Of a stretch of DNA of 64,000 nucleotides, positions 1 to 64,000 are shown piece by piece. The stretch lies in NCBI RefSeq assembly GCF_030253575.1, contig NC_080563.1, positions 38,857,501-38,921,500 of the forward strand, written 5' to 3'. The notes under the pieces were generated by a model. The model was given only the letters and a program-made list of their open reading frames with translations, did not search any database and had not been told where the DNA came from. Each line of letters begins with the position of its first letter. The first letter of the stretch is position 1. This DNA comes from Rhododendron vialii. Its lineage: Eukaryota; Streptophyta; Magnoliopsida; Ericales; Ericaceae. The position numbers were made by a program, and so were the translations under genes.

Positions 1-3000
1 CCTTTTGTTGTAGTAGACACACAACAGTGACAATCTCTTTTGTCACCAAAAAGAGGACTTTAGTAGCAATACAATTTATTCCATATATTGTTTTCACCTG
101 CTTACAAATTAAATTTCAGATTTTTTTGTATTTTATAATTCAACTTAGCAAAATTTAAATTGCGAAGAAGCCAAATATAATTCATATCAAATATCCATTA
201 AGTCAACATTCATCATCCAACTTCAAAACGTTTCAAAAAATTCATCCTCTAACAATAATCACTTCAAACTTAGCATTACCGAAACTACAAAACATTCATA
301 TCCAAAAAGAACTCAAAACAAGTGTTCCATTTACTCCATCTTGGTTAGCTTCCAAAAATAACTACCAAAAAGTCTTCAACTCCATCTTGGTTAACTTCCA
401 AAAAGCAACTGCATCTCCTTATTTACCTGTGCAAAATTGGAAAAAAAAGAAGAAGTAATTATATATGTAACAATGTCCGACACATGGACACGCTCCGGAC
501 ACACTTGAGACACGTGTCCGACACATGAACAACATTAATTCAAGCTTTATCACACTTTTAAAGCCTGAAAAAGCACGATAATTAGATTGTACGTAAAAAA
601 CAAATTCAATTAAACCACATAAATCACTTCTTTTCATGCACGAATGCTATGTTCTATTTACGTATTTCTTTTTCCCAAAGTAAATTAAAAACATCATAAG
701 GCAAGGAGGAGGTATGAGAGGTGATCAATATGGCTTAACGAGCCATAACACAAGAAGTCATACAGTCAAATTAGAAAATAGCAGCTAGTTTTTGCCACGT
801 CAACCTCAATGATATCCTCTTGAACCATAGAAGTGCCACAAGTTCCCTAACCTTAGCAGTGGGCAGTGGCAAAACACAAAACTAGAAGGATACTACTGCG
901 CATTGCACGGCATGGCCACCAATGAGTACATGAGAGAGCTTGTACAGGTAAAGATAACCAACTGCAGCGAATATAGACTGCAACATCCTTGGAGCTTTAA
1001 TCTATGAAAAACGCCAAAACGGTGGCAATTGTCATGAAGGAATGCTATGACACTAAATTTGAAAGCACATAGACCACATATTGTGTACCCAACGACAAAA
1101 ACCAGCCAAAGACCAAATGTAAGAGCTTGGTAAATTGGTAGCCAAAGTGAAACAAACCAGTAGTACAAAAACAAAATCTACAATTACTGTACAGAAATTG
1201 AAATTACAATTACTGTAAGGAATATAGCTTAAAATAGCTCTAGTTCCTGCAATACGGCTCTAAGTTCCAATTTTTTATTAGCAGCAAACTTGCTATTTTT
1301 GGTTTCATGGAAGGGCAGAAAAGAGCGAATCCGTTGGCACCAATAGATATCTCCATCTATAGGTCTCCAAAGTGTCCCAAGCACCCGACAACACACCAGA
1401 CAAAACACATTCGTGTTACAGCCAAAGCATGAAGCATTCAACTTTCAGTATTAGAACTACTTTTTTTCCAGAAGTCTATAAATTATTGGGATTACAATCT
1501 CCCATCTACATGAGAGGTCATAATATATTCTTTACTATCAATTGTGAGCTTCTTGTACCTGGGCAATCATTAAAAGTGGATGTTCCAACTCCAAGTGTCT
1601 AATTTGGTTACAGTGTTAGACAATATCACATATCCATGGCCTTATCCAATCCTATACACAGGTATTTGGAGGAATGGAAGAGTTCATTTCACAATGCATA
1701 AAACCATTGGTACAGTTCACATGGCATTAATGGGTATATACTATATTGTACTTGTACCATTTAGGACCTTGCAAGAGAATCCAATGGTTGATGTAGTATA
1801 TGCATAAATTCTTATCTCCTAAAGTTCTTTATCTATCTAATAATAAATCAAAACTTTGTCCCACCAACAATGCCTTGGAATCCTGAACATTTTAAGATCA
1901 CAAACAATGCTTAACATAAACTTGCCATGTATGACTTGAACTGGTAAAATTTCCGAAACTTTTAGAAGTGGGTACTTGCCTTGGGCAGGACATCCTTGAG
2001 AGTTTGATGATCCTATCCTAATTATAGAAGAGCCAAATTTGACCTGCACATAGAGAACATATTGCCATTTCTTTAAAAACTCTGCACTTAATACTATAGA
2101 TAAGGATGTTAGGATATTTGAACAACTAAATAAGCAATGCAAGAACAGTATAAGTCCATATTCTAAGTACCAAATATAATGTAAGCAGTAGACAAAACAC
2201 AAACACATAAAAGTGTGGTTCCAACGTGTGCAGATTCAAATTTTAGTTCTTCATAACAAATTGATACTCCTGCCATTTCAAAAAAAAAAAAAACAAATTT
2301 ATTCCCAAAGAGATACGAGAGAGAATACCCAATTATGATTCTGAATTTGCTAACCCAAGGGTTCTTGAGAAGACTCCAAAATGAAATCAAGCCTATCAAA
2401 TCTTCAACTCTGCCACTGTGGGTCAGCGCTAGGTCTATGAGGGAACTGAGAAATTTAGAGAAATCAAGCTGAAACAAAAGAGAGTAATACACTAAAGAAG
2501 GTAAAATCATAGTTACCAATTTTGTAAATCAAATTCTCTCAATCACTCGCATCAGTTTGCATACTCATATAAAACGCAACAAAATATAAGACCCAATACA
2601 CAATAAAGTTAACGAAAAATTAAAAACCTTACATAGAAATCAGAGAATCGAAATCACTTATAGGCAAAGCAATTGGTGCGCCATGAAATCGAAGCTTAAG
2701 AAACCTTCCCCAAATATTTGAAACCCCGATCTGCCCAATTGAAAACCCTAGAGCATAGCTTGCTTCTATATTGTATACACGGACGAATATACCAACGAAG
2801 CCGAATCCAGAATATTCGAAATCTTCCCAGCGAAATGTCAAAACCCTTAAATAGAGAGGGGATTTGAGGTTCAGAGAGATCGAAACCCAAAACTTGATCT
2901 AAACCAAACTCTGTGCCTGTGTGTGATCCAAATCGGGTGACAACCAAACAGAAAGGTCGATCAGGAAGAAATCGTGCGTACCTGCGACGCCGGAGAGAGA

Positions 3001-4104
3001 GATCGACGATCAGTGAAGATGCCAGTGAGAGATCAATGACGATCAGAAAGAAATCAGGACTTGGGGCTTTTCGTTTGAGAAGTTTTCGTTTGGGGGCTGA
3101 GGTTAAAAAATTATGAGCTTAGTTCAAACGAAAGGGAAAAAATAGGAGGGAGATAAGGAGAAGATTTTGGGTACACAAAGAGGCGACGTCGTTTTAGGAG
3201 GGTTGAAATTTCGCAGGTGTTTCTGAAATTATTTACGTGCATAATCAGATTAAAAACGGTATTTTTTTTAATAATGCCGGTTGTGGAGAGACATAGAGTA
3301 AGTGGAGAGAGTAAAGTTGGAGTAAAATTAGGGCTGGCTTTTCAGTAATGATTCCACACAAGTGTTTTTGTACATATCATGCACATATATTTTTGTAGGA
3401 CCCATATTGGCCTCCCACAAAATAATCCGAACCTTTCATTTTTTTAAAATATTTTTTGGAAGGTTCTTGTAAAAAATCAACTCCAAAAAATATCGGTAAA
3501 GGCTTTCTCAGAAATCATAGGACAAATCAAAATGATTCGTCTTACGATTTTTGAGAAAGCCCTCACCGATATCTGTTGAAGCTGATTTCTTATACAAACC
3601 CTCCTAAAAATATTTTCAAAAAGATTAGCGATTCAGATCATTTTGTGGGACCCCGATATGGGCCTCACAAAAATATATGCGCCTAATATGTGAAAAACAT
3701 CTGTACAAGTAGCATGGTTGCTTGTTTTTGTGATAAGAAAAATTGGCGTCGTTTTGAATGAAAAAAAATTTATTTAACTTTTTATAAGCGCGACAAGTTC
3801 TTACCAGGAAATTTGGATCTTTCAGTGACAACCTTACCCTTGTCACTGAAACTTGTCTTCGGTGACAAATTTTTAGACCTTTCAGTGACAACTTTACGCT
3901 TGTCACCGAAACTTGTCTTCAGTGACAAAATTTCTGTCACCAAATCCCCTCATTATTTGGCGCCCCAGGACTTGGTTACTCAAAGGTTTTTAGTGACAAG
4001 TAGTCAAATTGTTTGTCACCGTTGAGTATATTCCGTGTCAACACCATTTTTTTGTCACCAAAAGGTGTCAAAAAGTGTCACCATTGGTGTTTTTTGTTGT
4101 AGTG
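1..4104. mobile_element. CACTA-type DNA transposon, right-hand part
   Basis: The right terminus ends at 4104 with TTTTTTGTTGTAGTG, the reverse complement of the CACTACAACAAAA end typical of plant CACTA (En/Spm) elements. The 280 bases before it (about 3820-4090) carry many short GTGACAA / TTGTCAC motifs in both orientations, the usual subterminal binding-site array of this superfamily. A similar GTGACA...TGTCACC signature and a GTTGTAGTA string lie at 5-50, so a second related end may be nested at the left edge. The left end of the element is outside the window. I recognise no transposase. The interior 60-3330 is AT-rich; a donor-like AGGTACGCACG read on the minus strand near 2980 hints at a spliced minus-strand transcript, but no protein family is recognisable. 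Confidence 0.6.
3355..3712. repeat. Foldback (long inverted-repeat) MITE
   Basis: The segment folds on itself. The left arm contains CACATATATTTTTGTAGGAC and the right arm contains its imperfect reverse complement (GGGCCTCACAAAAATATATG). The arms continue inward through a second matched stretch (TTTCTCAGAAATC near 3510 against GATTTTTGAGAAAG near 3550). It lies inside the CACTA element, so it inserted there or was carried by it. No coding sequence is present. Confidence 0.65.
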
Positions 4105-6555
4105 TTATTACGGGATTCGTCAGAGGATAGCCTATTTAAAGTAGAGAAAAGTTTGTATGGATAGATCCCATGAAAGCTGATAACACCAAGAAGATTTTAA
4201 ACCTAATTGATCAGAATTAAAAAAGTACTAGCAGACAATTCTAGTAAGTCCATGGCGACACTTGAATACACACGGACATATATATTGCGATAATTCATTG
4301 CCTTCACCTCACGAGGCAATAGTTTACTTGATTTGTATATATTCTTGTAAAGAAGAAGTATCTTTTATAGTACCATGTATTGATCATTTAGCACATATGG
4401 TCACTTTTAAGCCCAAAATAATTGGCTTACCAATAGTACATGCATGAGCTATATATACCTACATATATAATGATCAAAAAGAAGAAGCTATACCTACATA
4501 ATCATCAATCAATTAATACGACCACAATTGGTGCCGAGTGATTAGAATCAAGATCATGGGATATAAAAATGGGATGAAAAGGAGGGGGAGAAGGTAGCGG
4601 TGGAACCCGGGATTGGCGAAATGGTCTTGGCTAGGCTATATATATAGGAGTTTTCTCCATGCTAACAATTCTTCGGGGCCCATGTCACGTCCACTCGCAA
4701 GCGTGTGAAATGCATATGAAAGGAATTATAGTGATTAGTTTTAGGTGTGCGTAAGCGAACCGAGACAATTTGCATTCAAACAAAGAAGAACTAGCGGTGG
4801 TGTGTCTTAAATTAAACTATTTGGGGAATTGGTGCTGCATACAGTTCCCAAAGAAAAAGGAATGAAAGAGATATGGCTATCAGATAGATAGATTTGGTTA
4901 TGGTTTGTTTTTGTCAACATCTTTCTGCCACTAAAAAACAGCATTCAGTTCTTCTTCAATTCTTCTCTCAGCCAATATACAAATGTCCGTATCTAAAAAA
5001 GCCAACAAAAGAGTTCCAATTTTCAAGTTTTGGGGATTGGGGGAATCTCTCTTTCCATTCCCTCTCTTCTTCCTCTTTTCACTTTATGGATTAAAGCTAG
5101 GAAGTGAGAGAGAGAGAGCCAAAGGCCACCGAAAAGCATTGAAACCTTATCATGAAAGCAAGAAAAAAATGGAACTGATTAGACTGGCCAACGCACACGC
5201 ATACGCATACGCACTCACCACCCACACGTTCATCTTTCTCTCTCTCTCTCTCCCTTAAAATATCAATTATGCATGGTGCATTTCTGTCTCTCAAGTTCTT
5301 GGTAAATTTACACACCTTTTTTTCACTCATATGCTAGATCTTTAAAATCTCACTCTACACCCTTAATTTGTAATTGTATTAGTTAATACCCTACATGTGA
5401 TGTCACACTACGACAAATCCAACAATCGGTAATGCAACTTTCCCGCACCAAACATTGAAATTTAGTCGCTAAGTTTGGTGCATATGTTTGATCTGTGAGG
5501 GTCTTTGGTGTCCAAAACAAAATAATCTCCAAAAGTACCAATAGGGCTAGAACCTGCAGTGACTAACCCGACCTACTATGTTCAAATACAAATATCTTTT
5601 TGAACATCTCTTAGCCGAGGACCAGGTAGGTAGCCAACCCACTTAAGAAGCTCCTACATGTGTGGAAGAACTCATCGTAGATTGCCGAATTTGCCGTAGA
5701 GTCTCAAGGGATATATCTAACAGAGTCCCAATGCTAGTCGGAATATATATCACTCCTGAGGGAATGTGGGAAGCTGCTAAAGCTATTGGCCACACCAAGT
5801 ACCAACCTTAACAATATCCATAAATATAAGAGACACATAATTCTAATGTATAGTTAAGCACTCCTTCAATATTCATTGGTTAAGAAACTCTTCCCTTCCT
5901 AATAAAACTATTGCTTGAGTACTTTCTACACCTTCCACCTAACATACGGATTCACTTAGTAATTGAAGAGGTTTTGGTTGGACTACTTCGGTGCCCAAAA
6001 TCTCTTCATCAGTACCCTGCTTCGATCAATGACTTAGACGTTGGAAGTTTGCTAATTAACCATGGCAAGAATAAAGATAAGGTACATATACTTAAAAAGC
6101 TACATGGATGATGCAAACAATGATGTATCATGTATTGACATGCCTATTCTCTCTTCGATTGTTTAATTAATCAAAGGCCTCCTGACCTCTTTCTGTGGAG
6201 CCACATCAGAAATCTCTTTCAATCTCTTTAATGGAACGCAAAATGCAATAAATGGCTACAATATATATATATATATATATGTATATATCTCTTGAGCCAA
6301 TAACATATCTATGCGAGGTTGACTACACTGTACACTATTAGAACTAAGGGTGCCAAGTGATATTTCGTGAAAGTGCAAAACTACAGTGTAATTCTACCCC
6401 TCCTTTTTTCTTCTTTTGAATATGGAAAATCATCAAGTCAACCTCACCTCATCATTTGGTCTTGGTTCTTTTGGTAACCAACTCAATTCCCACTAGAGTC
6501 CCACCATTTTTCTTTCTTCCTTTCTCATTTTTTCCTCCCCCTTCCAAACGACTTC
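4105..6555. other. Spacer between CACTA end and WOX4
   Basis: I see no gene here. The short open frames have no family resemblance. It holds a purine/pyrimidine-rich stretch near 5100-5260 (a GA-rich run and a CT-rich run) and an (AT)n run at 6261-6280. The distal promoter of the WOX4 gene should lie in its last 1-2 kb. Confidence 0.5.
6261..6280. repeat. (AT)n microsatellite
   Basis: About ten AT units in the WOX4 upstream region, followed by a short GTATATAT tail. Confidence 0.9.
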
Positions 6556-6565
6556 TATATATAAA
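6556..6565 (+). promoter_or_regulatory. Putative TATA box of WOX4
   Basis: TATATATAAA lies 38 bases before the first ATG of the gene. At the usual spacing of about 30 bases this would give a very short leader (10-15 bases) if translation starts at 6604, or about 30 bases if it starts at the second in-frame ATG at 6619. It is the only strong TATA-like motif in the last 100 bases. Confidence 0.45.
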
Positions 6566-6603
6566 TTGCATTTCTATCATTTTATCAGATCATAAACACA
6601 CAC

Positions 6604-8417
6604 ATGGGATCGTCAAGCATGAAGGTGCACAATCAGTTCGCACGTGGGCTGCTATGGGAGCACGAACCCCTCAGCTCCCTCACACTCGGTTGCTGCAACC
6701 GCTTACGCCCTCTCGCTCCCAAGCTCCCACACACCGCCACTGCGGCTGCCGCCAGTACTGCTGCTTTTGATCTCAAGAGCTACATTAGACCCGAAAGCGG
6801 TCCCAGAAAATCAGACCATAAGCCAGAAACAACTCAGGTGATCCACTAGATTATCCAACCAGACCACTCATTAGTGTAACTTGTATATAATGAAGTAAAC
6901 TAGGTTTCACACAATAATCTTTACATAGTTAACCTGTTGATCGAGTGGGAGCATGGCAGTAAGAAAGGTGCTTGGACGCTAAATTCGCAATTAATTTCTA
7001 GTTTCCACTCTTATCACCAGCAAAAAAAATCTTTGGGTCGCTGGTAGTTTGCCTGGTCGTTTACTTAAGAGTCAACGTAAGCTATCGTTGTTCCTTAGTA
7101 GCTCAGTGATAATTTTGTGCAGGTAGAGACGCTTCCGGGAGGGACGAGGTGGAACCCGACGCAAGAGCAGATAGGGCTACTGGAGATGCTTTATAGAGGT
7201 GGAATGCGCACTCCAAATGCACAACAGATAGAACAAATCACCGCTCAGCTCGAAAAGTACGGGAAGATTGAAGGCAAGAACGTGTTTTACTGGTTTCAAA
7301 ACCACAAGGCACGCGAGAGGCAGAAGCAGAAGCGCAATAGTCTTGGCCTCGGCCATTGTCCGAGGACTTACACCGCCACCATTGCCACTATAACCGCGGA
7401 CACAATTAGGGTACGGCTCGTTTCTAAATCACCAGTACTTCTGTGTCCACAGAATTCAGTTGCTCCCTCTGTTCCAAAAAATTGTCTGCTCTGCAAAACG
7501 AAAACTTATAAAATGCATCTTGGTTAAATTTTTTTGAGATTTCAACGAGTTCTTCAAATTTTTTAAAAAATGTTTGAATTTTTTTGAAATATATATTTTT
7601 GAAATATAATCTATTTAAGTTCTCATCTTGCGGATATGATTTTTTTTTTACTATACTTGTGTACGTTTCTCTTAGATGTTCCACTTATTTTTTTATAGGG
7701 AAAATGATATTAAAGAAAATCATGTTAAAGAAAATCATTTAAATAATGGGAGGCATGGAGTATCTCATATCTTAGAGAAGAGATTTCTCAAAACTCCATT
7801 TACAAAGATAACTTCCAAACTAGATTAAAGAAGCGTTTGGCCACCTCATTACTGCATTTTTTACTTTTTATTCTCTCATTTTGATTGTTTGGTCGCGGAT
7901 TTGTGAATATGTTCTATCAAAATGCATTATAAAAAATGAATTGGATAATGCAGAATTCAAAAAAAATGCATAATAGATCAGTGGAAGGCTGGCCCCAGTC
8001 CATCTGGAGGTGCTATTTTTTTGGATTCTCATTACTCTTTCACATACGAAATTCTTACATAAACACCGTTACATATTCTAATTATAATTCATAAATTCAG
8101 AATCGACGATCCAGACTTTAAAATGTAATTGGCTCCAAAACACCACAAGAAACTCTCACCTGCTCCAGCACCTCCGAAATTGTAGGGCCCACCCCAACGA
8201 TATGAGATTTTTGATAACCTTTTTTTTTTTTATCAATATTATTCTTACATGGTAGTGGAAATTTTTCTAGGGACATGAGGAGAGAGAAGAGGACAGTCCA
8301 AAAAAGAGAAAGTGCAGGACTTGGATGCCTGAATGCTTGGAAGAGGACAAGAGACACTGTAAAGAGGAAGGAGACAAGACTCTAGAGCTTTTCCCATTGC
8401 ACCCAGAAGGCAGATGA
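6604..8417 (+). CDS. WOX4: WUSCHEL-related homeobox protein WOX4 (3 exons)
   Basis: Exons are 6604-6837, 7123-7410 and 8271-8417; all junctions are GT-AG and phase 0, giving 222 aa. Exon 1 holds the WOX4-type N-terminus: MKVH near residue 6, RLRPLAPKL, then FDLKSYIRP. Exon 2 holds the WUS-type homeodomain (about residues 85-149), from [12 protein letters not shown] through [19 protein letters not shown], the recognition helix being invariant in the family. Exon 3 encodes an acidic/basic stretch with KRKCRTW and ends in the WUS box [10 protein letters not shown] (residues 211-220) just before the stop. The WUS box plus the RLRPLAPKL motif point to WOX4 rather than WOX1 or WUS. WOX4 is a nuclear transcription factor that maintains vascular cambium stem cells downstream of the TDIF-PXY signal (family knowledge). 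The start at 6604 adds MGSSS before the MKVH start seen in Arabidopsis; either ATG is possible. Arabidopsis WOX4 is 251 aa, so this one is slightly short. Confidence 0.93.
7448..7690. repeat. Possible degenerate MITE in WOX4 intron 2
   Basis: The intron (7411-8270, 860 bases) contains GCTCCCTCTGTTCCAAAAA at 7460-7478, the typical Stowaway-like terminal sequence, followed by AT-rich foldable sequence. I cannot find a matching far end, so this is either a truncated element or chance similarity. Confidence 0.35.
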
Positions 8418-9042
8418 AAGGGGGGTTGGAAAAATTCTCATCTCGATCACTCTCTGGTTTTCTGTGCTCTTTTTCTTTTCTTTTCTTTGTTTGGGGAAAG
8501 AGAAAAGAAAAGAAAAGAAAAAGGAAAGTTGTACTATATTTATCTTTGTGTACCCCTCTGCCTGATATATCCCTTCTTGTATTATTCTTGGCATGGAAAC
8601 CAAAGTGCTTTGTTGTTTCTCTTGGAAAATGGTGTTGTAGTACGTACTTGGATCTTTATTTGATTTTCTGGTGGATGGTGGGGTGAGATCTTGGCCTTTT
8701 GACTACAGTGACACTGCTTGTTTGGACTTGAAACCAAAGCTTTTTGGTTAAAAGTGGTGAAAGCTGTATATATAAGGACACTGAAGTCCAAGCATATTCC
8801 CACTCCTTGGAAAATTTATTGAGTTCTTGTGAAGCACCGCTACGTGGTGTTTCAAGGACCTCTACATACTCGGAGCTCGTGAACATGGTGTTTCAAGGGT
8901 CTCTACCATGCACACATATACGCGGAGCTCATGACTATATATGTGGACTCCTTGTGAACGTGTAACGGTAATTAAAAGCCAAGTGACGATGCTCTTAGAG
9001 CACTGAACAATAATCACTCCCTCTCCTTCATGCAACAACAAT

Positions 9043-9048
<6 letters not shown>
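8418..9048. other. WOX4 3' flank
   Basis: No gene seen. The first few hundred bases probably hold the WOX4 3' UTR, with CT-rich and GA-rich runs at 8465-8525. A 9-base phrase (GGTGTTTCA) is repeated near 8847 and 8887 with GGAGCTC following each. No clear poly(A) signal stands out. Confidence 0.4.

Positions 9049-9074
<26 letters not shown>
9047..9074. repeat. (TA)n microsatellite
   Basis: A TG/TA run, GTGTGTGTATATATATATAT and on, about 14 units of TA. Confidence 0.9.
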
Positions 9075-9124
9075 GTACTTGCAAATGGAGTGCGCATATT
9101 TAATTATAACTAGCTAGTTTTGCT

Positions 9125-9335
9125 CTCAATACTACATTAGCCATCTGTAGAGAACCCGGTTGCATCTAAATTGGTGACAATCGAAGCTAAAATTTGATCG
9201 TGTGCTACCGGCGGTAAAAAGTATGTTTAACTCCACCAAACAACTATTGAGATTTGAACCCAAAGTCTTGAGCGAGAAACTCAAGTACTTGATCGTCGAA
9301 CCAATTCTAAGTGACCAACCACTTAGCGACATTTT
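9125..9335 (-). repeat. Possible tRNA-derived SINE fragment
   Basis: Read on the minus strand it has GGGTTCAAATCTC, a good match to the tRNA/SINE B box, about 55 bases after TAGAATTGGTTCGACG, a weaker A-box-like stretch. No target-site duplication or A-tail was found, so the call is tentative. It does not fold as a complete tRNA by eye. Confidence 0.3.
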
Positions 9336-9496
9336 CTTGAGCCTTGTTTATACCTTCACGAAGTAACATAAAGAGCATTTTCAATGAATTATGGAACCCG
9401 AAATTCAACAAGGGGCAAGTGTGCAACAAATGTAACTTTTAAGGAATAATTGAAACAAGAGTCTAAATTCTATCCGCCATAGGTGGAAACCATGGG

Positions 9497-9851
9497 CTTC
9501 CACCACCGCATGTGGGCCCTACAAGACTTTTTTTGTTACAATCTGAACCGTTCATCTTGTAAAACACATAGAGTAGTATATCTATGGAAAAAAAATTAGC
9601 TTGATTGGATATCGATAGGTATATCAAAACTTGAATTTTGATTTACAGAATGGAAGATCATAGATTTTGAAATTAAATTGTTGATGGCAGTCCATTTCTT
9701 AAACCGAAATTCAAATTTTAATATACCTATTGATGTCCAACCAAGCTCATTTTTTTGCGTGCATATACTATTATGTTGGCTCTACAAGATGAACGATTTA
9801 GATTATAACAAAAAATGCTTGATGAGACCCATAATGAGCTGTGGTGGAAAG
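9497..9851. repeat. Foldback MITE, about 355 bases
   Basis: Two arms of roughly 155 bases (9497-9653 and 9693-9851) are imperfect reverse complements along their whole length. The left arm reads CTTCCACCACCGCATGTGGG, the right ends CCCATAATGAGCTGTGGTGG. Inner matches include GATAGGTATATC against ATATACCTATTG. It has no coding capacity. The motif 'GGGCCCTACAAGA...GAACCGTTCATC' recalls the foldback elements at 3.4 and 54.7 kb. Confidence 0.75.
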
Positions 9852-10610
9852 AATTTTAACTATTGAAACAAATCAACTTTGGAATTAGGTTAAAAGTGTG
9901 AGTACAAAAAAATAGAGTTTTGGACCTAGGTCACATGAATAATCCTCCAATAAGACTCTTCGCTTCTACTCTCAATCTTCGCTCTAGCTCTCGTTTTCAA
10001 TCAATCATTGCTCTGAAGAATTTAGTACTTCGAGATTTTTAAAAAAGATCGTACGTACCTTTGATCCTACTCATGCACTTTACGTGGCTTACGTACGACC
10101 TTGGTCTAGTACTCGGCCTTTCACATTTGTTAGTTTTTCGTCGATTCTTTGTGGATTATTGCTTTGTCATATTGAGAAGAATCTAAAAAGTAAAAAATTA
10201 TGATGGGAACCCAAATTTTTTTAAATAGAGACGAAAAAAATTGGCTTATTTTGTCTTTATTCAAAAAAATTTGGGTTACAGTCGTAATTTTTTACTCGTT
10301 TGATTCTTCTCTTCATGACGAAACAATAATTCATAAAAAATAAAAAAAACTAACAAATACAAAATAAAAAAATTGAATAAAAAAAAAGTCATTTGACTTA
10401 TTAAGCGAAAATGGGCCTTACTACTTGGAGCTAAACCAGGCAAAGTACTCCGTAGTCGTTTAATGTTCCATATGGGCTCTTTAAGCCGAGCCCAACTGGT
10501 ATATTTGATTGGGATGGGCTAGAATAGACAATTTAATGTTTCGAAGATCAAAAAAAGAGAGAGACAGTTTCTGGCAATGTATTGTTGGAAGCCAGTCAAG
10601 AAACAAATAT

Positions 10611-10818
10611 GAATGCTGATATGAATGCTGCAAGTGTACCATAGTTATTTCGGCTCACTAACACCTAGTTACTCCTTCCGTTCTCGTTCTTTTGTCCATC
10701 GTTCTATCAGGTTTGAATGCTAATATGAATGCTGCAAGTGTACCATAGTTATTCCGGCTCACTAACACCCAGTTACTCCTTCCGTTCTCATTCTTTTGTC
10801 TATCGTTCTATCCTAATC
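10611..10818. repeat. 104-base tandem duplication
   Basis: The stretch starting GAATGCTGATATGAATGCTG at 10611 recurs at 10715 as GAATGCTAATATGAATGCTG with only scattered differences. Each copy contains GTTACTCCTTCCGTTCT, the terminus of the Stowaway-like element that follows, so the duplication includes the left end of that MITE. Confidence 0.85.
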
Positions 10819-11007
10819 GGATATAAAATTGACTATAAATTATACAGCAATTGGTAATATTTTTCATACGCAATATGGATATTGTCAATGAGCTATTTTA
10901 AACAAAGTTTTCAAAATCATCTGAAAATATTATAGATTGCAAGATATAATCAATTAAAAAATTGCACAAACTCCAAAAAATTACAAAAGAATTGGTACGG
11001 AGGGAGT
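10776..11007. mobile_element. Stowaway-like MITE
   Basis: The left terminus CTCCTTCCGTTCTCATTCTT matches the reverse complement of the right terminus (AAGAATTGGTACGGAGGGAG) with a few mismatches, and TA dinucleotides lie at both borders. This is the classical Tc1/mariner-derived Stowaway layout at about 230 bases. It has no open frame, so it is non-autonomous. Confidence 0.75.
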
Positions 11008-11238
11008 TATTTTTTCAAGCCCAAAAAAGAGTCAATTTATTTTTTATTTTTGCTTAAAAGAGGTTATTTCTAAAAATATTTGGGTAATAGTAAATTCTTT
11101 TTTTACTTTTCCGATTTGTCTAGTACGAATCAACAATTCATAAAAGTTTGGCGCAAAATTAACAAACACAAAAAAAAATGAATAAGGACAAAACGTGCAC
11201 TTTTTCTAAAAGATATAAAAGTATTAGTGAAACAACTT

Positions 11239-11405
11239 GAGTAGGCTTTCAAAAATCAGCTCAATTGAATATATATAAATGGTTGATCCAATCTTTTAAC
11301 TTTTCATTCAGAGTTTATGATCTTGAAATTTGAATCGAAACATAGAAATTAAATCAACTACCTAAAATATATTCAAACGAGCTGATTTTTTGCAAGATTA
11401 CTTGA
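11239..11405. repeat. Small foldback repeat
   Basis: CAAAAATCAGCTCAATTGAA near 11250 pairs with TTCAAACGAGCTGATTTTTT near 11372. The arms are imperfect, about 60 bases long, with AT-rich sequence between. Confidence 0.6.
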
Positions 11406-11529
11406 AAAATTATTTAAAATAATTAATGAACGGTTTGTATTAATCGCGTGAGACTCAAAAGTGAGCCCCATATGTCATCGATACATTATACGTACACCCC
11501 GCGTCGGTACCACTAGCATTTTTGTGCAT

Positions 11530-11658
11530 CAATCATTCTACCATCACACCTACACTCACAATAGGAATGAAGCCCCGTACACACGACACACTCAATTTGT
11601 ATGGGACCCATCCTATTGTGAGTATGAGTGTGTATTTAGGTGTGGTGCTAGAATTATT
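11530..11658. repeat. Small foldback repeat upstream of PABP
   Basis: The left arm CACACCTACACTCACAATAG (11544-11563) pairs with the right arm CCTATTGTGAGTATGAGTGT and AGGTGTGGTG (11611-11647). It lies 300 bases before the PABP TATA box and could be a MITE inside the promoter. Confidence 0.65.
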
Positions 11659-11968
11659 GTTTTCGTGCATATAGAAATACAGAATCTCCCAACTCACACG
11701 TGCTAAGAAACGGTTTCAAGTTTCAGAGTTCAACCGTCAAAACAGTAAACACACGCCGTTTAGAATCCCGACCGATCACGCAATAGATTGCTCGCACGTC
11801 ACCACAGAATCCTTGTCAAAAGATGCCTTCGTTCTCACTGCGACGCATCAGATCATTCCCACGATCCCACGCCAAAAATAAACGACCAGACTTCGCGCGC
11901 GAAGCCATCCAACGTCTCAGATTCATCCACGTAGCAAATTAGGGCTTCCTAGACTCCAGACTCCAGAG

Positions 11969-11976
11969 TATATATA
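11969..11976 (+). promoter_or_regulatory. Putative TATA box of the PABP gene
   Basis: TATATATA lies in a GC-richer context about 370 bases before the start codon. Transcription starting about 30 bases downstream (near 12000) would give a leader of about 345 bases that includes the CT run and the A-rich tract. I find no ATG in that leader. Confidence 0.5.
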
Positions 11977-12031
11977 CCACGCCGTCCCATCACAGACGGT
12001 GCGGAGCAGTTCGGCCTGCCCTCCATATACA

Positions 12032-12033
<2 letters not shown>

Positions 12034-12069
<36 letters not shown>
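12034..12069. repeat. (CT)n run in PABP leader
   Basis: About 17 CT units. Pyrimidine-rich runs are common in leaders of highly expressed plant genes; a role here is inference only. Confidence 0.9.
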
Positions 12070-12072
<3 letters not shown>

Positions 12073-12278
12073 GTCGGCGCTCGGATCTCCGACGTTTATC
12101 CCCGTTCTACCCTTCCCTCTCCTCTCCTATCCCCCAAAAACCAAACCCAAAAAATCGCCGAAAAAAATAAAATCACCGAGTATTAGTCGTGTTTCTGATT
12201 TTTGTCCCCCCCTTCTCTTTGTTTCACTCTCTAGGTTTAGGGTTTCATTACATTACCTAGAGGAGAGGGAAAGAAACC

Positions 12279-12322
12279 TGAAAAAAAAAAAGGTGAAAAA
12301 AAAGGAGAAAAAGAAAAAAGAG
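12279..12322 (+). promoter_or_regulatory. A-rich tract in PABP 5' leader (candidate autoregulatory site)
   Basis: In the last 70 leader bases adenine runs of 11, 8, 5 and 6 are separated by short G-containing spacers, ending about 25 bases before the ATG. A weaker A-rich stretch lies at 12136-12172. In animals PABP represses its own mRNA by binding such an A-rich leader (established). That the same happens here is inference from the sequence. Confidence 0.5.
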
Positions 12323-12346
12323 AGGTTTTTTTTTTTCTTCCTCGTG

Positions 12347-15300
12347 ATGGCGCAGATTCAGGTTCAGCATCAGACTCACGTGGCGGGGCCGAGCGGCGCG
12401 GCGGCGGCGGCCGCGGGCGGCGTTGCGAACCAGTTCGTGGCGACGTCGCTTTACGTCGGGGACTTGGACTCCAACGTGACCGATTCGCAGTTGTATGATT
12501 ATTTCAACCAGGTGGGCCAGGTCGTGTCGGTTAGGGTTTGTAGGGACTTGAGCACCCGTCGATCTCTGGGGTATGGATATGTCAACTACAGCAACCCTCA
12601 GGATGGTATGTGCTGTGGAACTATTGTTTTCTAGTTGTAGTGATTTGATTGGGCGTTATGGAATAATGTCGTTGTGATGGTGACTGATGTGAACCAAATT
12701 TTACTGCATTTATGTTTCCTTATTTGGTAAATTGGATTAATTCTAGATTTTGCCGCAAGAAAGAAATTTCTTGTGAATTCCCCTGTCCTGGCAGACAGAA
12801 ATTTCTTGTGAATTCCCCAGTTTCGGCGTGGATGGCTTGCCTTTGACCGGACCGGGGAGGGGATTAGCGGAGGAGCGGGTCAGCTGGCCCGAACACCCCA
12901 AACCAAAAAAGGAAAAAAAGAAGAAATTATGATGAATTGAATAGTATCATTGGGGGCACATTAGTGGAATTGGTAGTGAATCAATGGCTTATTAATATTG
13001 GTAATGTAGCCTCTTAGAGAAAAGTACCCGAAAATAGAACAATCTTTGCTTTTGTCACTTTGTTGTGTTTGTGCTCCAACACTACTTGGCATCTCCCCGA
13101 GCCCGGATACACAAAAATTAATTCTCAGTATAAAGCTAATGAGGTGGCCTATGATGAGTTACTTTTCATTGAACCAAACCAAACGGAGCTCAAGTCCCAA
13201 TCAATTGAGGTCGCCTACTTCAGTGCTTTTTCTCCATTGAGCTTTGTCGAGGGCAATGTGTTCCGTGATATCCAAGAAACCTAGGTCTGTTTAAACTTTA
13301 AACTATCACCTCTAAAGTCAATCTAAATGTCAGCTATATTAGGAAGAGGCTAATGTGCTTAGCCTTTTGCAAATCTTGTTGGTCTTGCGAAAATTAAATG
13401 CGGCTAGTTGTTTCTCCTATAGGCCTTTCTAATGAGCGTTTGGAGATGCTCTTATTGGTAATAGCAGATTCAGTCTGTTGGTTGGCAACTTCAACTGCAA
13501 AACCGTACATTGTTTTTGTCTTTGAACTATGAAAGGCAATTGTGGTCACATTTGCTTGGCTAAAGTATGATTAATGTGTCAAGTGTCTGTTGTTGGCAGC
13601 CGCAGTCTTCAAATGTAATTTTGGAGCCAATTCTAAGCATTATTTTGAAAAAGCTGTTGGCATGTTTTTGTGTAACTTGTATGCGATTAAAGGGAAGTCA
13701 TGGAATATGAGTTGAATCTTGGAACCATGGTATATTGTATTATTTTATCAGGTATTTAGTTTTATCTTTGCCTTAATGATTTACCATATGGATTTGAGTT
13801 AACTTAGCTCCCCTAGTTTCACAATTATGTGCATGCCATTTATTTTCTTGCTTTCGGCAGTGGTGGTTGTCTGTATTTTACGTTTTTGTCATTTGCATGC
13901 CCTTTACTAGCTGCTTATGCCTTGGTCTCTGACTAAGTGAATATAAATAGTTTTGAGCAGTAGTGAGCAGCGCAGAAAGCCTGAATGCATGACCAAAACA
14001 ATTTAAACCTATTCCAAATGTATGGCTAAAGCAATGCTATCGAGTATGTAATATAAACTATTTGTGCAGTTTGTTCAAGAAATTGAAGACTTCGACATTG
14101 CTGTATCAGTAAAAGAGTTGGTTAAAAAGATAAATGTGAGAACTAAATTTTGATAATCCTATTCCATACATATGGCTAAAGCAATGCTATCGAGTATGTA
14201 ATATAAACTATTTGTGCAGTTTGTTCAAGAAATTGAAGACTTTGACATTGCTGTATCAGTAAAAGAGTTAGTTAAAAAGATAAATGTCATAACTAAATTT
14301 TGATAATGTGAAGATTAAGATTATTTCCCCCCATAAGTGCTATGCAAAGACATAAATTAATGCAATTGAAGGGTCAAAACACAATGGATTTGATATATAT
14401 TTGAAATAATAAAAGAACTCACGATTCTGATTAAAAGTATCTACTAAATCCATCCTAGTTTGCAAGAACGAACCATTACATGACCATTGAGATATAGAGT
14501 TGGAAAGAAAAGTCGCTTTGGATTTCCATGTTCAGATACCGAACAATGTACGGCAATATTACATATAGACATAGTAGATTCATATTTCCAGTTCTGATAT
14601 TAGGTTCAGGTAGGTGAACTTTATATTGGCTGCCCGGGTTCCAGATTCCATTAGTTACCAGTAGCTTGTTTCTTTTCTTTCTAAAGGATCTGCTCTCTCA
14701 CACCTGTGCTTGTGGGCACATTAACATATCTGTTTCAATATATTGACGTTGTTGGTTAAATGTTATCACAGCGGCAAGGGCAATGGAAGAACTGAACTTC
14801 AGTCTGCTTAATGGCAAAACTATCAGGGTTATGTATTCGCATCGTGACCCGAGTGTTCGCAAGAGTGGTGCTGCAAATATATTTATCAAGGTATAAACCG
14901 TCATTTTCCTCTACTTTTTTGGCTGGCCCACACGTTTTGTACTTCTACTGCCTCCTTGAGTACAGATTAACAGCCATCTGCAATGGCTGTAGTTTGGTTT
15001 TTCGTGTACCAGTTGGAGAAATATTGCTTATAATGATTGAAGTAGATGTTTATCTTAATGATGGTCATGCGTATATATTGCACTTGCACTGACTTGATGT
15101 AGGGAGAACAGTTACTGAGGCTAGACGAGAGCTAATTCCTAGACAGTTTATATGTCTAGGTTTAATTGCTATCGGTTCTCTTTTGCTTTGGTTGGTTTGG
15201 GATCCTTTGCATGCTTTACTGTGATGAAGACACATGTAGCCGATGGTTGTAATTATCCAGATCCTCCATCTGTAATAAATTTCACATTAGAAATGAATCG

Positions 15301-18300
15301 TTACCGATATCTATAAAGGTAGACAGTATAATGAGTTGCTGTTCTCGTTTTGTACTTTTACTTTCAATAGGGTTAATTTTGTTTTATTATGCATGCATTG
15401 ATTCAACTATTTGTTTATAACTTGTGTGCAGAATTTGGATAAGGCAATTGACAATAAAGCACTCCACGATACTTTTTCCACCTTTGGAAACATTCTGTCT
15501 TGCAAGATAGCTACTGATCCTTCTGGCCAGTCTAAAGGCTACGGTTTCGTACAATTCGACAATGATGAATCTGCTCAGAATGCAATCGATAAATTGAATG
15601 GCATGCTCATCAATGACAAGCAAGTTTATGTGGGTCAATTTCTTAGGAAGCAAGAAAGAGAAACTGCCATAAGCAGAACAAAATTCAATAATATATACGT
15701 TAAAAATCTTGCAGAGTCAACCACTGAAGAAGATCTGGAGAAAATATTTGGCGAATATGGTACATTAACTAGTGTGGTAGTGATGAGAGATGGAAATGGT
15801 AAGTCCAAGTGTTTTGGCTTTGTCAACTTTGAAAATGCTGATGATGCTGCTAATGCTGTGGAGGCTCTGAATGGTAAGAAAGTTGATGAGAAGGAGTGGT
15901 ACGTTGGGAAAGCCCAAAAGAAATCTGAAAGAGAACTTGAACTGAAGAGTCAGTTCGAGCAGACTGCTAAGGAAGCAGTAGACAAATTTCAAGGGCTGAA
16001 TTTGTACGTCAAGAACTTGGATGACAGCATTGATGATGATAAACTTAAAGAATTGTTCTTGGAATTCGGAACAATTACTTCCTGCAAGGTATGATGAATA
16101 ATTCTTGCTGACTTATAGCTATATTGATACAGAAGAACAATAAAAAGAAAGGAAAGGAAAGAAAAACAAAACTCTCCTCTGGTGTTTTTGCAGCTCTTGG
16201 TATGATAGATGCATCCCTTTTCCCATTTTCACTATTTTGGGTGCATTTGTAGGTTATGCGTGATCCCAGTGGAGTTAGTAGAGGTTCAGGATTTGTTGCC
16301 TTCTCTACTCCTGAAGAAGCATCTCGTGCAGTAAGTCGATATTTGCGTGTATAATGAGTATTTTTCTCTATGCACTTGTTGATTCTACCTCTTCAATCTA
16401 CAGCTTGCAGAGATGAATGGTAAAATAGTTGTTAGCAAACCGCTCTACGTTGCTCTTGCCCAACGGAAGGAAGAGAGAAGAGCAAAGTTGCAGGTAACTG
16501 CAGTAGAAAATTTCCTTGATTCAACATGGACGACTATAACAGTTACGTAGTAGTAATCTACACTTAAATGGCATGCTATGTTCTTTTCATGAATTGTTTT
16601 GCTTCACCTAATCTGGGTGAAACTTGTGGTGACAATAACATTCTACTTGAATGGACACTTTTTTTTATTGGCTTCACCTTTTTCTGTGCCTATTATATAT
16701 ATCTTTGTTAGTAGGAACTGCAGTTGATTTCCCCTGATGGTAGGTTTTTGTGTTTTATTGGTCTTTGGGCCATTGTTCCCGACTTAGAAGTAACATCACA
16801 TTAACTCCAGAAGCACATAAATGATGTCGAAAATGTAGGCATCTAGGCGGAGGTGGATTTTTTGGTGGGAGTCCAATGCCGAGATTGGGTGTCAGTTGGA
16901 ATAATTGGAGCTTGACAAAAGCTCTTATTTCCTTCAGACATCATTTTTGGATCAGGATTTGAGGCAATACATTGTAAGTGGTGCAGGATTACAGTTGCAA
17001 AGACTTGTACCTTCATTGGACTTGGTTAATCCTGTGGCCTGTTTCAATTGCGGTGCTAATGCTGAGTAGTGAAAGTTGAAATTTGGTTCAACGTCCGTTT
17101 TCTTTTCCCATCCCCACCTCCTCCATGACCATTACAATCCTCTCTCTCCATCAGTCACTGCTGACTTTATAGTTTTTATATAGGACTATGTCTAGATTGT
17201 CACGTTTTTTGCATGAATTAGACATCTATATTGTTGTGCTTGGCCTTGTGCCTTCCATGTTGAATGTATATATAAGTTTAATGCAGGCACAGTTTTCCCA
17301 AATGCGTCCGGTAGCAATGGCACCGACTCTTGCTCCTCGTATGCCAATGTATCCCCCAGGTGCTCCAGGCCTTGGACAACAATTATTTTATGGGCAAGCA
17401 CCTCCTGCTATAATTCCTCCACCGGTACTTACTATTCGCAAACTTTTATTTGTTTATCTCTTTTTCTTTGTTTTTATGCTCGGTTCACAGTTTTCCTTAT
17501 CGTGTCCTACTGATCTAGTTGATTTACTATTCAAAATGGATGTCCCTTTGTTGCCTATGCATGTTCATGGTTTTCTCCAAAAAGTGCTTTTACCTAATGG
17601 AAAATTTCTACTGGTTACACATTAAATCTGATTTGAATGTCTTTAATTGGTCTAGTTGATGTCTCTTAGAGCAAGGTTGATTCTTATAGATTTTTTGAGA
17701 TTTGCTGGTCTTGTCATAGTGCACTGCTCTGTTTGCTCCATATGGCTTTTCTATTTTTGCTTCATCGCCCGTGACCATACAGGATGTCTTTATTACTACC
17801 TTAATGGGTTAAAGCTCAAACTACTGTGAATGCTATAATTTCTTCTTACACCTCTTTTGTAATGTCTTGTTTACCATACACATTTACCCTTGTTTTTTTG
17901 TGAACGTGTGGTTTTGTAAATTGTATTGCTAAATATAAAACTATCATGTCTCTCCATCATTTTCTTCATTGTAGAGCTCTTGTTCAGTTATGAGATTTTC
18001 ACATATTCCCAAGAATTTAATTAAGCCTGAAAAATACCATTCACGGTAATTCATCACTGCAGTTTTTATTTAAAATGATTTCATCAACTGTTTCCTTTGG
18101 GTTGGTTGTTTCATTTATGTCCATAAACATAAAAAAGATATACAAGGAAACAGAGAGAATTTCATTTATATTGATATACATACGAAAGTTATACAACGAA
18201 TAGAGAGAGAAGGAATACACCGGCCCAGCTCTCCCTCTTCAGTCTTCACGACTCTGGCCACACTCCCTGTCAATGACTCCAGCCATGAGCTCTTCCTTTG

Positions 18301-21300
18301 GGTTGGTTGATTCACCTTACCAGGGGCTACGCTACCCCGACAGCCATTGTTGAGTGAAGATAGAGAGAGATGGTTAAATTGATAAATCAACGTCACCGGA
18401 AATCGCCATCACCGGAGAACACCTTTTGTTTATGTGGATTGCTCCGATCGATCTGGTTTGGTTTCGAATTTGGGTGCAAGTCCCCGTCTAGGTTAGGAAC
18501 GCGTTCTTGTTGTGATTGGAACGCGTTTCCTTAGTGTGCCTTCCTCTAAAACGCAGAACCGCGTGTCCTGCTGAGAAACATCAGCCTTAATGGCGTTTCC
18601 TGCAACTAAGCTACAAACACTTCCTCTATATATGCACATACCCAATGTGGTGTAGGGTAAAACACCTTGTGAAAATAATCCTTATAAATAGTTCTAATGA
18701 CTATGTTGAATGATTACGAGTAACACTTAAGGTTGGTTGATTTATTGAATTTTTAGCGTGCGTTTTTCTTTTCCTATTTTCTCTTCCTCTATGGTTAATA
18801 AAATTACAATTGTCGTGGTAAGGTGGGGTTGGGGTAAAACATTAGGATCTTGTATGTTTTGGCATTGGTTAGGGTTTGAGTACCAGTAAATTCTTTGGGT
18901 TGATAACCACAAGACCCAGACCAAATGACCCTGTTGCCATCCCTATCTTCGTGCAAACGGAAAATACATGAAGCCTAGATGTCGTTCTAGCAGACAAGAT
19001 ATTACTTGAATCCACGAGTAGCCCTTGAAATCCACTGGGAAAAGAGATGGAAACTCTTGAATTAATATTGTTTTGAAAAAAAAGTTGATTTGCCCTTAGG
19101 CTGACAACCCTATTTATACTAGCTAATAGCTAAACCTAGACCCAACTTTTAGTCTTCCCTACACAAGACTCCTGGACTTTCCAACATCATAATTAATACA
19201 AGAAAAGACCTCTTAGGCTCCTAAGACTTCATACAAAGAACCTAAGTATTAGACTTCTCAAAGCTTAATTACAAAGTACTAAACAATAGAATTTTACAAG
19301 ACATTCTCAAACTCTTAAAAGGACAATTTCTCGAATCTTGTCCTACAACACGAGAGAGATACTTTTTTTCCAAATAGTGCTTCTATCAATCTTGCGAGAA
19401 ATGCACTATTCATTTGGGATTATGAAATAATTCGGATATATATTACAGCATAGATTTGCTCGAAATGTAGTGGGTCTTACATGATTAACATAGATGTGAA
19501 AATTATTTAAGCACAAGTACAACACATATTTTACATGGATCAGGTGCGTCATTTTATTGGTAACCATGAGATCAAAAATTCCAAGGCTACCAGTTGCGTA
19601 TTTCAAGTTTTGGTTGTCTTATTCTCCATCGAGCTTTTCCTTTCAGTGATGGTTTTTAACTTGTCTCTAGTGTTTGTTGTCTTGACAAAATTCATACTTT
19701 ATATATATATTTTTTAAAAGGTTTCAGCAGCTTTGCATGTTCTCTCATTAGACTTCTGTTTTTTTTTTTGTTTTTTAGGCTGGATTTGGTTACCAGCAGC
19801 AACTTGTTCCTGGAATGAGGCCAGGTGGGGCCCCTATGCCGAATTTCTTTTTACCGATGGTTCAGCAGGGTCAGCAGGGCCAGCGTCCTGGTGGCAGACG
19901 GGGAGCAGGTCCTATGCAACAAGCCCAGCAGCCTATGCAGTTGATGCAGCAGCAGGTCAGCTCCAAGGCTCAAATTTTCCATTATGTTTTGTTCCTGATC
20001 GACTGAAACGGATAGCTAATGATATAACGAAATTCCAGCTTTAGCAATGAAAGACAGAAAGACAACAAAGTAACGGAGTTGAAATCTAATTTACTAAACC
20101 ATGTTCGCTCCGTAATGTCATTTGCTTGTTCCTTTTTCCGAATCTGTGAATCAGTCTATAAGCTGAAATATGTTTGAGCATCATTTATTACAAATTTGGC
20201 TTGCATGCACTTAGATTGATTTAAGCCATGTTTCTAATTATTTATTGTTTCAAGTTTCCTCTTGTTGATTTCAACAAGTTTCCGATTTGATTCAAGTTCT
20301 ACGGTTTTTGAGACACCACCTAAATGAAAATTTGATCCTTTGAATGGTTCACGCCATATTCTTGTCTTTCATACCATTGGTCATTCCACCTAGGACAAGA
20401 TTATTAATTCTGGGCAATCTTTGTTTCAGATGCTTCCTAGAGGACGTGTCTATCGCTACCCACCTGGTCGCAATATGGGAGATGTTCCCATGCCTGGACT
20501 TGCTGGGGGCATGCTTTCTGTTCCATATGACATGGGTGGAATGCTTCCGCGCGATGCTGCTTTTGGACAGCCTATGCCAGTTCCGGCGTTGGCTACTGCC
20601 CTTGCAAATGCACCGCCTGATCAGCAGAGAACGGTATGCCATTTTCTGTAACATTTTTTCAAGCTATTTCCAATTAGTCTTCATAATTTATATGTATCCA
20701 AACATGTCATTCTTGAACTTGAAGCTGATGGGTGCTTGGTCTTAAATTGTGTGTAATGCATGATGTTCTTGCTTATGTCATTCTTAGGTTTAAATAAAAT
20801 AGATTAATCTTAAGATTTCAACAAATGGTAGTCATTCTTATCTCATTCTTAGTTTCAACCTAGTATTTGGTATTCTATTTAGCAAATTTTACCTTGCTAT
20901 TGAAATTTGTTTCTAATTGATTTTGTCTTCATTGAATGATATAGTTGATGTAGAAATAATGGGATTTCTATTCTGTTGAAAAATTTCCCAACTCCCTATA
21001 TAGAACATATAAAGTGTTATTAACAGAGGAATAAAGTGAGTTTCTGACAGACCCAAATGGAAAAGACAACAATAACAACATATAAGTACTATAAGTACCT
21101 GGGTGATTTGGTTACCAAGCAAAGAATGTAAAAGATGTTGCATTTTTGTCTATTAATTTTTTTTCACCCCTGCTTTCTGGTCTCACCCCTGCTGTCATCC
21201 TTTTGCCTAATGTTAAGCACTCAGATATTATTTACCGTACTTCAGAATGTGATTGACATTTGTTTCCTCTTTTTTTCTGGGTGGGTGGTATAGATGTTGG

Positions 21301-21539
21301 GTGAGAATCTGTATCCACTCGTGGATCAGCTGGAGCACGAACATGCAGCCAAGGTTACAGGCATGCTTCTGGAGATGGACCAGACTGAGGTTTTGCATTT
21401 GCTGGAATCGCCAGAGGCCTTGAAAGCAAAAGTTGCAGAGGCAATGGATGTCCTGAGGAATGTCTCTGCTCAGCAGCAGGCCAACAGTCCAGCTGACCAC
21501 CTGGCATCTTTGTCCCTCAATGACAACCTTGTTTCCTAA
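12347..21539 (+). CDS. Class II poly(A)-binding protein (9 exons)
   Basis: Exons are 12347-12605, 14772-14890, 15432-16088, 16253-16330, 16404-16493, 17287-17424, 19779-19955, 20430-20633 and 21294-21539. All introns are GT-AG and the frame holds throughout, giving 655 aa, the normal family length. There are four RRMs, starting near residues 34 (LYVGDL), 121 (IFIKNL), 214 (IYVKNL) and 317 (LYVKNL), with RNP1 motifs such as KGYGFVQF and KCFGFVNF. A proline/glutamine/methionine-rich linker covers about 402-555, and the C-terminal MLLE domain has KVTGMLLE at 594-601. It binds mRNA poly(A) tails in the cytoplasm and contacts eIF4G and PAM2-motif proteins (family knowledge). The sequence resembles Arabidopsis PAB2/PAB8; which orthologue is unclear. 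The alanine-rich N-terminus after MAQIQVQ is typical of the class. No lesion is seen. Confidence 0.95.
14008..14307. repeat. 150-base tandem duplication in PABP intron 1
   Basis: Two adjacent copies, 14008-14157 and 14158-14307, are nearly identical; both contain GGCTAAAGCAATGCTATCGA and GTATCAGTAAAAGAGTT. Few differences suggest a recent duplication. No coding content. Confidence 0.9.
18092..18309. mobile_element. Insertion with 17-base direct repeats in PABP intron 6
   Basis: TTCCTTTGGGTTGGTTG occurs at 18092-18108 and again at 18293-18309, enclosing 184 bases (18109-18292). Long perfect direct repeats of this size are the hallmark of target-primed retroposition, as for LINEs and SINEs. 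The insert reads best on the minus strand, ending in an A-containing tail (ATAAATGAAA). Its source family is not recognised. Confidence 0.55.
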
Positions 21540-23691
21540 ATGTGGTAGGTTGATTAAGATTAGTGACTGTGGTTTGGGTACAATTTAAAGCAAAGTTTCT
21601 TTATTGGTGAGTGCACTTTTCTTTTTCCATTTAGGATTTTGTATTCAACTTGTGTGTAGGATTTTAGAGTTTTGAACAATTTCCTTCTCTACCTTTGTCT
21701 TACATAATATTCTGATGATTTCTAGGATATTTGGAATTCTATGTTAAGGTGATGTCTCAGAAGATTTCAATAGGCATGCTTGCAGATTGCTTGTGGTGTG
21801 TGTTTTTCCTGCCTTTGCTAGTGTTTTTACTTTTTCCGGATTTGATTTTTGCACGCATTTCGCATTCGGAAACTGCTGCCAGTTTAGCTAACCTTAATAT
21901 GATAGCTTTGAATTGATTTCTCTGGAAGATATTCTGCCAAACCTTGGTTTTATTCATTTTCTTGTAGATATCTGTGTGGTATGAGTAGGTTTTTTGTTTG
22001 GATTTTTTGTTGGTGGTATCAGATCTGTTTCCATTTTAATGGACATGACATTTGTGGGGGCTTCTAATTGACCTGGTTGACAAATGAGTTTTGCTAGATG
22101 TATGCGTAAGTGTTGAGTGATGCTGTCACTGTTAGATACACTATTTTGTGGTGAGATTGCCCTTGGTACACTTTAAATTGCGTATGATGTTTTGTATGGC
22201 ATTGAATCTATGGGTGCTGAACTGGTTCTTCAGATGGACTTCTTCCATTTTACATTTGGATGAATCAATCAACTAGTGATGGCAATGAAGTGCCGTATTA
22301 CCTGCCCCGCCCCATTTAGGGGTATTTGAGGATACATTATAGGGGTTAGGGTATAGAGGACACCTGGCGCTGGTTAGGGTTTACTGTGTTGACCGGTGTT
22401 TGTACTTCATATAATCGGCTTGTGTTACTAATAGCTACTGGGTGGTCTTTGTCATATATGCCTAGAATCGTGATATCAGTAAGCAGTTAGTAAACATTTA
22501 CGTAAAAATATATCTTAATGTTACTGGGAAATCCTATGGGAAACTCATTTTATGTTTATAATTTCGTATGTTGTGTTTTGATGTCATTGTGACAAATTTA
22601 GGGTGAGATATGTAACTGAGGTGTGATAACTTTGTAACGAGAATGAAATTAGAATTAGATGTGTTCCGAGCATTGTTCATTTTGTAGTAAACACAACCAT
22701 TCCAACCATTCCTGGGATCTACTCATCCCAAATGTCAGATGCATTTATTTGCTATTTAACTGAGCTATTTTCAGATTTATGGGGTTTCCCATTGCAAGTG
22801 GTAGTTGTTTTGGTTGAATTATATTTTTGTACATAGAATGAATCGTCAGTGGTGCTGTTGGTTTTGTGACATCGGCCTCTGGGTTTGTGAAAGGGCATTC
22901 AAATCTCTGATGACAAAAGGTAATTGCTAACGCCGCGATAGGTTTGTTTAGTGCCACGACAATCATGCCTATATGACTCTTTTACCCTCAAGTTTGTATC
23001 TCTCTTTCTTTCCCTCACCACTTTCTATTGTCCACCACAGGGTCACCGACGACACCATTTATGAAACCAAATTAAATTTCGTGGCATTAGAAAGAACTAT
23101 CGTGGCATTAGCGCCAGCCTTACAAAATTTCATTTTCTCGTACTTTTGAGATTCGATGGGATTTAGTATAAGATTGGATTACGTTAGAACTGACGACTTG
23201 TTCATGTACTACGTATTAGCTTGTCTAGCTGAGGTAGGAGATCGTTCTCAATTCTCAGAAGGCAAAGACATGGATGAATAGGATTGTAAATTCTTCGTAC
23301 CCAGCCATGACCAGGAGTGAGGGTGGGTTTCTATTAAAAAGTTTGTCGGTAGCTTAAAGACGTTAGAAAAGTTGTTTCCGTTCAATAGACTTTTAGTTCA
23401 TGTTTGTGAGCAAAATGACCCGTCTCGAAATTTCTGTTTTCTGGATTTCAGCCCGTTTAATCAGTCTATACAATAAGGGAAACATACCTGAGTATTTAAC
23501 TCGAAATCTAAACCCTGTCTAAGCAATTTGAATTTCTTATTGCTTGGCCGAACTCCTCCCCTCCCCTTGTGTTGGTACTTTCCATCTTTATAGTCTTTGC
23601 CATTGTAATGCTCCAAACAGCACAAGGTAAACAGTTAGAGATCCACTGAAAACAATCTTCTCTCTATTCTCCACAAAATCCCCAATGGACA
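21540..23691. other. PABP 3' UTR and spacer
   Basis: No second gene is seen. The first few hundred bases are T-rich and probably hold the 3' UTR. Around 22925-23120 'GTGCCACGACA' and 'CGTGGCATTA' phrases recur in opposite senses, a weak sign of a degraded inverted-repeat element. The last 60 bases resemble the 5' leader of the BAHD genes. Confidence 0.4.
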
Positions 23692-25135
23692 ATGAACTCT
23701 CCAATTGTTTAAACCATCTCATAATGCTTCATCAAACCACAATATCCATCACAAGATGAGCCAAACCATCAACCAATCCACTTGGCCAGTTGGCCTCATG
23801 GGACCTAGCCATGCTCTCAACTCGAGTCAAACCATCCACCAATCCACTTGGCCAGTTGGCCTCATGGGACCTAGCCATGCTCTCAACTCATTACATCCAA
23901 AAGGGCCTTCTCTTCAACAAGCCCACCACTACAGCTAACCAAGAAAACCCTGTCCAATCTCTGCTAGAGAACCTCAAGGAGTCTGTGTCTCTCACCCTTG
24001 TTCATTTCTATCCCCTCGCCGGTTGACTCGCAACCCAGAAATAAGAGAACCCGCATTCTTACTCCTTGTGTATCGATTGCAACAATAGCCCCAGAGCAAA
24101 ATTTATCTATGCAACTGCGGATTTAATCATCTCTGACATTCTTTCGCCCGTTATGCTCCTTTAGTCGTTCATGTTTCAATCCTTCTTCGATCACAACAGG
24201 GCGGTTAATAACGATGGTCATACAATGTCATTGCTGTCAATTCAAGTCACGGAGTTAACAGATGGGATTTTCATTGGTAGTTCGATAAGCCACGTGGTGG
24301 TTGGAGGAACGTCGCATTGGCATTTCTTAGACATTTTGTCCAACAACTTTCGTGTACAAGAAAAGAGTCATGATATTTCTTGTCCTCCAATTCTTTCTCG
24401 GTGGTTTCCTAACGGGCACGCCCTGTTCTCAACCTCCCTTTCACTCACCACGTTCAGTTCATCAACAGATTTGAAGCTCCCCCACTTAGAGAGAGAGAGA
24501 ATCTTCCATTTATCGTCGAAATCCATTGCAAAACTCAAACCGAAAGCCAATTCGGAGTGCAACACAACCAGGATTTCTTCGTTCCAAGCTGTATCAGCGC
24601 TCGTCTGGAGGTGCGCTACGCGTGCTCGTGGTCTTCCTCGTGACCAAGAAACCAATTGCAGAATGGCTGCAAATAACTGAGAGGGCGAATGGTCCCGCCC
24701 TTGCCGAGTGAGTATTTCGGGAATTCAATGCAAATAGTGAATGCAAAAGCTGCAGCAGGGAAACTGCTCGAGCACGGATTTGGCTGGGCAACGTGGCGGG
24801 TGCATGAGGCGGTGTCAGGCCACTCTGACGCGGAGGTGCGGGAGTGGGTGGGGAGGTGGACGGAGGATCCGTTCAAATGCAACATGGGGCAGTTTTTTGA
24901 CCCGTTTAGCGTTATGATGGGGAGCTCGCCACGGTTTGGGATGTACGGGAATGAGTTTGGGATGGGAAAAGCGGTGGCGATTCGGAGTGGATATGCGAAT
25001 AAGTTTGACGGGAAAGTGACATCGTACCCTGGGTACGAAGGCGGCGGTAGCATAGATTTGGAGGTTTGCTTCTCGCCGGAGGCGATGAGGGGGATTGAAT
25101 CCGATGACGAGTTTATGGAAGCTGTGTGTGGATGA
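23692..25135 (+). pseudogene. BAHD acyltransferase pseudogene (copy 1)
   Basis: The whole length matches the intact BAHD copies downstream, but the frame is interrupted by several stops and frameshifts: the first is only about seven codons after the ATG, and later ones fall in the LAGR-like region and after MAANN. A 66-base in-frame tandem duplication (about 23765-23896) repeats the segment corresponding to LASWDLAMLS. The catalytic HXXXD motif reads HVVVG, so the aspartate is gone. The C-terminal part is well kept, with EFGMG and the DGKVTSYPGYEGGGS block. Its C-terminal half (FFDPFS, MMGSSPRF, MYGNEFGMG) is closest to copy 7. It is the first of the array, on the same strand. Loss of function looks certain. 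Confidence 0.9.
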
Positions 25136-25187
25136 TCTGATCAAGTTCATTCATGGTAGAATATTTGTGTACGTATGTATGAATAAT

Positions 25188-25243
25188 ACTCCCTCCGTCC
25201 TCATGAATAGTCCATGCTGAAACTATCATTTAGGACGGAGAAA
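25188..25243. repeat. Truncated Stowaway-like ends
   Basis: ACTCCCTCCGTCCTCATGAA is followed 35 bases later by TTAGGACGGAGAAA, an inverted match of the Stowaway terminus. The very short spacing suggests an internally deleted MITE. Confidence 0.45.
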
Positions 25244-26146
25244 ATAATGTTCATTTTTTCAATATTTACCACTCATATCTGTCACCTGAATTAATTGTCG
25301 GTTATTTTGGTGTGCAATCCAACATTGGAAAGAGATCCATCTCCTTTTTTTTTTTTTAACAAACTCAGTTAATTTTGATTACTCAAAATTCGCTCAAAGG
25401 ACTACAAACCCCAAATTGGAGCTCATCAATAAGAACAAATCCACGATAATCGAATTATTCATGTGGTTTAAACAGAAATACTCTTGGTACAGGAAAACCA
25501 CTACCTAAAGAGATGGATAATCGGGCTATCCATCTCTTTTATCTCAATTTTTCGGGCCACGGGTACTTTTTCACCATCATACAAATACAATAGTGCACGG
25601 AACTCATATTAGCCGTATGTTTTAAGAGCTGGAGTCCATTTTTGCTGTGTTTGGTTTGTGTTTTGAAATTTTTTTTAAAAAATAGTAAGGGTAATAAGTG
25701 AAAAGAGATAGAGAGAGAAATGTTAGAAGTAGGAGAAATCTAGGGGAAATTTTTTGAAAAATTCTTTTCAAATAGCATAGAGAACAAGGAGTTTTTGCGA
25801 GGGTAGGAACAATAATTTTTGGATCTGGCCATTCTGTAGTCAACTGTAGGGTGTACAGTCAAATATGGACCGTTCATATTGACAATTATTGGTTCGTGAA
25901 TTTTTTTACTGGTAAAAATATATTATTACCGGTTAAAGATTCAAAACAAATTATTGAAAACGATGACCGATGGTTCCAATCATTTGAATCGCAGACAAGC
26001 CATATACTAATTTTTCCCTTGTGGGATCCCACTCCTTCCTGGTACTTTCCCCATTTCAACACTATCATAAGCTCTGTGATAAAGCTCCATAGAACAACCC
26101 AGTTGAGTTTCAAACAGAAAACAATTTTCTCATTATTCAATTGACA
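25244..26146. other. Spacer upstream of BAHD copy 2
   Basis: No gene seen. AT-rich, with a T run at 25346-25358. The last 80 bases (AAAGCTCCATAGAACAACCC and on) resemble the leaders of copies 7 and 8, so they are probably the leader of copy 2. Confidence 0.4.
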
Positions 26147-27508
26147 ATGAACCCTCCAATTGTTCGAACCATCTCAGAGTGCTTCATCAAACCACAATAT
26201 GCATTAGAAAAACCAAGCCATCCACCAGTCTACTTGGCCCCATTCGACCTAGCCATGCTATCAATGCAATACATACAGAAGGGTCTTCTCTTCATCAAAC
26301 CCACCCCAACAAATGACCGAGAAAACCCTGTCCAAACTCTGCTAGAGAAGCTCAAGGAGTCCATGTCTCTCACCCTAGCCCAGTTCTATCCCCTCGCCGG
26401 TCGGCTTGCGACCCACAAACAAGAAAACCCGCGTTCTTATTTCGTGTGCATCGATTGCAACGACAGCCCCGGAGCAAAACTTATCCACGCAACAGCGGAT
26501 TTAACCGTCGCTGACATTCTTTCGCCCGTTGATGTCCCTGTGGTCGTTCAATCGTTCTTTGAGCATGGCAGGGCGGTTAATCACGATGGGCACGCGATGT
26601 CATTGCTGTCGATTCAAGTGACGGAGCTAATCGATGGGATCTTCGTTGGTTGCTCGATCAACCACGTGGTTGCTGACGGAACATCGTATTGGCAGTTCTT
26701 CGACGGTTTGTCGAATGCCTTCCGTGCAGGAGAAAAGAGTTTCGAAATTTCTCGTCCCCCAGTCCTTCATCGCTGGTTTCCCGATGGGTACGGCCCGATT
26801 ATCGACCTCCCTTTCTCTCACCACGATGAATTCATCGGACGAGTCCAGGCGCCCCCACATAGAGCGAGAATCTTCCACTTCTCGTCGGAATCTGTGGCCG
26901 AACTCAAGCGTAAGGCCAACTCGGAGTGTAAAACCCTCGATATCTCTTCGTTCCAAGCCATATCCGCGCTCATCTGGAGGTGCGTCACACGAGCACGCAG
27001 TGTTCCACGCGACCAGGAAACCAGCTGCAGCATGGCTGCGAATAACCGGACCCGAATGGACCCGCCGTTGCCAGACGAGTATTTCGGCAACTCAGTTCAG
27101 CTGGTGAAAGGAAAAGCCTCCGCCGGTGAACTCGTCCAGCACGGGTTCGGGTGGGCGGCGCGGCGGCTGCACGAGGCGGTGGCAGGCCACTGCGCCGCGG
27201 CGGTGCGAGAGTATGTAGAGAAGTGGATGGAGCATCCGATTATGTACGTTAATGGGAAGTTTTCGGACCAGTTCAGTTTGGTGATGGCGTGGTCGACTCG
27301 GTTTGCAATGTATGAGTGTGAGTTTGGGATGGGAAGAGCGGTGGCGATTCGGAGTGGTTATGACACGAGGTTTGACGGGAAAGTGACGTTTTACCCCGGG
27401 ATCGAAGGCGGCGGAAGCATGGATGTGGAGGTGTGCTTGTTGCCGGAGGCAATGAGGGAACTTGAATCCGATGGGGAGTTTATGGATGCTGTCAATGGCA
27501 AGCGCTGA
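26147..27508 (+). CDS. BAHD acyltransferase, At3g50280-like (copy 2)
   Basis: A single-exon gene of 453 aa, usual for BAHD enzymes (about 430-460). The ATG at 26147 starts MNPPIVRTISECF, the family N-terminus. The catalytic HXXXD motif is HVVAD at residues 173-177, inside CSINHVVADGTSYW. The structural motif, DFGWG in most BAHDs, is EFGMG at 392-396, as is usual in this clade. BAHD enzymes move an acyl group from an acyl-CoA to an alcohol or amine in the cytosol; the acceptor cannot be told. It belongs with copy 1 and the C-terminal half of copy 7 (group A: SINHVV, ETSCSMAANN, EVCLLPEAM). It is more diverged from the other copies than they are from each other. The 3' third is notably GC-rich. 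Confidence 0.9.
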   Translation: MNPPIVRTISECFIKPQYALEKPSHPPVYLAPFDLAMLSMQYIQKGLLFIKPTPTNDRENPVQTLLEKLKESMSLTLAQFYPLAGRLATHKQENPRSYFVCIDCNDSPGAKLIHATADLTVADILSPVDVPVVVQSFFEHGRAVNHDGHAMSLLSIQVTELIDGIFVGCSINHVVADGTSYWQFFDGLSNAFRAGEKSFEISRPPVLHRWFPDGYGPIIDLPFSHHDEFIGRVQAPPHRARIFHFSSESVAELKRKANSECKTLDISSFQAISALIWRCVTRARSVPRDQETSCSMAANNRTRMDPPLPDEYFGNSVQLVKGKASAGELVQHGFGWAARRLHEAVAGHCAAAVREYVEKWMEHPIMYVNGKFSDQFSLVMAWSTRFAMYECEFGMGRAVAIRSGYDTRFDGKVTFYPGIEGGGSMDVEVCLLPEAMRELESDGEFMDAVNGKR

Positions 27509-27542
27509 AGGGAACAACATGGAAATCACTCATGTTAGGATG

Positions 27543-27933
27543 TAGTGGCGTAGCAAAAAATATGCACAAGTGGGAGCACTATGAAATAAAAAATTCTAGA
27601 GATTCCAAATCTTGCACATCCCATCAACTAATGACTTGATATTTTTTGGTAATACGACGTTGGCTTGAGTGTTCAATCACTAGAAACAAATGAGAGTTTT
27701 TAGATTTTGGAGCAGTATTTTGTTCTTTACCTATTCCGAATCCTAAATAAAGTAGATAATGTTTTCTTGTTCATCCTATTATTGAGTTATTAAACAGAAT
27801 ATCATTTATGTGTGCACATTTGGATGAGTTGATTGAACTATATACAAAGCAATAGCTAATTCGATTCAAGTAAAAACAAAATGCAGTGGGGGCCATGTCT
27901 AGCTCCGGTGGGCCGACAATGGCTTCGCCACTG
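27543..27933. mobile_element. Non-autonomous hAT element
   Basis: The ends are TAGTGGCGTAGC and GGCTTCGCCACTG, imperfect inverted repeats of the common plant hAT type. They are flanked by 8-base direct repeats TTAGGATG (27535-27542) and TTAGGACG (27934-27941). At 391 bases it has no transposase. It lies just behind copy 2, probably in or near its 3' UTR. Confidence 0.75.
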
Positions 27934-27941
27934 TTAGGACG

Positions 27942-28354
27942 CAACCACCAACCACAACTCTCTCACCACCCTATTAAAGGCCACGCATTTACATGTGATG
28001 ACATGCCCAATTAAATACTTTTCGATTGACAGACAAGGGAAGAAGAAAGAGAAGGAGAAGTTCCTTTTGTCTTCTCAGTTGGGCTGAATGGTCGCATATT
28101 CAAAGGGGATATACTTGGATTCCATGTATGAAATTAATGGCTCTTGAACTTTGTCTACTCACCTTCCCACTCATCCTCCCTTCCCCGAAATTGCTTGGGA
28201 AAAAAAAAAATCAAATTGGCAGATTTTTGGATCAAGTGATCTCTTTTCTTGGTCCCTTCCAAATTTTAACTACGCAAGCTTGGAATAAATCTCAATACAA
28301 TACAGCTAAGTTTCAATTAACATTCAATTAAGCAAGAAACCAATATTCTCCACA
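27942..28354 (+). promoter_or_regulatory. Upstream region of BAHD copy 3
   Basis: It contains the shared array block CCCACTCATCCTCCCTTCCC at 28166-28185, continuing into CGAAATTGCTTGGGAAAA, about 190 bases before the ATG. A second conserved stretch, CTCAATACAATACAGCTAA, lies about 60 bases before the ATG. The same pair occurs before copy 6, so this looks like a conserved promoter plus leader. Confidence 0.5.
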
Positions 28355-29719
28355 ATGAACACTCCAACTGTTCAAACCATCTCAGAGTGCTTTATCAAAC
28401 CACCATATTCAGTGGAAGAGGTAAAGCCTCCAATCCACTTGGCCGCATGGGACTTAGCCATGCTCTCAGTGCATTACATCCAAAAGGGTCTTCTGTTCAT
28501 TAAGCCCCAAACAACAACAAATGACCAAGAAAACCCAGTCGAATCCCTCCTAAATAGGCTCAAGGATTCCCTCTCTCTCACCCTTGTTCACTTCTACCCG
28601 CTAGCCGGTCAACTCGCAACCCTAAAACAAGAAAACCCTCCTTCTTACTCTGTGTACATCGATTGCAACAATAGTCCCGGAGCAAAATTTATCTATGCAA
28701 GTGCGGATTTAACCATCGCCGACATTCTTTCGCCTGTTGATGTTCCTGTAGTTGTCCAATCCTTCTTTGATCACGACAGGGCGATTAATCACGATGGGCA
28801 TTCGATGTCGTTGCTGTCAATTCAAGTCACGGAGTTAAAGGATGGGATATTCATCGGTTGTTCAGCCAACCACGCGGTTATTGATGGAACATCTTATTGG
28901 CATTTCCTGGAAATTTTGTCGCACACCTTCTGTGCAGAGGAAAAGAATCCTGGAATTCCTCGACCTCCAATTCTTAAACGTTGGTTTCCTAACGGGCACG
29001 GTCCTATGCACAGCCTCCCTTTCTCTCACCACGATCAGTTTCTTAGTAGATTTGAAGCGCCCCCGCTTAGAGAGAGAATATTTCACTTCTCGTCGGAATC
29101 CATAGCCAAACTGAAAGGAAAGGCCAATTCTGAAAGCAAATCAAGCAAGATCTCCTCGTTCCAATCGGTATCCGCGCTGGTCTGGAGGTGCGTGATCCGG
29201 GCCCGTTGTCTTCCGCGTGACCCGGAAACAACTTGCATCATCACTGCAAATAACCGAAGCCGAATGGACCCGCCATTGCCGAACGAGTATTTTGGGAATT
29301 CGGTGCTCAGATTGATGGGAAAAGCCTCCGTCGGAGACCTGCTCGATCACGGGTTAGGGTGGGCGGCGTCGCAGTTGCACGAGGCCGTGGAGGGCCACTC
29401 CGATGCAGCGGTGCGGGAGTGGGTGGAGAAGTGGATGGAGGATCCAGTCATCTACACACGTGAGCCAGGACTATATAACCCGTATGGTTTATTGATGGGG
29501 AGCTTGCTGCGGTTTGGGATATATGCGAATGAATTTGGGATGGGAAAAGCGGTGGCGATTCGGAGTGGGTATGCGAATAAGTTCGACGGGAAAGTGATGC
29601 TGTACCCGGGGTATGAAGGCGGCGGAAGCATGGATTTGGAGGTTAACCTCCCGCCGGAAACAATGGCGGCGCTTGAATCTGACGAGGAGTTCATGGATTG
29701 CCTTAACTCTAAGTGCTGA
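28355..29719 (+). CDS. BAHD acyltransferase, At3g50280-like (copy 3)
   Basis: A single exon of 454 aa starting MNTPTVQTISECF. HXXXD is HAVID at residues 173-177 in CSANHAVIDGTSYWHF; EFGMG is at 393-397. Other family blocks are present: FYPLAGQLAT near residue 83, the FFDHDRAINHDGHSMSLLSIQ stretch in two parts around 140-160, and RMDPPLPNEYFGNS. It belongs to group B with copies 4, 5, 6, 8 and 9 (SANHAV, EVNLPPETMAALESDEEFMD). Nothing is missing, so it should be an active cytosolic acyl-CoA-dependent acyltransferase; the substrate is unknown. It lies head-to-tail with copy 2, 850 bases downstream. Confidence 0.9.
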   Translation: MNTPTVQTISECFIKPPYSVEEVKPPIHLAAWDLAMLSVHYIQKGLLFIKPQTTTNDQENPVESLLNRLKDSLSLTLVHFYPLAGQLATLKQENPPSYSVYIDCNNSPGAKFIYASADLTIADILSPVDVPVVVQSFFDHDRAINHDGHSMSLLSIQVTELKDGIFIGCSANHAVIDGTSYWHFLEILSHTFCAEEKNPGIPRPPILKRWFPNGHGPMHSLPFSHHDQFLSRFEAPPLRERIFHFSSESIAKLKGKANSESKSSKISSFQSVSALVWRCVIRARCLPRDPETTCIITANNRSRMDPPLPNEYFGNSVLRLMGKASVGDLLDHGLGWAASQLHEAVEGHSDAAVREWVEKWMEDPVIYTREPGLYNPYGLLMGSLLRFGIYANEFGMGKAVAIRSGYANKFDGKVMLYPGYEGGGSMDLEVNLPPETMAALESDEEFMDCLNSKC

Positions 29720-31254
29720 AGGACACATTATGAAGAGGATAGCTACCAACACAACTTTAAAACCGTGCATGAAATTATTCAATGCACATAAATTCACATG
29801 CATCGAATAGTTCGGACATGAAGTTGTGCTTGTAAACTTTTTATTATCAACGTTTGTTCATCTTTATGGTATAGGAGGACAAATTTACCCCCAATGGTCC
29901 TATTATGCTCCTCTCTTTTTTGTTGTTCCATGAGGTACTTGGGTTATTTAGCCACATCTCAACAATATTCTTTTCCGGTAAAGTTTAAAGCAAGCCATTA
30001 ACGTTAGAACAAGGTTATTCACACGATCTATTGTGCTCTGATTATTTGTGTGGGACTCTAAAATGAGTCCACCACAATTCAATGAAAGCATTTTTGTTTG
30101 ACAAAAAAAAAAAAAATGTAAGCATTTCAAACGAATAAGTGTAAGTGAAATGCATCACTAAATCTGAAGGGTTAAAAGTCATTTTCCAAACCTAGAGGGA
30201 GAATCTATACTTAAGGGAAACTTTGGGGGGTCTCAGTTATATTTACCCTGTCAAGTACATTTTCAATGCATTAGGATAGTCTATGAGATAGACTATACGA
30301 CATTAGATGGATCATGACGTTGAACAATGCACTTGAAGAGGGGCCATACCAATGAGACGATCAGCTATGTTGAGATAGTACTCTTTATGAAGTATGAGTC
30401 TTATGAATCTTTTTGGCAACTTTTGGTGGGGATCGCAACCTTATGGTGATCTTTCTTTATGTTGAATATTAACCCTAGGTTGAACCACAATCATACTATT
30501 GGGGGAGGTTGAATCGAAACTCCAGTCCCTTCTCTCTTTCAAAACCCTTACAGCCTTCTAGTAAATCTTAGCTTAATCAATTAAAATCCAAACTTTCATT
30601 CATTTTCCGTATTAAATTAGAGCTTGATTAAGGATACATTGACTTAGTTTTTTACTCCCCTAGAATTAAATTAGAACTTGATTGGATGCAAGGGTATTAA
30701 AGCTAGCTCAATGAATGAATCCCAAAGTACAGTTCCCATGTGAGAGGAGATTTGTTAGGACATATGTGAGTGTTAGATTTCACGAAGGATAACATAATAA
30801 AAAGTTGGGGCTTCTTATAAAAAATTGGATAGTTCATCGTTTTTACAACTTTAAGTTTTTAAATTGTTCTGAGTTTATGTACTTTGTATTGGACTCAATT
30901 AGTGTAGATTCCGTAGAACTACTAGTGAAGTGACAAATCAACGTACATTACAAGCACCTTAACAGATAAAAAAAATATTTGGGTAGTTGAATAAAACTCT
31001 AGATGATAATACGATTTAAAAAATCAATAAATAGACCCCTCACCTTACCCAATCCAAACAGAAAAATGATTATCAATTGATTTGCCAAATTATGAGAGAA
31101 ATGTGCTGATGTTGTTTTCTTTGTTTTTTCCGTTTGGCTTTTGGCTTCTTCTGTACCTACAACTAAATACAAAACAGCTAAATTTCAGTTTAACCAACTA
31201 AAGTGAAGTGTTAGCTTCATCAAGCACTGAAAACAGTAGTCTCCATTTGCTACA
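29720..31254. other. Spacer between copies 3 and 4, with upstream module
   Basis: The first 200 bases contain a tail shared with copies 6 and 7 (GTATAGGAGGACAAATTTAC against GTAAAGGAGGACAAATTTAC). From about 30230 to 30540 the sequence matches the upstream modules of copies 5 and 9 (GGATAGTCTATGAGATAGAC; GGAGGTTGAATCGAAACTC). The last 110 bases are the conserved leader (GTGTTAGCTTCATCAAGCAC). No other gene seen. Confidence 0.5.
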
Positions 31255-32622
31255 ATGAACCCTCCAATTGTTCAAACCATCTCAGAGTGCTTCATAAAAC
31301 CACATTATCCAGTAGAAGAGATTAAGCCTCCAATCTTCTTGGCCGCATGGGACATAACCATGCTCTCACTCAATTACATCCAAAAGGGTCTACTGTTCAT
31401 TAAGCCCCAATCAACAACAAATGACCAAGAAAACCCAGTCAAATCCCTCCTACATATCCTCAACGATTCCCTCTCTGTCACCCTTGTACAGTTCTATCCC
31501 CTCGCCGGTCGTCTTGCGACCCTGAAACAAGAAAACCCGCCTTCTTACTCAGTGTACATTGATTGCAACAATAGTCCCGGAGCAAAATTTATCCATGCAA
31601 CTGCGGATTTAACTATCGCGGACATTCTTTTGCCAGTTGATGTTCCTGTAGTTGTTCAATCCTTTTTTGATCACGACAGGGCGATTAATCACGACGGGCA
31701 TTCGATGTCGCTGCTGTCGATTCAAGTCACGGAGTTAATCGATGGGATATTCATCGGTTGTTCAGTCAACCACGCGGTTGTTGACGGAACATCTTATTGG
31801 CACTTCTTCAACAGTTTATCACAAACCTTCCGTGGACAAGAAAAGAATCCTGGAATTTCTCAAGCCCCAATTCTTAAACGTTGGTTCCCTAAGGGGCACG
31901 GTCCTATGCACAACCTCCCTTTCTCTCACCATGATCAGTTTATTAGGAGATTTGAACCACCCCCGCTAAGAGAGAGAATCTTCCACTTCTCGTCGGAATC
32001 CATAGCCAAACTCAAAGGAAAGGCTAATTCTGAGAGCAAATCAACCAAGATTTCCTCTTTCCAATCTGTATCCGCGCTTGTCTGGAGGAGTGTGATCCGG
32101 GCCCGTCGTCTTCCACACGACCCAGAAACCACTTTGAGCATGATTGTAAATAACCGAAGCCGAATAAACCCGCCGTTGCCGAATGAGTATTTCGGGAATT
32201 CGGTGAGTGTATTGACGGGAAAAGCCACTGTTGGCGAATTGCTTGATCACAGTTTTTGGTGGGCGGCATGGCGGTTGCACGAGGCGGTGGAGGCCCACAC
32301 CGATGCAGCGGTGCAACAGTGGGTGGAGAAGTGGATAGAGAATCCACTTATAAACACACGTCATGAGCCTGCACTGTATAACCCGTATGGTGTATTGGTA
32401 GCGAGCTCGCCTCGGTTTAGGATTTACGAGAATGAGTTTGGGATGGGGAAAGCGGTGGCGATTCGGAGTGGTTATGCAAATAAGAGGGACGGTAAAGTGA
32501 TGTTTTACCCTGGGTATGAAGGCGGTGGGAGCATGGATTTGGAGGTGAACCTCCCGCCGGAAACAATGGCGGCGCTTGAATCGGACGAGGAGTTTATGGA
32601 TGGCCTCAATGGTAAGTGCTGA
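31255..32622 (+). CDS. BAHD acyltransferase, At3g50280-like (copy 4)
   Basis: A single exon of 455 aa, start MNPPIVQTISECF. HXXXD is HAVVD at residues 173-177 (CSVNHAVVDGTSYW), EFGMG at 394-398. Group B. Differences from its near twin copy 5 include LHILNDSLSVTLVQF where the others have LLDRLKDSLSLTLVHF, and SFWWAAWRLHEAV in place of GLGWAAW; the second change sits in a conserved helix and could affect the acyl-CoA channel (inference). It carries one extra residue near position 376 (NTRHEPALYNP). With its downstream spacer and copy 5 it forms a unit that is repeated as copy 8, spacer and copy 9. Substrate unknown. Confidence 0.9.
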   Translation: MNPPIVQTISECFIKPHYPVEEIKPPIFLAAWDITMLSLNYIQKGLLFIKPQSTTNDQENPVKSLLHILNDSLSVTLVQFYPLAGRLATLKQENPPSYSVYIDCNNSPGAKFIHATADLTIADILLPVDVPVVVQSFFDHDRAINHDGHSMSLLSIQVTELIDGIFIGCSVNHAVVDGTSYWHFFNSLSQTFRGQEKNPGISQAPILKRWFPKGHGPMHNLPFSHHDQFIRRFEPPPLRERIFHFSSESIAKLKGKANSESKSTKISSFQSVSALVWRSVIRARRLPHDPETTLSMIVNNRSRINPPLPNEYFGNSVSVLTGKATVGELLDHSFWWAAWRLHEAVEAHTDAAVQQWVEKWIENPLINTRHEPALYNPYGVLVASSPRFRIYENEFGMGKAVAIRSGYANKRDGKVMFYPGYEGGGSMDLEVNLPPETMAALESDEEFMDGLNGKC

Positions 32623-34330
32623 CGGACACAGTATCAACATTTAGAAAAGTGGAATTAATGTCGCCGATTGCAATTAATTGAGACTCGATTTGGTTTGGTT
32701 CATCTTTTTGTGTCACTTGAATTTTGGTTTGTAATCTCTTAAAAAAGTCAGAGCCACTCACTCTCTCGTTCTCTTTCTCAATGCTCTGCTATTGTGGTGT
32801 GGGTTTGTGAATAGCCTTAGCTCGGAGAAAATCACTACGTTTCGTTTGTAATTTTGAGATAATTTTTTTTTTTATAGATTTGCGTATTTTTTCGGTTTTA
32901 GTAAATTTTTTTAACATTTTAACAAATTCTTTTACTTTTTGAATAAAAGTACGCTATGTATATCCAAAAAGTATAAAATAAGTAAATTTTTTTACAAAAA
33001 ATCATTAAAGACGAAAAAACACGGATGATGAAACAGTCAAAAGTTTTGAAGAGAATATTTCTAAAAGGAGAACCAAACGAAGTGAATAATACTAGACAAT
33101 TATAGATCAATATCAAGAGGGAGTTTGGATTCAATGAAACCAAAATTCAATGTCAATGTGAATGTGAATGGTGCCCAAAAGTATGGTTCACATTTGAGTG
33201 GAGATTTGTTTGGACATGGATGAAGGTTATAATTTTGGGTTTTATCTTGGATATTTCAAAAAACATTTTGCAAGAGAAGGAAGATAGAGGTGAAGGAGTG
33301 CCTTTCATTTTGGCGCCAAACCATGTCACAGAAAGCGTGGGAGAGAGAAATTGATTAAAAAATTACAGAATAAGGAGAAGTGAGTGAACCGTTGATCGTC
33401 TCCTTTGACGAGTTAGTGTAGATTATGTACAACTTTGGGTCAAGTCTAGTGCAAAGCAGTTTATGGGACTTTTGTCAGTATTTAAGTAGCTTGATTAGGA
33501 TGCTCCAGGGCTAGTAAAAGTACTGAGAAATTTATGGGACTTTGTTGCGATTTGGTATCGCGACCGGAAGCGATCGACCCCATATTTACTAACAGTAACT
33601 GCAGCAAAAACGAATCCGGTAAGCAATTTAGGTAGGAGCACTAGTTGGTGATTTGAAAAAAAGAAGCTAGGAGCCCGGCCAGGACTACTCCAAGGAGGAT
33701 ATCATAAAAAGTACTGGAGATATATATACTCAATGTTTTGAAAGTCTTAATAATTTGTTTGAAATCAATTGCTTGAGCAAACCAAGTGTAAACAGATTTG
33801 TTGAACTCGATAAGTTTTTAAATCAAGTACTGTCACAAGCTACACAGGCTTAAAGACAAGCAAAACGGGTGAGTTTTGCGCATCTTGTCCGGATTGGAGT
33901 GATGTCCGTCCAGATCGATCACTGCCACCAGCTAGCCAGACTCCTGGACATATGCTGATGGTGGTCATGGCCGGTCCTGAAGGTCGGGTGACTCGGGCCC
34001 ATTCTCTTATATTTTATTACTAAGCTATAGTCGTAAACTATACAAATAAAACCTTAGCTCTTTGTTTATGGTTCTGAAATATTTTTTGAGATACAGAGAG
34101 GCTAGAGAAGAAAGAAAAACAAAGAAGACGGAGAGAATGGATCAAAGAACAATGGTTTCCACCATCTACTCCGCGATGATCAACTCCATCATGAGCGGCT
34201 AAACTCTCCGGCTAGGGTAACGAGGATGCTTCTCTGAATAGTATTATTGTATTGATTTTTAGTGTAACGATTCATGGAGTAGTGGTTATTAAGTATTCAT
34301 TCTTTCGATCTATCTTTCGTGTTCGTATTC
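32623..34330. repeat. Downstream module, copy a (matches 60379-63070)
   Basis: From the stop codon of copy 4 on, the sequence follows that behind copy 8, block after block: TTTGGTTTGTAATCTCTTAA, then GTGTAGATTATGTACAACTT, CAGTAACTGCAGCAAAA, CCACCAGCTAGCCAGACTCC and GAGCGGCTAAACTCTCCGGC. The target of the hAT element present at 61673 is empty here (TGTCCGTC at 33903-33910). No open frame is shared between the two copies, so it looks non-coding. Confidence 0.8.
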
Positions 34331-34759
34331 ATGATATCCAGTACTCTGATACGATAGTTTTCAATGCTTTCGGATAGTCTGTGAGATGGACTATACAACA
34401 TTAGACGGATCGTGCCGTTAAACAATACACTTTGAGAGGGGTTGTTCTGCTATGTTGAGATAGTCTTCACGATATATGAGTCTCGTGAATCGGAAACTAT
34501 TGGTAGGGATAGCAACCCTTATGATGCTAATTTTTTTTATGTTGAATTTTAACCCTAGATTTAATGTTAACCATACTATGAGGGGAGGTTGAATCGAAAC
34601 TCTCTACTAACTACTCCACTTGGTGAAGGGACAAATCAATGTATTAACATATAAAAACACTTGCGTAGTTGAATAAAACTCTAGATGATAAAGACGGTTT
34701 AAAATATCAATAGATAGACCCCTCACCTGTCCACTCTAAATAAAATATATAAATATATA
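34331..34759. repeat. Upstream module of copy 5
   Basis: It matches about 30250-30560 (before copy 4) and 63090-63480 (before copy 9), with shared phrases such as GAGGGGAGGTTGAATCGAAA and TTGAATAAAACTCTA. It is a repeat of the array, with no gene. Confidence 0.7.
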
Positions 34760-34761
34760 TA

Positions 34762-34973
34762 CTATCTTCATTCCAAAATGTTTATCCAGTTTGGAGAATA
34801 AAAACTCAAAAATAATGCATTTTTTTTAAGAAAAAATTTAAACTTTTCATAATTTAAAGAACTCATCGATATCTGATAAATTGTTGAAAAAAATTTAAAA
34901 TTTTCTTGAAAAAATTGTATTATTTTTACATCTTTATTTTGCGAATGGGACAAACATTATGAAACGGTGGGAG
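34762..34973. mobile_element. Stowaway-like MITE
   Basis: The left end CTATCTTCATTCCAAAATGT and the right end ACATTATGAAACGGTGGGAG (read inverted) match, with TA at each border (34760-34761, 34974-34975). At 212 bases it sits about 230 bases before copy 5. I did not see it at the corresponding place before copies 4 or 9, so it probably inserted after those copies parted. Confidence 0.7.
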
Positions 34974-35010
34974 TATATAGCAACTGATTTGTCAAATTGG
35001 TCCTCAATTG

Positions 35011-35206
35011 CACGCTCATCCTCCCTTCTCCGAAATTTCTCGAGAAATGTGCTGATGTAGGTTTTTTTTTTGGTTTTTTCCGTTGGCTTTTGGCCGCTTC
35101 TGTGCATAAAACTCAATGCAAAACAGCTAAATTTCAGTTGAACCAAAGTGAAGGGTTAGCTTCAGCAAGCACAGAAAAACAATAGTCTCCACAATCCCAT
35201 TTTACA
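35011..35206 (+). promoter_or_regulatory. Shared promoter block and leader of copy 5
   Basis: GCTCATCCTCCCTTCTCCGA lies about 190 bases before the ATG, as in copies 3 and 6. It is followed by the conserved leader phrase GAAGGGTTAGCTTCAGCAAG at about 50 bases. The leader is almost the same as that of copy 9. Confidence 0.5.
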
Positions 35207-36571
35207 ATGAATCCTCCAATTGTTCAAACCATCTCAGAGTGTTTCATAAAGCCACAATATCCAGTAGAAGAGGCAAAGCCTCCGATCTTTTTGGCCGCAT
35301 GGGACATAACCATGCTCTCACTCAATTACATCCAAAAGGGTCTTCTGTTCATTAAGCCCCAAACAACAACAAATGATCAAGAAAACCTAGTCAAATCCCT
35401 CCTAGATAGGCTCAAGGATTCCCTCTCTCTCACCCTTGTTCATTTCTATCCCCTCGCTGGTCGACTCGCGACCCTGAAACAAGAAAACCCGCCTTCGTAC
35501 TCCGTATACATCGATTTCAACAACAGTCCTGGAGCAAAATTTATCTATGCAACTGCAGATTTAACTATTGCGGACATTCTTTCGCCTGTTGATGTTCCTG
35601 TGGTTGTTCAATCCTTCTTTGATCACGACAGGGCGATCAATCATGATGGGCACTCGATGTCGTTGCTGTCGATTCAAGTCACGGAGTTAATCGATGGGAT
35701 ATTCATCGGTTGTTCAGCCAACCACGCGGTTGTTGATGGGACATCTTATTGGCAGTTCTTCAACAGTTTATCTCAAACCTTCAGTGCACAAGAAAAGAAT
35801 CCTGGAATTTCTCGACCTCCAATTCTTGAACGCTGGTTCCCTAACGGGCACAGTCCTATGCACAACCTCCCTTTCTCTCACCATGATCAGTTTATTAGGA
35901 GATTTGAACCACCCCCGCTAAGAGAGAGATTCTTCCACTTCTCGTCGGAATCCGTAGCCAAACTCAAAGCAAAGGCTAATTCTGAAAGCAAATCAACCAA
36001 GATTTCCTCGTTCCAATCTGTATCCGCGCTTGTCTGGAGGTGTGTGATCCGGGCCCGTCGTCTTCCACGCGACCCGGAAACCACTTTCAGGTGCACTGTA
36101 AATAACCGGAGCCGAATAAACCCACCGTTGCCGAACGAGTATTTCGGGAACTCGGTGAACGTGTTGACGGCACAAGCCACCGTTGGCGAATTGCTTGATC
36201 ACGGATTGGGGTGGGCGGCGTGGGGGTTGCACGAGGCGGTGGAGGCCCACACCGATGCGGCGGTGCAACAGTGGGTGGAGAAGTGGATAGAGGATCCAGT
36301 TATAAGCACACGTGGGCCTGCTCTGTATAACCCGTACGGTGTATTGGAATCGAGCTCGCCGCGGTTTAGGATGTACGAGAATGAGTTTGGGATGGGGAAA
36401 GCGGTGGCGATTCGGAGCGGTTATGCCAATAAAATGGACGGGAAAGTGATGTTTTACCCTGGGTACGAAGGCGGCGGGAGCATGGATTTGGAGGTTAACC
36501 TCCCGCCGGAAACAATGGCGGCGCTTGAATCTGATGAGGAGTTTATGGATGGCCTCAATGGTATGTGCTGA
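35207..36571 (+). CDS. BAHD acyltransferase, At3g50280-like (copy 5)
   Basis: A single exon of 454 aa, start MNPPIVQTISECF. HXXXD is HAVVD at 173-177 (CSANHAVVDGTSYWQFF), EFGMG at 393-397. Group B; all family blocks are present (FYPLAGRLAT, RINPPLPNEYFGNS, DGKVMFYPGYEGGGSMDLE). Small differences: IDFNNSPG where others have IDCNNSPG, and VNVLTAQATVGEL where others have a GKA. The C-terminus is NGMC where copies 3 and 4 have (N)(S/G)KC. Its first 74 residues differ from copy 9 at only two positions (Ala23 and Ala30 are Thr in copy 9). Predicted cytosolic acyl-CoA-dependent acyltransferase of unknown acceptor. Confidence 0.9.
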   Translation: MNPPIVQTISECFIKPQYPVEEAKPPIFLAAWDITMLSLNYIQKGLLFIKPQTTTNDQENLVKSLLDRLKDSLSLTLVHFYPLAGRLATLKQENPPSYSVYIDFNNSPGAKFIYATADLTIADILSPVDVPVVVQSFFDHDRAINHDGHSMSLLSIQVTELIDGIFIGCSANHAVVDGTSYWQFFNSLSQTFSAQEKNPGISRPPILERWFPNGHSPMHNLPFSHHDQFIRRFEPPPLRERFFHFSSESVAKLKAKANSESKSTKISSFQSVSALVWRCVIRARRLPRDPETTFRCTVNNRSRINPPLPNEYFGNSVNVLTAQATVGELLDHGLGWAAWGLHEAVEAHTDAAVQQWVEKWIEDPVISTRGPALYNPYGVLESSSPRFRMYENEFGMGKAVAIRSGYANKMDGKVMFYPGYEGGGSMDLEVNLPPETMAALESDEEFMDGLNGMC

Positions 36572-36860
36572 AAGCACATTATCAACACTTAGAAAAATAA
36601 AATTTATGTAGCCGAACGCTATTAATTGTGACACAAGGCAGGATTTGGATTGGTTTGGTTTGGTTCATATTTTTGTATCACTTGAATTTTGATTTGAAAT
36701 CTCTTAAAAAAGTCATTGCCACTCGTTCTCTCTCTCAATGCTATCCAATTGTGGTGTGTGTTCGTGAATAAGCCTAGCTCGAAGACAATAAAATATCAAG
36801 AGAGTTTGGATTCAATGGAACCAAAATGCAACGTGAATGACTTATTAAAAAAATAAATAG
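36572..36860. other. 3' flank of copy 5
   Basis: It matches the flanks of copies 4 and 8 (TTGGTTTGGTTCATATTTTT; AATCTCTTAAAAAAGTCA). The match is broken by the foldback element that follows and resumes about 37245, where GCCCAAAAGTACGGTTCACA corresponds to GCCCAAAAGTATGGTTCACA near 33173. Confidence 0.6.
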
Positions 36861-36874
36861 TAGTGCTATAGGGA

Positions 36875-37215
36875 CCAACGGTCTTCATACCGAAACTGTA
36901 CCGATGGTCGCCCCGAGCCAGCTCCGGCCACCGGACGGCCGATCCGAGCCGTCCAAAAATTCTTAAAAAAAAAAGCAAGAGGAATTGCATAGGAATTAAT
37001 GGCATCTGATGTGTGTAGGGTGTTTGATCCAAACACCATATTTTCCGTGTATGTATATACAAAAAATATGGTGTTTGGATCAAACACTCTACACACATCA
37101 GATGCCGTTCATTCCCACGAGGGCCTACTCGGTTTTTTTTAAAGAATTTTTGGACGGCTCGGATTAACCGTCTGATGACCGGAGACTGCCCAGCACGGCC
37201 GTCGGTATGATATTA
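36875..37215. repeat. Foldback element with near-perfect hairpin core
   Basis: The central arms 37001-37044 and 37063-37106 are reverse complements with one mismatch in 44, around an 18-base loop. The outer arms are less perfect but still pair: CGAGCCGTCCAAAAATTC on the left against GAATTTTTGGACGGCTCG on the right. It interrupts sequence shared by the 3' flanks of copies 4 and 8, so it is an insertion. No open frame. A transcript would form a long hairpin. Confidence 0.85.
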
Positions 37216-37244
37216 GTCGGAATCAATATCATTACTGAAAAATA

Positions 37245-38300
37245 AAAAAAAATCAATGTGAATTGGAGCCCAAAAGTACGGTTCACATCTGAATGGATAT
37301 TTGTTAGGACATGTGTGAATGTTAAGTCTCATATCGGATAAATATGTAAAAGTTAATTCTTAACTTAATACTACTATAATTTCCAAGCGGTTGGCCCTGA
37401 TCTGAACCACAGTGCTCCAAAAATTATTCAAATAAGAAACCCCAAAATTATGGAAGAGAGTCCATCAACTCCAATGATATACAAACGGGGAATGCTAGGT
37501 ACAAAGAAAACTTACTCCGAAAGTATACGAACCCATGCTTTTGAGGAAGACATTTGATGATCCTTTTCTCTGTGTCTCTGCTAGGAACCATGCATAACAA
37601 CCCATGTTTTTCTTTGATCAGAAAAGGCAATTTGTAAAATGGAGGGAAAAAAGTTTTGTATTTGAGGCCATCCACAATGATATAATCAAAAGTCAATTGT
37701 ATTAAAGTTAATAAATTATTGCTACAAAAGATTGCTCACAATGGTATAATCAAACTTAGCAACACCCTTAGAAATAATCAAATTTTGAGCTTGAATAACC
37801 AAAACTAGCAATCTTTTTTAATAATCAAAATTTGTGAACTCCACACCTTATAAGTTAATTGGTTCCAAAATTTGTGTACATGCATGTTTCAACTAGTATT
37901 TTCTTCTTCACCTTCTCTATATTCTTCACTTTATTCACAAATTATTTCTCTTTCTTTTTCTCCAAAAGTGAAACTCATATCTCTCGATCATCTACAATTT
38001 AACTCATCATTGCCGGATTGCGATATTTCACTATTCTTTCTTATTTCTATTTTATTCATTTTCCGTTCTTCCCCCTGGGGTTGAGTACATGAAGAATCTT
38101 GCATTCTTTTCCAAATTTAAGAACACATATGATTGTTTTTGGTAGATTAAAAGAGTGATGAATTTGTGATATTAGTTTGGTTAGATAGGCTTCAGGAATA
38201 GGGGAAAAAAAGTTTCGGTGTTATTTTGATAGAGAACACTAGGAAGAACACCATATGTTTGATATATTTATAATAGAGGGACGTGAATGACGGAAAATAG
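37245..38300. other. Spacer behind copy 5
   Basis: After about 100 bases of resumed array-flank similarity the sequence is unique and AT-rich. No gene, RNA or clear element seen. Confidence 0.4.
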
Positions 38301-38303
38301 AGG

Positions 38304-38304
<1 letters not shown>

Positions 38305-38348
<44 letters not shown>
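38305..38348. repeat. (GA)n microsatellite
   Basis: About 21 GA units followed by a short GT run. Confidence 0.95.
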
Positions 38349-38350
<2 letters not shown>

Positions 38351-38529
38351 TGTGTGAAATTGTAATGGACACCTTATTTTGGTTATGGATTAGAAGTGAT
38401 TATTGTGGACCTCAGGTCCTCAATAGTGTTAAACTTAAAAATCTCTTAAATGAATAATCAAAAACTGATGTGTCTACTTTTGATTATCTGTTTTTGATTG
38501 TACACTGTGAGCCATCTTTTCCAAATGAC

Positions 38530-38578
38530 CGAAGGAGAGTAAATTGGGGAGAGAGAAACGTGGGGGGGGGGGGGGGGG

Positions 38579-38616
<38 letters not shown>

Positions 38617-40825
38617 TGGGGAGGAAAGACTGAACGAGAGTAAATTGGGGAGTGAGAAACGTGGAGACGTGGGGAGGAGGTGTGAATATGGACTATAAAT
38701 CATCCTAGCAAGTAATGGTCTTTTCACCGGTTCCCCGTGTGGAGCTTCTTTTTGGAGGGTTGGCAAGCTGTAGTTTCCACCTCATATCATTTTACCGATC
38801 AAAAAAACAAAAAACAAAAAATTCAGTCTCTTGTGCACCATTCTTCAGCCCTCTTCTTAAGGTACATACAGGCGTTCCGGCCAATTCTTTTGTTTCGTGC
38901 TCCTAAATCATTGCATATATTTTTGTTCATGTATATCCTATAAATTTATTTCTCATTAATATATAACAGCTGTGGTATAATACATACACACATATTGTGT
39001 ATTGGACTTCTTTTATTTGATTCCAATTTATTTCGCATGTATGTGATTCAGCCTTTTAGTCTTTATAAGGTTGAATAATGATCGAGCAATAAAAATGCAT
39101 GATTTTCATGCAAAATGTCTTCATGATCGAATATTGATTGATGTCGCCTCGCATATTTTATGAAGTTATGAGGTGCAATATAGCATTTATTAACATGTTT
39201 AGATGTTTCATTCAAACTGAGAGAAGCATAAAACATACACAAAACTTGATCCTTAGATCCAACCAAATAGAGTCCGTCGAAACCTATATCTGTTTTTAAT
39301 CTACAAAATAAAAAAACCAATAAAGTGTCAGGAATAATAAGCCGAATTCCCACAAGTATAAACCACGAAGGCATGAAAAAACTTCATCGAAATGCACAAA
39401 ACCGGCCACAAGAGAGTGAGACACAAGCAATTTTACGTGATTCTCCCAAATTTGAGGTACATCTACGGGATCGGAGTCTAATTCCACTATCAACAAAAAT
39501 TTTTACAAATGGGTTTATAAGAAATTCAAGGATCTCACAAACACGGTTGGAGCCTGCGGTTTTCATTGACAGAAGCAACAGCTGATGCGTCGGCTTTGGC
39601 AGTTGTTTGAGGTGAAAGCAGAAAATATATAGGGTCCTGTAAATAAATGAGTTTTTTATTTATTTTTTATTTTTTATAGGCAACAAAATTTATTAGAGTG
39701 TTGATAGTCTTACCTAATGAGTCGTAATCAAAACTCCGTCAATTTCATCATTTTTGTTTTTGGCCGTTGTTTTCTATTTTACACGAACGGAGTTTTTTTT
39801 CACCCTAATTGTTCTTTTGCCTTCTCTTTGCTTGGGAATGACAACGACGACGACGAGGATGCAAACTGCTAATAGCTGCTCTTTCGTTATCTGTAACTTC
39901 CGATCTTTTATTTTTTTAGCCAAACTTCAAAATCTAAACTACTGGGAAGCTTGTTCGATTTCTTGACCCCTGGTTTATACACTTATTGGGTTAGGAAAAC
40001 TTTAATACTCCATCTGAAAGCTCAATAAAATTCAAGCAACTGCTTGGCTCGAATCAGTTCGTGTATCTGTATTTGTTGGTTCCGGTTTTATTTTGCAAAT
40101 TAAAATGGAGATAGGTTTCCACGGCTCTATTTGGTTGGATCTAAGGATCAAGTTTTGTGTATGTTTTATGCTTCTTTCAATTTGAATGAAACATCCAATC
40201 ATGTTCATAAATGCTATATTGCGCCTCATAGTTTCATAAAATATGCGAGCGAAAATCAATCAATATTCGTTCACGAAGACATTTTCAAGAAAATCATGCA
40301 TTTTTATTGCTCGATCATTATTCAATCTTAGAAAGACTAGAAGGCTGAATCACATACATGCGAAATAAATTGGAATCAAATAATAGAAGACCAACACACA
40401 ATACGTGCGTATATATTATACCACACCTGTTTTATATTAATGAGAAATAAATTTACAGGATATATGGAATGATTTAGGAGCATGAAACAAAGGAATTGGC
40501 CAGAACGTCTGTACGTACCTTAAGAAGAGGACTGGAGAATGGCGCACAAGAGACTTGATTTTTTGTATTTTGTTTTTTTATTTTTTTTATCGGTAGAATG
40601 ATAGGAGGAGGAAACTATAGCGTGCTCCCTCCAAAAAGAAGTCCTACACGGGGAACTGGTGAAAAGGCCGTTACCAGCAAGGATAATTTATACTCCATAT
40701 TCACATCTCCTCCCCACATCTCCACATATCTCTCTCCCCAATTTACTCGCGTTCAGTCTTTCCTCCCTATGTTTCTCTCCTCACGTCTCCATGTTTCTCT
40801 CTCCTCAATTTACTCTTGCTCACAA
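38530..40825. repeat. Large inverted repeat (arms about 780 bases)
   Basis: The left arm (about 38530-39325) and the right arm (about 40070-40825) are reverse complements over most of their length. Matches include AAACTTGATCCTTAGATCCA (left) and TGGATCTAAGGATCAAGTTT (right), and GAGGAAAGACTGAACG against CGTTCAGTCTTTCCTCC. About 745 bases of unlike, non-repeated sequence lie between. The left arm also contains a run of 18 G (38562-38579) and a (GA)n run (38584-38612), which shift the alignment. It could be a Mutator-like element with very long terminal repeats, or an inverted duplication. No transposase was recognised and no target-site duplication was found. Confidence 0.8.
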
Positions 40826-41818
40826 CGGTTCAACGGATTTTTGAAGCAGCCCTACGGATAAATATGGATTGTCGGTTGATCCGGACAAAACTTTTTCTCA
40901 AATACTATTCGATGTTAATGCAGTTGGAGAAAATATATGCGATAGGCCTCCTATTGCACAAGGTTGAATGGTACTCCTTCCTCAAGATATATTGACCTTC
41001 AAGTTCTCTTCTGTGCAGTGAATTGAACTCACGAACCATATAGTTTCCCGACACTCGAAATCCAAATAAAATGTTGTAGCAAATATAATCTATATCGATC
41101 GGAAAATGATGGCTGAATGTATTTAATCAGAACAAAAGCAGTACGTAGGAAATATGTGATAATCATTCTGTATGTTTTTAAAGCAGGATAGAGACAGAGA
41201 TATTGATAAGAGTTTTTCACCAGTGTGTTTCAGCCGAAAAGAGGGATTAGATTTATATACAGTTTAAGCAATCAACTTTTCTGATATGTAGGAGAAGAAA
41301 TAGGAGATAATCAAGCTAAATTGGGTTTACTCAACAATATGCTACTAATAATTAGGAGAAAAACAAGGAGACCAATTCAAAAGTATTCCCACTCCTTTAT
41401 CTCTAACTGTATATATTACTACCTCCTTTACAAAACCCACGTGATTAAAATTAAATTAAAGTAAAATATTAAATTAAACCAACAAATGCTACAGATGCGT
41501 ACGGCCCAATCAAAGTGAAGTTGCAAGTGTAGGTAGGCAGGAGTTTCCTATATAGCAGAAAGATGAGTTACTGCATACTGGGAAACCAATCCATTAACTT
41601 CTTGTATAGTATAGAATTTGCAAGAAAGATGGCTCACAAGGAGTAAAGAGACAAAAGGGGGTAAATTTATTACAGTAAGCTAATATTTTGTGTATCTCAT
41701 TTTTCAAATGATCTGCCGGCTACAATCTTTAAAAAAAAAAAAAGAGAGTAAAATAATTGGATAGTAGAGATGCTTTCGTATATATGATTTGACATTTTGC
41801 AAAAAATTGCTTTATTAG
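40826..41818. other. Spacer, no feature recognised
   Basis: AT-rich sequence without gene or clear repeat. The open frames here are short and resemble nothing I know. Confidence 0.4.
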
Positions 41819-42212
41819 TTGAGTTCTCCTAAACTTAAAAAAAAAAAAAAAAAAAGTTATTTTGTCCTTATTTGAATTTTTTTTGTAATTGTTAGTTTTG
41901 CCCCTAACTTTTGTGTATTATGAATTCGTCTCGACGAGGGGAATAGGAAAAGTGAAATTTTTTTTAATTTTATCCAAGTATTTTGAGAAATAACCATTTT
42001 TTAGCAGAATAAGTGAAATAAGTTGACTTGTTTTTCTAAAAAGTGGTTATTTCCCAAAATACTTTGGTAAAAATAAATAAAATTACTTTTTCGATTCCTT
42101 TCGTCGAGACGAATCAATAATTCACAAAAATGTGACGCAAAACTAACAAATGCGAAAAAAAATTAAATAAGGAGAAAACCAACTTAAAATTTTTTAAGTT
42201 TAGGAGTGAGTC
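41819..42212. repeat. Foldback MITE
   Basis: The arms pair along nearly the whole element: ATTCGTCTCGACGAGGGGAA (left) with TTCCTTTCGTCGAGACGAAT (right), and at the edges TTCTCCTAAACTTAA with TTAAGTTTAGGAGTGA. It is about 390 bases. Related single arms lie near 11030-11220 (GTACGAATCAACAATTCATA) and 10300-10400, so this family has several copies in the window. Confidence 0.8.
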
Positions 42213-42990
42213 CATCACTTTTTTTTGAACAACAAAGAAGATTTTTATTAAAAGAGAGAGAGAAGAGTACAAGAGGGAAAACCAAGAACAAACCAAACAA
42301 AAATAGCATCACAAGCACAAATGACACATTCCAACGAGGTTGGCACCTATCCCAGCTCCAATCAGCTGCTCGAGAGTCCAAACAATGCTTAAAATTTTAA
42401 ATGCGTTTGAGGTCTATGTAGGCAGTGGCAAAACAATGTACAATACGAACTCACTGGAGGAGGTTTCACGGGGACACCCCCGTAGTTACACTCGGAGAGA
42501 AAAAGAAGGCTAGCAACTAAAACGAAAAATAAATGTAATGGTCATGGCACCAAGAAATGAAGTTGTGGCATTAACCCTACCCTTGACATTTCCATAACAT
42601 ATATATATTTAAGAAAGGGGCCTATACGCGTATAAATGTAGGTTAACTACTGATTTTACTAAGCTGATTAAAAAAATAGTGATTTTATTGAAAGCGGTAC
42701 AAGAAATATAATTTTTATATCACATTATGGGTAAATTTGATTCACCAAATCAGATAAACTAATAATTGCATAATTTTGACACATGGTACCGCTTAATTGG
42801 TCACATAACTTGACGAGATTTAATCGGCAAATACCGTTTCTCATCTATTAAGCCTTACAACACGTGACGATTTCTGATAGACTTGAAATATCTAAATCTC
42901 AAATATGTTAAAATTTTACTAGTAACAAATAGATATCAATTCTCAATATGGAATACATATTTATAAATTTGTCAAATCGACCATTCGTCA
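42213..42990. other. Spacer upstream of copy 6
   Basis: No gene or clear element seen; AT-rich. Confidence 0.4.
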
Positions 42991-42994
42991 ACTA

Positions 42995-43209
42995 CCCACT
43001 CATCCTCCCTTTCCCCGAAATTGCTTGGGAAAATCCTATTAGCGGAATTTCTGGGTCAAGCGAATCTCTTTCCTTGGTAGCTCAGAACTTTTAACTCCAC
43101 AGGCTTGGCTTAAAACTCAATACAACATAGCTAATCTTCAATTAAACCAAGGTGAAGGTTTAGCTTCATCAAGCACTGAAAAGAAAATTCTCCACAATAT
43201 CCCATTAAA
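42995..43209 (+). promoter_or_regulatory. Shared promoter block and leader of copy 6
   Basis: CCCACTCATCCTCCCTTTCC at 42995-43014, followed by CGAAATTGCTTGGGAAAA, lies about 215 bases before the ATG. The leader has CTCAATACAACATAGCTAA and GGTTTAGCTTCATCAAGCAC. The layout is that of copy 3. Confidence 0.5.
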
Positions 43210-44556
43210 ATGAGCCCTCCAATTGTTCAAACCATCTCAGAGTGCTTCATCAAACCCCAATATCCAGTAGAAGAGGTAAAGCTTCCAATCCACTTGGCCT
43301 CATGGGACACATTCATGCTCTCAGCGAATCACATCCAAAAGGGTCTTCTGTTCATTAAGCCTCAAACAACAACTGATCAAGAAAATCCAGTAAAATCCCT
43401 CCTAAATAGGCTCAAGGATTCCCTCTCTCTCACCCTTGTTCATTTCTGTCCCCTCACCGGTCGACTCGCGACCCTAAAACAAGAAAACCCGCCTTCTTAC
43501 TCTGTGTGTATCGATTGCAACAATAGTCCTGGAGCAAAATTTATCTATGCAACTACGGATTTAACTGTCGCTGATATTCTTTCGCCTGTTGATGTTCCTG
43601 TAGTCGTCCAATCCTTCTTCGATCACGACAGAGCGATTAATCACGACGGGCATTCGATGTCGCTGCTGTCGATTCAAGTCACAGAGTTAATCGATGGGAT
43701 TTTTATCGGTTGCTCGGCCAACCACGCGGTTATTGACGGAACATCTTATTGGCATTTCTTCGAGATTTTGTCGTTCAGTGCAGAGGATAATAATCCTGGA
43801 ATTTCTCGACCCCCATTTCTTAAACGCTGGTTCCCCAACGGGCACGGTCCTATCCACAACCTGCCTTTCTCTCACCGTGAGCAGTTTATTGGGAGATTTG
43901 AAACGCCCCCGCTGAGAGAGAGAATTTTCCATTTCTCGTCGGGATCCATAGCCAAACTGAAAGCAAAGGCTAATTCTGAAAGAAAATCAACCAAGATTTC
44001 CTCGTTCCAATCTGTATCCGCGCTTGTCTGGAGGTGCGTGGTCCGGGCCCGCCGTCTTGCACACGATCCAGAAACCACTTGCACCATGACTGCAAGTAGC
44101 CGAAGCAGAATGGACCCGCCATTGCCGAATGAGTACTTCGGGAATTTGGTGAGCAGATTGACGGGAAAAGCCTCCGTTGGCGAACTGCTTGATCACGGAT
44201 TGGGGTGGGCGGCGTGGCGATTGCACGAGGCGGTGGAGGCCCACACCGGTAAGGCGGTGCAACAGTGGGTGGAGAAGTGGATGGAGGATCCAGCTTTATA
44301 CACGTGTGGGCATAACCCGTATGGGTTACTATTGGCGGGCTCCCCGCGGTTTAGGATGTACGAGAATGAGTTTGGAATGGGAAAAGCCGTAGCGATTCGG
44401 AGCGGGTACGGGAATATGTTCGACGGGAAAGTGATGTTTTACCCTGGGTATGAAGGCGGGGAAAGCATGGATTTGGAGGTTAACCTCCCGCCAGAAACAA
44501 TGGCGGCGCTTGAATCTGATGGTGAGTTTATGGATGGCCTATATGGATATTGCTGA
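43210..44556 (+). CDS. BAHD acyltransferase, At3g50280-like (copy 6)
   Basis: A single exon of 448 aa, start MSPPIVQTISECF (Ser where other copies have Asn). HXXXD is HAVID at 172-176 (CSANHAVIDGTSYWHFF), EFGMG at 387-391. Group B. It is shorter than copies 3-5 because of small in-frame losses: one residue at TTTDQ, two or three in the loop after FFEIL (SFSAEDNN), and a few in the variable region before LLAGSPRF. It has FCPLTGRLAT where the others have FYPLAGRLAT, and EGGESMDLE where the others have EGGGSMDLE; neither touches the catalytic motif. C-terminus LYGYC. Predicted acyl-CoA-dependent acyltransferase, substrate unknown. Confidence 0.9.
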   Translation: MSPPIVQTISECFIKPQYPVEEVKLPIHLASWDTFMLSANHIQKGLLFIKPQTTTDQENPVKSLLNRLKDSLSLTLVHFCPLTGRLATLKQENPPSYSVCIDCNNSPGAKFIYATTDLTVADILSPVDVPVVVQSFFDHDRAINHDGHSMSLLSIQVTELIDGIFIGCSANHAVIDGTSYWHFFEILSFSAEDNNPGISRPPFLKRWFPNGHGPIHNLPFSHREQFIGRFETPPLRERIFHFSSGSIAKLKAKANSERKSTKISSFQSVSALVWRCVVRARRLAHDPETTCTMTASSRSRMDPPLPNEYFGNLVSRLTGKASVGELLDHGLGWAAWRLHEAVEAHTGKAVQQWVEKWMEDPALYTCGHNPYGLLLAGSPRFRMYENEFGMGKAVAIRSGYGNMFDGKVMFYPGYEGGESMDLEVNLPPETMAALESDGEFMDGLYGYC

Positions 44557-46103
44557 AGGAAAATTATCAACATTTGTTCATCGTTATTGTAAAGGAGGAC
44601 AAATTTACTAGCAATAGTCCAATTATCCTGGTTTGTACTACTTGAAGAAGACAATCCGGTGGTCAAGAGACCGCCAAGAAAGATGAACGCCGACACCATC
44701 ACAACCGATCGTCACCGTCGCCACAACATCCTGCACCATCCCCAATCGTAACTGCCCCCTATTCATGGTTGTGTATTCAAGGCCACGAAATCAATTTCTC
44801 GCAGCAAATCAAGGGTCACCTGAGGTGTATATATTGGGCATCTCATTCTTCATCTCATCATAAGTTCTACGAAATATACACTGTCCAGTCCGATATTATT
44901 CTTTTGTGAGAGAGAGGCAGATGTTCATTAAGTTTGCCCCAAGACGGCTTTCTAGTAGTTTTCCGCTAGCCGTAGTCTAGCTATTCTATCCTCGGAGACA
45001 GACACCGGTCAACTTTTCACTCTCAACGATACGGCGGTAAATCTATTTTAAGGAGACTAATTCAGGGGTCGATTCAGTTTATGTATTTCAGTCCATTTGG
45101 TATTCTGTCTATGTAACTTGTAATCTGTAATTCGAATTTATTGTTAATGAAATGTGTACTCTGGAATTCATCGATCATATTGTATTTTTTCCAACAATAG
45201 TTGGTGACTATGAAAAAGAGCCAAGAATAGTAAAAGTTGACGTAGAGCACATCTTAACCCTTGGTTGAAAGCTTAATCGCATAGTTTATAAAATTATAAT
45301 TTCGATACACTTTTGAAGGTTGTTTAACACATTAGAAAATTGTGTTTTTTGTCCTTTCCTGCCATGTTGACAGCCCAATTGATCAAGGAGTAAAAGCATA
45401 GACTAAGTCAGCATTGGAGGGATAGATGAAATAAGGAAACACACGCGAAACAGGACCACAATCTGATCAAGAAGTAAAAGCGTTGCCATTGTGAGATTCG
45501 TTCAAATATAGTAAAAGATGTGCTTACGAACCAAAGTATCGACTTATTTATAAATTAATTAAGCATTAGCCATTAGGTAGCAGTAGTTGATGAATGGTGA
45601 CTAAGAAAAGGAGCCAGATCAGATACAGAAAATTGTTCCTTAATTCTTATTAAGGTGCAACACTCTTTTCAATTACTATAAAGTCCAGATATGTGCTGGG
45701 AATATTGTCAGAGTTGAAAACGTTTTCAAAATTAAGAACATTCTCAGAACTAGGACCTTCTAAGAACGAATTACCACAAAGTCTAGGTATGTACTCAGAA
45801 TGTTCTCAACTAGTATAAAATATCCACAGCTGTCAGTATTACCAAGACAATTTTTTATCGTAAAAAAAGGAGCCCACAATTTTTCTTTATCGTAGCAGTA
45901 GTTGATGAATGGTGACTAAGAAAAGGAGCCCACATTTTTTTTTTTTTTTTATCGTAACCTACCAGGACAATTTGTTCACATGAATTATTGTTGGGTACCT
46001 TCAAATTTTCGATCTCCTACATAACTACATAAGCTAGCTTCCATATTAAAACACAACTGATTTTCAACTAAGAGCTTCATAAAACCACAATATCCCGCTA
46101 ACC
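44557..46103. repeat. Spacer copies 6-7, 'block A' (matches block B at 54.09-59.03 kb)
   Basis: After a short tail (GTAAAGGAGGACAAATTTAC), the stretch from about 44653 matches 54088 onward, starting GGTGGTCAAGAGACCGCC and running through GGTGTATATATTGGGCATC, CAGTTTATGTATTTCAGTCC, TTTATAAATTAATTAAGCAT and AGTACTCAGAATGTTCTCAACT-like stretches up to the leader of copy 7. It keeps empty target sites for three elements found in block B: TTTATAAAA (45285-45293), AGCAGTAG (45579-45586) and AATTA (45769-45773). A 35-base piece (GTAGCAGTAGTTGATGAATG and on) is repeated locally near 45580 and 45894. No gene. Confidence 0.8.
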
Positions 46104-47462
46104 ATGAACCCTCCAATTGTTCAAACCATCTCGGAGTGCTTCATCAAACCACAATATCCAGCAGAAGAGGTGAAGCCTCCAATCCACTTGGCCTCATGGG
46201 ACATAGCCATGCTCTCTGTGCATTACATCCAAAAGGGTCTCCTGTTCATTAAGCCCCAAACAACAACAAATCATCAAGAAAACCCAGTCGAATCTCTCCT
46301 AAACAGGCTCAAGGACTCCCTCTCCCGCACCCTCGTTCATTTCTACCCCCTCTCCGGTCGACTCGCAACCCTGAAACAAGAAAATCCGCCTTCTTACTCT
46401 ATTTACATTGATTGTAACAATAGTCCCGGAGCAAAATTTATCTACGCAACTGCTGACTTAACTGTTTCTGACATACTTTCGCCCGTTGATGTTCCCATGG
46501 TTGTTCAGTCCTTCTTTGACCACGACAGGGCGGTTAATCACGATGGACATTCGATGTCGCTGCTGTCAATTCAAGTCACGGAGTTAACCGATGGGGTTTT
46601 CATCGGTTGCTCGATAAACCACATGGTGGTTGACGGAACATCTTACTGGCATTTCTTTGAAATGCTGTCCCACGCCTTCCGTGCACGAGAAGAGAATCCC
46701 GAGATTCCCCGGCCCCCAGTTCTTACCCGCTGGTTTCCCGAGGGGTATGGCCCTGTTCTCAACCTCCCTTTCTCTCACCACGATCAGTTCATAAGCAGAT
46801 TCAAACCACCCCCGCTTAAAGAGAGAATCTTCCACCTGTCATCAGTATCCATAGCCAAACTCAAATCCAAGGCCAATTCCGAGTCCAAAACCAACGAGAT
46901 TTCCTCGTTCCAGGCCGTATCCGCACTCGTTTGGAGGTGCGTTACGCGCGCCCGCCGCCTCCCGCACGACCAAGAAACAAGCTGCAGAATGGTTGCGAAT
47001 AACCGAGCCCGGATGGACCCGCCGTTGCCGACCGAGTACTTCGGGAATTCAATTCAAATAGTTAGGGGAAAAGCCTCGGCAGGGGAACTGCTCGGGCACG
47101 GGTTCGGGTGGGCAGCGTGGCGGTTGCACGAGGCGGTGACGGGCCATTGCGACGCGGCAGTAAGGGAGTGGGTGGGTAATTGGGTTAAGGACCCATTTAT
47201 ATACCAGTTTGCGCAGTTTTTCGACCCGTTTAGTTTGATGATGGGGAGCTCGCCGCGGTTTGAGATGTACGGGAATGAGTTTGGGATGGGGAGAGCGGTG
47301 GCGGTTCGGAGTGGGTACGCAAATAAGTTCGACGGGAAAGTGACGTCGTATCCAGGGCATGAAGGCGGCGGAAGCATGGATTTGGAGGTTTGCCTCCCAC
47401 CGGAAACAATGGCGGGGCTCGAATCTGATGGTGAGTTTATGGGTGTGGTCAGTTCTTATTAG
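46104..47462 (+). CDS. BAHD acyltransferase, At3g50280-like (copy 7, chimeric)
   Basis: A single exon of 452 aa, start MNPPIVQTISECF. HXXXD is HMVVD at 173-177 (CSINHMVVDGTSYWHFF), EFGMG at 392-396. Residues 1 to about 150 follow group B (KPQTTTNHQENPVESLLNRL, as in copy 3). From about 165 on the protein follows group A (copies 1 and 2): SINH, EIPRPPVLTRWFPEGYGP, CVTRARRLPHDQETSCRM, FFDPFSLMMGSSPRF. This looks like recombination or gene conversion between groups. The last residues GVVSSY differ from the D(G/C)LN(G/S)KC type ending of the others. The catalytic machinery is intact, so it is probably active. Codon use is more GC-rich than in copies 4-6. Confidence 0.9.
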   Translation: MNPPIVQTISECFIKPQYPAEEVKPPIHLASWDIAMLSVHYIQKGLLFIKPQTTTNHQENPVESLLNRLKDSLSRTLVHFYPLSGRLATLKQENPPSYSIYIDCNNSPGAKFIYATADLTVSDILSPVDVPMVVQSFFDHDRAVNHDGHSMSLLSIQVTELTDGVFIGCSINHMVVDGTSYWHFFEMLSHAFRAREENPEIPRPPVLTRWFPEGYGPVLNLPFSHHDQFISRFKPPPLKERIFHLSSVSIAKLKSKANSESKTNEISSFQAVSALVWRCVTRARRLPHDQETSCRMVANNRARMDPPLPTEYFGNSIQIVRGKASAGELLGHGFGWAAWRLHEAVTGHCDAAVREWVGNWVKDPFIYQFAQFFDPFSLMMGSSPRFEMYGNEFGMGRAVAVRSGYANKFDGKVTSYPGHEGGGSMDLEVCLPPETMAGLESDGEFMGVVSSY

Positions 47463-47917
47463 TCACGTAATCTTTCAGTAGGACCTTTCGCTCGCGCTTG
47501 CAAGAATGGCTCTACGCTCGTCCTCGCAATCGTTAGTTTTAATACTCTTTCCTGTGAAATGCATAATATGCATTCATATGAGAATTTTCTGTTTTCTTTA
47601 ACATTTTGTGCCCCTTCACCAACTTGTGTCGCCCAGCTTTCTTGCCTCATTCGGATCATCCGGTGAGAGGGGTGAAGTAACTTTTACTGGCACAGATGGT
47701 GGAATAGGATGATTAATTAGCAATAGGCATAATACAACGGACTCACATGTTCGGAGTGTGTCCAAACACAAATACAAGCACAAATGTGTTTAAAGTTATT
47801 CGATGAATATTGCTGAAGGACAAAATATCAACATTTGTTCATCTTTGTTGTAAAGGAGGACAAATTTACTCCCAATAGTCCAATTATCCTACTTTGTACT
47901 ACTTGAATATTAATTTG

Positions 47918-47954
<37 letters not shown>

Positions 47955-49716
47955 GAAGAGTTCTCAGCAAGCATCAGCCCTAAGCCCCTAGCATCGCTGA
48001 CCTGAGGAATGGTGACAATCTCAGCACACTCCCTCTCTCTGAGTTTCGTAGTTTGAGTTTGTTTTCCTGCCCACACTGTGAGGTTCTGGTACTTTGAGTT
48101 CAATTATTAAATTAGTTAGATTAAAGTCTTGAAAAAAAAAACACTTTATTGTCTAGATCTTGGCAACCAAGCTAATCCAAGATAGGTGAATAGCAGAACA
48201 GATAAGAAAAACAGACTGAGATAGCAGTGAATGGAGAGATGACCAAGCAAACACACATGAAATCACTATCCGAAGAAGTAAGCATTTGAAATTAACATTC
48301 GTTCAAGGAAGATATTCCCATGCTGAACCTAGCTAAATCTTTGCCATTTTGTGATTCGTACAAAATTTCAAATCTCTTATCTTATGGGTATAAAAGATTT
48401 GTTTACGAAACAAATTGACGACTTGACTATCGGAAGGTCTCTTGATGTAATCGAAAGGCCTCCCGTTGATTCATTGTAACTGGACGAGGCTGGCAAACGA
48501 AAGACCTCTTGTTGATTCATTGAGCAGGTTAATACTCTCATCCCATGAAAAGTGGTTATGGCCGAATTAATTCACTCCACCTATTTAATTCCAGAGTTTT
48601 TCCCCTATTCTTTTTTTCGGTCCCGCTAATAAGGGTCCGTGGGGCAATAGTTTAGTCATAATAAATATAGTATATTATAGTATTTAGGGGCCATTTCACT
48701 TTTGTAGAAAAAAGAACTTTTTAAAAAGAATGCAATTTCAAGTTCAAAAATCATGTATTTACGCAAATAATTTTCCTACCAATATGAATCTTATTTGATA
48801 GATCTCATTAAGATATTTTAAACGGTGCAAAAAAAATTGAAAAAATATTTTTCATTTTCATTATATTTGAGTTTGAAATTACATTCGTTTGAAAAAAAAT
48901 ACTTTTTGAAAAAGTGGAACACCACCTTACTATACTCTACATTAACTGTTTTGTAATCAACAATAACCATTTGTTTAGGATAAATAAACAACATTAAATG
49001 CATCATTGATTGGAGTTCTTTTACTTTCCAATAGTACCCCAATACGCAAGTAAAATTTATTTCTTTTTATTCTTTTTAAAAGAAGATAAACTACATAAAA
49101 CTAGAAAAGAAGAATAAAAATGTAATCAAACAATGGGATGACAACTACCACGTATCATCCTCGTCAACCTCACTGACAAAAAATGAGGTCAATGGAAAAA
49201 CTTTATTAAAAACTAGTAATTCATTTTACAAACAGTTGCCCCCTTATATTACCCAAAAGTCATTCATCCTGAAAAATTATATAAACTTATTGTATTAAAA
49301 ACTAGTAACGTTAAAGTTTATGCTTACATAAACTAGTAACGTTAAACTTTAACCATTTGCTAGACCAATGCCGGCAAAGCCTCGCCGGCGGGTGCGCAGC
49401 ACGCTGTGCAGCACGAAGCTGCACAGCAGCTTCCCCCAGTCCTTCAATTAATTCATGTAGTTGGAGAACTCCTCATTTGCCAATGTAATTAATTACCGGC
49501 ATAAGTTAAGATGGTGTTGTCCAACTTTTTAATATGCTCTAACTTATGCGCCAGGACAGGGTCATCAACTAGCGTTTGCCTTCTTTTATTCCTCCAAAAG
49601 TTTAGGATTTCCATTAATAACAACCTATATTCGATTCAGAAGTTTTTCTCCTATTCTTTTTTTTTTTTTTCCAAAAAGTTTAGGATTTTCATTGATGTGG
49701 GATGTAAAAATCCATC
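47463..49716. other. Spacer behind copy 7
   Basis: From about 47803 the sequence resumes the tail of copy 6 (ATATTGCTGAAGGA then ATCAACATTTGTTC), as if 340 bases had been added at the very end of the copy 7 reading frame. A (CT)n run is at 47922-47952. About 48210-48430 is a weak third copy of the upstream module of blocks A and B (AAGCAAACACACATGAAATC; TTGCCATTTTGTGATTCGT). A small GC-rich patch is at 49370-49430. No gene seen. Confidence 0.5.
47922..47952. repeat. (CT)n microsatellite
   Basis: About 15 CT units. Confidence 0.95.
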
Positions 49717-49975
49717 GGTAGGGGCGCGTTCCGCCTTAGATGGAAACACCCGCGCGAGCAGTGATGGACGAAGCGGAAGCGAGAATGTCAGCTTGAGTAA
49801 TGTAAACATTGGTGAGAATCCAATACCCCGAAAACCTAAGGGTTCCTCCGCAAGGTTCGTCCACGGAAGGTGAGTCAGGGCCTAAGATCAAGCCAAAAGG
49901 AGTAGTCGATGGGCAACAGGTGAATATTCCTGTACTACCCTCTGTTGGTCCCGAGGGACGGAGGAGGCTAGGTTA
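49717..49975 (+). other. Plastid 23S rDNA fragment in the nucleus (NUPT)
   Basis: The stretch reads like the middle of plastid 23S rRNA: GCGTTCCGCCTTAGA, ACCCGCGCGAGCAGTGATGG, GACGAAGCGGAAGCGAGAAT, CCCCGAAAACCTAAGGGTTC, GTGAGTCAGGGCCTAAGATC, GGTGAATATTCCTGTACTAC and GGTCCCGAGGGACGGAGGAG occur in the right order. Scattered differences from the plastid sequence as I know it (for example TAATGTAAACATTGG where plastids have TAACG) suggest an old insertion rather than contamination. It is about 260 bases of a 2.8 kb gene, so it is not a working rRNA. Plastid origin is preferred over mitochondrial because plant mitochondrial 26S differs here. Confidence 0.85.
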
Positions 49976-50089
49976 CGAAGAGCTTAAAATATAGGGCTTA
50001 TTCTTTCCGAGAGAGAAAATAGCCGAATAGGCAAGTAGGCAATCCAAAGATCTACTCCTCCAAACCTCATACATGCATACACTACAAGA

Positions 50090-50621
50090 AAATCGAGATC
50101 TGCCAACGGTTTTGTTAGCGACGGTTCAAAAAACCGTTAGTAAAAATTGGGTGTAGTAACGGTTTCTAAAGCATTACTAGAACTGGGCATACAGTAACGG
50201 TTTTCAATGAACCGTTAGTATAGCCCCACACTGTTGCCACGGTTTTCTATGGGCCGTTAGTATAACCTGTTCCTTTTTCCCCCAGCCCCAATTATTTGGG
50301 CGCGAAATATCCCGCGGTATCTCCTGATTTTCCCCCAAATTAGCCCGCTCCTGATTTTCCCCCAAATTAGCCCCAAGTCTTTCCATCTATTCACTCTTTC
50401 TCACCAGCTTTAGCCACACCAAACACCGATTCAGAGAAGACGATCTAAGACAAACAGGTGGGTTACTCCCTCCTTCCTCTCGCTGTAATCTCTCTCTCTC
50501 TCTCCCCTCTAAACATTGTAAACATCGTTCTCTTGTTCCAGATTTTCCTTCTCTCGTTCTCTCACTAAACATCCATCTGTTTCTCCTCCACGCCACACCG
50601 CACCTGGAGAAGACGAAGACG

Positions 50622-50679
<58 letters not shown>

Positions 50680-51543
50680 TCCAGATTTTTCATTATTTGA
50701 TCAATCGGTTCTTTCCCTTCGTATCTCTCTGAAATTTGAACCCTAAATCTTTCAGAGAAACTATTGGGTAATTTTTACTCTCCGACCTAGAGCAAGTTCA
50801 AAAGATGCCATGTGGGCTACAAAAATTCATTGTCTTGGTTTCTTTTGTCGATTTTAATCCACAAATCCTTCTCCCTATTTCTATGGTGAGTTGAGTTGTG
50901 TTTGCTCAACTTTAGATACAAACGCTATTTTGCTGATAAGATGACAACATACTGAAATACTGGTTGTATTTTACTAGCAACAAAATTGGTTGTATTCACT
51001 CTTTTAGCACATGTAACGCTATCATTATGCTCATTTTAGTGTCCCTTAATTTTAATGTCTTGCGTTTTGGAAAGAGCAACCCAAAATGTGTTTCTAGTAG
51101 GAATCAGAGGGTTATGTAGAAGGGTTAGAGAAACTATCTGCTAATGGAGAAGGATTAAGGGCTCATATGATATTAGACTACTGGCTCGGGATTGGAACAT
51201 CAGCCCTAGGATTTTTGCCATGTAGCTGTTTTTTTCTTCTTATTTTAGTATCCATATATAGTAGTTTTGGAGACTTTCTGCTTAGTTGGATGTGTATTTT
51301 GTATGTTCTGATTATGGTATTGGAATTAGAAGTTACGAATGTTCTTATTCGGAGCTTTTGATTTTGTATGTTCTAAATGTAACAGTGATGTGATAAAATA
51401 TTGAATGCCTTAGAACTACACTTTTGAAGTATATTAGAGGAACTAGTTATCTTGTCTCTTTTCTTACACTCGGAGTAGTAGTCTGCAAGCATAAAAAAAG
51501 CATAACGTCAAATACGTAGTGGATTAGAAGTATTCTTGTAGTG
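50090..51543. mobile_element. CACTA-like element, possibly non-autonomous
   Basis: CACTACAAGAAAATCG at 50090 is a textbook CACTA left end. It is followed to about 50262 by repeated AACGGTTT / AACCGTTAGTA subterminal motifs. TATTCTTGTAGTG ends at 51543 and mirrors the first 11 bases. However, the flanking triplets (ATA, AAA) do not match, and the right side lacks the subterminal motifs, so the right border is uncertain. Between them are a leader-like CT-rich region and a long (CT)n run (50627-50675). No transposase was recognised. Confidence 0.5.
50627..50675. repeat. (CT)n microsatellite
   Basis: About 24 CT units inside the CACTA-like region. Confidence 0.95.
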
Positions 51544-51924
51544 AAAAATTAAGTTGTAACGGACTCTCTGCTAACTTGTATATGATTATATTGATTTGAC
51601 TATAATGACCCAAGAGATCGATAAAGTCCCTCTTTCTTATTCTTGAGTGTGAATAATGATCTTAGTATATAAGTAGAGATAATGTGCCTTTCTTTTTGGT
51701 CTTTGCTTAAACAACTTTCACTGCCAATTTGCAGATAGATCTCAACAAAAGAGTTGGACTCGTGAAGATGCTACGAGGCAAAATTCTAAAGTGTCCCCAT
51801 TGTTTGGGGGACGCAGTACAATAGATTTTGGCAATGATTGTCCCATTTAAAAGTATTATACGTCATTGTTGTGAAAATATTACACGCCGTCATGTGGTAT
51901 TTATAGGTTATGCCTAGTGTGGGT

Positions 51925-52630
51925 TTTTTTTTTTTTGGGGTAAGGTAAAATTTTATTAGAAATCCACATTACACAAATTAGGGGCATACCCCACTCCAAC
52001 AAAACTAAGGGGCATTCCCCAAAAAAAGTAACACGGCACAAGGCCAACCACTTACCTCATCAGAGCTAGAAAGAGGAAAAACAAACAAGTATTAAGAGTT
52101 TACAAAGACCCTGCTTGAAAAGTTCCAATTCAGGCTGAGCAACCTATTCACATCAGACTTCCTAATGTTCCTCAAAGAGCTCATATTGTCATGAATATTA
52201 GAGGCAACTGCACCAATAATCTGATTTAGAGTAGAACTCATGGCTTGGAAAATGTGCCGATTCCTCTCCCTCCACTAGTGATATACAACTGAAGCACAAG
52301 ACAACTTTACCAATAGGCTTTGCAAGTTAGCACCACCCCTATGAACATTGATCCACTGAATCTCATTAAGCAAAAGGAAGCAAGGCCTGTGGATGCCATT
52401 TTTCACCAAAAAGTGCTGCCACACAGAAAAAGAAAAAGGGCAACCGAGCAAGTGCTCATGGGACTCATCAGAATTTTTACAAAGCACACAAGTAGCACGG
52501 TCAAGTCAATAACTCCCCAGCTATGCAATCCATCCCTAGTGGCCAACCTCCCCAAGATACACAACCATTGGACTATAGCCCATCGAGGAATATGATATTT
52601 AAACCAACCATTGTTGTTATGCATTTTTTT
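51925..52630 (-). mobile_element. 5'-truncated LINE, 3' end with zf-RVT region
   Basis: On the minus strand the segment ends in a poly(A) tail (T run 51925-51936 on +), preceded by an AATAAAA signal. Upstream of it the minus-strand frames show the zinc-binding tail of plant LINE reverse transcriptases: WAIVQWLCILGRLATRDGL, then C-x2-C-like LLCFVKI/MLCKNSDESHEHLLGCP, then FSFSVWQHFL. The two halves are in different frames, so the copy is broken by at least one frameshift. Only the last 0.7 kb of a 5-6 kb element remains, as is usual for 5'-truncated insertions. No clear target-site duplication was found. Confidence 0.85.
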
Positions 52631-54087
52631 TTATAATCTGTGGTGATGTTATACCACTTTGTAGTCAAAGTTAACAGGTTAATTATATGTTAAGGCAGTT
52701 GCACTACAGCTGCTCCCAGAGTTTATAGGGGATACCTCAATGGATTCTTTATCCATGTGACCGTTCTTCGTTTGTACCAAAAGAAGAGTAGGATTGGTGT
52801 AAGATAGTAAACCTTTTTGTATATATATTAAACAAGTGTATTATGCTTGTTTTCTTAATGAGGTAAATCTATGGAGTATATTGCGGGTTGCATATTTTGA
52901 TTAAAGTTGTTGTAAGTTTCGGCTCTGTTTCGTATTTGCTTTAATCCAAATAGAGTTTCATGAAGTTTTCTGTTATATTCTTACTTCCACTTGGTAAAAA
53001 TTGACGGTCATGGTTTAGTTACTACAGTTTGCTTTGAAGTCCTAGTTGAGGACTTGGTCAATATGACTTGCATTGCTTGTTTTTCAAGTATTTTGAAAGT
53101 TGATCAGTTGATCCAATAAGGTCGTCTTTGGCTTCACATAAGCAGATTGCTCTTGCTCTCAGTAATTTTCTCTTGTTTGCCTTTCACTTCAATCTCTGTT
53201 AAACTGTGTTTGATGCGAGTAGAGTCTTGAGGTAGGTATTCAATAGCAAAAGTCTTTAATTTGTGGGTCATTACTCAGAAGCCATTTGATTCTAATAAAA
53301 GGACCAAGTTTCCTTGGACCAGAACTTGAAGAATGATTGCTTCATTTTTCGCTTTCCATTTATCGTTTGTTCTTGAATAAGGAAAGGTTATTGTGATGGG
53401 TACGTCGAGTTTGGACCTTTTGTTTCTCCTTCTTTCTTGTATGCTCGGAAGTTTTCGCCTAAACACTGTTCAGATTCAGACGGGTATCAACACAGCCAAT
53501 TTCACTATTAAAAGCGCATATTGGAGTAGAAGGTTGGAAGCTAATTATTTTCCTTGTCTGAGGTGCTGGCTTTGGTTTTTTATTTTCTGCATAGTCTGCT
53601 GGTGTTGCTACTTTTATTTAATCTCGATATTGAATGCCTTTTGGAACTGTAATAAAAGCTGATTTAAATAGTATGCCTATGTTGTTTTTTAATTTTGACA
53701 GTCTTATTGGTCTTCATATTTTTAATTTCAAATGTTGTCTTTATCTATAGTTCATAGGTAGACAAAATGTCCAAAGGAAGAAAACTATGGCTCCAACCAA
53801 GTTTTATAGCAAATCAAGTCATACCCGATTATGAGAGAGTAAAGAGAAACAATGAGGTATTGAATTCTTACATCTCACATAACTCAACTCACACACACCA
53901 ACATCAAAAAACAACACTCCCGAATGATGGGTGAGGAAGACTCCTAGGCCGATAGGAGAGAAACACGGGGGCAAAACAAACCAAACAAACAAACCAGAAC
54001 AAACCCCAACAAAATCATACCCAACAATCAAAATGATCGGACGCCAAGAGACCACGCCGATCATGCCGCCTCTGAAAAGAATAAAGA
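52631..54087. other. Spacer, no gene recognised
   Basis: T-rich sequence. An open frame of 89 codons at 53393-53662 starts with a hydrophobic, signal-peptide-like stretch (LDLLFLLLSCMLGSF) but has no family resemblance and a tryptophan/cysteine-rich tail; I do not call it a gene. Confidence 0.4.
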
Positions 54088-54731
54088 GGACGATCGGTGG
54101 TCAAGAGACCGCCGAGGAAGAAGAATGCCGGCACCATCATTGATCGTCACTGTTGCCGCACCATCCGGCACCATCACCGCTCGTCATCGTCCCCTATTCA
54201 TGGTTGTGTATTCAAGGCCACGAAATCAATTTCTAGCAGCAAATCAAAGGTCACCTGAGGTGTATATATTGGGCATCCTGTTCTTCATCTCATCATAAAT
54301 TCTAGAACGAAATATAGTCCAGTCTGATATTATTATTTTGTGAGAGAGGCAGATGTTCGTTCAATTTGCCAAGGCGGTTTTCTAGTGGTGTTTCGATAGC
54401 CGTGGTCTAGTTGTTATATCCTGAGATACAAACACCGGTCAACCTCGAACACTCAACGATAAGGCGGTGAATCTGCTTTAAGAAGACTAATTCAGGGCTC
54501 GATTCAGTTTATGTATTTCAGTCCATTTGGTATTCTGTCTATTTAACTTGCAATCTGTAATTCGAGTTTATCGTCAACGAAAAGTGTACTCTGGAATTCG
54601 TTGATCATATTGTATTTTTTTCAAAAATAGTTGGTAACTAAGAAAAAGAGCCAAGGGCCCAAGACTGGTAAAAGTTGATGTAGAGCACATCTTAACCTAT
54701 GGTTGAAAGCTTAATCACATAGTTTATAAAA

Positions 54732-55108
54732 GGGTCCAATTACTGGTACAGATTTTGTACATAGTTTTTTGTGGGGACCACTACGGGTCCCACACAAATG
54801 ATCCAAGCTAATCATTAAATGTAAAATAGTTTTTCAAGGGCTCCTGCAAAAATTCAGCTCAATCCGCTACTTATAGGTATTGAATCCAATCATCTAATTT
54901 TTCATTTAGATTTCAGGATATGAAAAAGTTAGATGATTAGATCGAATATCTATAAGTATCGGATTGAGCTGAATTTTTGCGAGGGCCCTTGAAAAAATGT
55001 TTTACATTAATGAACGGCTCGAATCATTTGTATGGGACCCGTAGTGGGCCCCACAAAAAATCTATGTACAAAATCTGTACCAATTTTTCTATACCCATGG
55101 ACTTTCTG
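54732..55108. mobile_element. Mutator-like foldback MITE
   Basis: Long inverted arms: TGGTACAGATTTTGTACATA on the left, TATGTACAAAATCTGTACCA on the right, continuing through CCCACACAAATGATCC-type matches to the centre (AGTTAGATGATTAGAT). TTTATAAAA stands at both borders (54723-54731 and 55109-55117) and once in block A, so the target duplication is 9-10 bases, the Mutator size. The right border carries about 13 unpaired bases. Confidence 0.75.
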
Positions 55109-55331
55109 TTTATAAAAACACAGTTTTCGATGCAATTTTGAAGGTTGGTTAACACATTAGAAATTTGTGTTTTTTTTCCTTTTCTGCCTTATTGACAGCC
55201 CAACTGATCAAGAAGTAAAGGCGTAGACTGCGACAGCATTTGAGGGATAGATGAAATAAGCAAACACACACGAAACAGGATCACAATCTGATCAAGAAGT
55301 AAAAGCATTAAATTGAAATTAACAAATGCGT

Positions 55332-55620
55332 AGAAAGTCTTCAATACACATTCCTTTAAGATGTGTACCATATGTACCTATTGTGTGATTCATATTGTGC
55401 CACCTCATAAAAAATTACTTGTACGACCGGTCATTCATAACATTTTATTCTGTATCGTAACTTTTATGCTAAAAATTCGTAACTTTTCATCAATATGATT
55501 TGTAACTTTTTAGCAATAGATTCATAATATTTTAGAAATCATAACATTTTGGTGTGTTTCAATGAGGATGCATATGATACACACCTAAATAAATGATGTG
55601 TATTGTGGCACTTCCCTAAC
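55332..55620. mobile_element. Small foldback element with ATGCGT repeats
   Basis: ATGCGT flanks it (55326-55331, 55621-55626). The ends pair imperfectly: CAATACACATTCCTTTAAGATGTGT-like on the left, ACACACCTAAATAAATGATGTGTATTG-like on the right. The third module copy near 48.3 kb reads straight through the corresponding place, supporting an insertion here. Confidence 0.5.
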
Positions 55621-55786
55621 ATGCGTCCAAGAAAGATATCATAAAAGCCTATAAATAAATAAATAAAACATATCACAAAACGTTGCCATTGTGAGATTCG
55701 TTCAAATATAGTAAAAGATGTGCTTACGATCCAAAGTGTCGAATTATTTATAAATTAATTAAGCATTAGCCATTACGTAGCAGTAG

Positions 55787-56207
55787 CAAGCCTGTCAATA
55801 GACCGAATAAATTCGAATCCGATAAGATTCAAATTTTATTCGAATATGATAAAACTCGAATCCGAAAGTGGTAATCGGAATCCGAATTCGAAAAATCGGA
55901 TTCGATCCGAAAACTTTTTTACTTCAAAAATTTTAGCAAAAAAATATTTTTTTCAAAAGAATATAATTATTTTACCAAAAAAATTTAAAAATTTAAAAAA
56001 AAATACAAGTTTAAAATAAAAATACAACTTCTTAAACATTTTTTTTTCAAATAAAAATTTAAAGTTTTTTTTTTAAAAATTCGGATCCAATTGATGACCG
56101 ATTTAATCCAATCCGAATTCAATCCGATCCGTATTTGGATTACCAAATTCGGATTATCGCATCGACGTTATCGGATTTGGAATGAATCCGGTCCATTGAC
56201 AAACCTA
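55787..56207. mobile_element. Non-autonomous hAT element
   Basis: The termini CAAGCCTGTCAATAGACC and GGTCCATTGACAAACCTA are inverted repeats. The 8-base target duplication AGCAGTAG lies at 55779-55786 and 56208-56215, and block A carries the single, empty AGCAGTAG. It is 421 bases, AT-rich with many AATCCGAATTC-type subrepeats, and has no transposase. Confidence 0.88.
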
Positions 56208-56413
56208 AGCAGTAGTTGATGAATGGTGACTAAGGAAAGGAGCCAAGACCAGGTACAGAAAATTGAACATTAATTCTCATTAAGGAGCAACACTCTTTTT
56301 AATTACTATTAAGTCTAGACGTGTGCTGAGAACGTTCTCAGAGCTAAAAATGTTTGAGAACGTTGTCAAAGCTAAGAACTTTCTCAGAACTGAGAACTTC
56401 TAGGAACGAATTA

Positions 56414-58158
56414 TATAAAGACCCGTAAATTCATAAAACTTATTTAAATGTTTTATAAGAGATGAAGGAGGAAATTGATTCAAAATATCGAGAATTGGGG
56501 CTAATGTGATAAAGTATTAGGCTTGAGGGGTGAATGTGTGATGTGTGTAAAGTGTATATGCATATATGTGTGTAGAGTGAGAGGCAGGGAATTTATTTCC
56601 CTTCTCAACATCTCTCCTGTCCCCCCTCTCTCTCTCGGCTCCCATCTCTCACTCTCACTCTTACTCAAACTCCACCCAAATCACCTAAAACCTACACAAA
56701 ACTACCTCCAATCTTTCATTCCTACGCGTATTGGAGCTCGTTTCTCATCGGATTAAGCTCGGTGGAGGCGTATCCCATTCGATTGCAAGCTTTGGAGCTC
56801 GGGCTTGGAAAATCATTTAAATTCGTTCTTCAATCTTGAGGTAGGGAGTTCTAACTTTCAATATATGTTTATGACTTGTTTCTTGTAGCTTGATTCTTGC
56901 CTTTGATTGTTGTTAATGTTGTTGTGGTTGTTGTTGCTGTTAAACTCATGAAAATCTGCTTGAAATGAACTGTTATCGATACCTTCACTATTGTTATCGA
57001 TACCTTTGTGCTTCAAAACCCAGAAAATCACTTGTTATCGATACCATTCGTCATTGTTATCGATACCCTTGCATCTGGAATCAATTTTGACCAAATGGTA
57101 TCGATACCTTTGTGCTAGGTATCGATACCTGATGCTTATCTCCAACTTTCACTGTTTTGCTTCATTTTTCACCATTTTGATTTTTAATCACTTACAACCT
57201 ATCCAAACACTTCCCGAATGATCCCTTAACTCAATCACTCGTACCTAATGACTTCGTTGAATGTGTCCATGACCATAATGCTCATTTGAACTTGATTTCA
57301 CGAAAATCATTTTATATAAAACTTTGGATTTGAATGGTACAAACATGACGATAGAGGGATTTTAATACTTTACGGATACAACGAGAACACTTCAAGACAT
57401 CCCAATGGGTAAAGTGTCTGGCAGAGGACATCGGGGTCCTTTAATTGGCCCGGCATGAGCTATATGCTCATATTTGATACTTCAGGACATCTCGAATGGG
57501 TAAAGTGCCTGGTAAAGGACATTGGGGTCCTTTAATTGGCCCAGTAAGAGCTTCGGCTCATGACACATGTACGAGACACATCTTGACGTATAGTGTTTTC
57601 AAAGTTTGTTTAGTAAGACACATGATTGATTTTGAAAATGAAAGAATGGAGTCGGATTACTATTGTTACCCCTTCCATTGGTTTTTGGTGGTCATCTTTC
57701 ATCCTGTGATTGTTTCTACATTTTATTTGCATATAATGTTAGATTAGAGCTTTCTATTGGACTAGTGTAGCTCAAACCTTACATTATATTTCAAGTACTA
57801 ACCCTGGGCAGTAGTTGCATGCTTGGAGTGCTTGGGCGTAGACATGGTTTTGAAAGCTAACTTGAAGAAGTTATATATCAATCTTCGTGAATCACTTTTT
57901 GGAAGATGCATTTGTAACTTCTTTTGATATTACTTTGATATGAGGATATTGTAAACCCTAATTCTTGAATACTTGGCACTTTTGTCGATTTCAGGGCCGT
58001 TAAGCTGATGATGTACCTTTTGTAAACATTTGGACTTTAAAGTGTAATTTATGGAAATGGACTTGTTAAATCCTTTTTGGGTTATTGTACGGATAATTGT
58101 GAGGTTTTTATTAATGAAAATCTCTTATATATTTATGTTGAAAATCGAGAGCGTGACA
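56414..58158. mobile_element. Solo LTR of a retrotransposon (fossil)
   Basis: 1745 bases are flanked by the 5-base direct repeat AATTA (56409-56413 and 58159-58163); block A has the single empty site. The terminus ...GAGCGTGACA and the start ...AAGACCCGTAAATTC resemble the long LTRs of plant Ty3/Gypsy elements. No gag, pol or primer-binding region is present, so this is a solo LTR left by recombination. It contains six TATCGATACC motifs (56973-57129) and a roughly 60-base repeat around 57391 and 57480. It is younger than the block A/B duplication. Confidence 0.75.
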
Positions 58159-58355
58159 AATTACCACCAAATCTAGGCATGTACTCAGAATGTTCTCAAC
58201 TATGAAATATCCACAACTGTCAGTATTACACTGAAAACGTTCTCAAAGCTAAGAATATCTGAGAACTTTCTCAACGGTCAACGTTAGTTGTCAATGGTCA
58301 ACGCCGATGATTTGTCAACAGTCAACAATAGTGGTTGAGGAGTATTTTTTTGGTA

Positions 58356-58600
58356 CCTCCTTTGTCCCAATTTGTTTGTTCAATCTCGAAAATCTAATTT
58401 TTGTAGAGAATACAATGATTACACCTAAAAAGTTACTGTACAACTTTCCACATTTACCCTCAACTTTTTTGAAAAAATTACTTTATTTCACTAAAGAAAG
58501 GGCCAAAAAGGAAAATTTGATTCAATTAGAAGTCAAATGGACAAATATTTTGAAATATTTAAAAATAAAAAAATGAATAAACAAATTGGGACGGAGGAAG
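58356..58600. mobile_element. Stowaway-like MITE
   Basis: The left end CCTCCTTTGTCCCAATTTGT and the right end ACAAATTGGGACGGAGGAAG (inverted) match closely, with TA at both borders (58354-58355, 58601-58602). 245 bases, no open frame. It lies in the part of block B that has no counterpart in block A. Confidence 0.85.
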
Positions 58601-58887
58601 TATAAAAATTTGACTTACCTGCACGTACATTGCCCGACACATAGGTTGAGCCATTTCTTGATGCCCAAGGTAGATTCTTGTCAAATTTCGTCAAAGTTGG
58701 TCAAATTTCGTCAAAGTTGATCAAACGTGCCAAAGTCAATTTTTGTTATCTTAACCTACCAGGACAATTTGATCACATGAATTATTTTATAGAGAAATTG
58801 AACAACAAAGTAAAAACACGCAAATGGTGACATTTCCAATCTGTGCCAGGAAGTCAAGTAGAGCTTTTTTCCCTCCAATAATAATAA

Positions 58888-59031
58888 CCCACTCATCCTC
58901 CCTTCCTCGAAATGGCTTATTGTTGGTACCTTCAAATTTTCTCCTACATAAGCTCCCATAAAGCTCCATTAAAACACAACTGAGTTTGATCAACTAAGAG
59001 TGCTTCAGAAAACCACAATATCCCACTAACC
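58888..59031 (+). promoter_or_regulatory. Shared promoter block and leader of copy 8
   Basis: CCCACTCATCCTCCCTTCCT, then CGAAATGGCTT, lies about 144 bases before the ATG. The leader (58998-59031) contains GAGTGCTTCAGAAAACCACA, a diverged copy of codons 11-17 of the gene itself, 64 bases upstream of the real ones. Confidence 0.5.
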
Positions 59032-60378
59032 ATGAACCCTCCAATTGTCCAAACCATCTCAGAGTGCTACATCAAACCACAATATCCAGCAGAAGAGGTG
59101 AAGCCTCCCTTCCACTTGGCCTCCTGGGACATAGCCATGCTCTCTGTGCATTACATCCAAAAGGGTCTTCTGTTCATTAAGCCCCAAATAACAAGTGATC
59201 AAGAAAACCCAATTAAATCCCTCCTAAATAGGCTCAAGGATTCCCTCTCTCTCACCCTGGTTCATTTCTACCCCCTGGCCGGTCAATTCGCAACCGTAAA
59301 ACAAGAAAACCCGGCTTCTTACTATGTGTACATCGATTGCAACAGTGGTCCCGGAGCAAAATTTATCTATGCAACTGCGGATTTGACTATCGCCGACATT
59401 CTTTTGCCTGTAGATGTTCCTGTAGTTGTTCAATCCTTCTTTGATCACGACAGGACAGTTAATCACGACGGGCATTCGATGTCCCTGCTGTCAATTCAAG
59501 TCACGGAGTTAATCGATGGGATATTCATCGGTTGTTCAGCCAACCACGCGGTTGTTGATGGAACATCTTATTGGCATTTCTTCAACAGTTTGTCGCACAC
59601 CTTCGGTGCAGAGGAAAAGAATCCTGGAATTCCTCGACCACCAATTCTTGAACGTTGGTTCCCTAACGGGCACGGTCCTATGCACAACCTCCCTTTCTCT
59701 CACCATGATCAGTTTATTAGAAGATTTGAAGCGCCACCGCTTAGAGAGAGAATATTCCACTTCTCGTCGGAATCCATAGCCAAACTCAAAGAAAAGGCCA
59801 ATTCTGAAAGCAAATCTAGCAAGATTTCCTCGTTCCAATCTGTATCCGCGCTTGTCTGGAGGTGCGTGATCCGGGCCCGTCGTCTTCCACGCGACCCCGA
59901 AACCACTTGCACTATGGCCGCAAATAACCGAAGCCGAATTGACCCGCCATTGCCAAACGAGTACTTTGGGAATACGGTGCTCACATTGACAGGAAAAGCC
60001 ACCGTTGGCGAGCTGCTTGATCAAGGGTTGGGGTGGGCGGCGTGGCGGTTGCACGAGGCGAGGGAGAGCCACTCTGATGCGGCGGTTCGAGAGTGGGTGG
60101 AAAAGTGGACGGAGAATCCTGTTATATACACGCGTGGGCATAACCCGTTCGCATTATTGTTGGGGAGCTCGCCGCGGTTTCAGATGTATGAGAATGAGTT
60201 TGGAATGGGGAAAGCGGTGGCGATTCGGAGTGGGTATGGGAATAAGTTTGACGGGAAAGTGATGTTTTACCCTGGGTATGAAGGCGGGGGAAGCATGGAT
60301 TTGGAGGTTAACCTCCCGCCAGAAACAATGGCGGCGCTTGAATCGGACGAGGAGTTTATGGATGGCCTCAATGGTTAG
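59032..60378 (+). CDS. BAHD acyltransferase, At3g50280-like (copy 8)
   Basis: A single exon of 448 aa, start MNPPIVQTISECYIKP. HXXXD is HAVVD at 172-176 (CSANHAVVDGTSYWHFF), EFGMG at 389-393. Group B; the middle is close to copies 3-5. It has one residue fewer at ITSDQENP and a shorter variable loop (YTRGHNPFALLLGSSPRF), as in copy 6. The stop is a TAG in place of the AAG codon for Lys in the NGKC ending of copy 4, so the protein ends at LNG, two residues early; this should be harmless. HEARESHSDAAV replaces HEAVE(A/G)H. With its spacer and copy 9 it repeats the copy 4-5 unit. Substrate unknown. Confidence 0.9.
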   Translation: MNPPIVQTISECYIKPQYPAEEVKPPFHLASWDIAMLSVHYIQKGLLFIKPQITSDQENPIKSLLNRLKDSLSLTLVHFYPLAGQFATVKQENPASYYVYIDCNSGPGAKFIYATADLTIADILLPVDVPVVVQSFFDHDRTVNHDGHSMSLLSIQVTELIDGIFIGCSANHAVVDGTSYWHFFNSLSHTFGAEEKNPGIPRPPILERWFPNGHGPMHNLPFSHHDQFIRRFEAPPLRERIFHFSSESIAKLKEKANSESKSSKISSFQSVSALVWRCVIRARRLPRDPETTCTMAANNRSRIDPPLPNEYFGNTVLTLTGKATVGELLDQGLGWAAWRLHEARESHSDAAVREWVEKWTENPVIYTRGHNPFALLLGSSPRFQMYENEFGMGKAVAIRSGYGNKFDGKVMFYPGYEGGGSMDLEVNLPPETMAALESDEEFMDGLNG

Positions 60379-61664
60379 TGCTGAAGGGCACACTATGAAC
60401 ATTTAGAAAAGTAGGATTAATGTAACCGATCACAATTAATTGAGACTCGATTTGATTTAGGTTTGGTTCATCTTTTTGTTTCACTTGAATTTTGGTTTGT
60501 AATCTCTTAAAAAAGTCAGAGCCAGTCACTCTCTTGTTCTCTTTCTCAATGTTCTGCAATTGTGGCGTGGGTTTGTGAATAGCCCTAGCTCGAAGACAAT
60601 CACTGTGTTTGGTTTGCAATTTTGAAATAAATTTCTTTAATAGATTTGCGTATTTTTTTCGTATTTAATAAAAAAATTTAACATTTTAACAAACTCTTAT
60701 ACTTTTTGAATAGAGGAGCGCTATATTCATCCAAAAAGTATAAAACAAGTAAAAATCACTAATGACGAAAAAACATGAATGACGAAACAGTCAAAAGTTT
60801 TGAAGATATTATTTCTGAGAGGAGAACCAAACGAAGAGAATAATCCTAGACAATTATAGATCAATATCAAGAGGGAGTTTGGATTCAATGGAACCAAAAT
60901 TCAATGTGAATGACAAATCAAAAACAAAATTTAATGTGAATGGTGCCCAAAGGTACGGTTCATATTTGAGGGGAGATTTGTTTGGACATGGATGAATGTT
61001 ATAATTTTGGACTTTATCTTGAATATTTCAAAAAATATTTTGCAAGAGATGAAAGAGAGGGTTGAAGGAGAGCCTTTCATTTTGGTGCCAAACCATGTCT
61101 CAGAAAGCGTGGAAAAGCGAAATTGATTGAGAAATTATAGAATAAGGAGGAGTGAGTGAACCGTTCATCGTCTCCTTTGACGAGTTAGTGTAGATTATGT
61201 ACAACTTTGGGTCAAGTCTAGTGCAAAGCAATTTATGTGACTTCTGTTAGTATTTAAGTAGCTTGATTAGGATGCTCCAAGGCTAGTAAAAGTGAGAAAT
61301 TTATGGGACTTTGTTGCGATTTGGTATTGCGACCGGAAGCGATCGACGCCGTATTTACTAACAGTAACTGCAGCAAAACCGAATCCGGTAAGCAATTTAG
61401 GTAGGAGCACTAGTTGGTGATTTAAAAAGAAGAAGAAGCTAGGACTGCTCCAAGGAGGATATCATAAAAAGTGGAGATATATACTCAATGTTTTGAAAGT
61501 CTTTAATAATTTGTTTGAAATCAATTGCTTGAGCAATTAAACCAAGTGTAAACAGATTTGTTAAACTCGATAAGTTTTTAAATCAAGTACTGTCACAAGC
61601 TACACAGGTTTAAAGACGAGAGCAAAACGGGTGAGTTTTGAGCATCTTGTCCGGATTGGAGTGA
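60379..61664. repeat. Downstream module, copy b (first part)
   Basis: It matches 32623-33902 behind copy 4 block for block (for example GGACATGGATGAATGTTATA against GGACATGGATGAAGGTTATA; GATTGCTTGAGCAA-type stretches). Non-coding. Confidence 0.8.
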
Positions 61665-61672
61665 CGTCCGTC

Positions 61673-62657
61673 CAGGGTCGGCCCTGGAATAAGCTCCACA
61701 AGTCCCCAGGCTTGAACAACCCCCCACCACGGGGCAACCAAAAAAAAAAAAAAATCCCGCAAGTATGTAATAAAATTTTTATTTGGCGCTATTATTACTT
61801 TCTTTGTCCCAGTGGAAAGGATTTGTGTGTCCATATAGAGTGTGCAGGTTCAAGTCACAATGTGGGCAGAGTCCTTATTTGTCTTTTTCATCCTCCAAGT
61901 CCCAATGGAGCTCCCCCTCCCCCCCCCCCCCCTCCTATTCTTTTTGGTCAACAAACTATAGGATCATCTCTTCTTCTTTTTTTGCTTCTTATGCCTCATA
62001 TAGTCTTACTATTACTTCTTTTCCTTTTATTTTTTCATGTGACATCTACTATTAAAAAGTTAAAGGGTTTAATTATTTGGTAAATAAACTTTCCTGTAAT
62101 ATATCTTCTTTTGTTCTGGTCAAACTATTTTGCTTTTATATTTCTTTTGATTACAATAACTGATATAGACGTTAAAATATTTATATTGGTAAATATTACT
62201 CACTTAATTTTAACCTTATATAGTAGGGTGTTTTTTTGCTAAAAATGATTTGTAAAAACAGTTGCTTCGGCAAAGAGCAGTTTTCCTTAGTTGAAGTCAC
62301 ATAAAAATTTACATTTAAACTACTATGTCATACGAGAGATTAAGTGGATCGGCTATGATCTTAATTGAAAATGAGTACATCATTAAGCTTAAGTACAATA
62401 ACTTAATTGAAGATTTTACTTCAAGAGATGCAAGAAGAAGTTGTTTTCTTTAAATTAGATTGTGGTAGTCAAAAATAATATAACCGGAGTTACATTTTTT
62501 AAAATTATTTTGATGTAATTCAAGCTAAAATCACAATGTAACATTGATTTTTTTTTTTACTTATATGTTTTTTATTTGTTTTTCACTGACTTAATAGTAT
62601 GTGGGCAATCAAGCTTGGGGTCGGGCTTGGGCAATCCAAACATCGGGGCCGGCCCTG
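61673..62657. mobile_element. Non-autonomous hAT element
   Basis: The ends CAGGGTCGGCCCTGG and CGGGGCCGGCCCTG are inverted repeats of the widespread CAGGGCCGGCCC plant hAT type. The 8-base target duplication CGTCCGTC lies at 61665-61672 and 62658-62665; the matching site in the copy 4-5 spacer is empty. It is 985 bases, AT-rich, with homopolymer runs (A at 61740-61754, C at 61920-61931), and has no recognisable transposase. A B-box-like GGTTCAAGTC occurs at 61848. Confidence 0.9.
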
Positions 62658-62665
62658 CGTCCGTC

Positions 62666-63509
62666 CAAACTGCCACCAGCTAGCCAGACTCCTGGACATA
62701 TGCTGACGGTGGTCACGGCCGGTCCTGATGGTCGGGTCCGTTCTCTTGCATTTTATTACTAAGCTATTGTCGTAGACTATACAAATAAAACCTAGCTCTT
62801 TGTTTATGGTTCTAAAATATTTTTTGAGATACAAAGAGGCTAGAGAAGAAGAGAAACAAAGAAAACGGAGAGAATGGGTCAAAGAACAATGGTTTCCAGT
62901 TCCACCGTCTACTCCGAGATGATCAACTCCATAATGAGCGGCTAAACTCTCCGGCTAGGGTAACGAGGATGCTTCTCCGAATAGTATGATTGTATAGATT
63001 TTTAGTGTAATGATTCATGGAGTAGTGGTTATAAAAGTATTCATTCTTTCGATCTATCTTTCGTGTTTGTATTCGTGATCGATATCAAGTACTGTGATAC
63101 GATAGTTTTCAATGCTTTCGGATAGTCTATGAGATAGACTACACAACATAAGACGGATCATGCTATTAAACAATGCACTTTGAGAGGGGTTGTTCCGATA
63201 TGTTGAGAAAGTCTTTACGAAGTATGAGTCTTGTGAATCGGAAATTATTGGTAGGGATCACAACCCTTATGGTGGTAATTTTTTATGTTGAATGTTAACC
63301 CGAGGTTTAATGTCAACCATACTATGAGGGGAGGTTGAATCGAAACTCTCTACTAACTACACTTAGTGAAGTGACAAATCAATGTACAATACAAACTCAT
63401 AACATATAAAAATACTTGCGTAGTTGAATAAAGCTCTATATGATAATACGGTTTAAAATATCAATAAATTGACCCTTCACCTACCCACTCCAAACAGAAA
63501 AATGAATAT
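62666..63509. repeat. Downstream module, copy b (second part) and upstream module of copy 9
   Basis: It continues the match to 33911-34759: CCACCAGCTAGCCAGACTCC, GAGCGGCTAAACTCTCCGGC, GAGGGGAGGTTGAATCGAAA, in the same order. No gene seen. Confidence 0.75.
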
Positions 63510-63778
63510 CAATTGATTTGCCAAATTATGAGAGAAATGTGCTGATGTTGTTTTCTTTGTTTTTTTCCGTTGGCTTTTGGCCTCTTCTGTACCTACAACT
63601 CCGAAATTGCTCGATAAATGTGCTCATCTACTCACAGTTTTTTTTTTTTTGTTGGCTTTCGCCTCTTGTACGTGTACATAAAACTCAATACAACAAACTG
63701 CAAAGCTAATTGAACCAAAGTGAAGGGTTAGCTTCAGCAAGCACAGAAAAACAATAGTCTCCACAATCCCATTTTACA
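63510..63778 (+). promoter_or_regulatory. Composite upstream region of copy 9
   Basis: Two related stretches follow each other. First comes the copy 4 type (GAGAGAAATGTGCTGATGTT near 63530, then GGCTTTTGGCCTCTTCTG). Then comes the copy 5 type (CCGAAATTGCTCGATAAATG near 63601, then GGCTTTCGCCTCTTGTACG). The leader that follows is that of copy 5. It looks like a 90-base tandem duplication or a junction between two flanks. Confidence 0.5.
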
Positions 63779-64000
63779 ATGAATCCTCCAATTGTTCAAA
63801 CCATCTCAGAGTGCTTCATCAAACCACAATATCCAGTAGAAGAGACAAAGCCTCCGATCTTCTTGACCGCATGGGACATAACCATGCTCTCACTCAATTA
63901 CATCCAAAAGGGTCTTCTGTTCATTAAGCCCCAAACAACAACAAATGATCAAGAAAACCTAGTCAAATCCCTCCTAGATAGGCTCAAGGATTCCCTCTCT
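63779..64000 (+). CDS. BAHD acyltransferase, At3g50280-like (copy 9, cut by window end)
   Basis: The first 74 codons are present and open: MNPPIVQTISECF to RLKDSLS. They differ from copy 5 only at residues 23 and 30 (both Thr here). The leader also matches copy 5. The active-site region lies outside the window, so function and integrity cannot be judged. Confidence 0.85.
   Translation, partial: MNPPIVQTISECFIKPQYPVEETKPPIFLTAWDITMLSLNYIQKGLLFIKPQTTTNDQENLVKSLLDRLKDSLS

Follow-up and report, generated by a model that had tools for sequence, protein, structure and literature searches.

A diverged tandem array of nine BAHD acyltransferase genes, one of them a mosaic, in plant DNA

Results

Nine BAHD genes lie head to tail on one strand

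We analysed a single 64-kb stretch of DNA (the window), which reads like plant nuclear DNA judging from the genes that it carries. From position 23692 to its right edge the window holds nine BAHD genes (PF02458), here called c1 to c9. All nine have the same orientation (+ strand, head to tail); seven are intact, one is a pseudogene and one runs off the edge. The array opens with c1 (23692..25134), a dead gene with stops at codons 7 and 11, further stops and two shifts of reading frame; 66 bp are duplicated within it, and its HXXXD motif reads HVVVG (HXXXG). It is followed by c2 (26147..27508), the most diverged of the intact copies, which is assigned with c1 to group A, and by the intact group-B genes c3 (28355..29719), c4 (31255..32622), c5 (35207..36571, nearest to c4 and c9) and c6 (43210..44556). 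The intact gene c7 (46104..47462) is a mosaic, c8 (59032..60378) is an intact group-B gene whose first ~110-260 nt are c7-like, and c9 (63779..64000) is cut at the window edge after 222 nt.

Each of c2 to c8 is one open frame encoding a protein of 448-455 aa. In all seven complete copies, positions 3 to 434 of the 434 in the PF02458 profile are matched in one frame (E 1.2e-75 to 1.3e-86), with the full-length Transferase domain scoring 255-291 bits (cut-off 22.7); c2 was entered in this search from an upstream TTG. Because the match runs from end to end in a single frame, the coding part of the complete copies is without introns. When the seven intact proteins were compared with the whole window using tblastn, 99 of the 114 matches (E up to 10) fell within the nine copy sites, and no tenth BAHD copy was found in the 64 kb, the remaining 15 matches having E values of at least 0.93. 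The profile and tblastn searches therefore agree with the sequence-only reading of this locus, which had described a nine-copy, head-to-tail, + strand array of intron-free BAHD genes; its tally of seven complete copies, one pseudogene and one edge-cut gene is borne out by the reading frames and domain matches.

The intact copies are diverged and constrained

Pairwise comparison of the intact copies gave identities of 75-92% in DNA and 67-90% in protein. Values of dS range from 0.22 to 0.81 among the 21 pairs, indicating that the intact copies are old, and dN/dS lies between 0.21 and 0.32 in every one of these pairs, from which we conclude that the intact copies are under purifying selection. 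The sole pair that looks young is c5 and c9, with 216 of 222 nt identical and a dS of 0.085 over those 222 nt. Within group B, mean dN in windows is 0.12-0.17 in codons 271-420 as against 0.03-0.10 elsewhere, a descriptive comparison made without a significance test. Windowed dN/dS in the same group rises to 0.45 at codons 331-390 and falls to 0.07-0.10 at codons 91-180 and 0.08 at codons 391-450; values of 0.34-0.39 and 0.38 are also seen in codons 1-90 and 181-240, respectively. The loop ahead of the EFGMG motif (see below) carries indels among the intact copies.

Trees and recombination tests identify copy 7 as a mosaic

Group B (c3, c4, c5, c6 and c8) is recovered with 100% support in two DNA trees, with c1 and c2 falling outside it. 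In the trees c4 clusters with c5, and c9, represented by its first 222 nt, joins c5 and c4 in a DNA tree (74% and 96%). Group A is weaker: c2 and c7 come together at 60% in a protein tree of the 3' part, built with two distant outgroups and with c1 left out, and the identity between c1 and c2 in 150-nt windows (73-83%) is about equal to that between c2 and group B. The division into groups A and B proposed earlier thus stands for B, including the placement of c9 with c5 and c4, and is weakened for A, whose members c1 and c2 are about as close to each other as c2 is to B.

The position of c7 changes along the gene. In the 5' 590 alignment columns it groups with B (100% for B plus c7), whereas in columns 591-1380 it lies outside B (100%). 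A maxchi analysis of the sites at which c1 and c2 agree and differ from a uniform group B placed a break in c7 near 46604 (6 of 2000 shuffles). Ordered triplet tests, 336 in all, returned 29 results at no more than 20 of 2000 shuffles, in most of which c7 or c8 is the recombinant or a parent. These give c7 B-like ends and a c1/c2-like interior, the widest group-A-like tract being 46533..47392 on the + strand, with approximate limits that vary with the triplet, and they show a resemblance between the start of c8 and c7. Nine chosen triplets were repeated with 100000 shuffles, by a procedure that ignores rate variation along the gene, and gave values of 0.003, 0.034, 0.034, 0.050, 0.087, 0.33 and, for three, 1 after correction for the 336 tests. 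The c7-like start of c8 was matched in 1 of 100000 shuffles (corrected 0.003) and c7 mosaic triplets in 10 of 100000 (corrected 0.034 over the 336 tests); two mosaic triplets fail correction (0.087 and 0.33). One triplet each for mosaicism of c2, c3 and c6, at 100000 shuffles, gave no support, and a short c1-like tract in c3 (29494-29580) reached 7 of 2000 shuffles, uncorrected. Discordant trees, maxchi and triplet tests thus converge on the earlier proposal that copy 7 belongs in part to group A, to which the statistical test of the mosaic is an addition.

Spacers record a block duplication and several insertions

The intergenic sequence gives a matching picture. Three segments, 31252-33913, 33921-34756 and 35028-35428, have collinear counterparts in 59029-61675, 62669-63509 and 63599-64000, respectively, at 87-90% identity. 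A + strand block comprising c4, its spacer and the start of c5 (31252..35428) therefore recurs, collinear and on the same strand, as c8, its spacer and the start of c9 (59029..64000), a block duplication that adds to the earlier reading of the locus. A single duplication of the c4-c5 block predicts equal divergence for c4/c8 and c5/c9; the observed identities are 87% over the whole gene and 97% over the first 222 nt, respectively, which calls for later conversion or another event. Taken together with the clustering of c4 with c5, this inequality makes a later conversion the likely explanation.

The second block copy carries in its spacer a ~985 bp insertion (61673-62657; ~1 kb) that is lacking from the c4-c5 spacer, with CAGGG-type inverted ends and a flanking direct repeat of 8 to 10 bp. 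From its ends, judged by eye, and its target duplication we take it to be hAT-like. Homology also links the c6-c7 spacer (44645..45842, + strand), in five pieces and at 82-95% identity, with the part of the c7-c8 spacer upstream of c8 (54084..58229, + strand), where it is split by four insertions. These lie within 54732-58155; one is bounded by a 10-bp and one by an 8-bp direct repeat, whereas scanning the remaining two yielded repeats of only 5 bp.

Similarity upstream of the start codons extends for about 30-220 nt. Spacer sequence farther out is common to c7 and c8, and to c4, c5 and c9. The upstream sequence that c1 and c2 have in common with other copies is limited to ~30 nt, on which basis the left end of the array looks oldest, and past growth seems to have been towards the right. 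An earlier suggestion that the array is probably still growing to the right is weakened: a copy of the c4-c5 block does lie at the right end, and c9 has 216 of 222 nt in common with c5, but dS between intact copies is 0.22-0.81. Neither a search for W-box, AC-element, G-box and TATA words, scored without a background, nor aligning the 260 nt before the copies revealed a pattern common to all of them.

Other elements are scattered through the spacers. The c5-c6 spacer contains a long inverted repeat (38585-39324 and 40072-40803; 85% identical, arms ~750 bp apart). In the c7-c8 spacer we observed a degenerate organelle-like 23S rRNA fragment (49795-50212, + strand; Rfam RF02541, 65 bits), which is probably an insert of plastid or mitochondrial DNA, and a zf-RVT remnant of a LINE-like element (52278-52630, - strand) scoring below the Pfam cut-off.

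Array copies keep HXXXD and carry EFGMG in place of DFGWG

All seven complete copies retain HXXXD, as had been claimed, and c9 ends before the motif. At the site of the second BAHD motif, DFGWG, the seven complete copies and c1 all read EFGMG (c9 again ends upstream), and strict DFGWG is found in none of the seven. EFGMG retains F, G and G, three of the five DFGWG residues, and so counts as DFGWG-like under the rule of at least three of five described for BAHDs (PMC3123328). The variant is already known, EFGMG being reported for one Brassica napus BAHD and QFGMG for two (PMC12299259), and is hardly discussed in the full texts searched for the string EFGMG. Its presence in the array adds to the earlier reading, which omitted the motif. 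A missing 'catalytic Trp', whose site in the array copies we placed by eye against what we take to be the HCT motif, was rejected as a hallmark of the array, the residue being absent from AmAT7-3, BOS and EPS1 as well. EPS1 is described as lacking both the conserved His and the conserved Trp of BAHDs (PMC9898226).

PDB searches with c3 and c8, two of the seven intact copies, returned beta-ODAP synthase, AmAT7-3 and EPS1 as best matches (230-282 bits), with hydroxycinnamoyltransferases at no more than 118 bits in a comparison that covers solved proteins alone. The top match is LsBOS, the grass pea beta-ODAP synthase (PDB 6zbs; 276 bits for c3 and 282 for c8), which has HXXXD in common with the complete array copies and DFGWG where they have EFGMG. 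The LsBOS gene is reported to be intron-less, like the single-exon coding parts in the array, and to belong with EPS1 to a BAHD clade that has undergone expansion in legumes (PMC9935904). The substrates of LsBOS cannot be assumed for the array copies. The second match is AmAT7-3, an Astragalus saponin acetyltransferase (PDB 8h8i) that has a large triterpenoid-glycoside acceptor and DFGWG, in contrast to the EFGMG of the array. Its H166 is the proposed base, and K407 hydrogen-bonds the acceptor in its authors' simulations (PMC10519980); the aligned sites are His and Lys in all seven complete copies, and Ser and Arg in EPS1. EPS1 itself, the Arabidopsis isochorismoyl-glutamate lyase (PDB 6wao), is the third and lowest-scoring of these relatives, and differs from the array in its DFGWG as well as in these two residues. 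The kinship with EPS1 proposed earlier is thus upheld for c3 and c8 by the PDB search, but the EPS1-type Ser (Ser160 of AtEPS1) is replaced by His in all seven complete copies, as in AmAT7-3 and SlEPS1, relatives that do transfer acyl groups. A comparison of the seven-copy alignment with genome contigs and viral contigs confirmed no relative, as expected for a plant gene.

Discussion

A known kind of locus with a probable history of duplication and shuffling

Tandem BAHD arrays with recombinant copies are already in print (PMC11449225, PMC6343889), and the nine-copy array is a locus of this known kind, an ordinary route to chemical diversity in plants. The process is common to the NtMAT1 cluster and the Solanaceae AT3 locus, recombinant copies included, although the BAHD genes are different ones. 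NtMAT1 forms a tandem cluster of two to sixteen copies in angiosperms and falls in another orthogroup than EPS1 (PMC11449225). At AT3, assigned to BAHD clade III (PMC11449225), tandem copies have recombined with each other (PMC6343889). The array is a further case of plant acylation diversifying by copying genes, recombining within them, constraining most and losing some. We take BAHD clade Ib to include EPS1 and to be the same as subclade 1c. Local duplications and taxon-specific branches have been described for clade Ib (PMC3123328); EPS1 and DCR are placed in one orthogroup assigned to subclade 1c, and few members of the subgroup containing EPS1 are said to have been characterised (PMC11449225). 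With its seven intact related enzymes, one of them a natural chimera, the array offers material for mapping what determines acceptor choice in this subgroup.

We are fairly confident in reading the locus as an old tandem array of single-exon BAHD acyltransferase genes related to EPS1, BOS and AmAT7-3, which were duplicated and shuffled and whose products would carry out CoA-dependent acyl transfer. The array would have grown as gene-plus-spacer units, and at least one block of two genes, were duplicated, with unequal crossing-over as the simplest option. Recombination or conversion within genes would have shuffled c7 and the start of c8, while c1 would have been lost as a functional copy. Each intact protein is predicted to bind an acyl-CoA and to use the HXXXD His to deprotonate a hydroxyl or amine of the acceptor, to which the acyl group would then move.

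Predicted activity and alternative readings

The conserved H166 and K407 equivalents bear directly on whether the copies might instead resemble EPS1, releasing salicylate from isochorismoyl-glutamate as a lyase and carrying out no acyl transfer. EPS1 is one of the three closest solved relatives of c3 and c8, and the His of the array is compatible with such an activity, since tomato SlEPS1 (His169) is reported to make both phenolamide and salicylate, with a His-to-Ser change lowering phenolamide (PMC12225020). On the other hand, the residues aligned with AtEPS1 Ser160 and with the Arg of EPS1 are His and Lys in all seven complete copies, EPS1 scores below BOS and AmAT7-3, and it would be unusual for a hormone step to have seven intact copies; we give a lyase-only array very little credence. 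The same residues, together with the SlEPS1 report, make ordinary acyl transfer the likely activity of the array copies as predicted from their sequences, and an EPS1-like side activity may exist beside it. The earlier view that no function or substrate can be transferred to the copies is retained.

The copies are most likely ordinary O- or N-acyltransferases that use acyl-CoA donors and are predicted to differ in acceptor. That they would differ chiefly in acceptor or in expression is suggested by the replacement changes in group B, which are densest at codons ~271-390, ahead of EFGMG; the high dN/dS at codons 1-90 and 181-240 makes this acceptor-loop argument soft. If all copies instead catalysed one reaction and were amplified for dosage, more copies giving more enzyme, then purifying selection in 21 of 21 pairs and the strong conservation of codons 91-180 would be readily accommodated. 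We nevertheless regard dosage as unlikely, given protein identities of only 67-90% among intact copies, indels in the loop before EFGMG, a replacement rate that peaks at codons 331-390, and upstream similarity that ends at ~30-220 nt, although spacers farther out are common to c7/c8 and to c4/c5/c9. A point against the main reading is the non-canonical second motif, as each of the eight copies extending that far has EFGMG rather than DFGWG. By analogy with LsBOS, proposed by its authors to take its acyl group from the partner LsAAE3 rather than from free acyl-CoA (PMC9935904), the fixed EFGMG could mark a changed donor side served by a partner acyl-activating enzyme, with intragenic shuffling diversifying the acceptors for the pair, a proposal that we consider distinctly improbable. 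Finally, the 216 of 222 nt that are the same in c5 and c9 could be taken as a sign of misassembly, of the whole array or of its right end. This is scarcely credible for intact copies that are 8-25% apart in DNA, with spacers holding different insertions; the c4-c5 and c8-c9 blocks are themselves ~10-13% apart where aligned and differ in insertions, some with target-site-like direct repeats.

The left third of the window

A Pfam search outside the array copies covered 20 of the 260 open segments of at least 55 aa. To the left of the array, a homeodomain segment at 7102-7524 looks to us like WOX4. A gene resembling those for poly(A)-binding proteins, with RRM and MLLE domains, lies at ~12 to 21.5 kb. 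Two tandem duplications, each 94% identical, are found within this gene (14004-14307; 150 bp) and before it (10610-10812; 104 bp).
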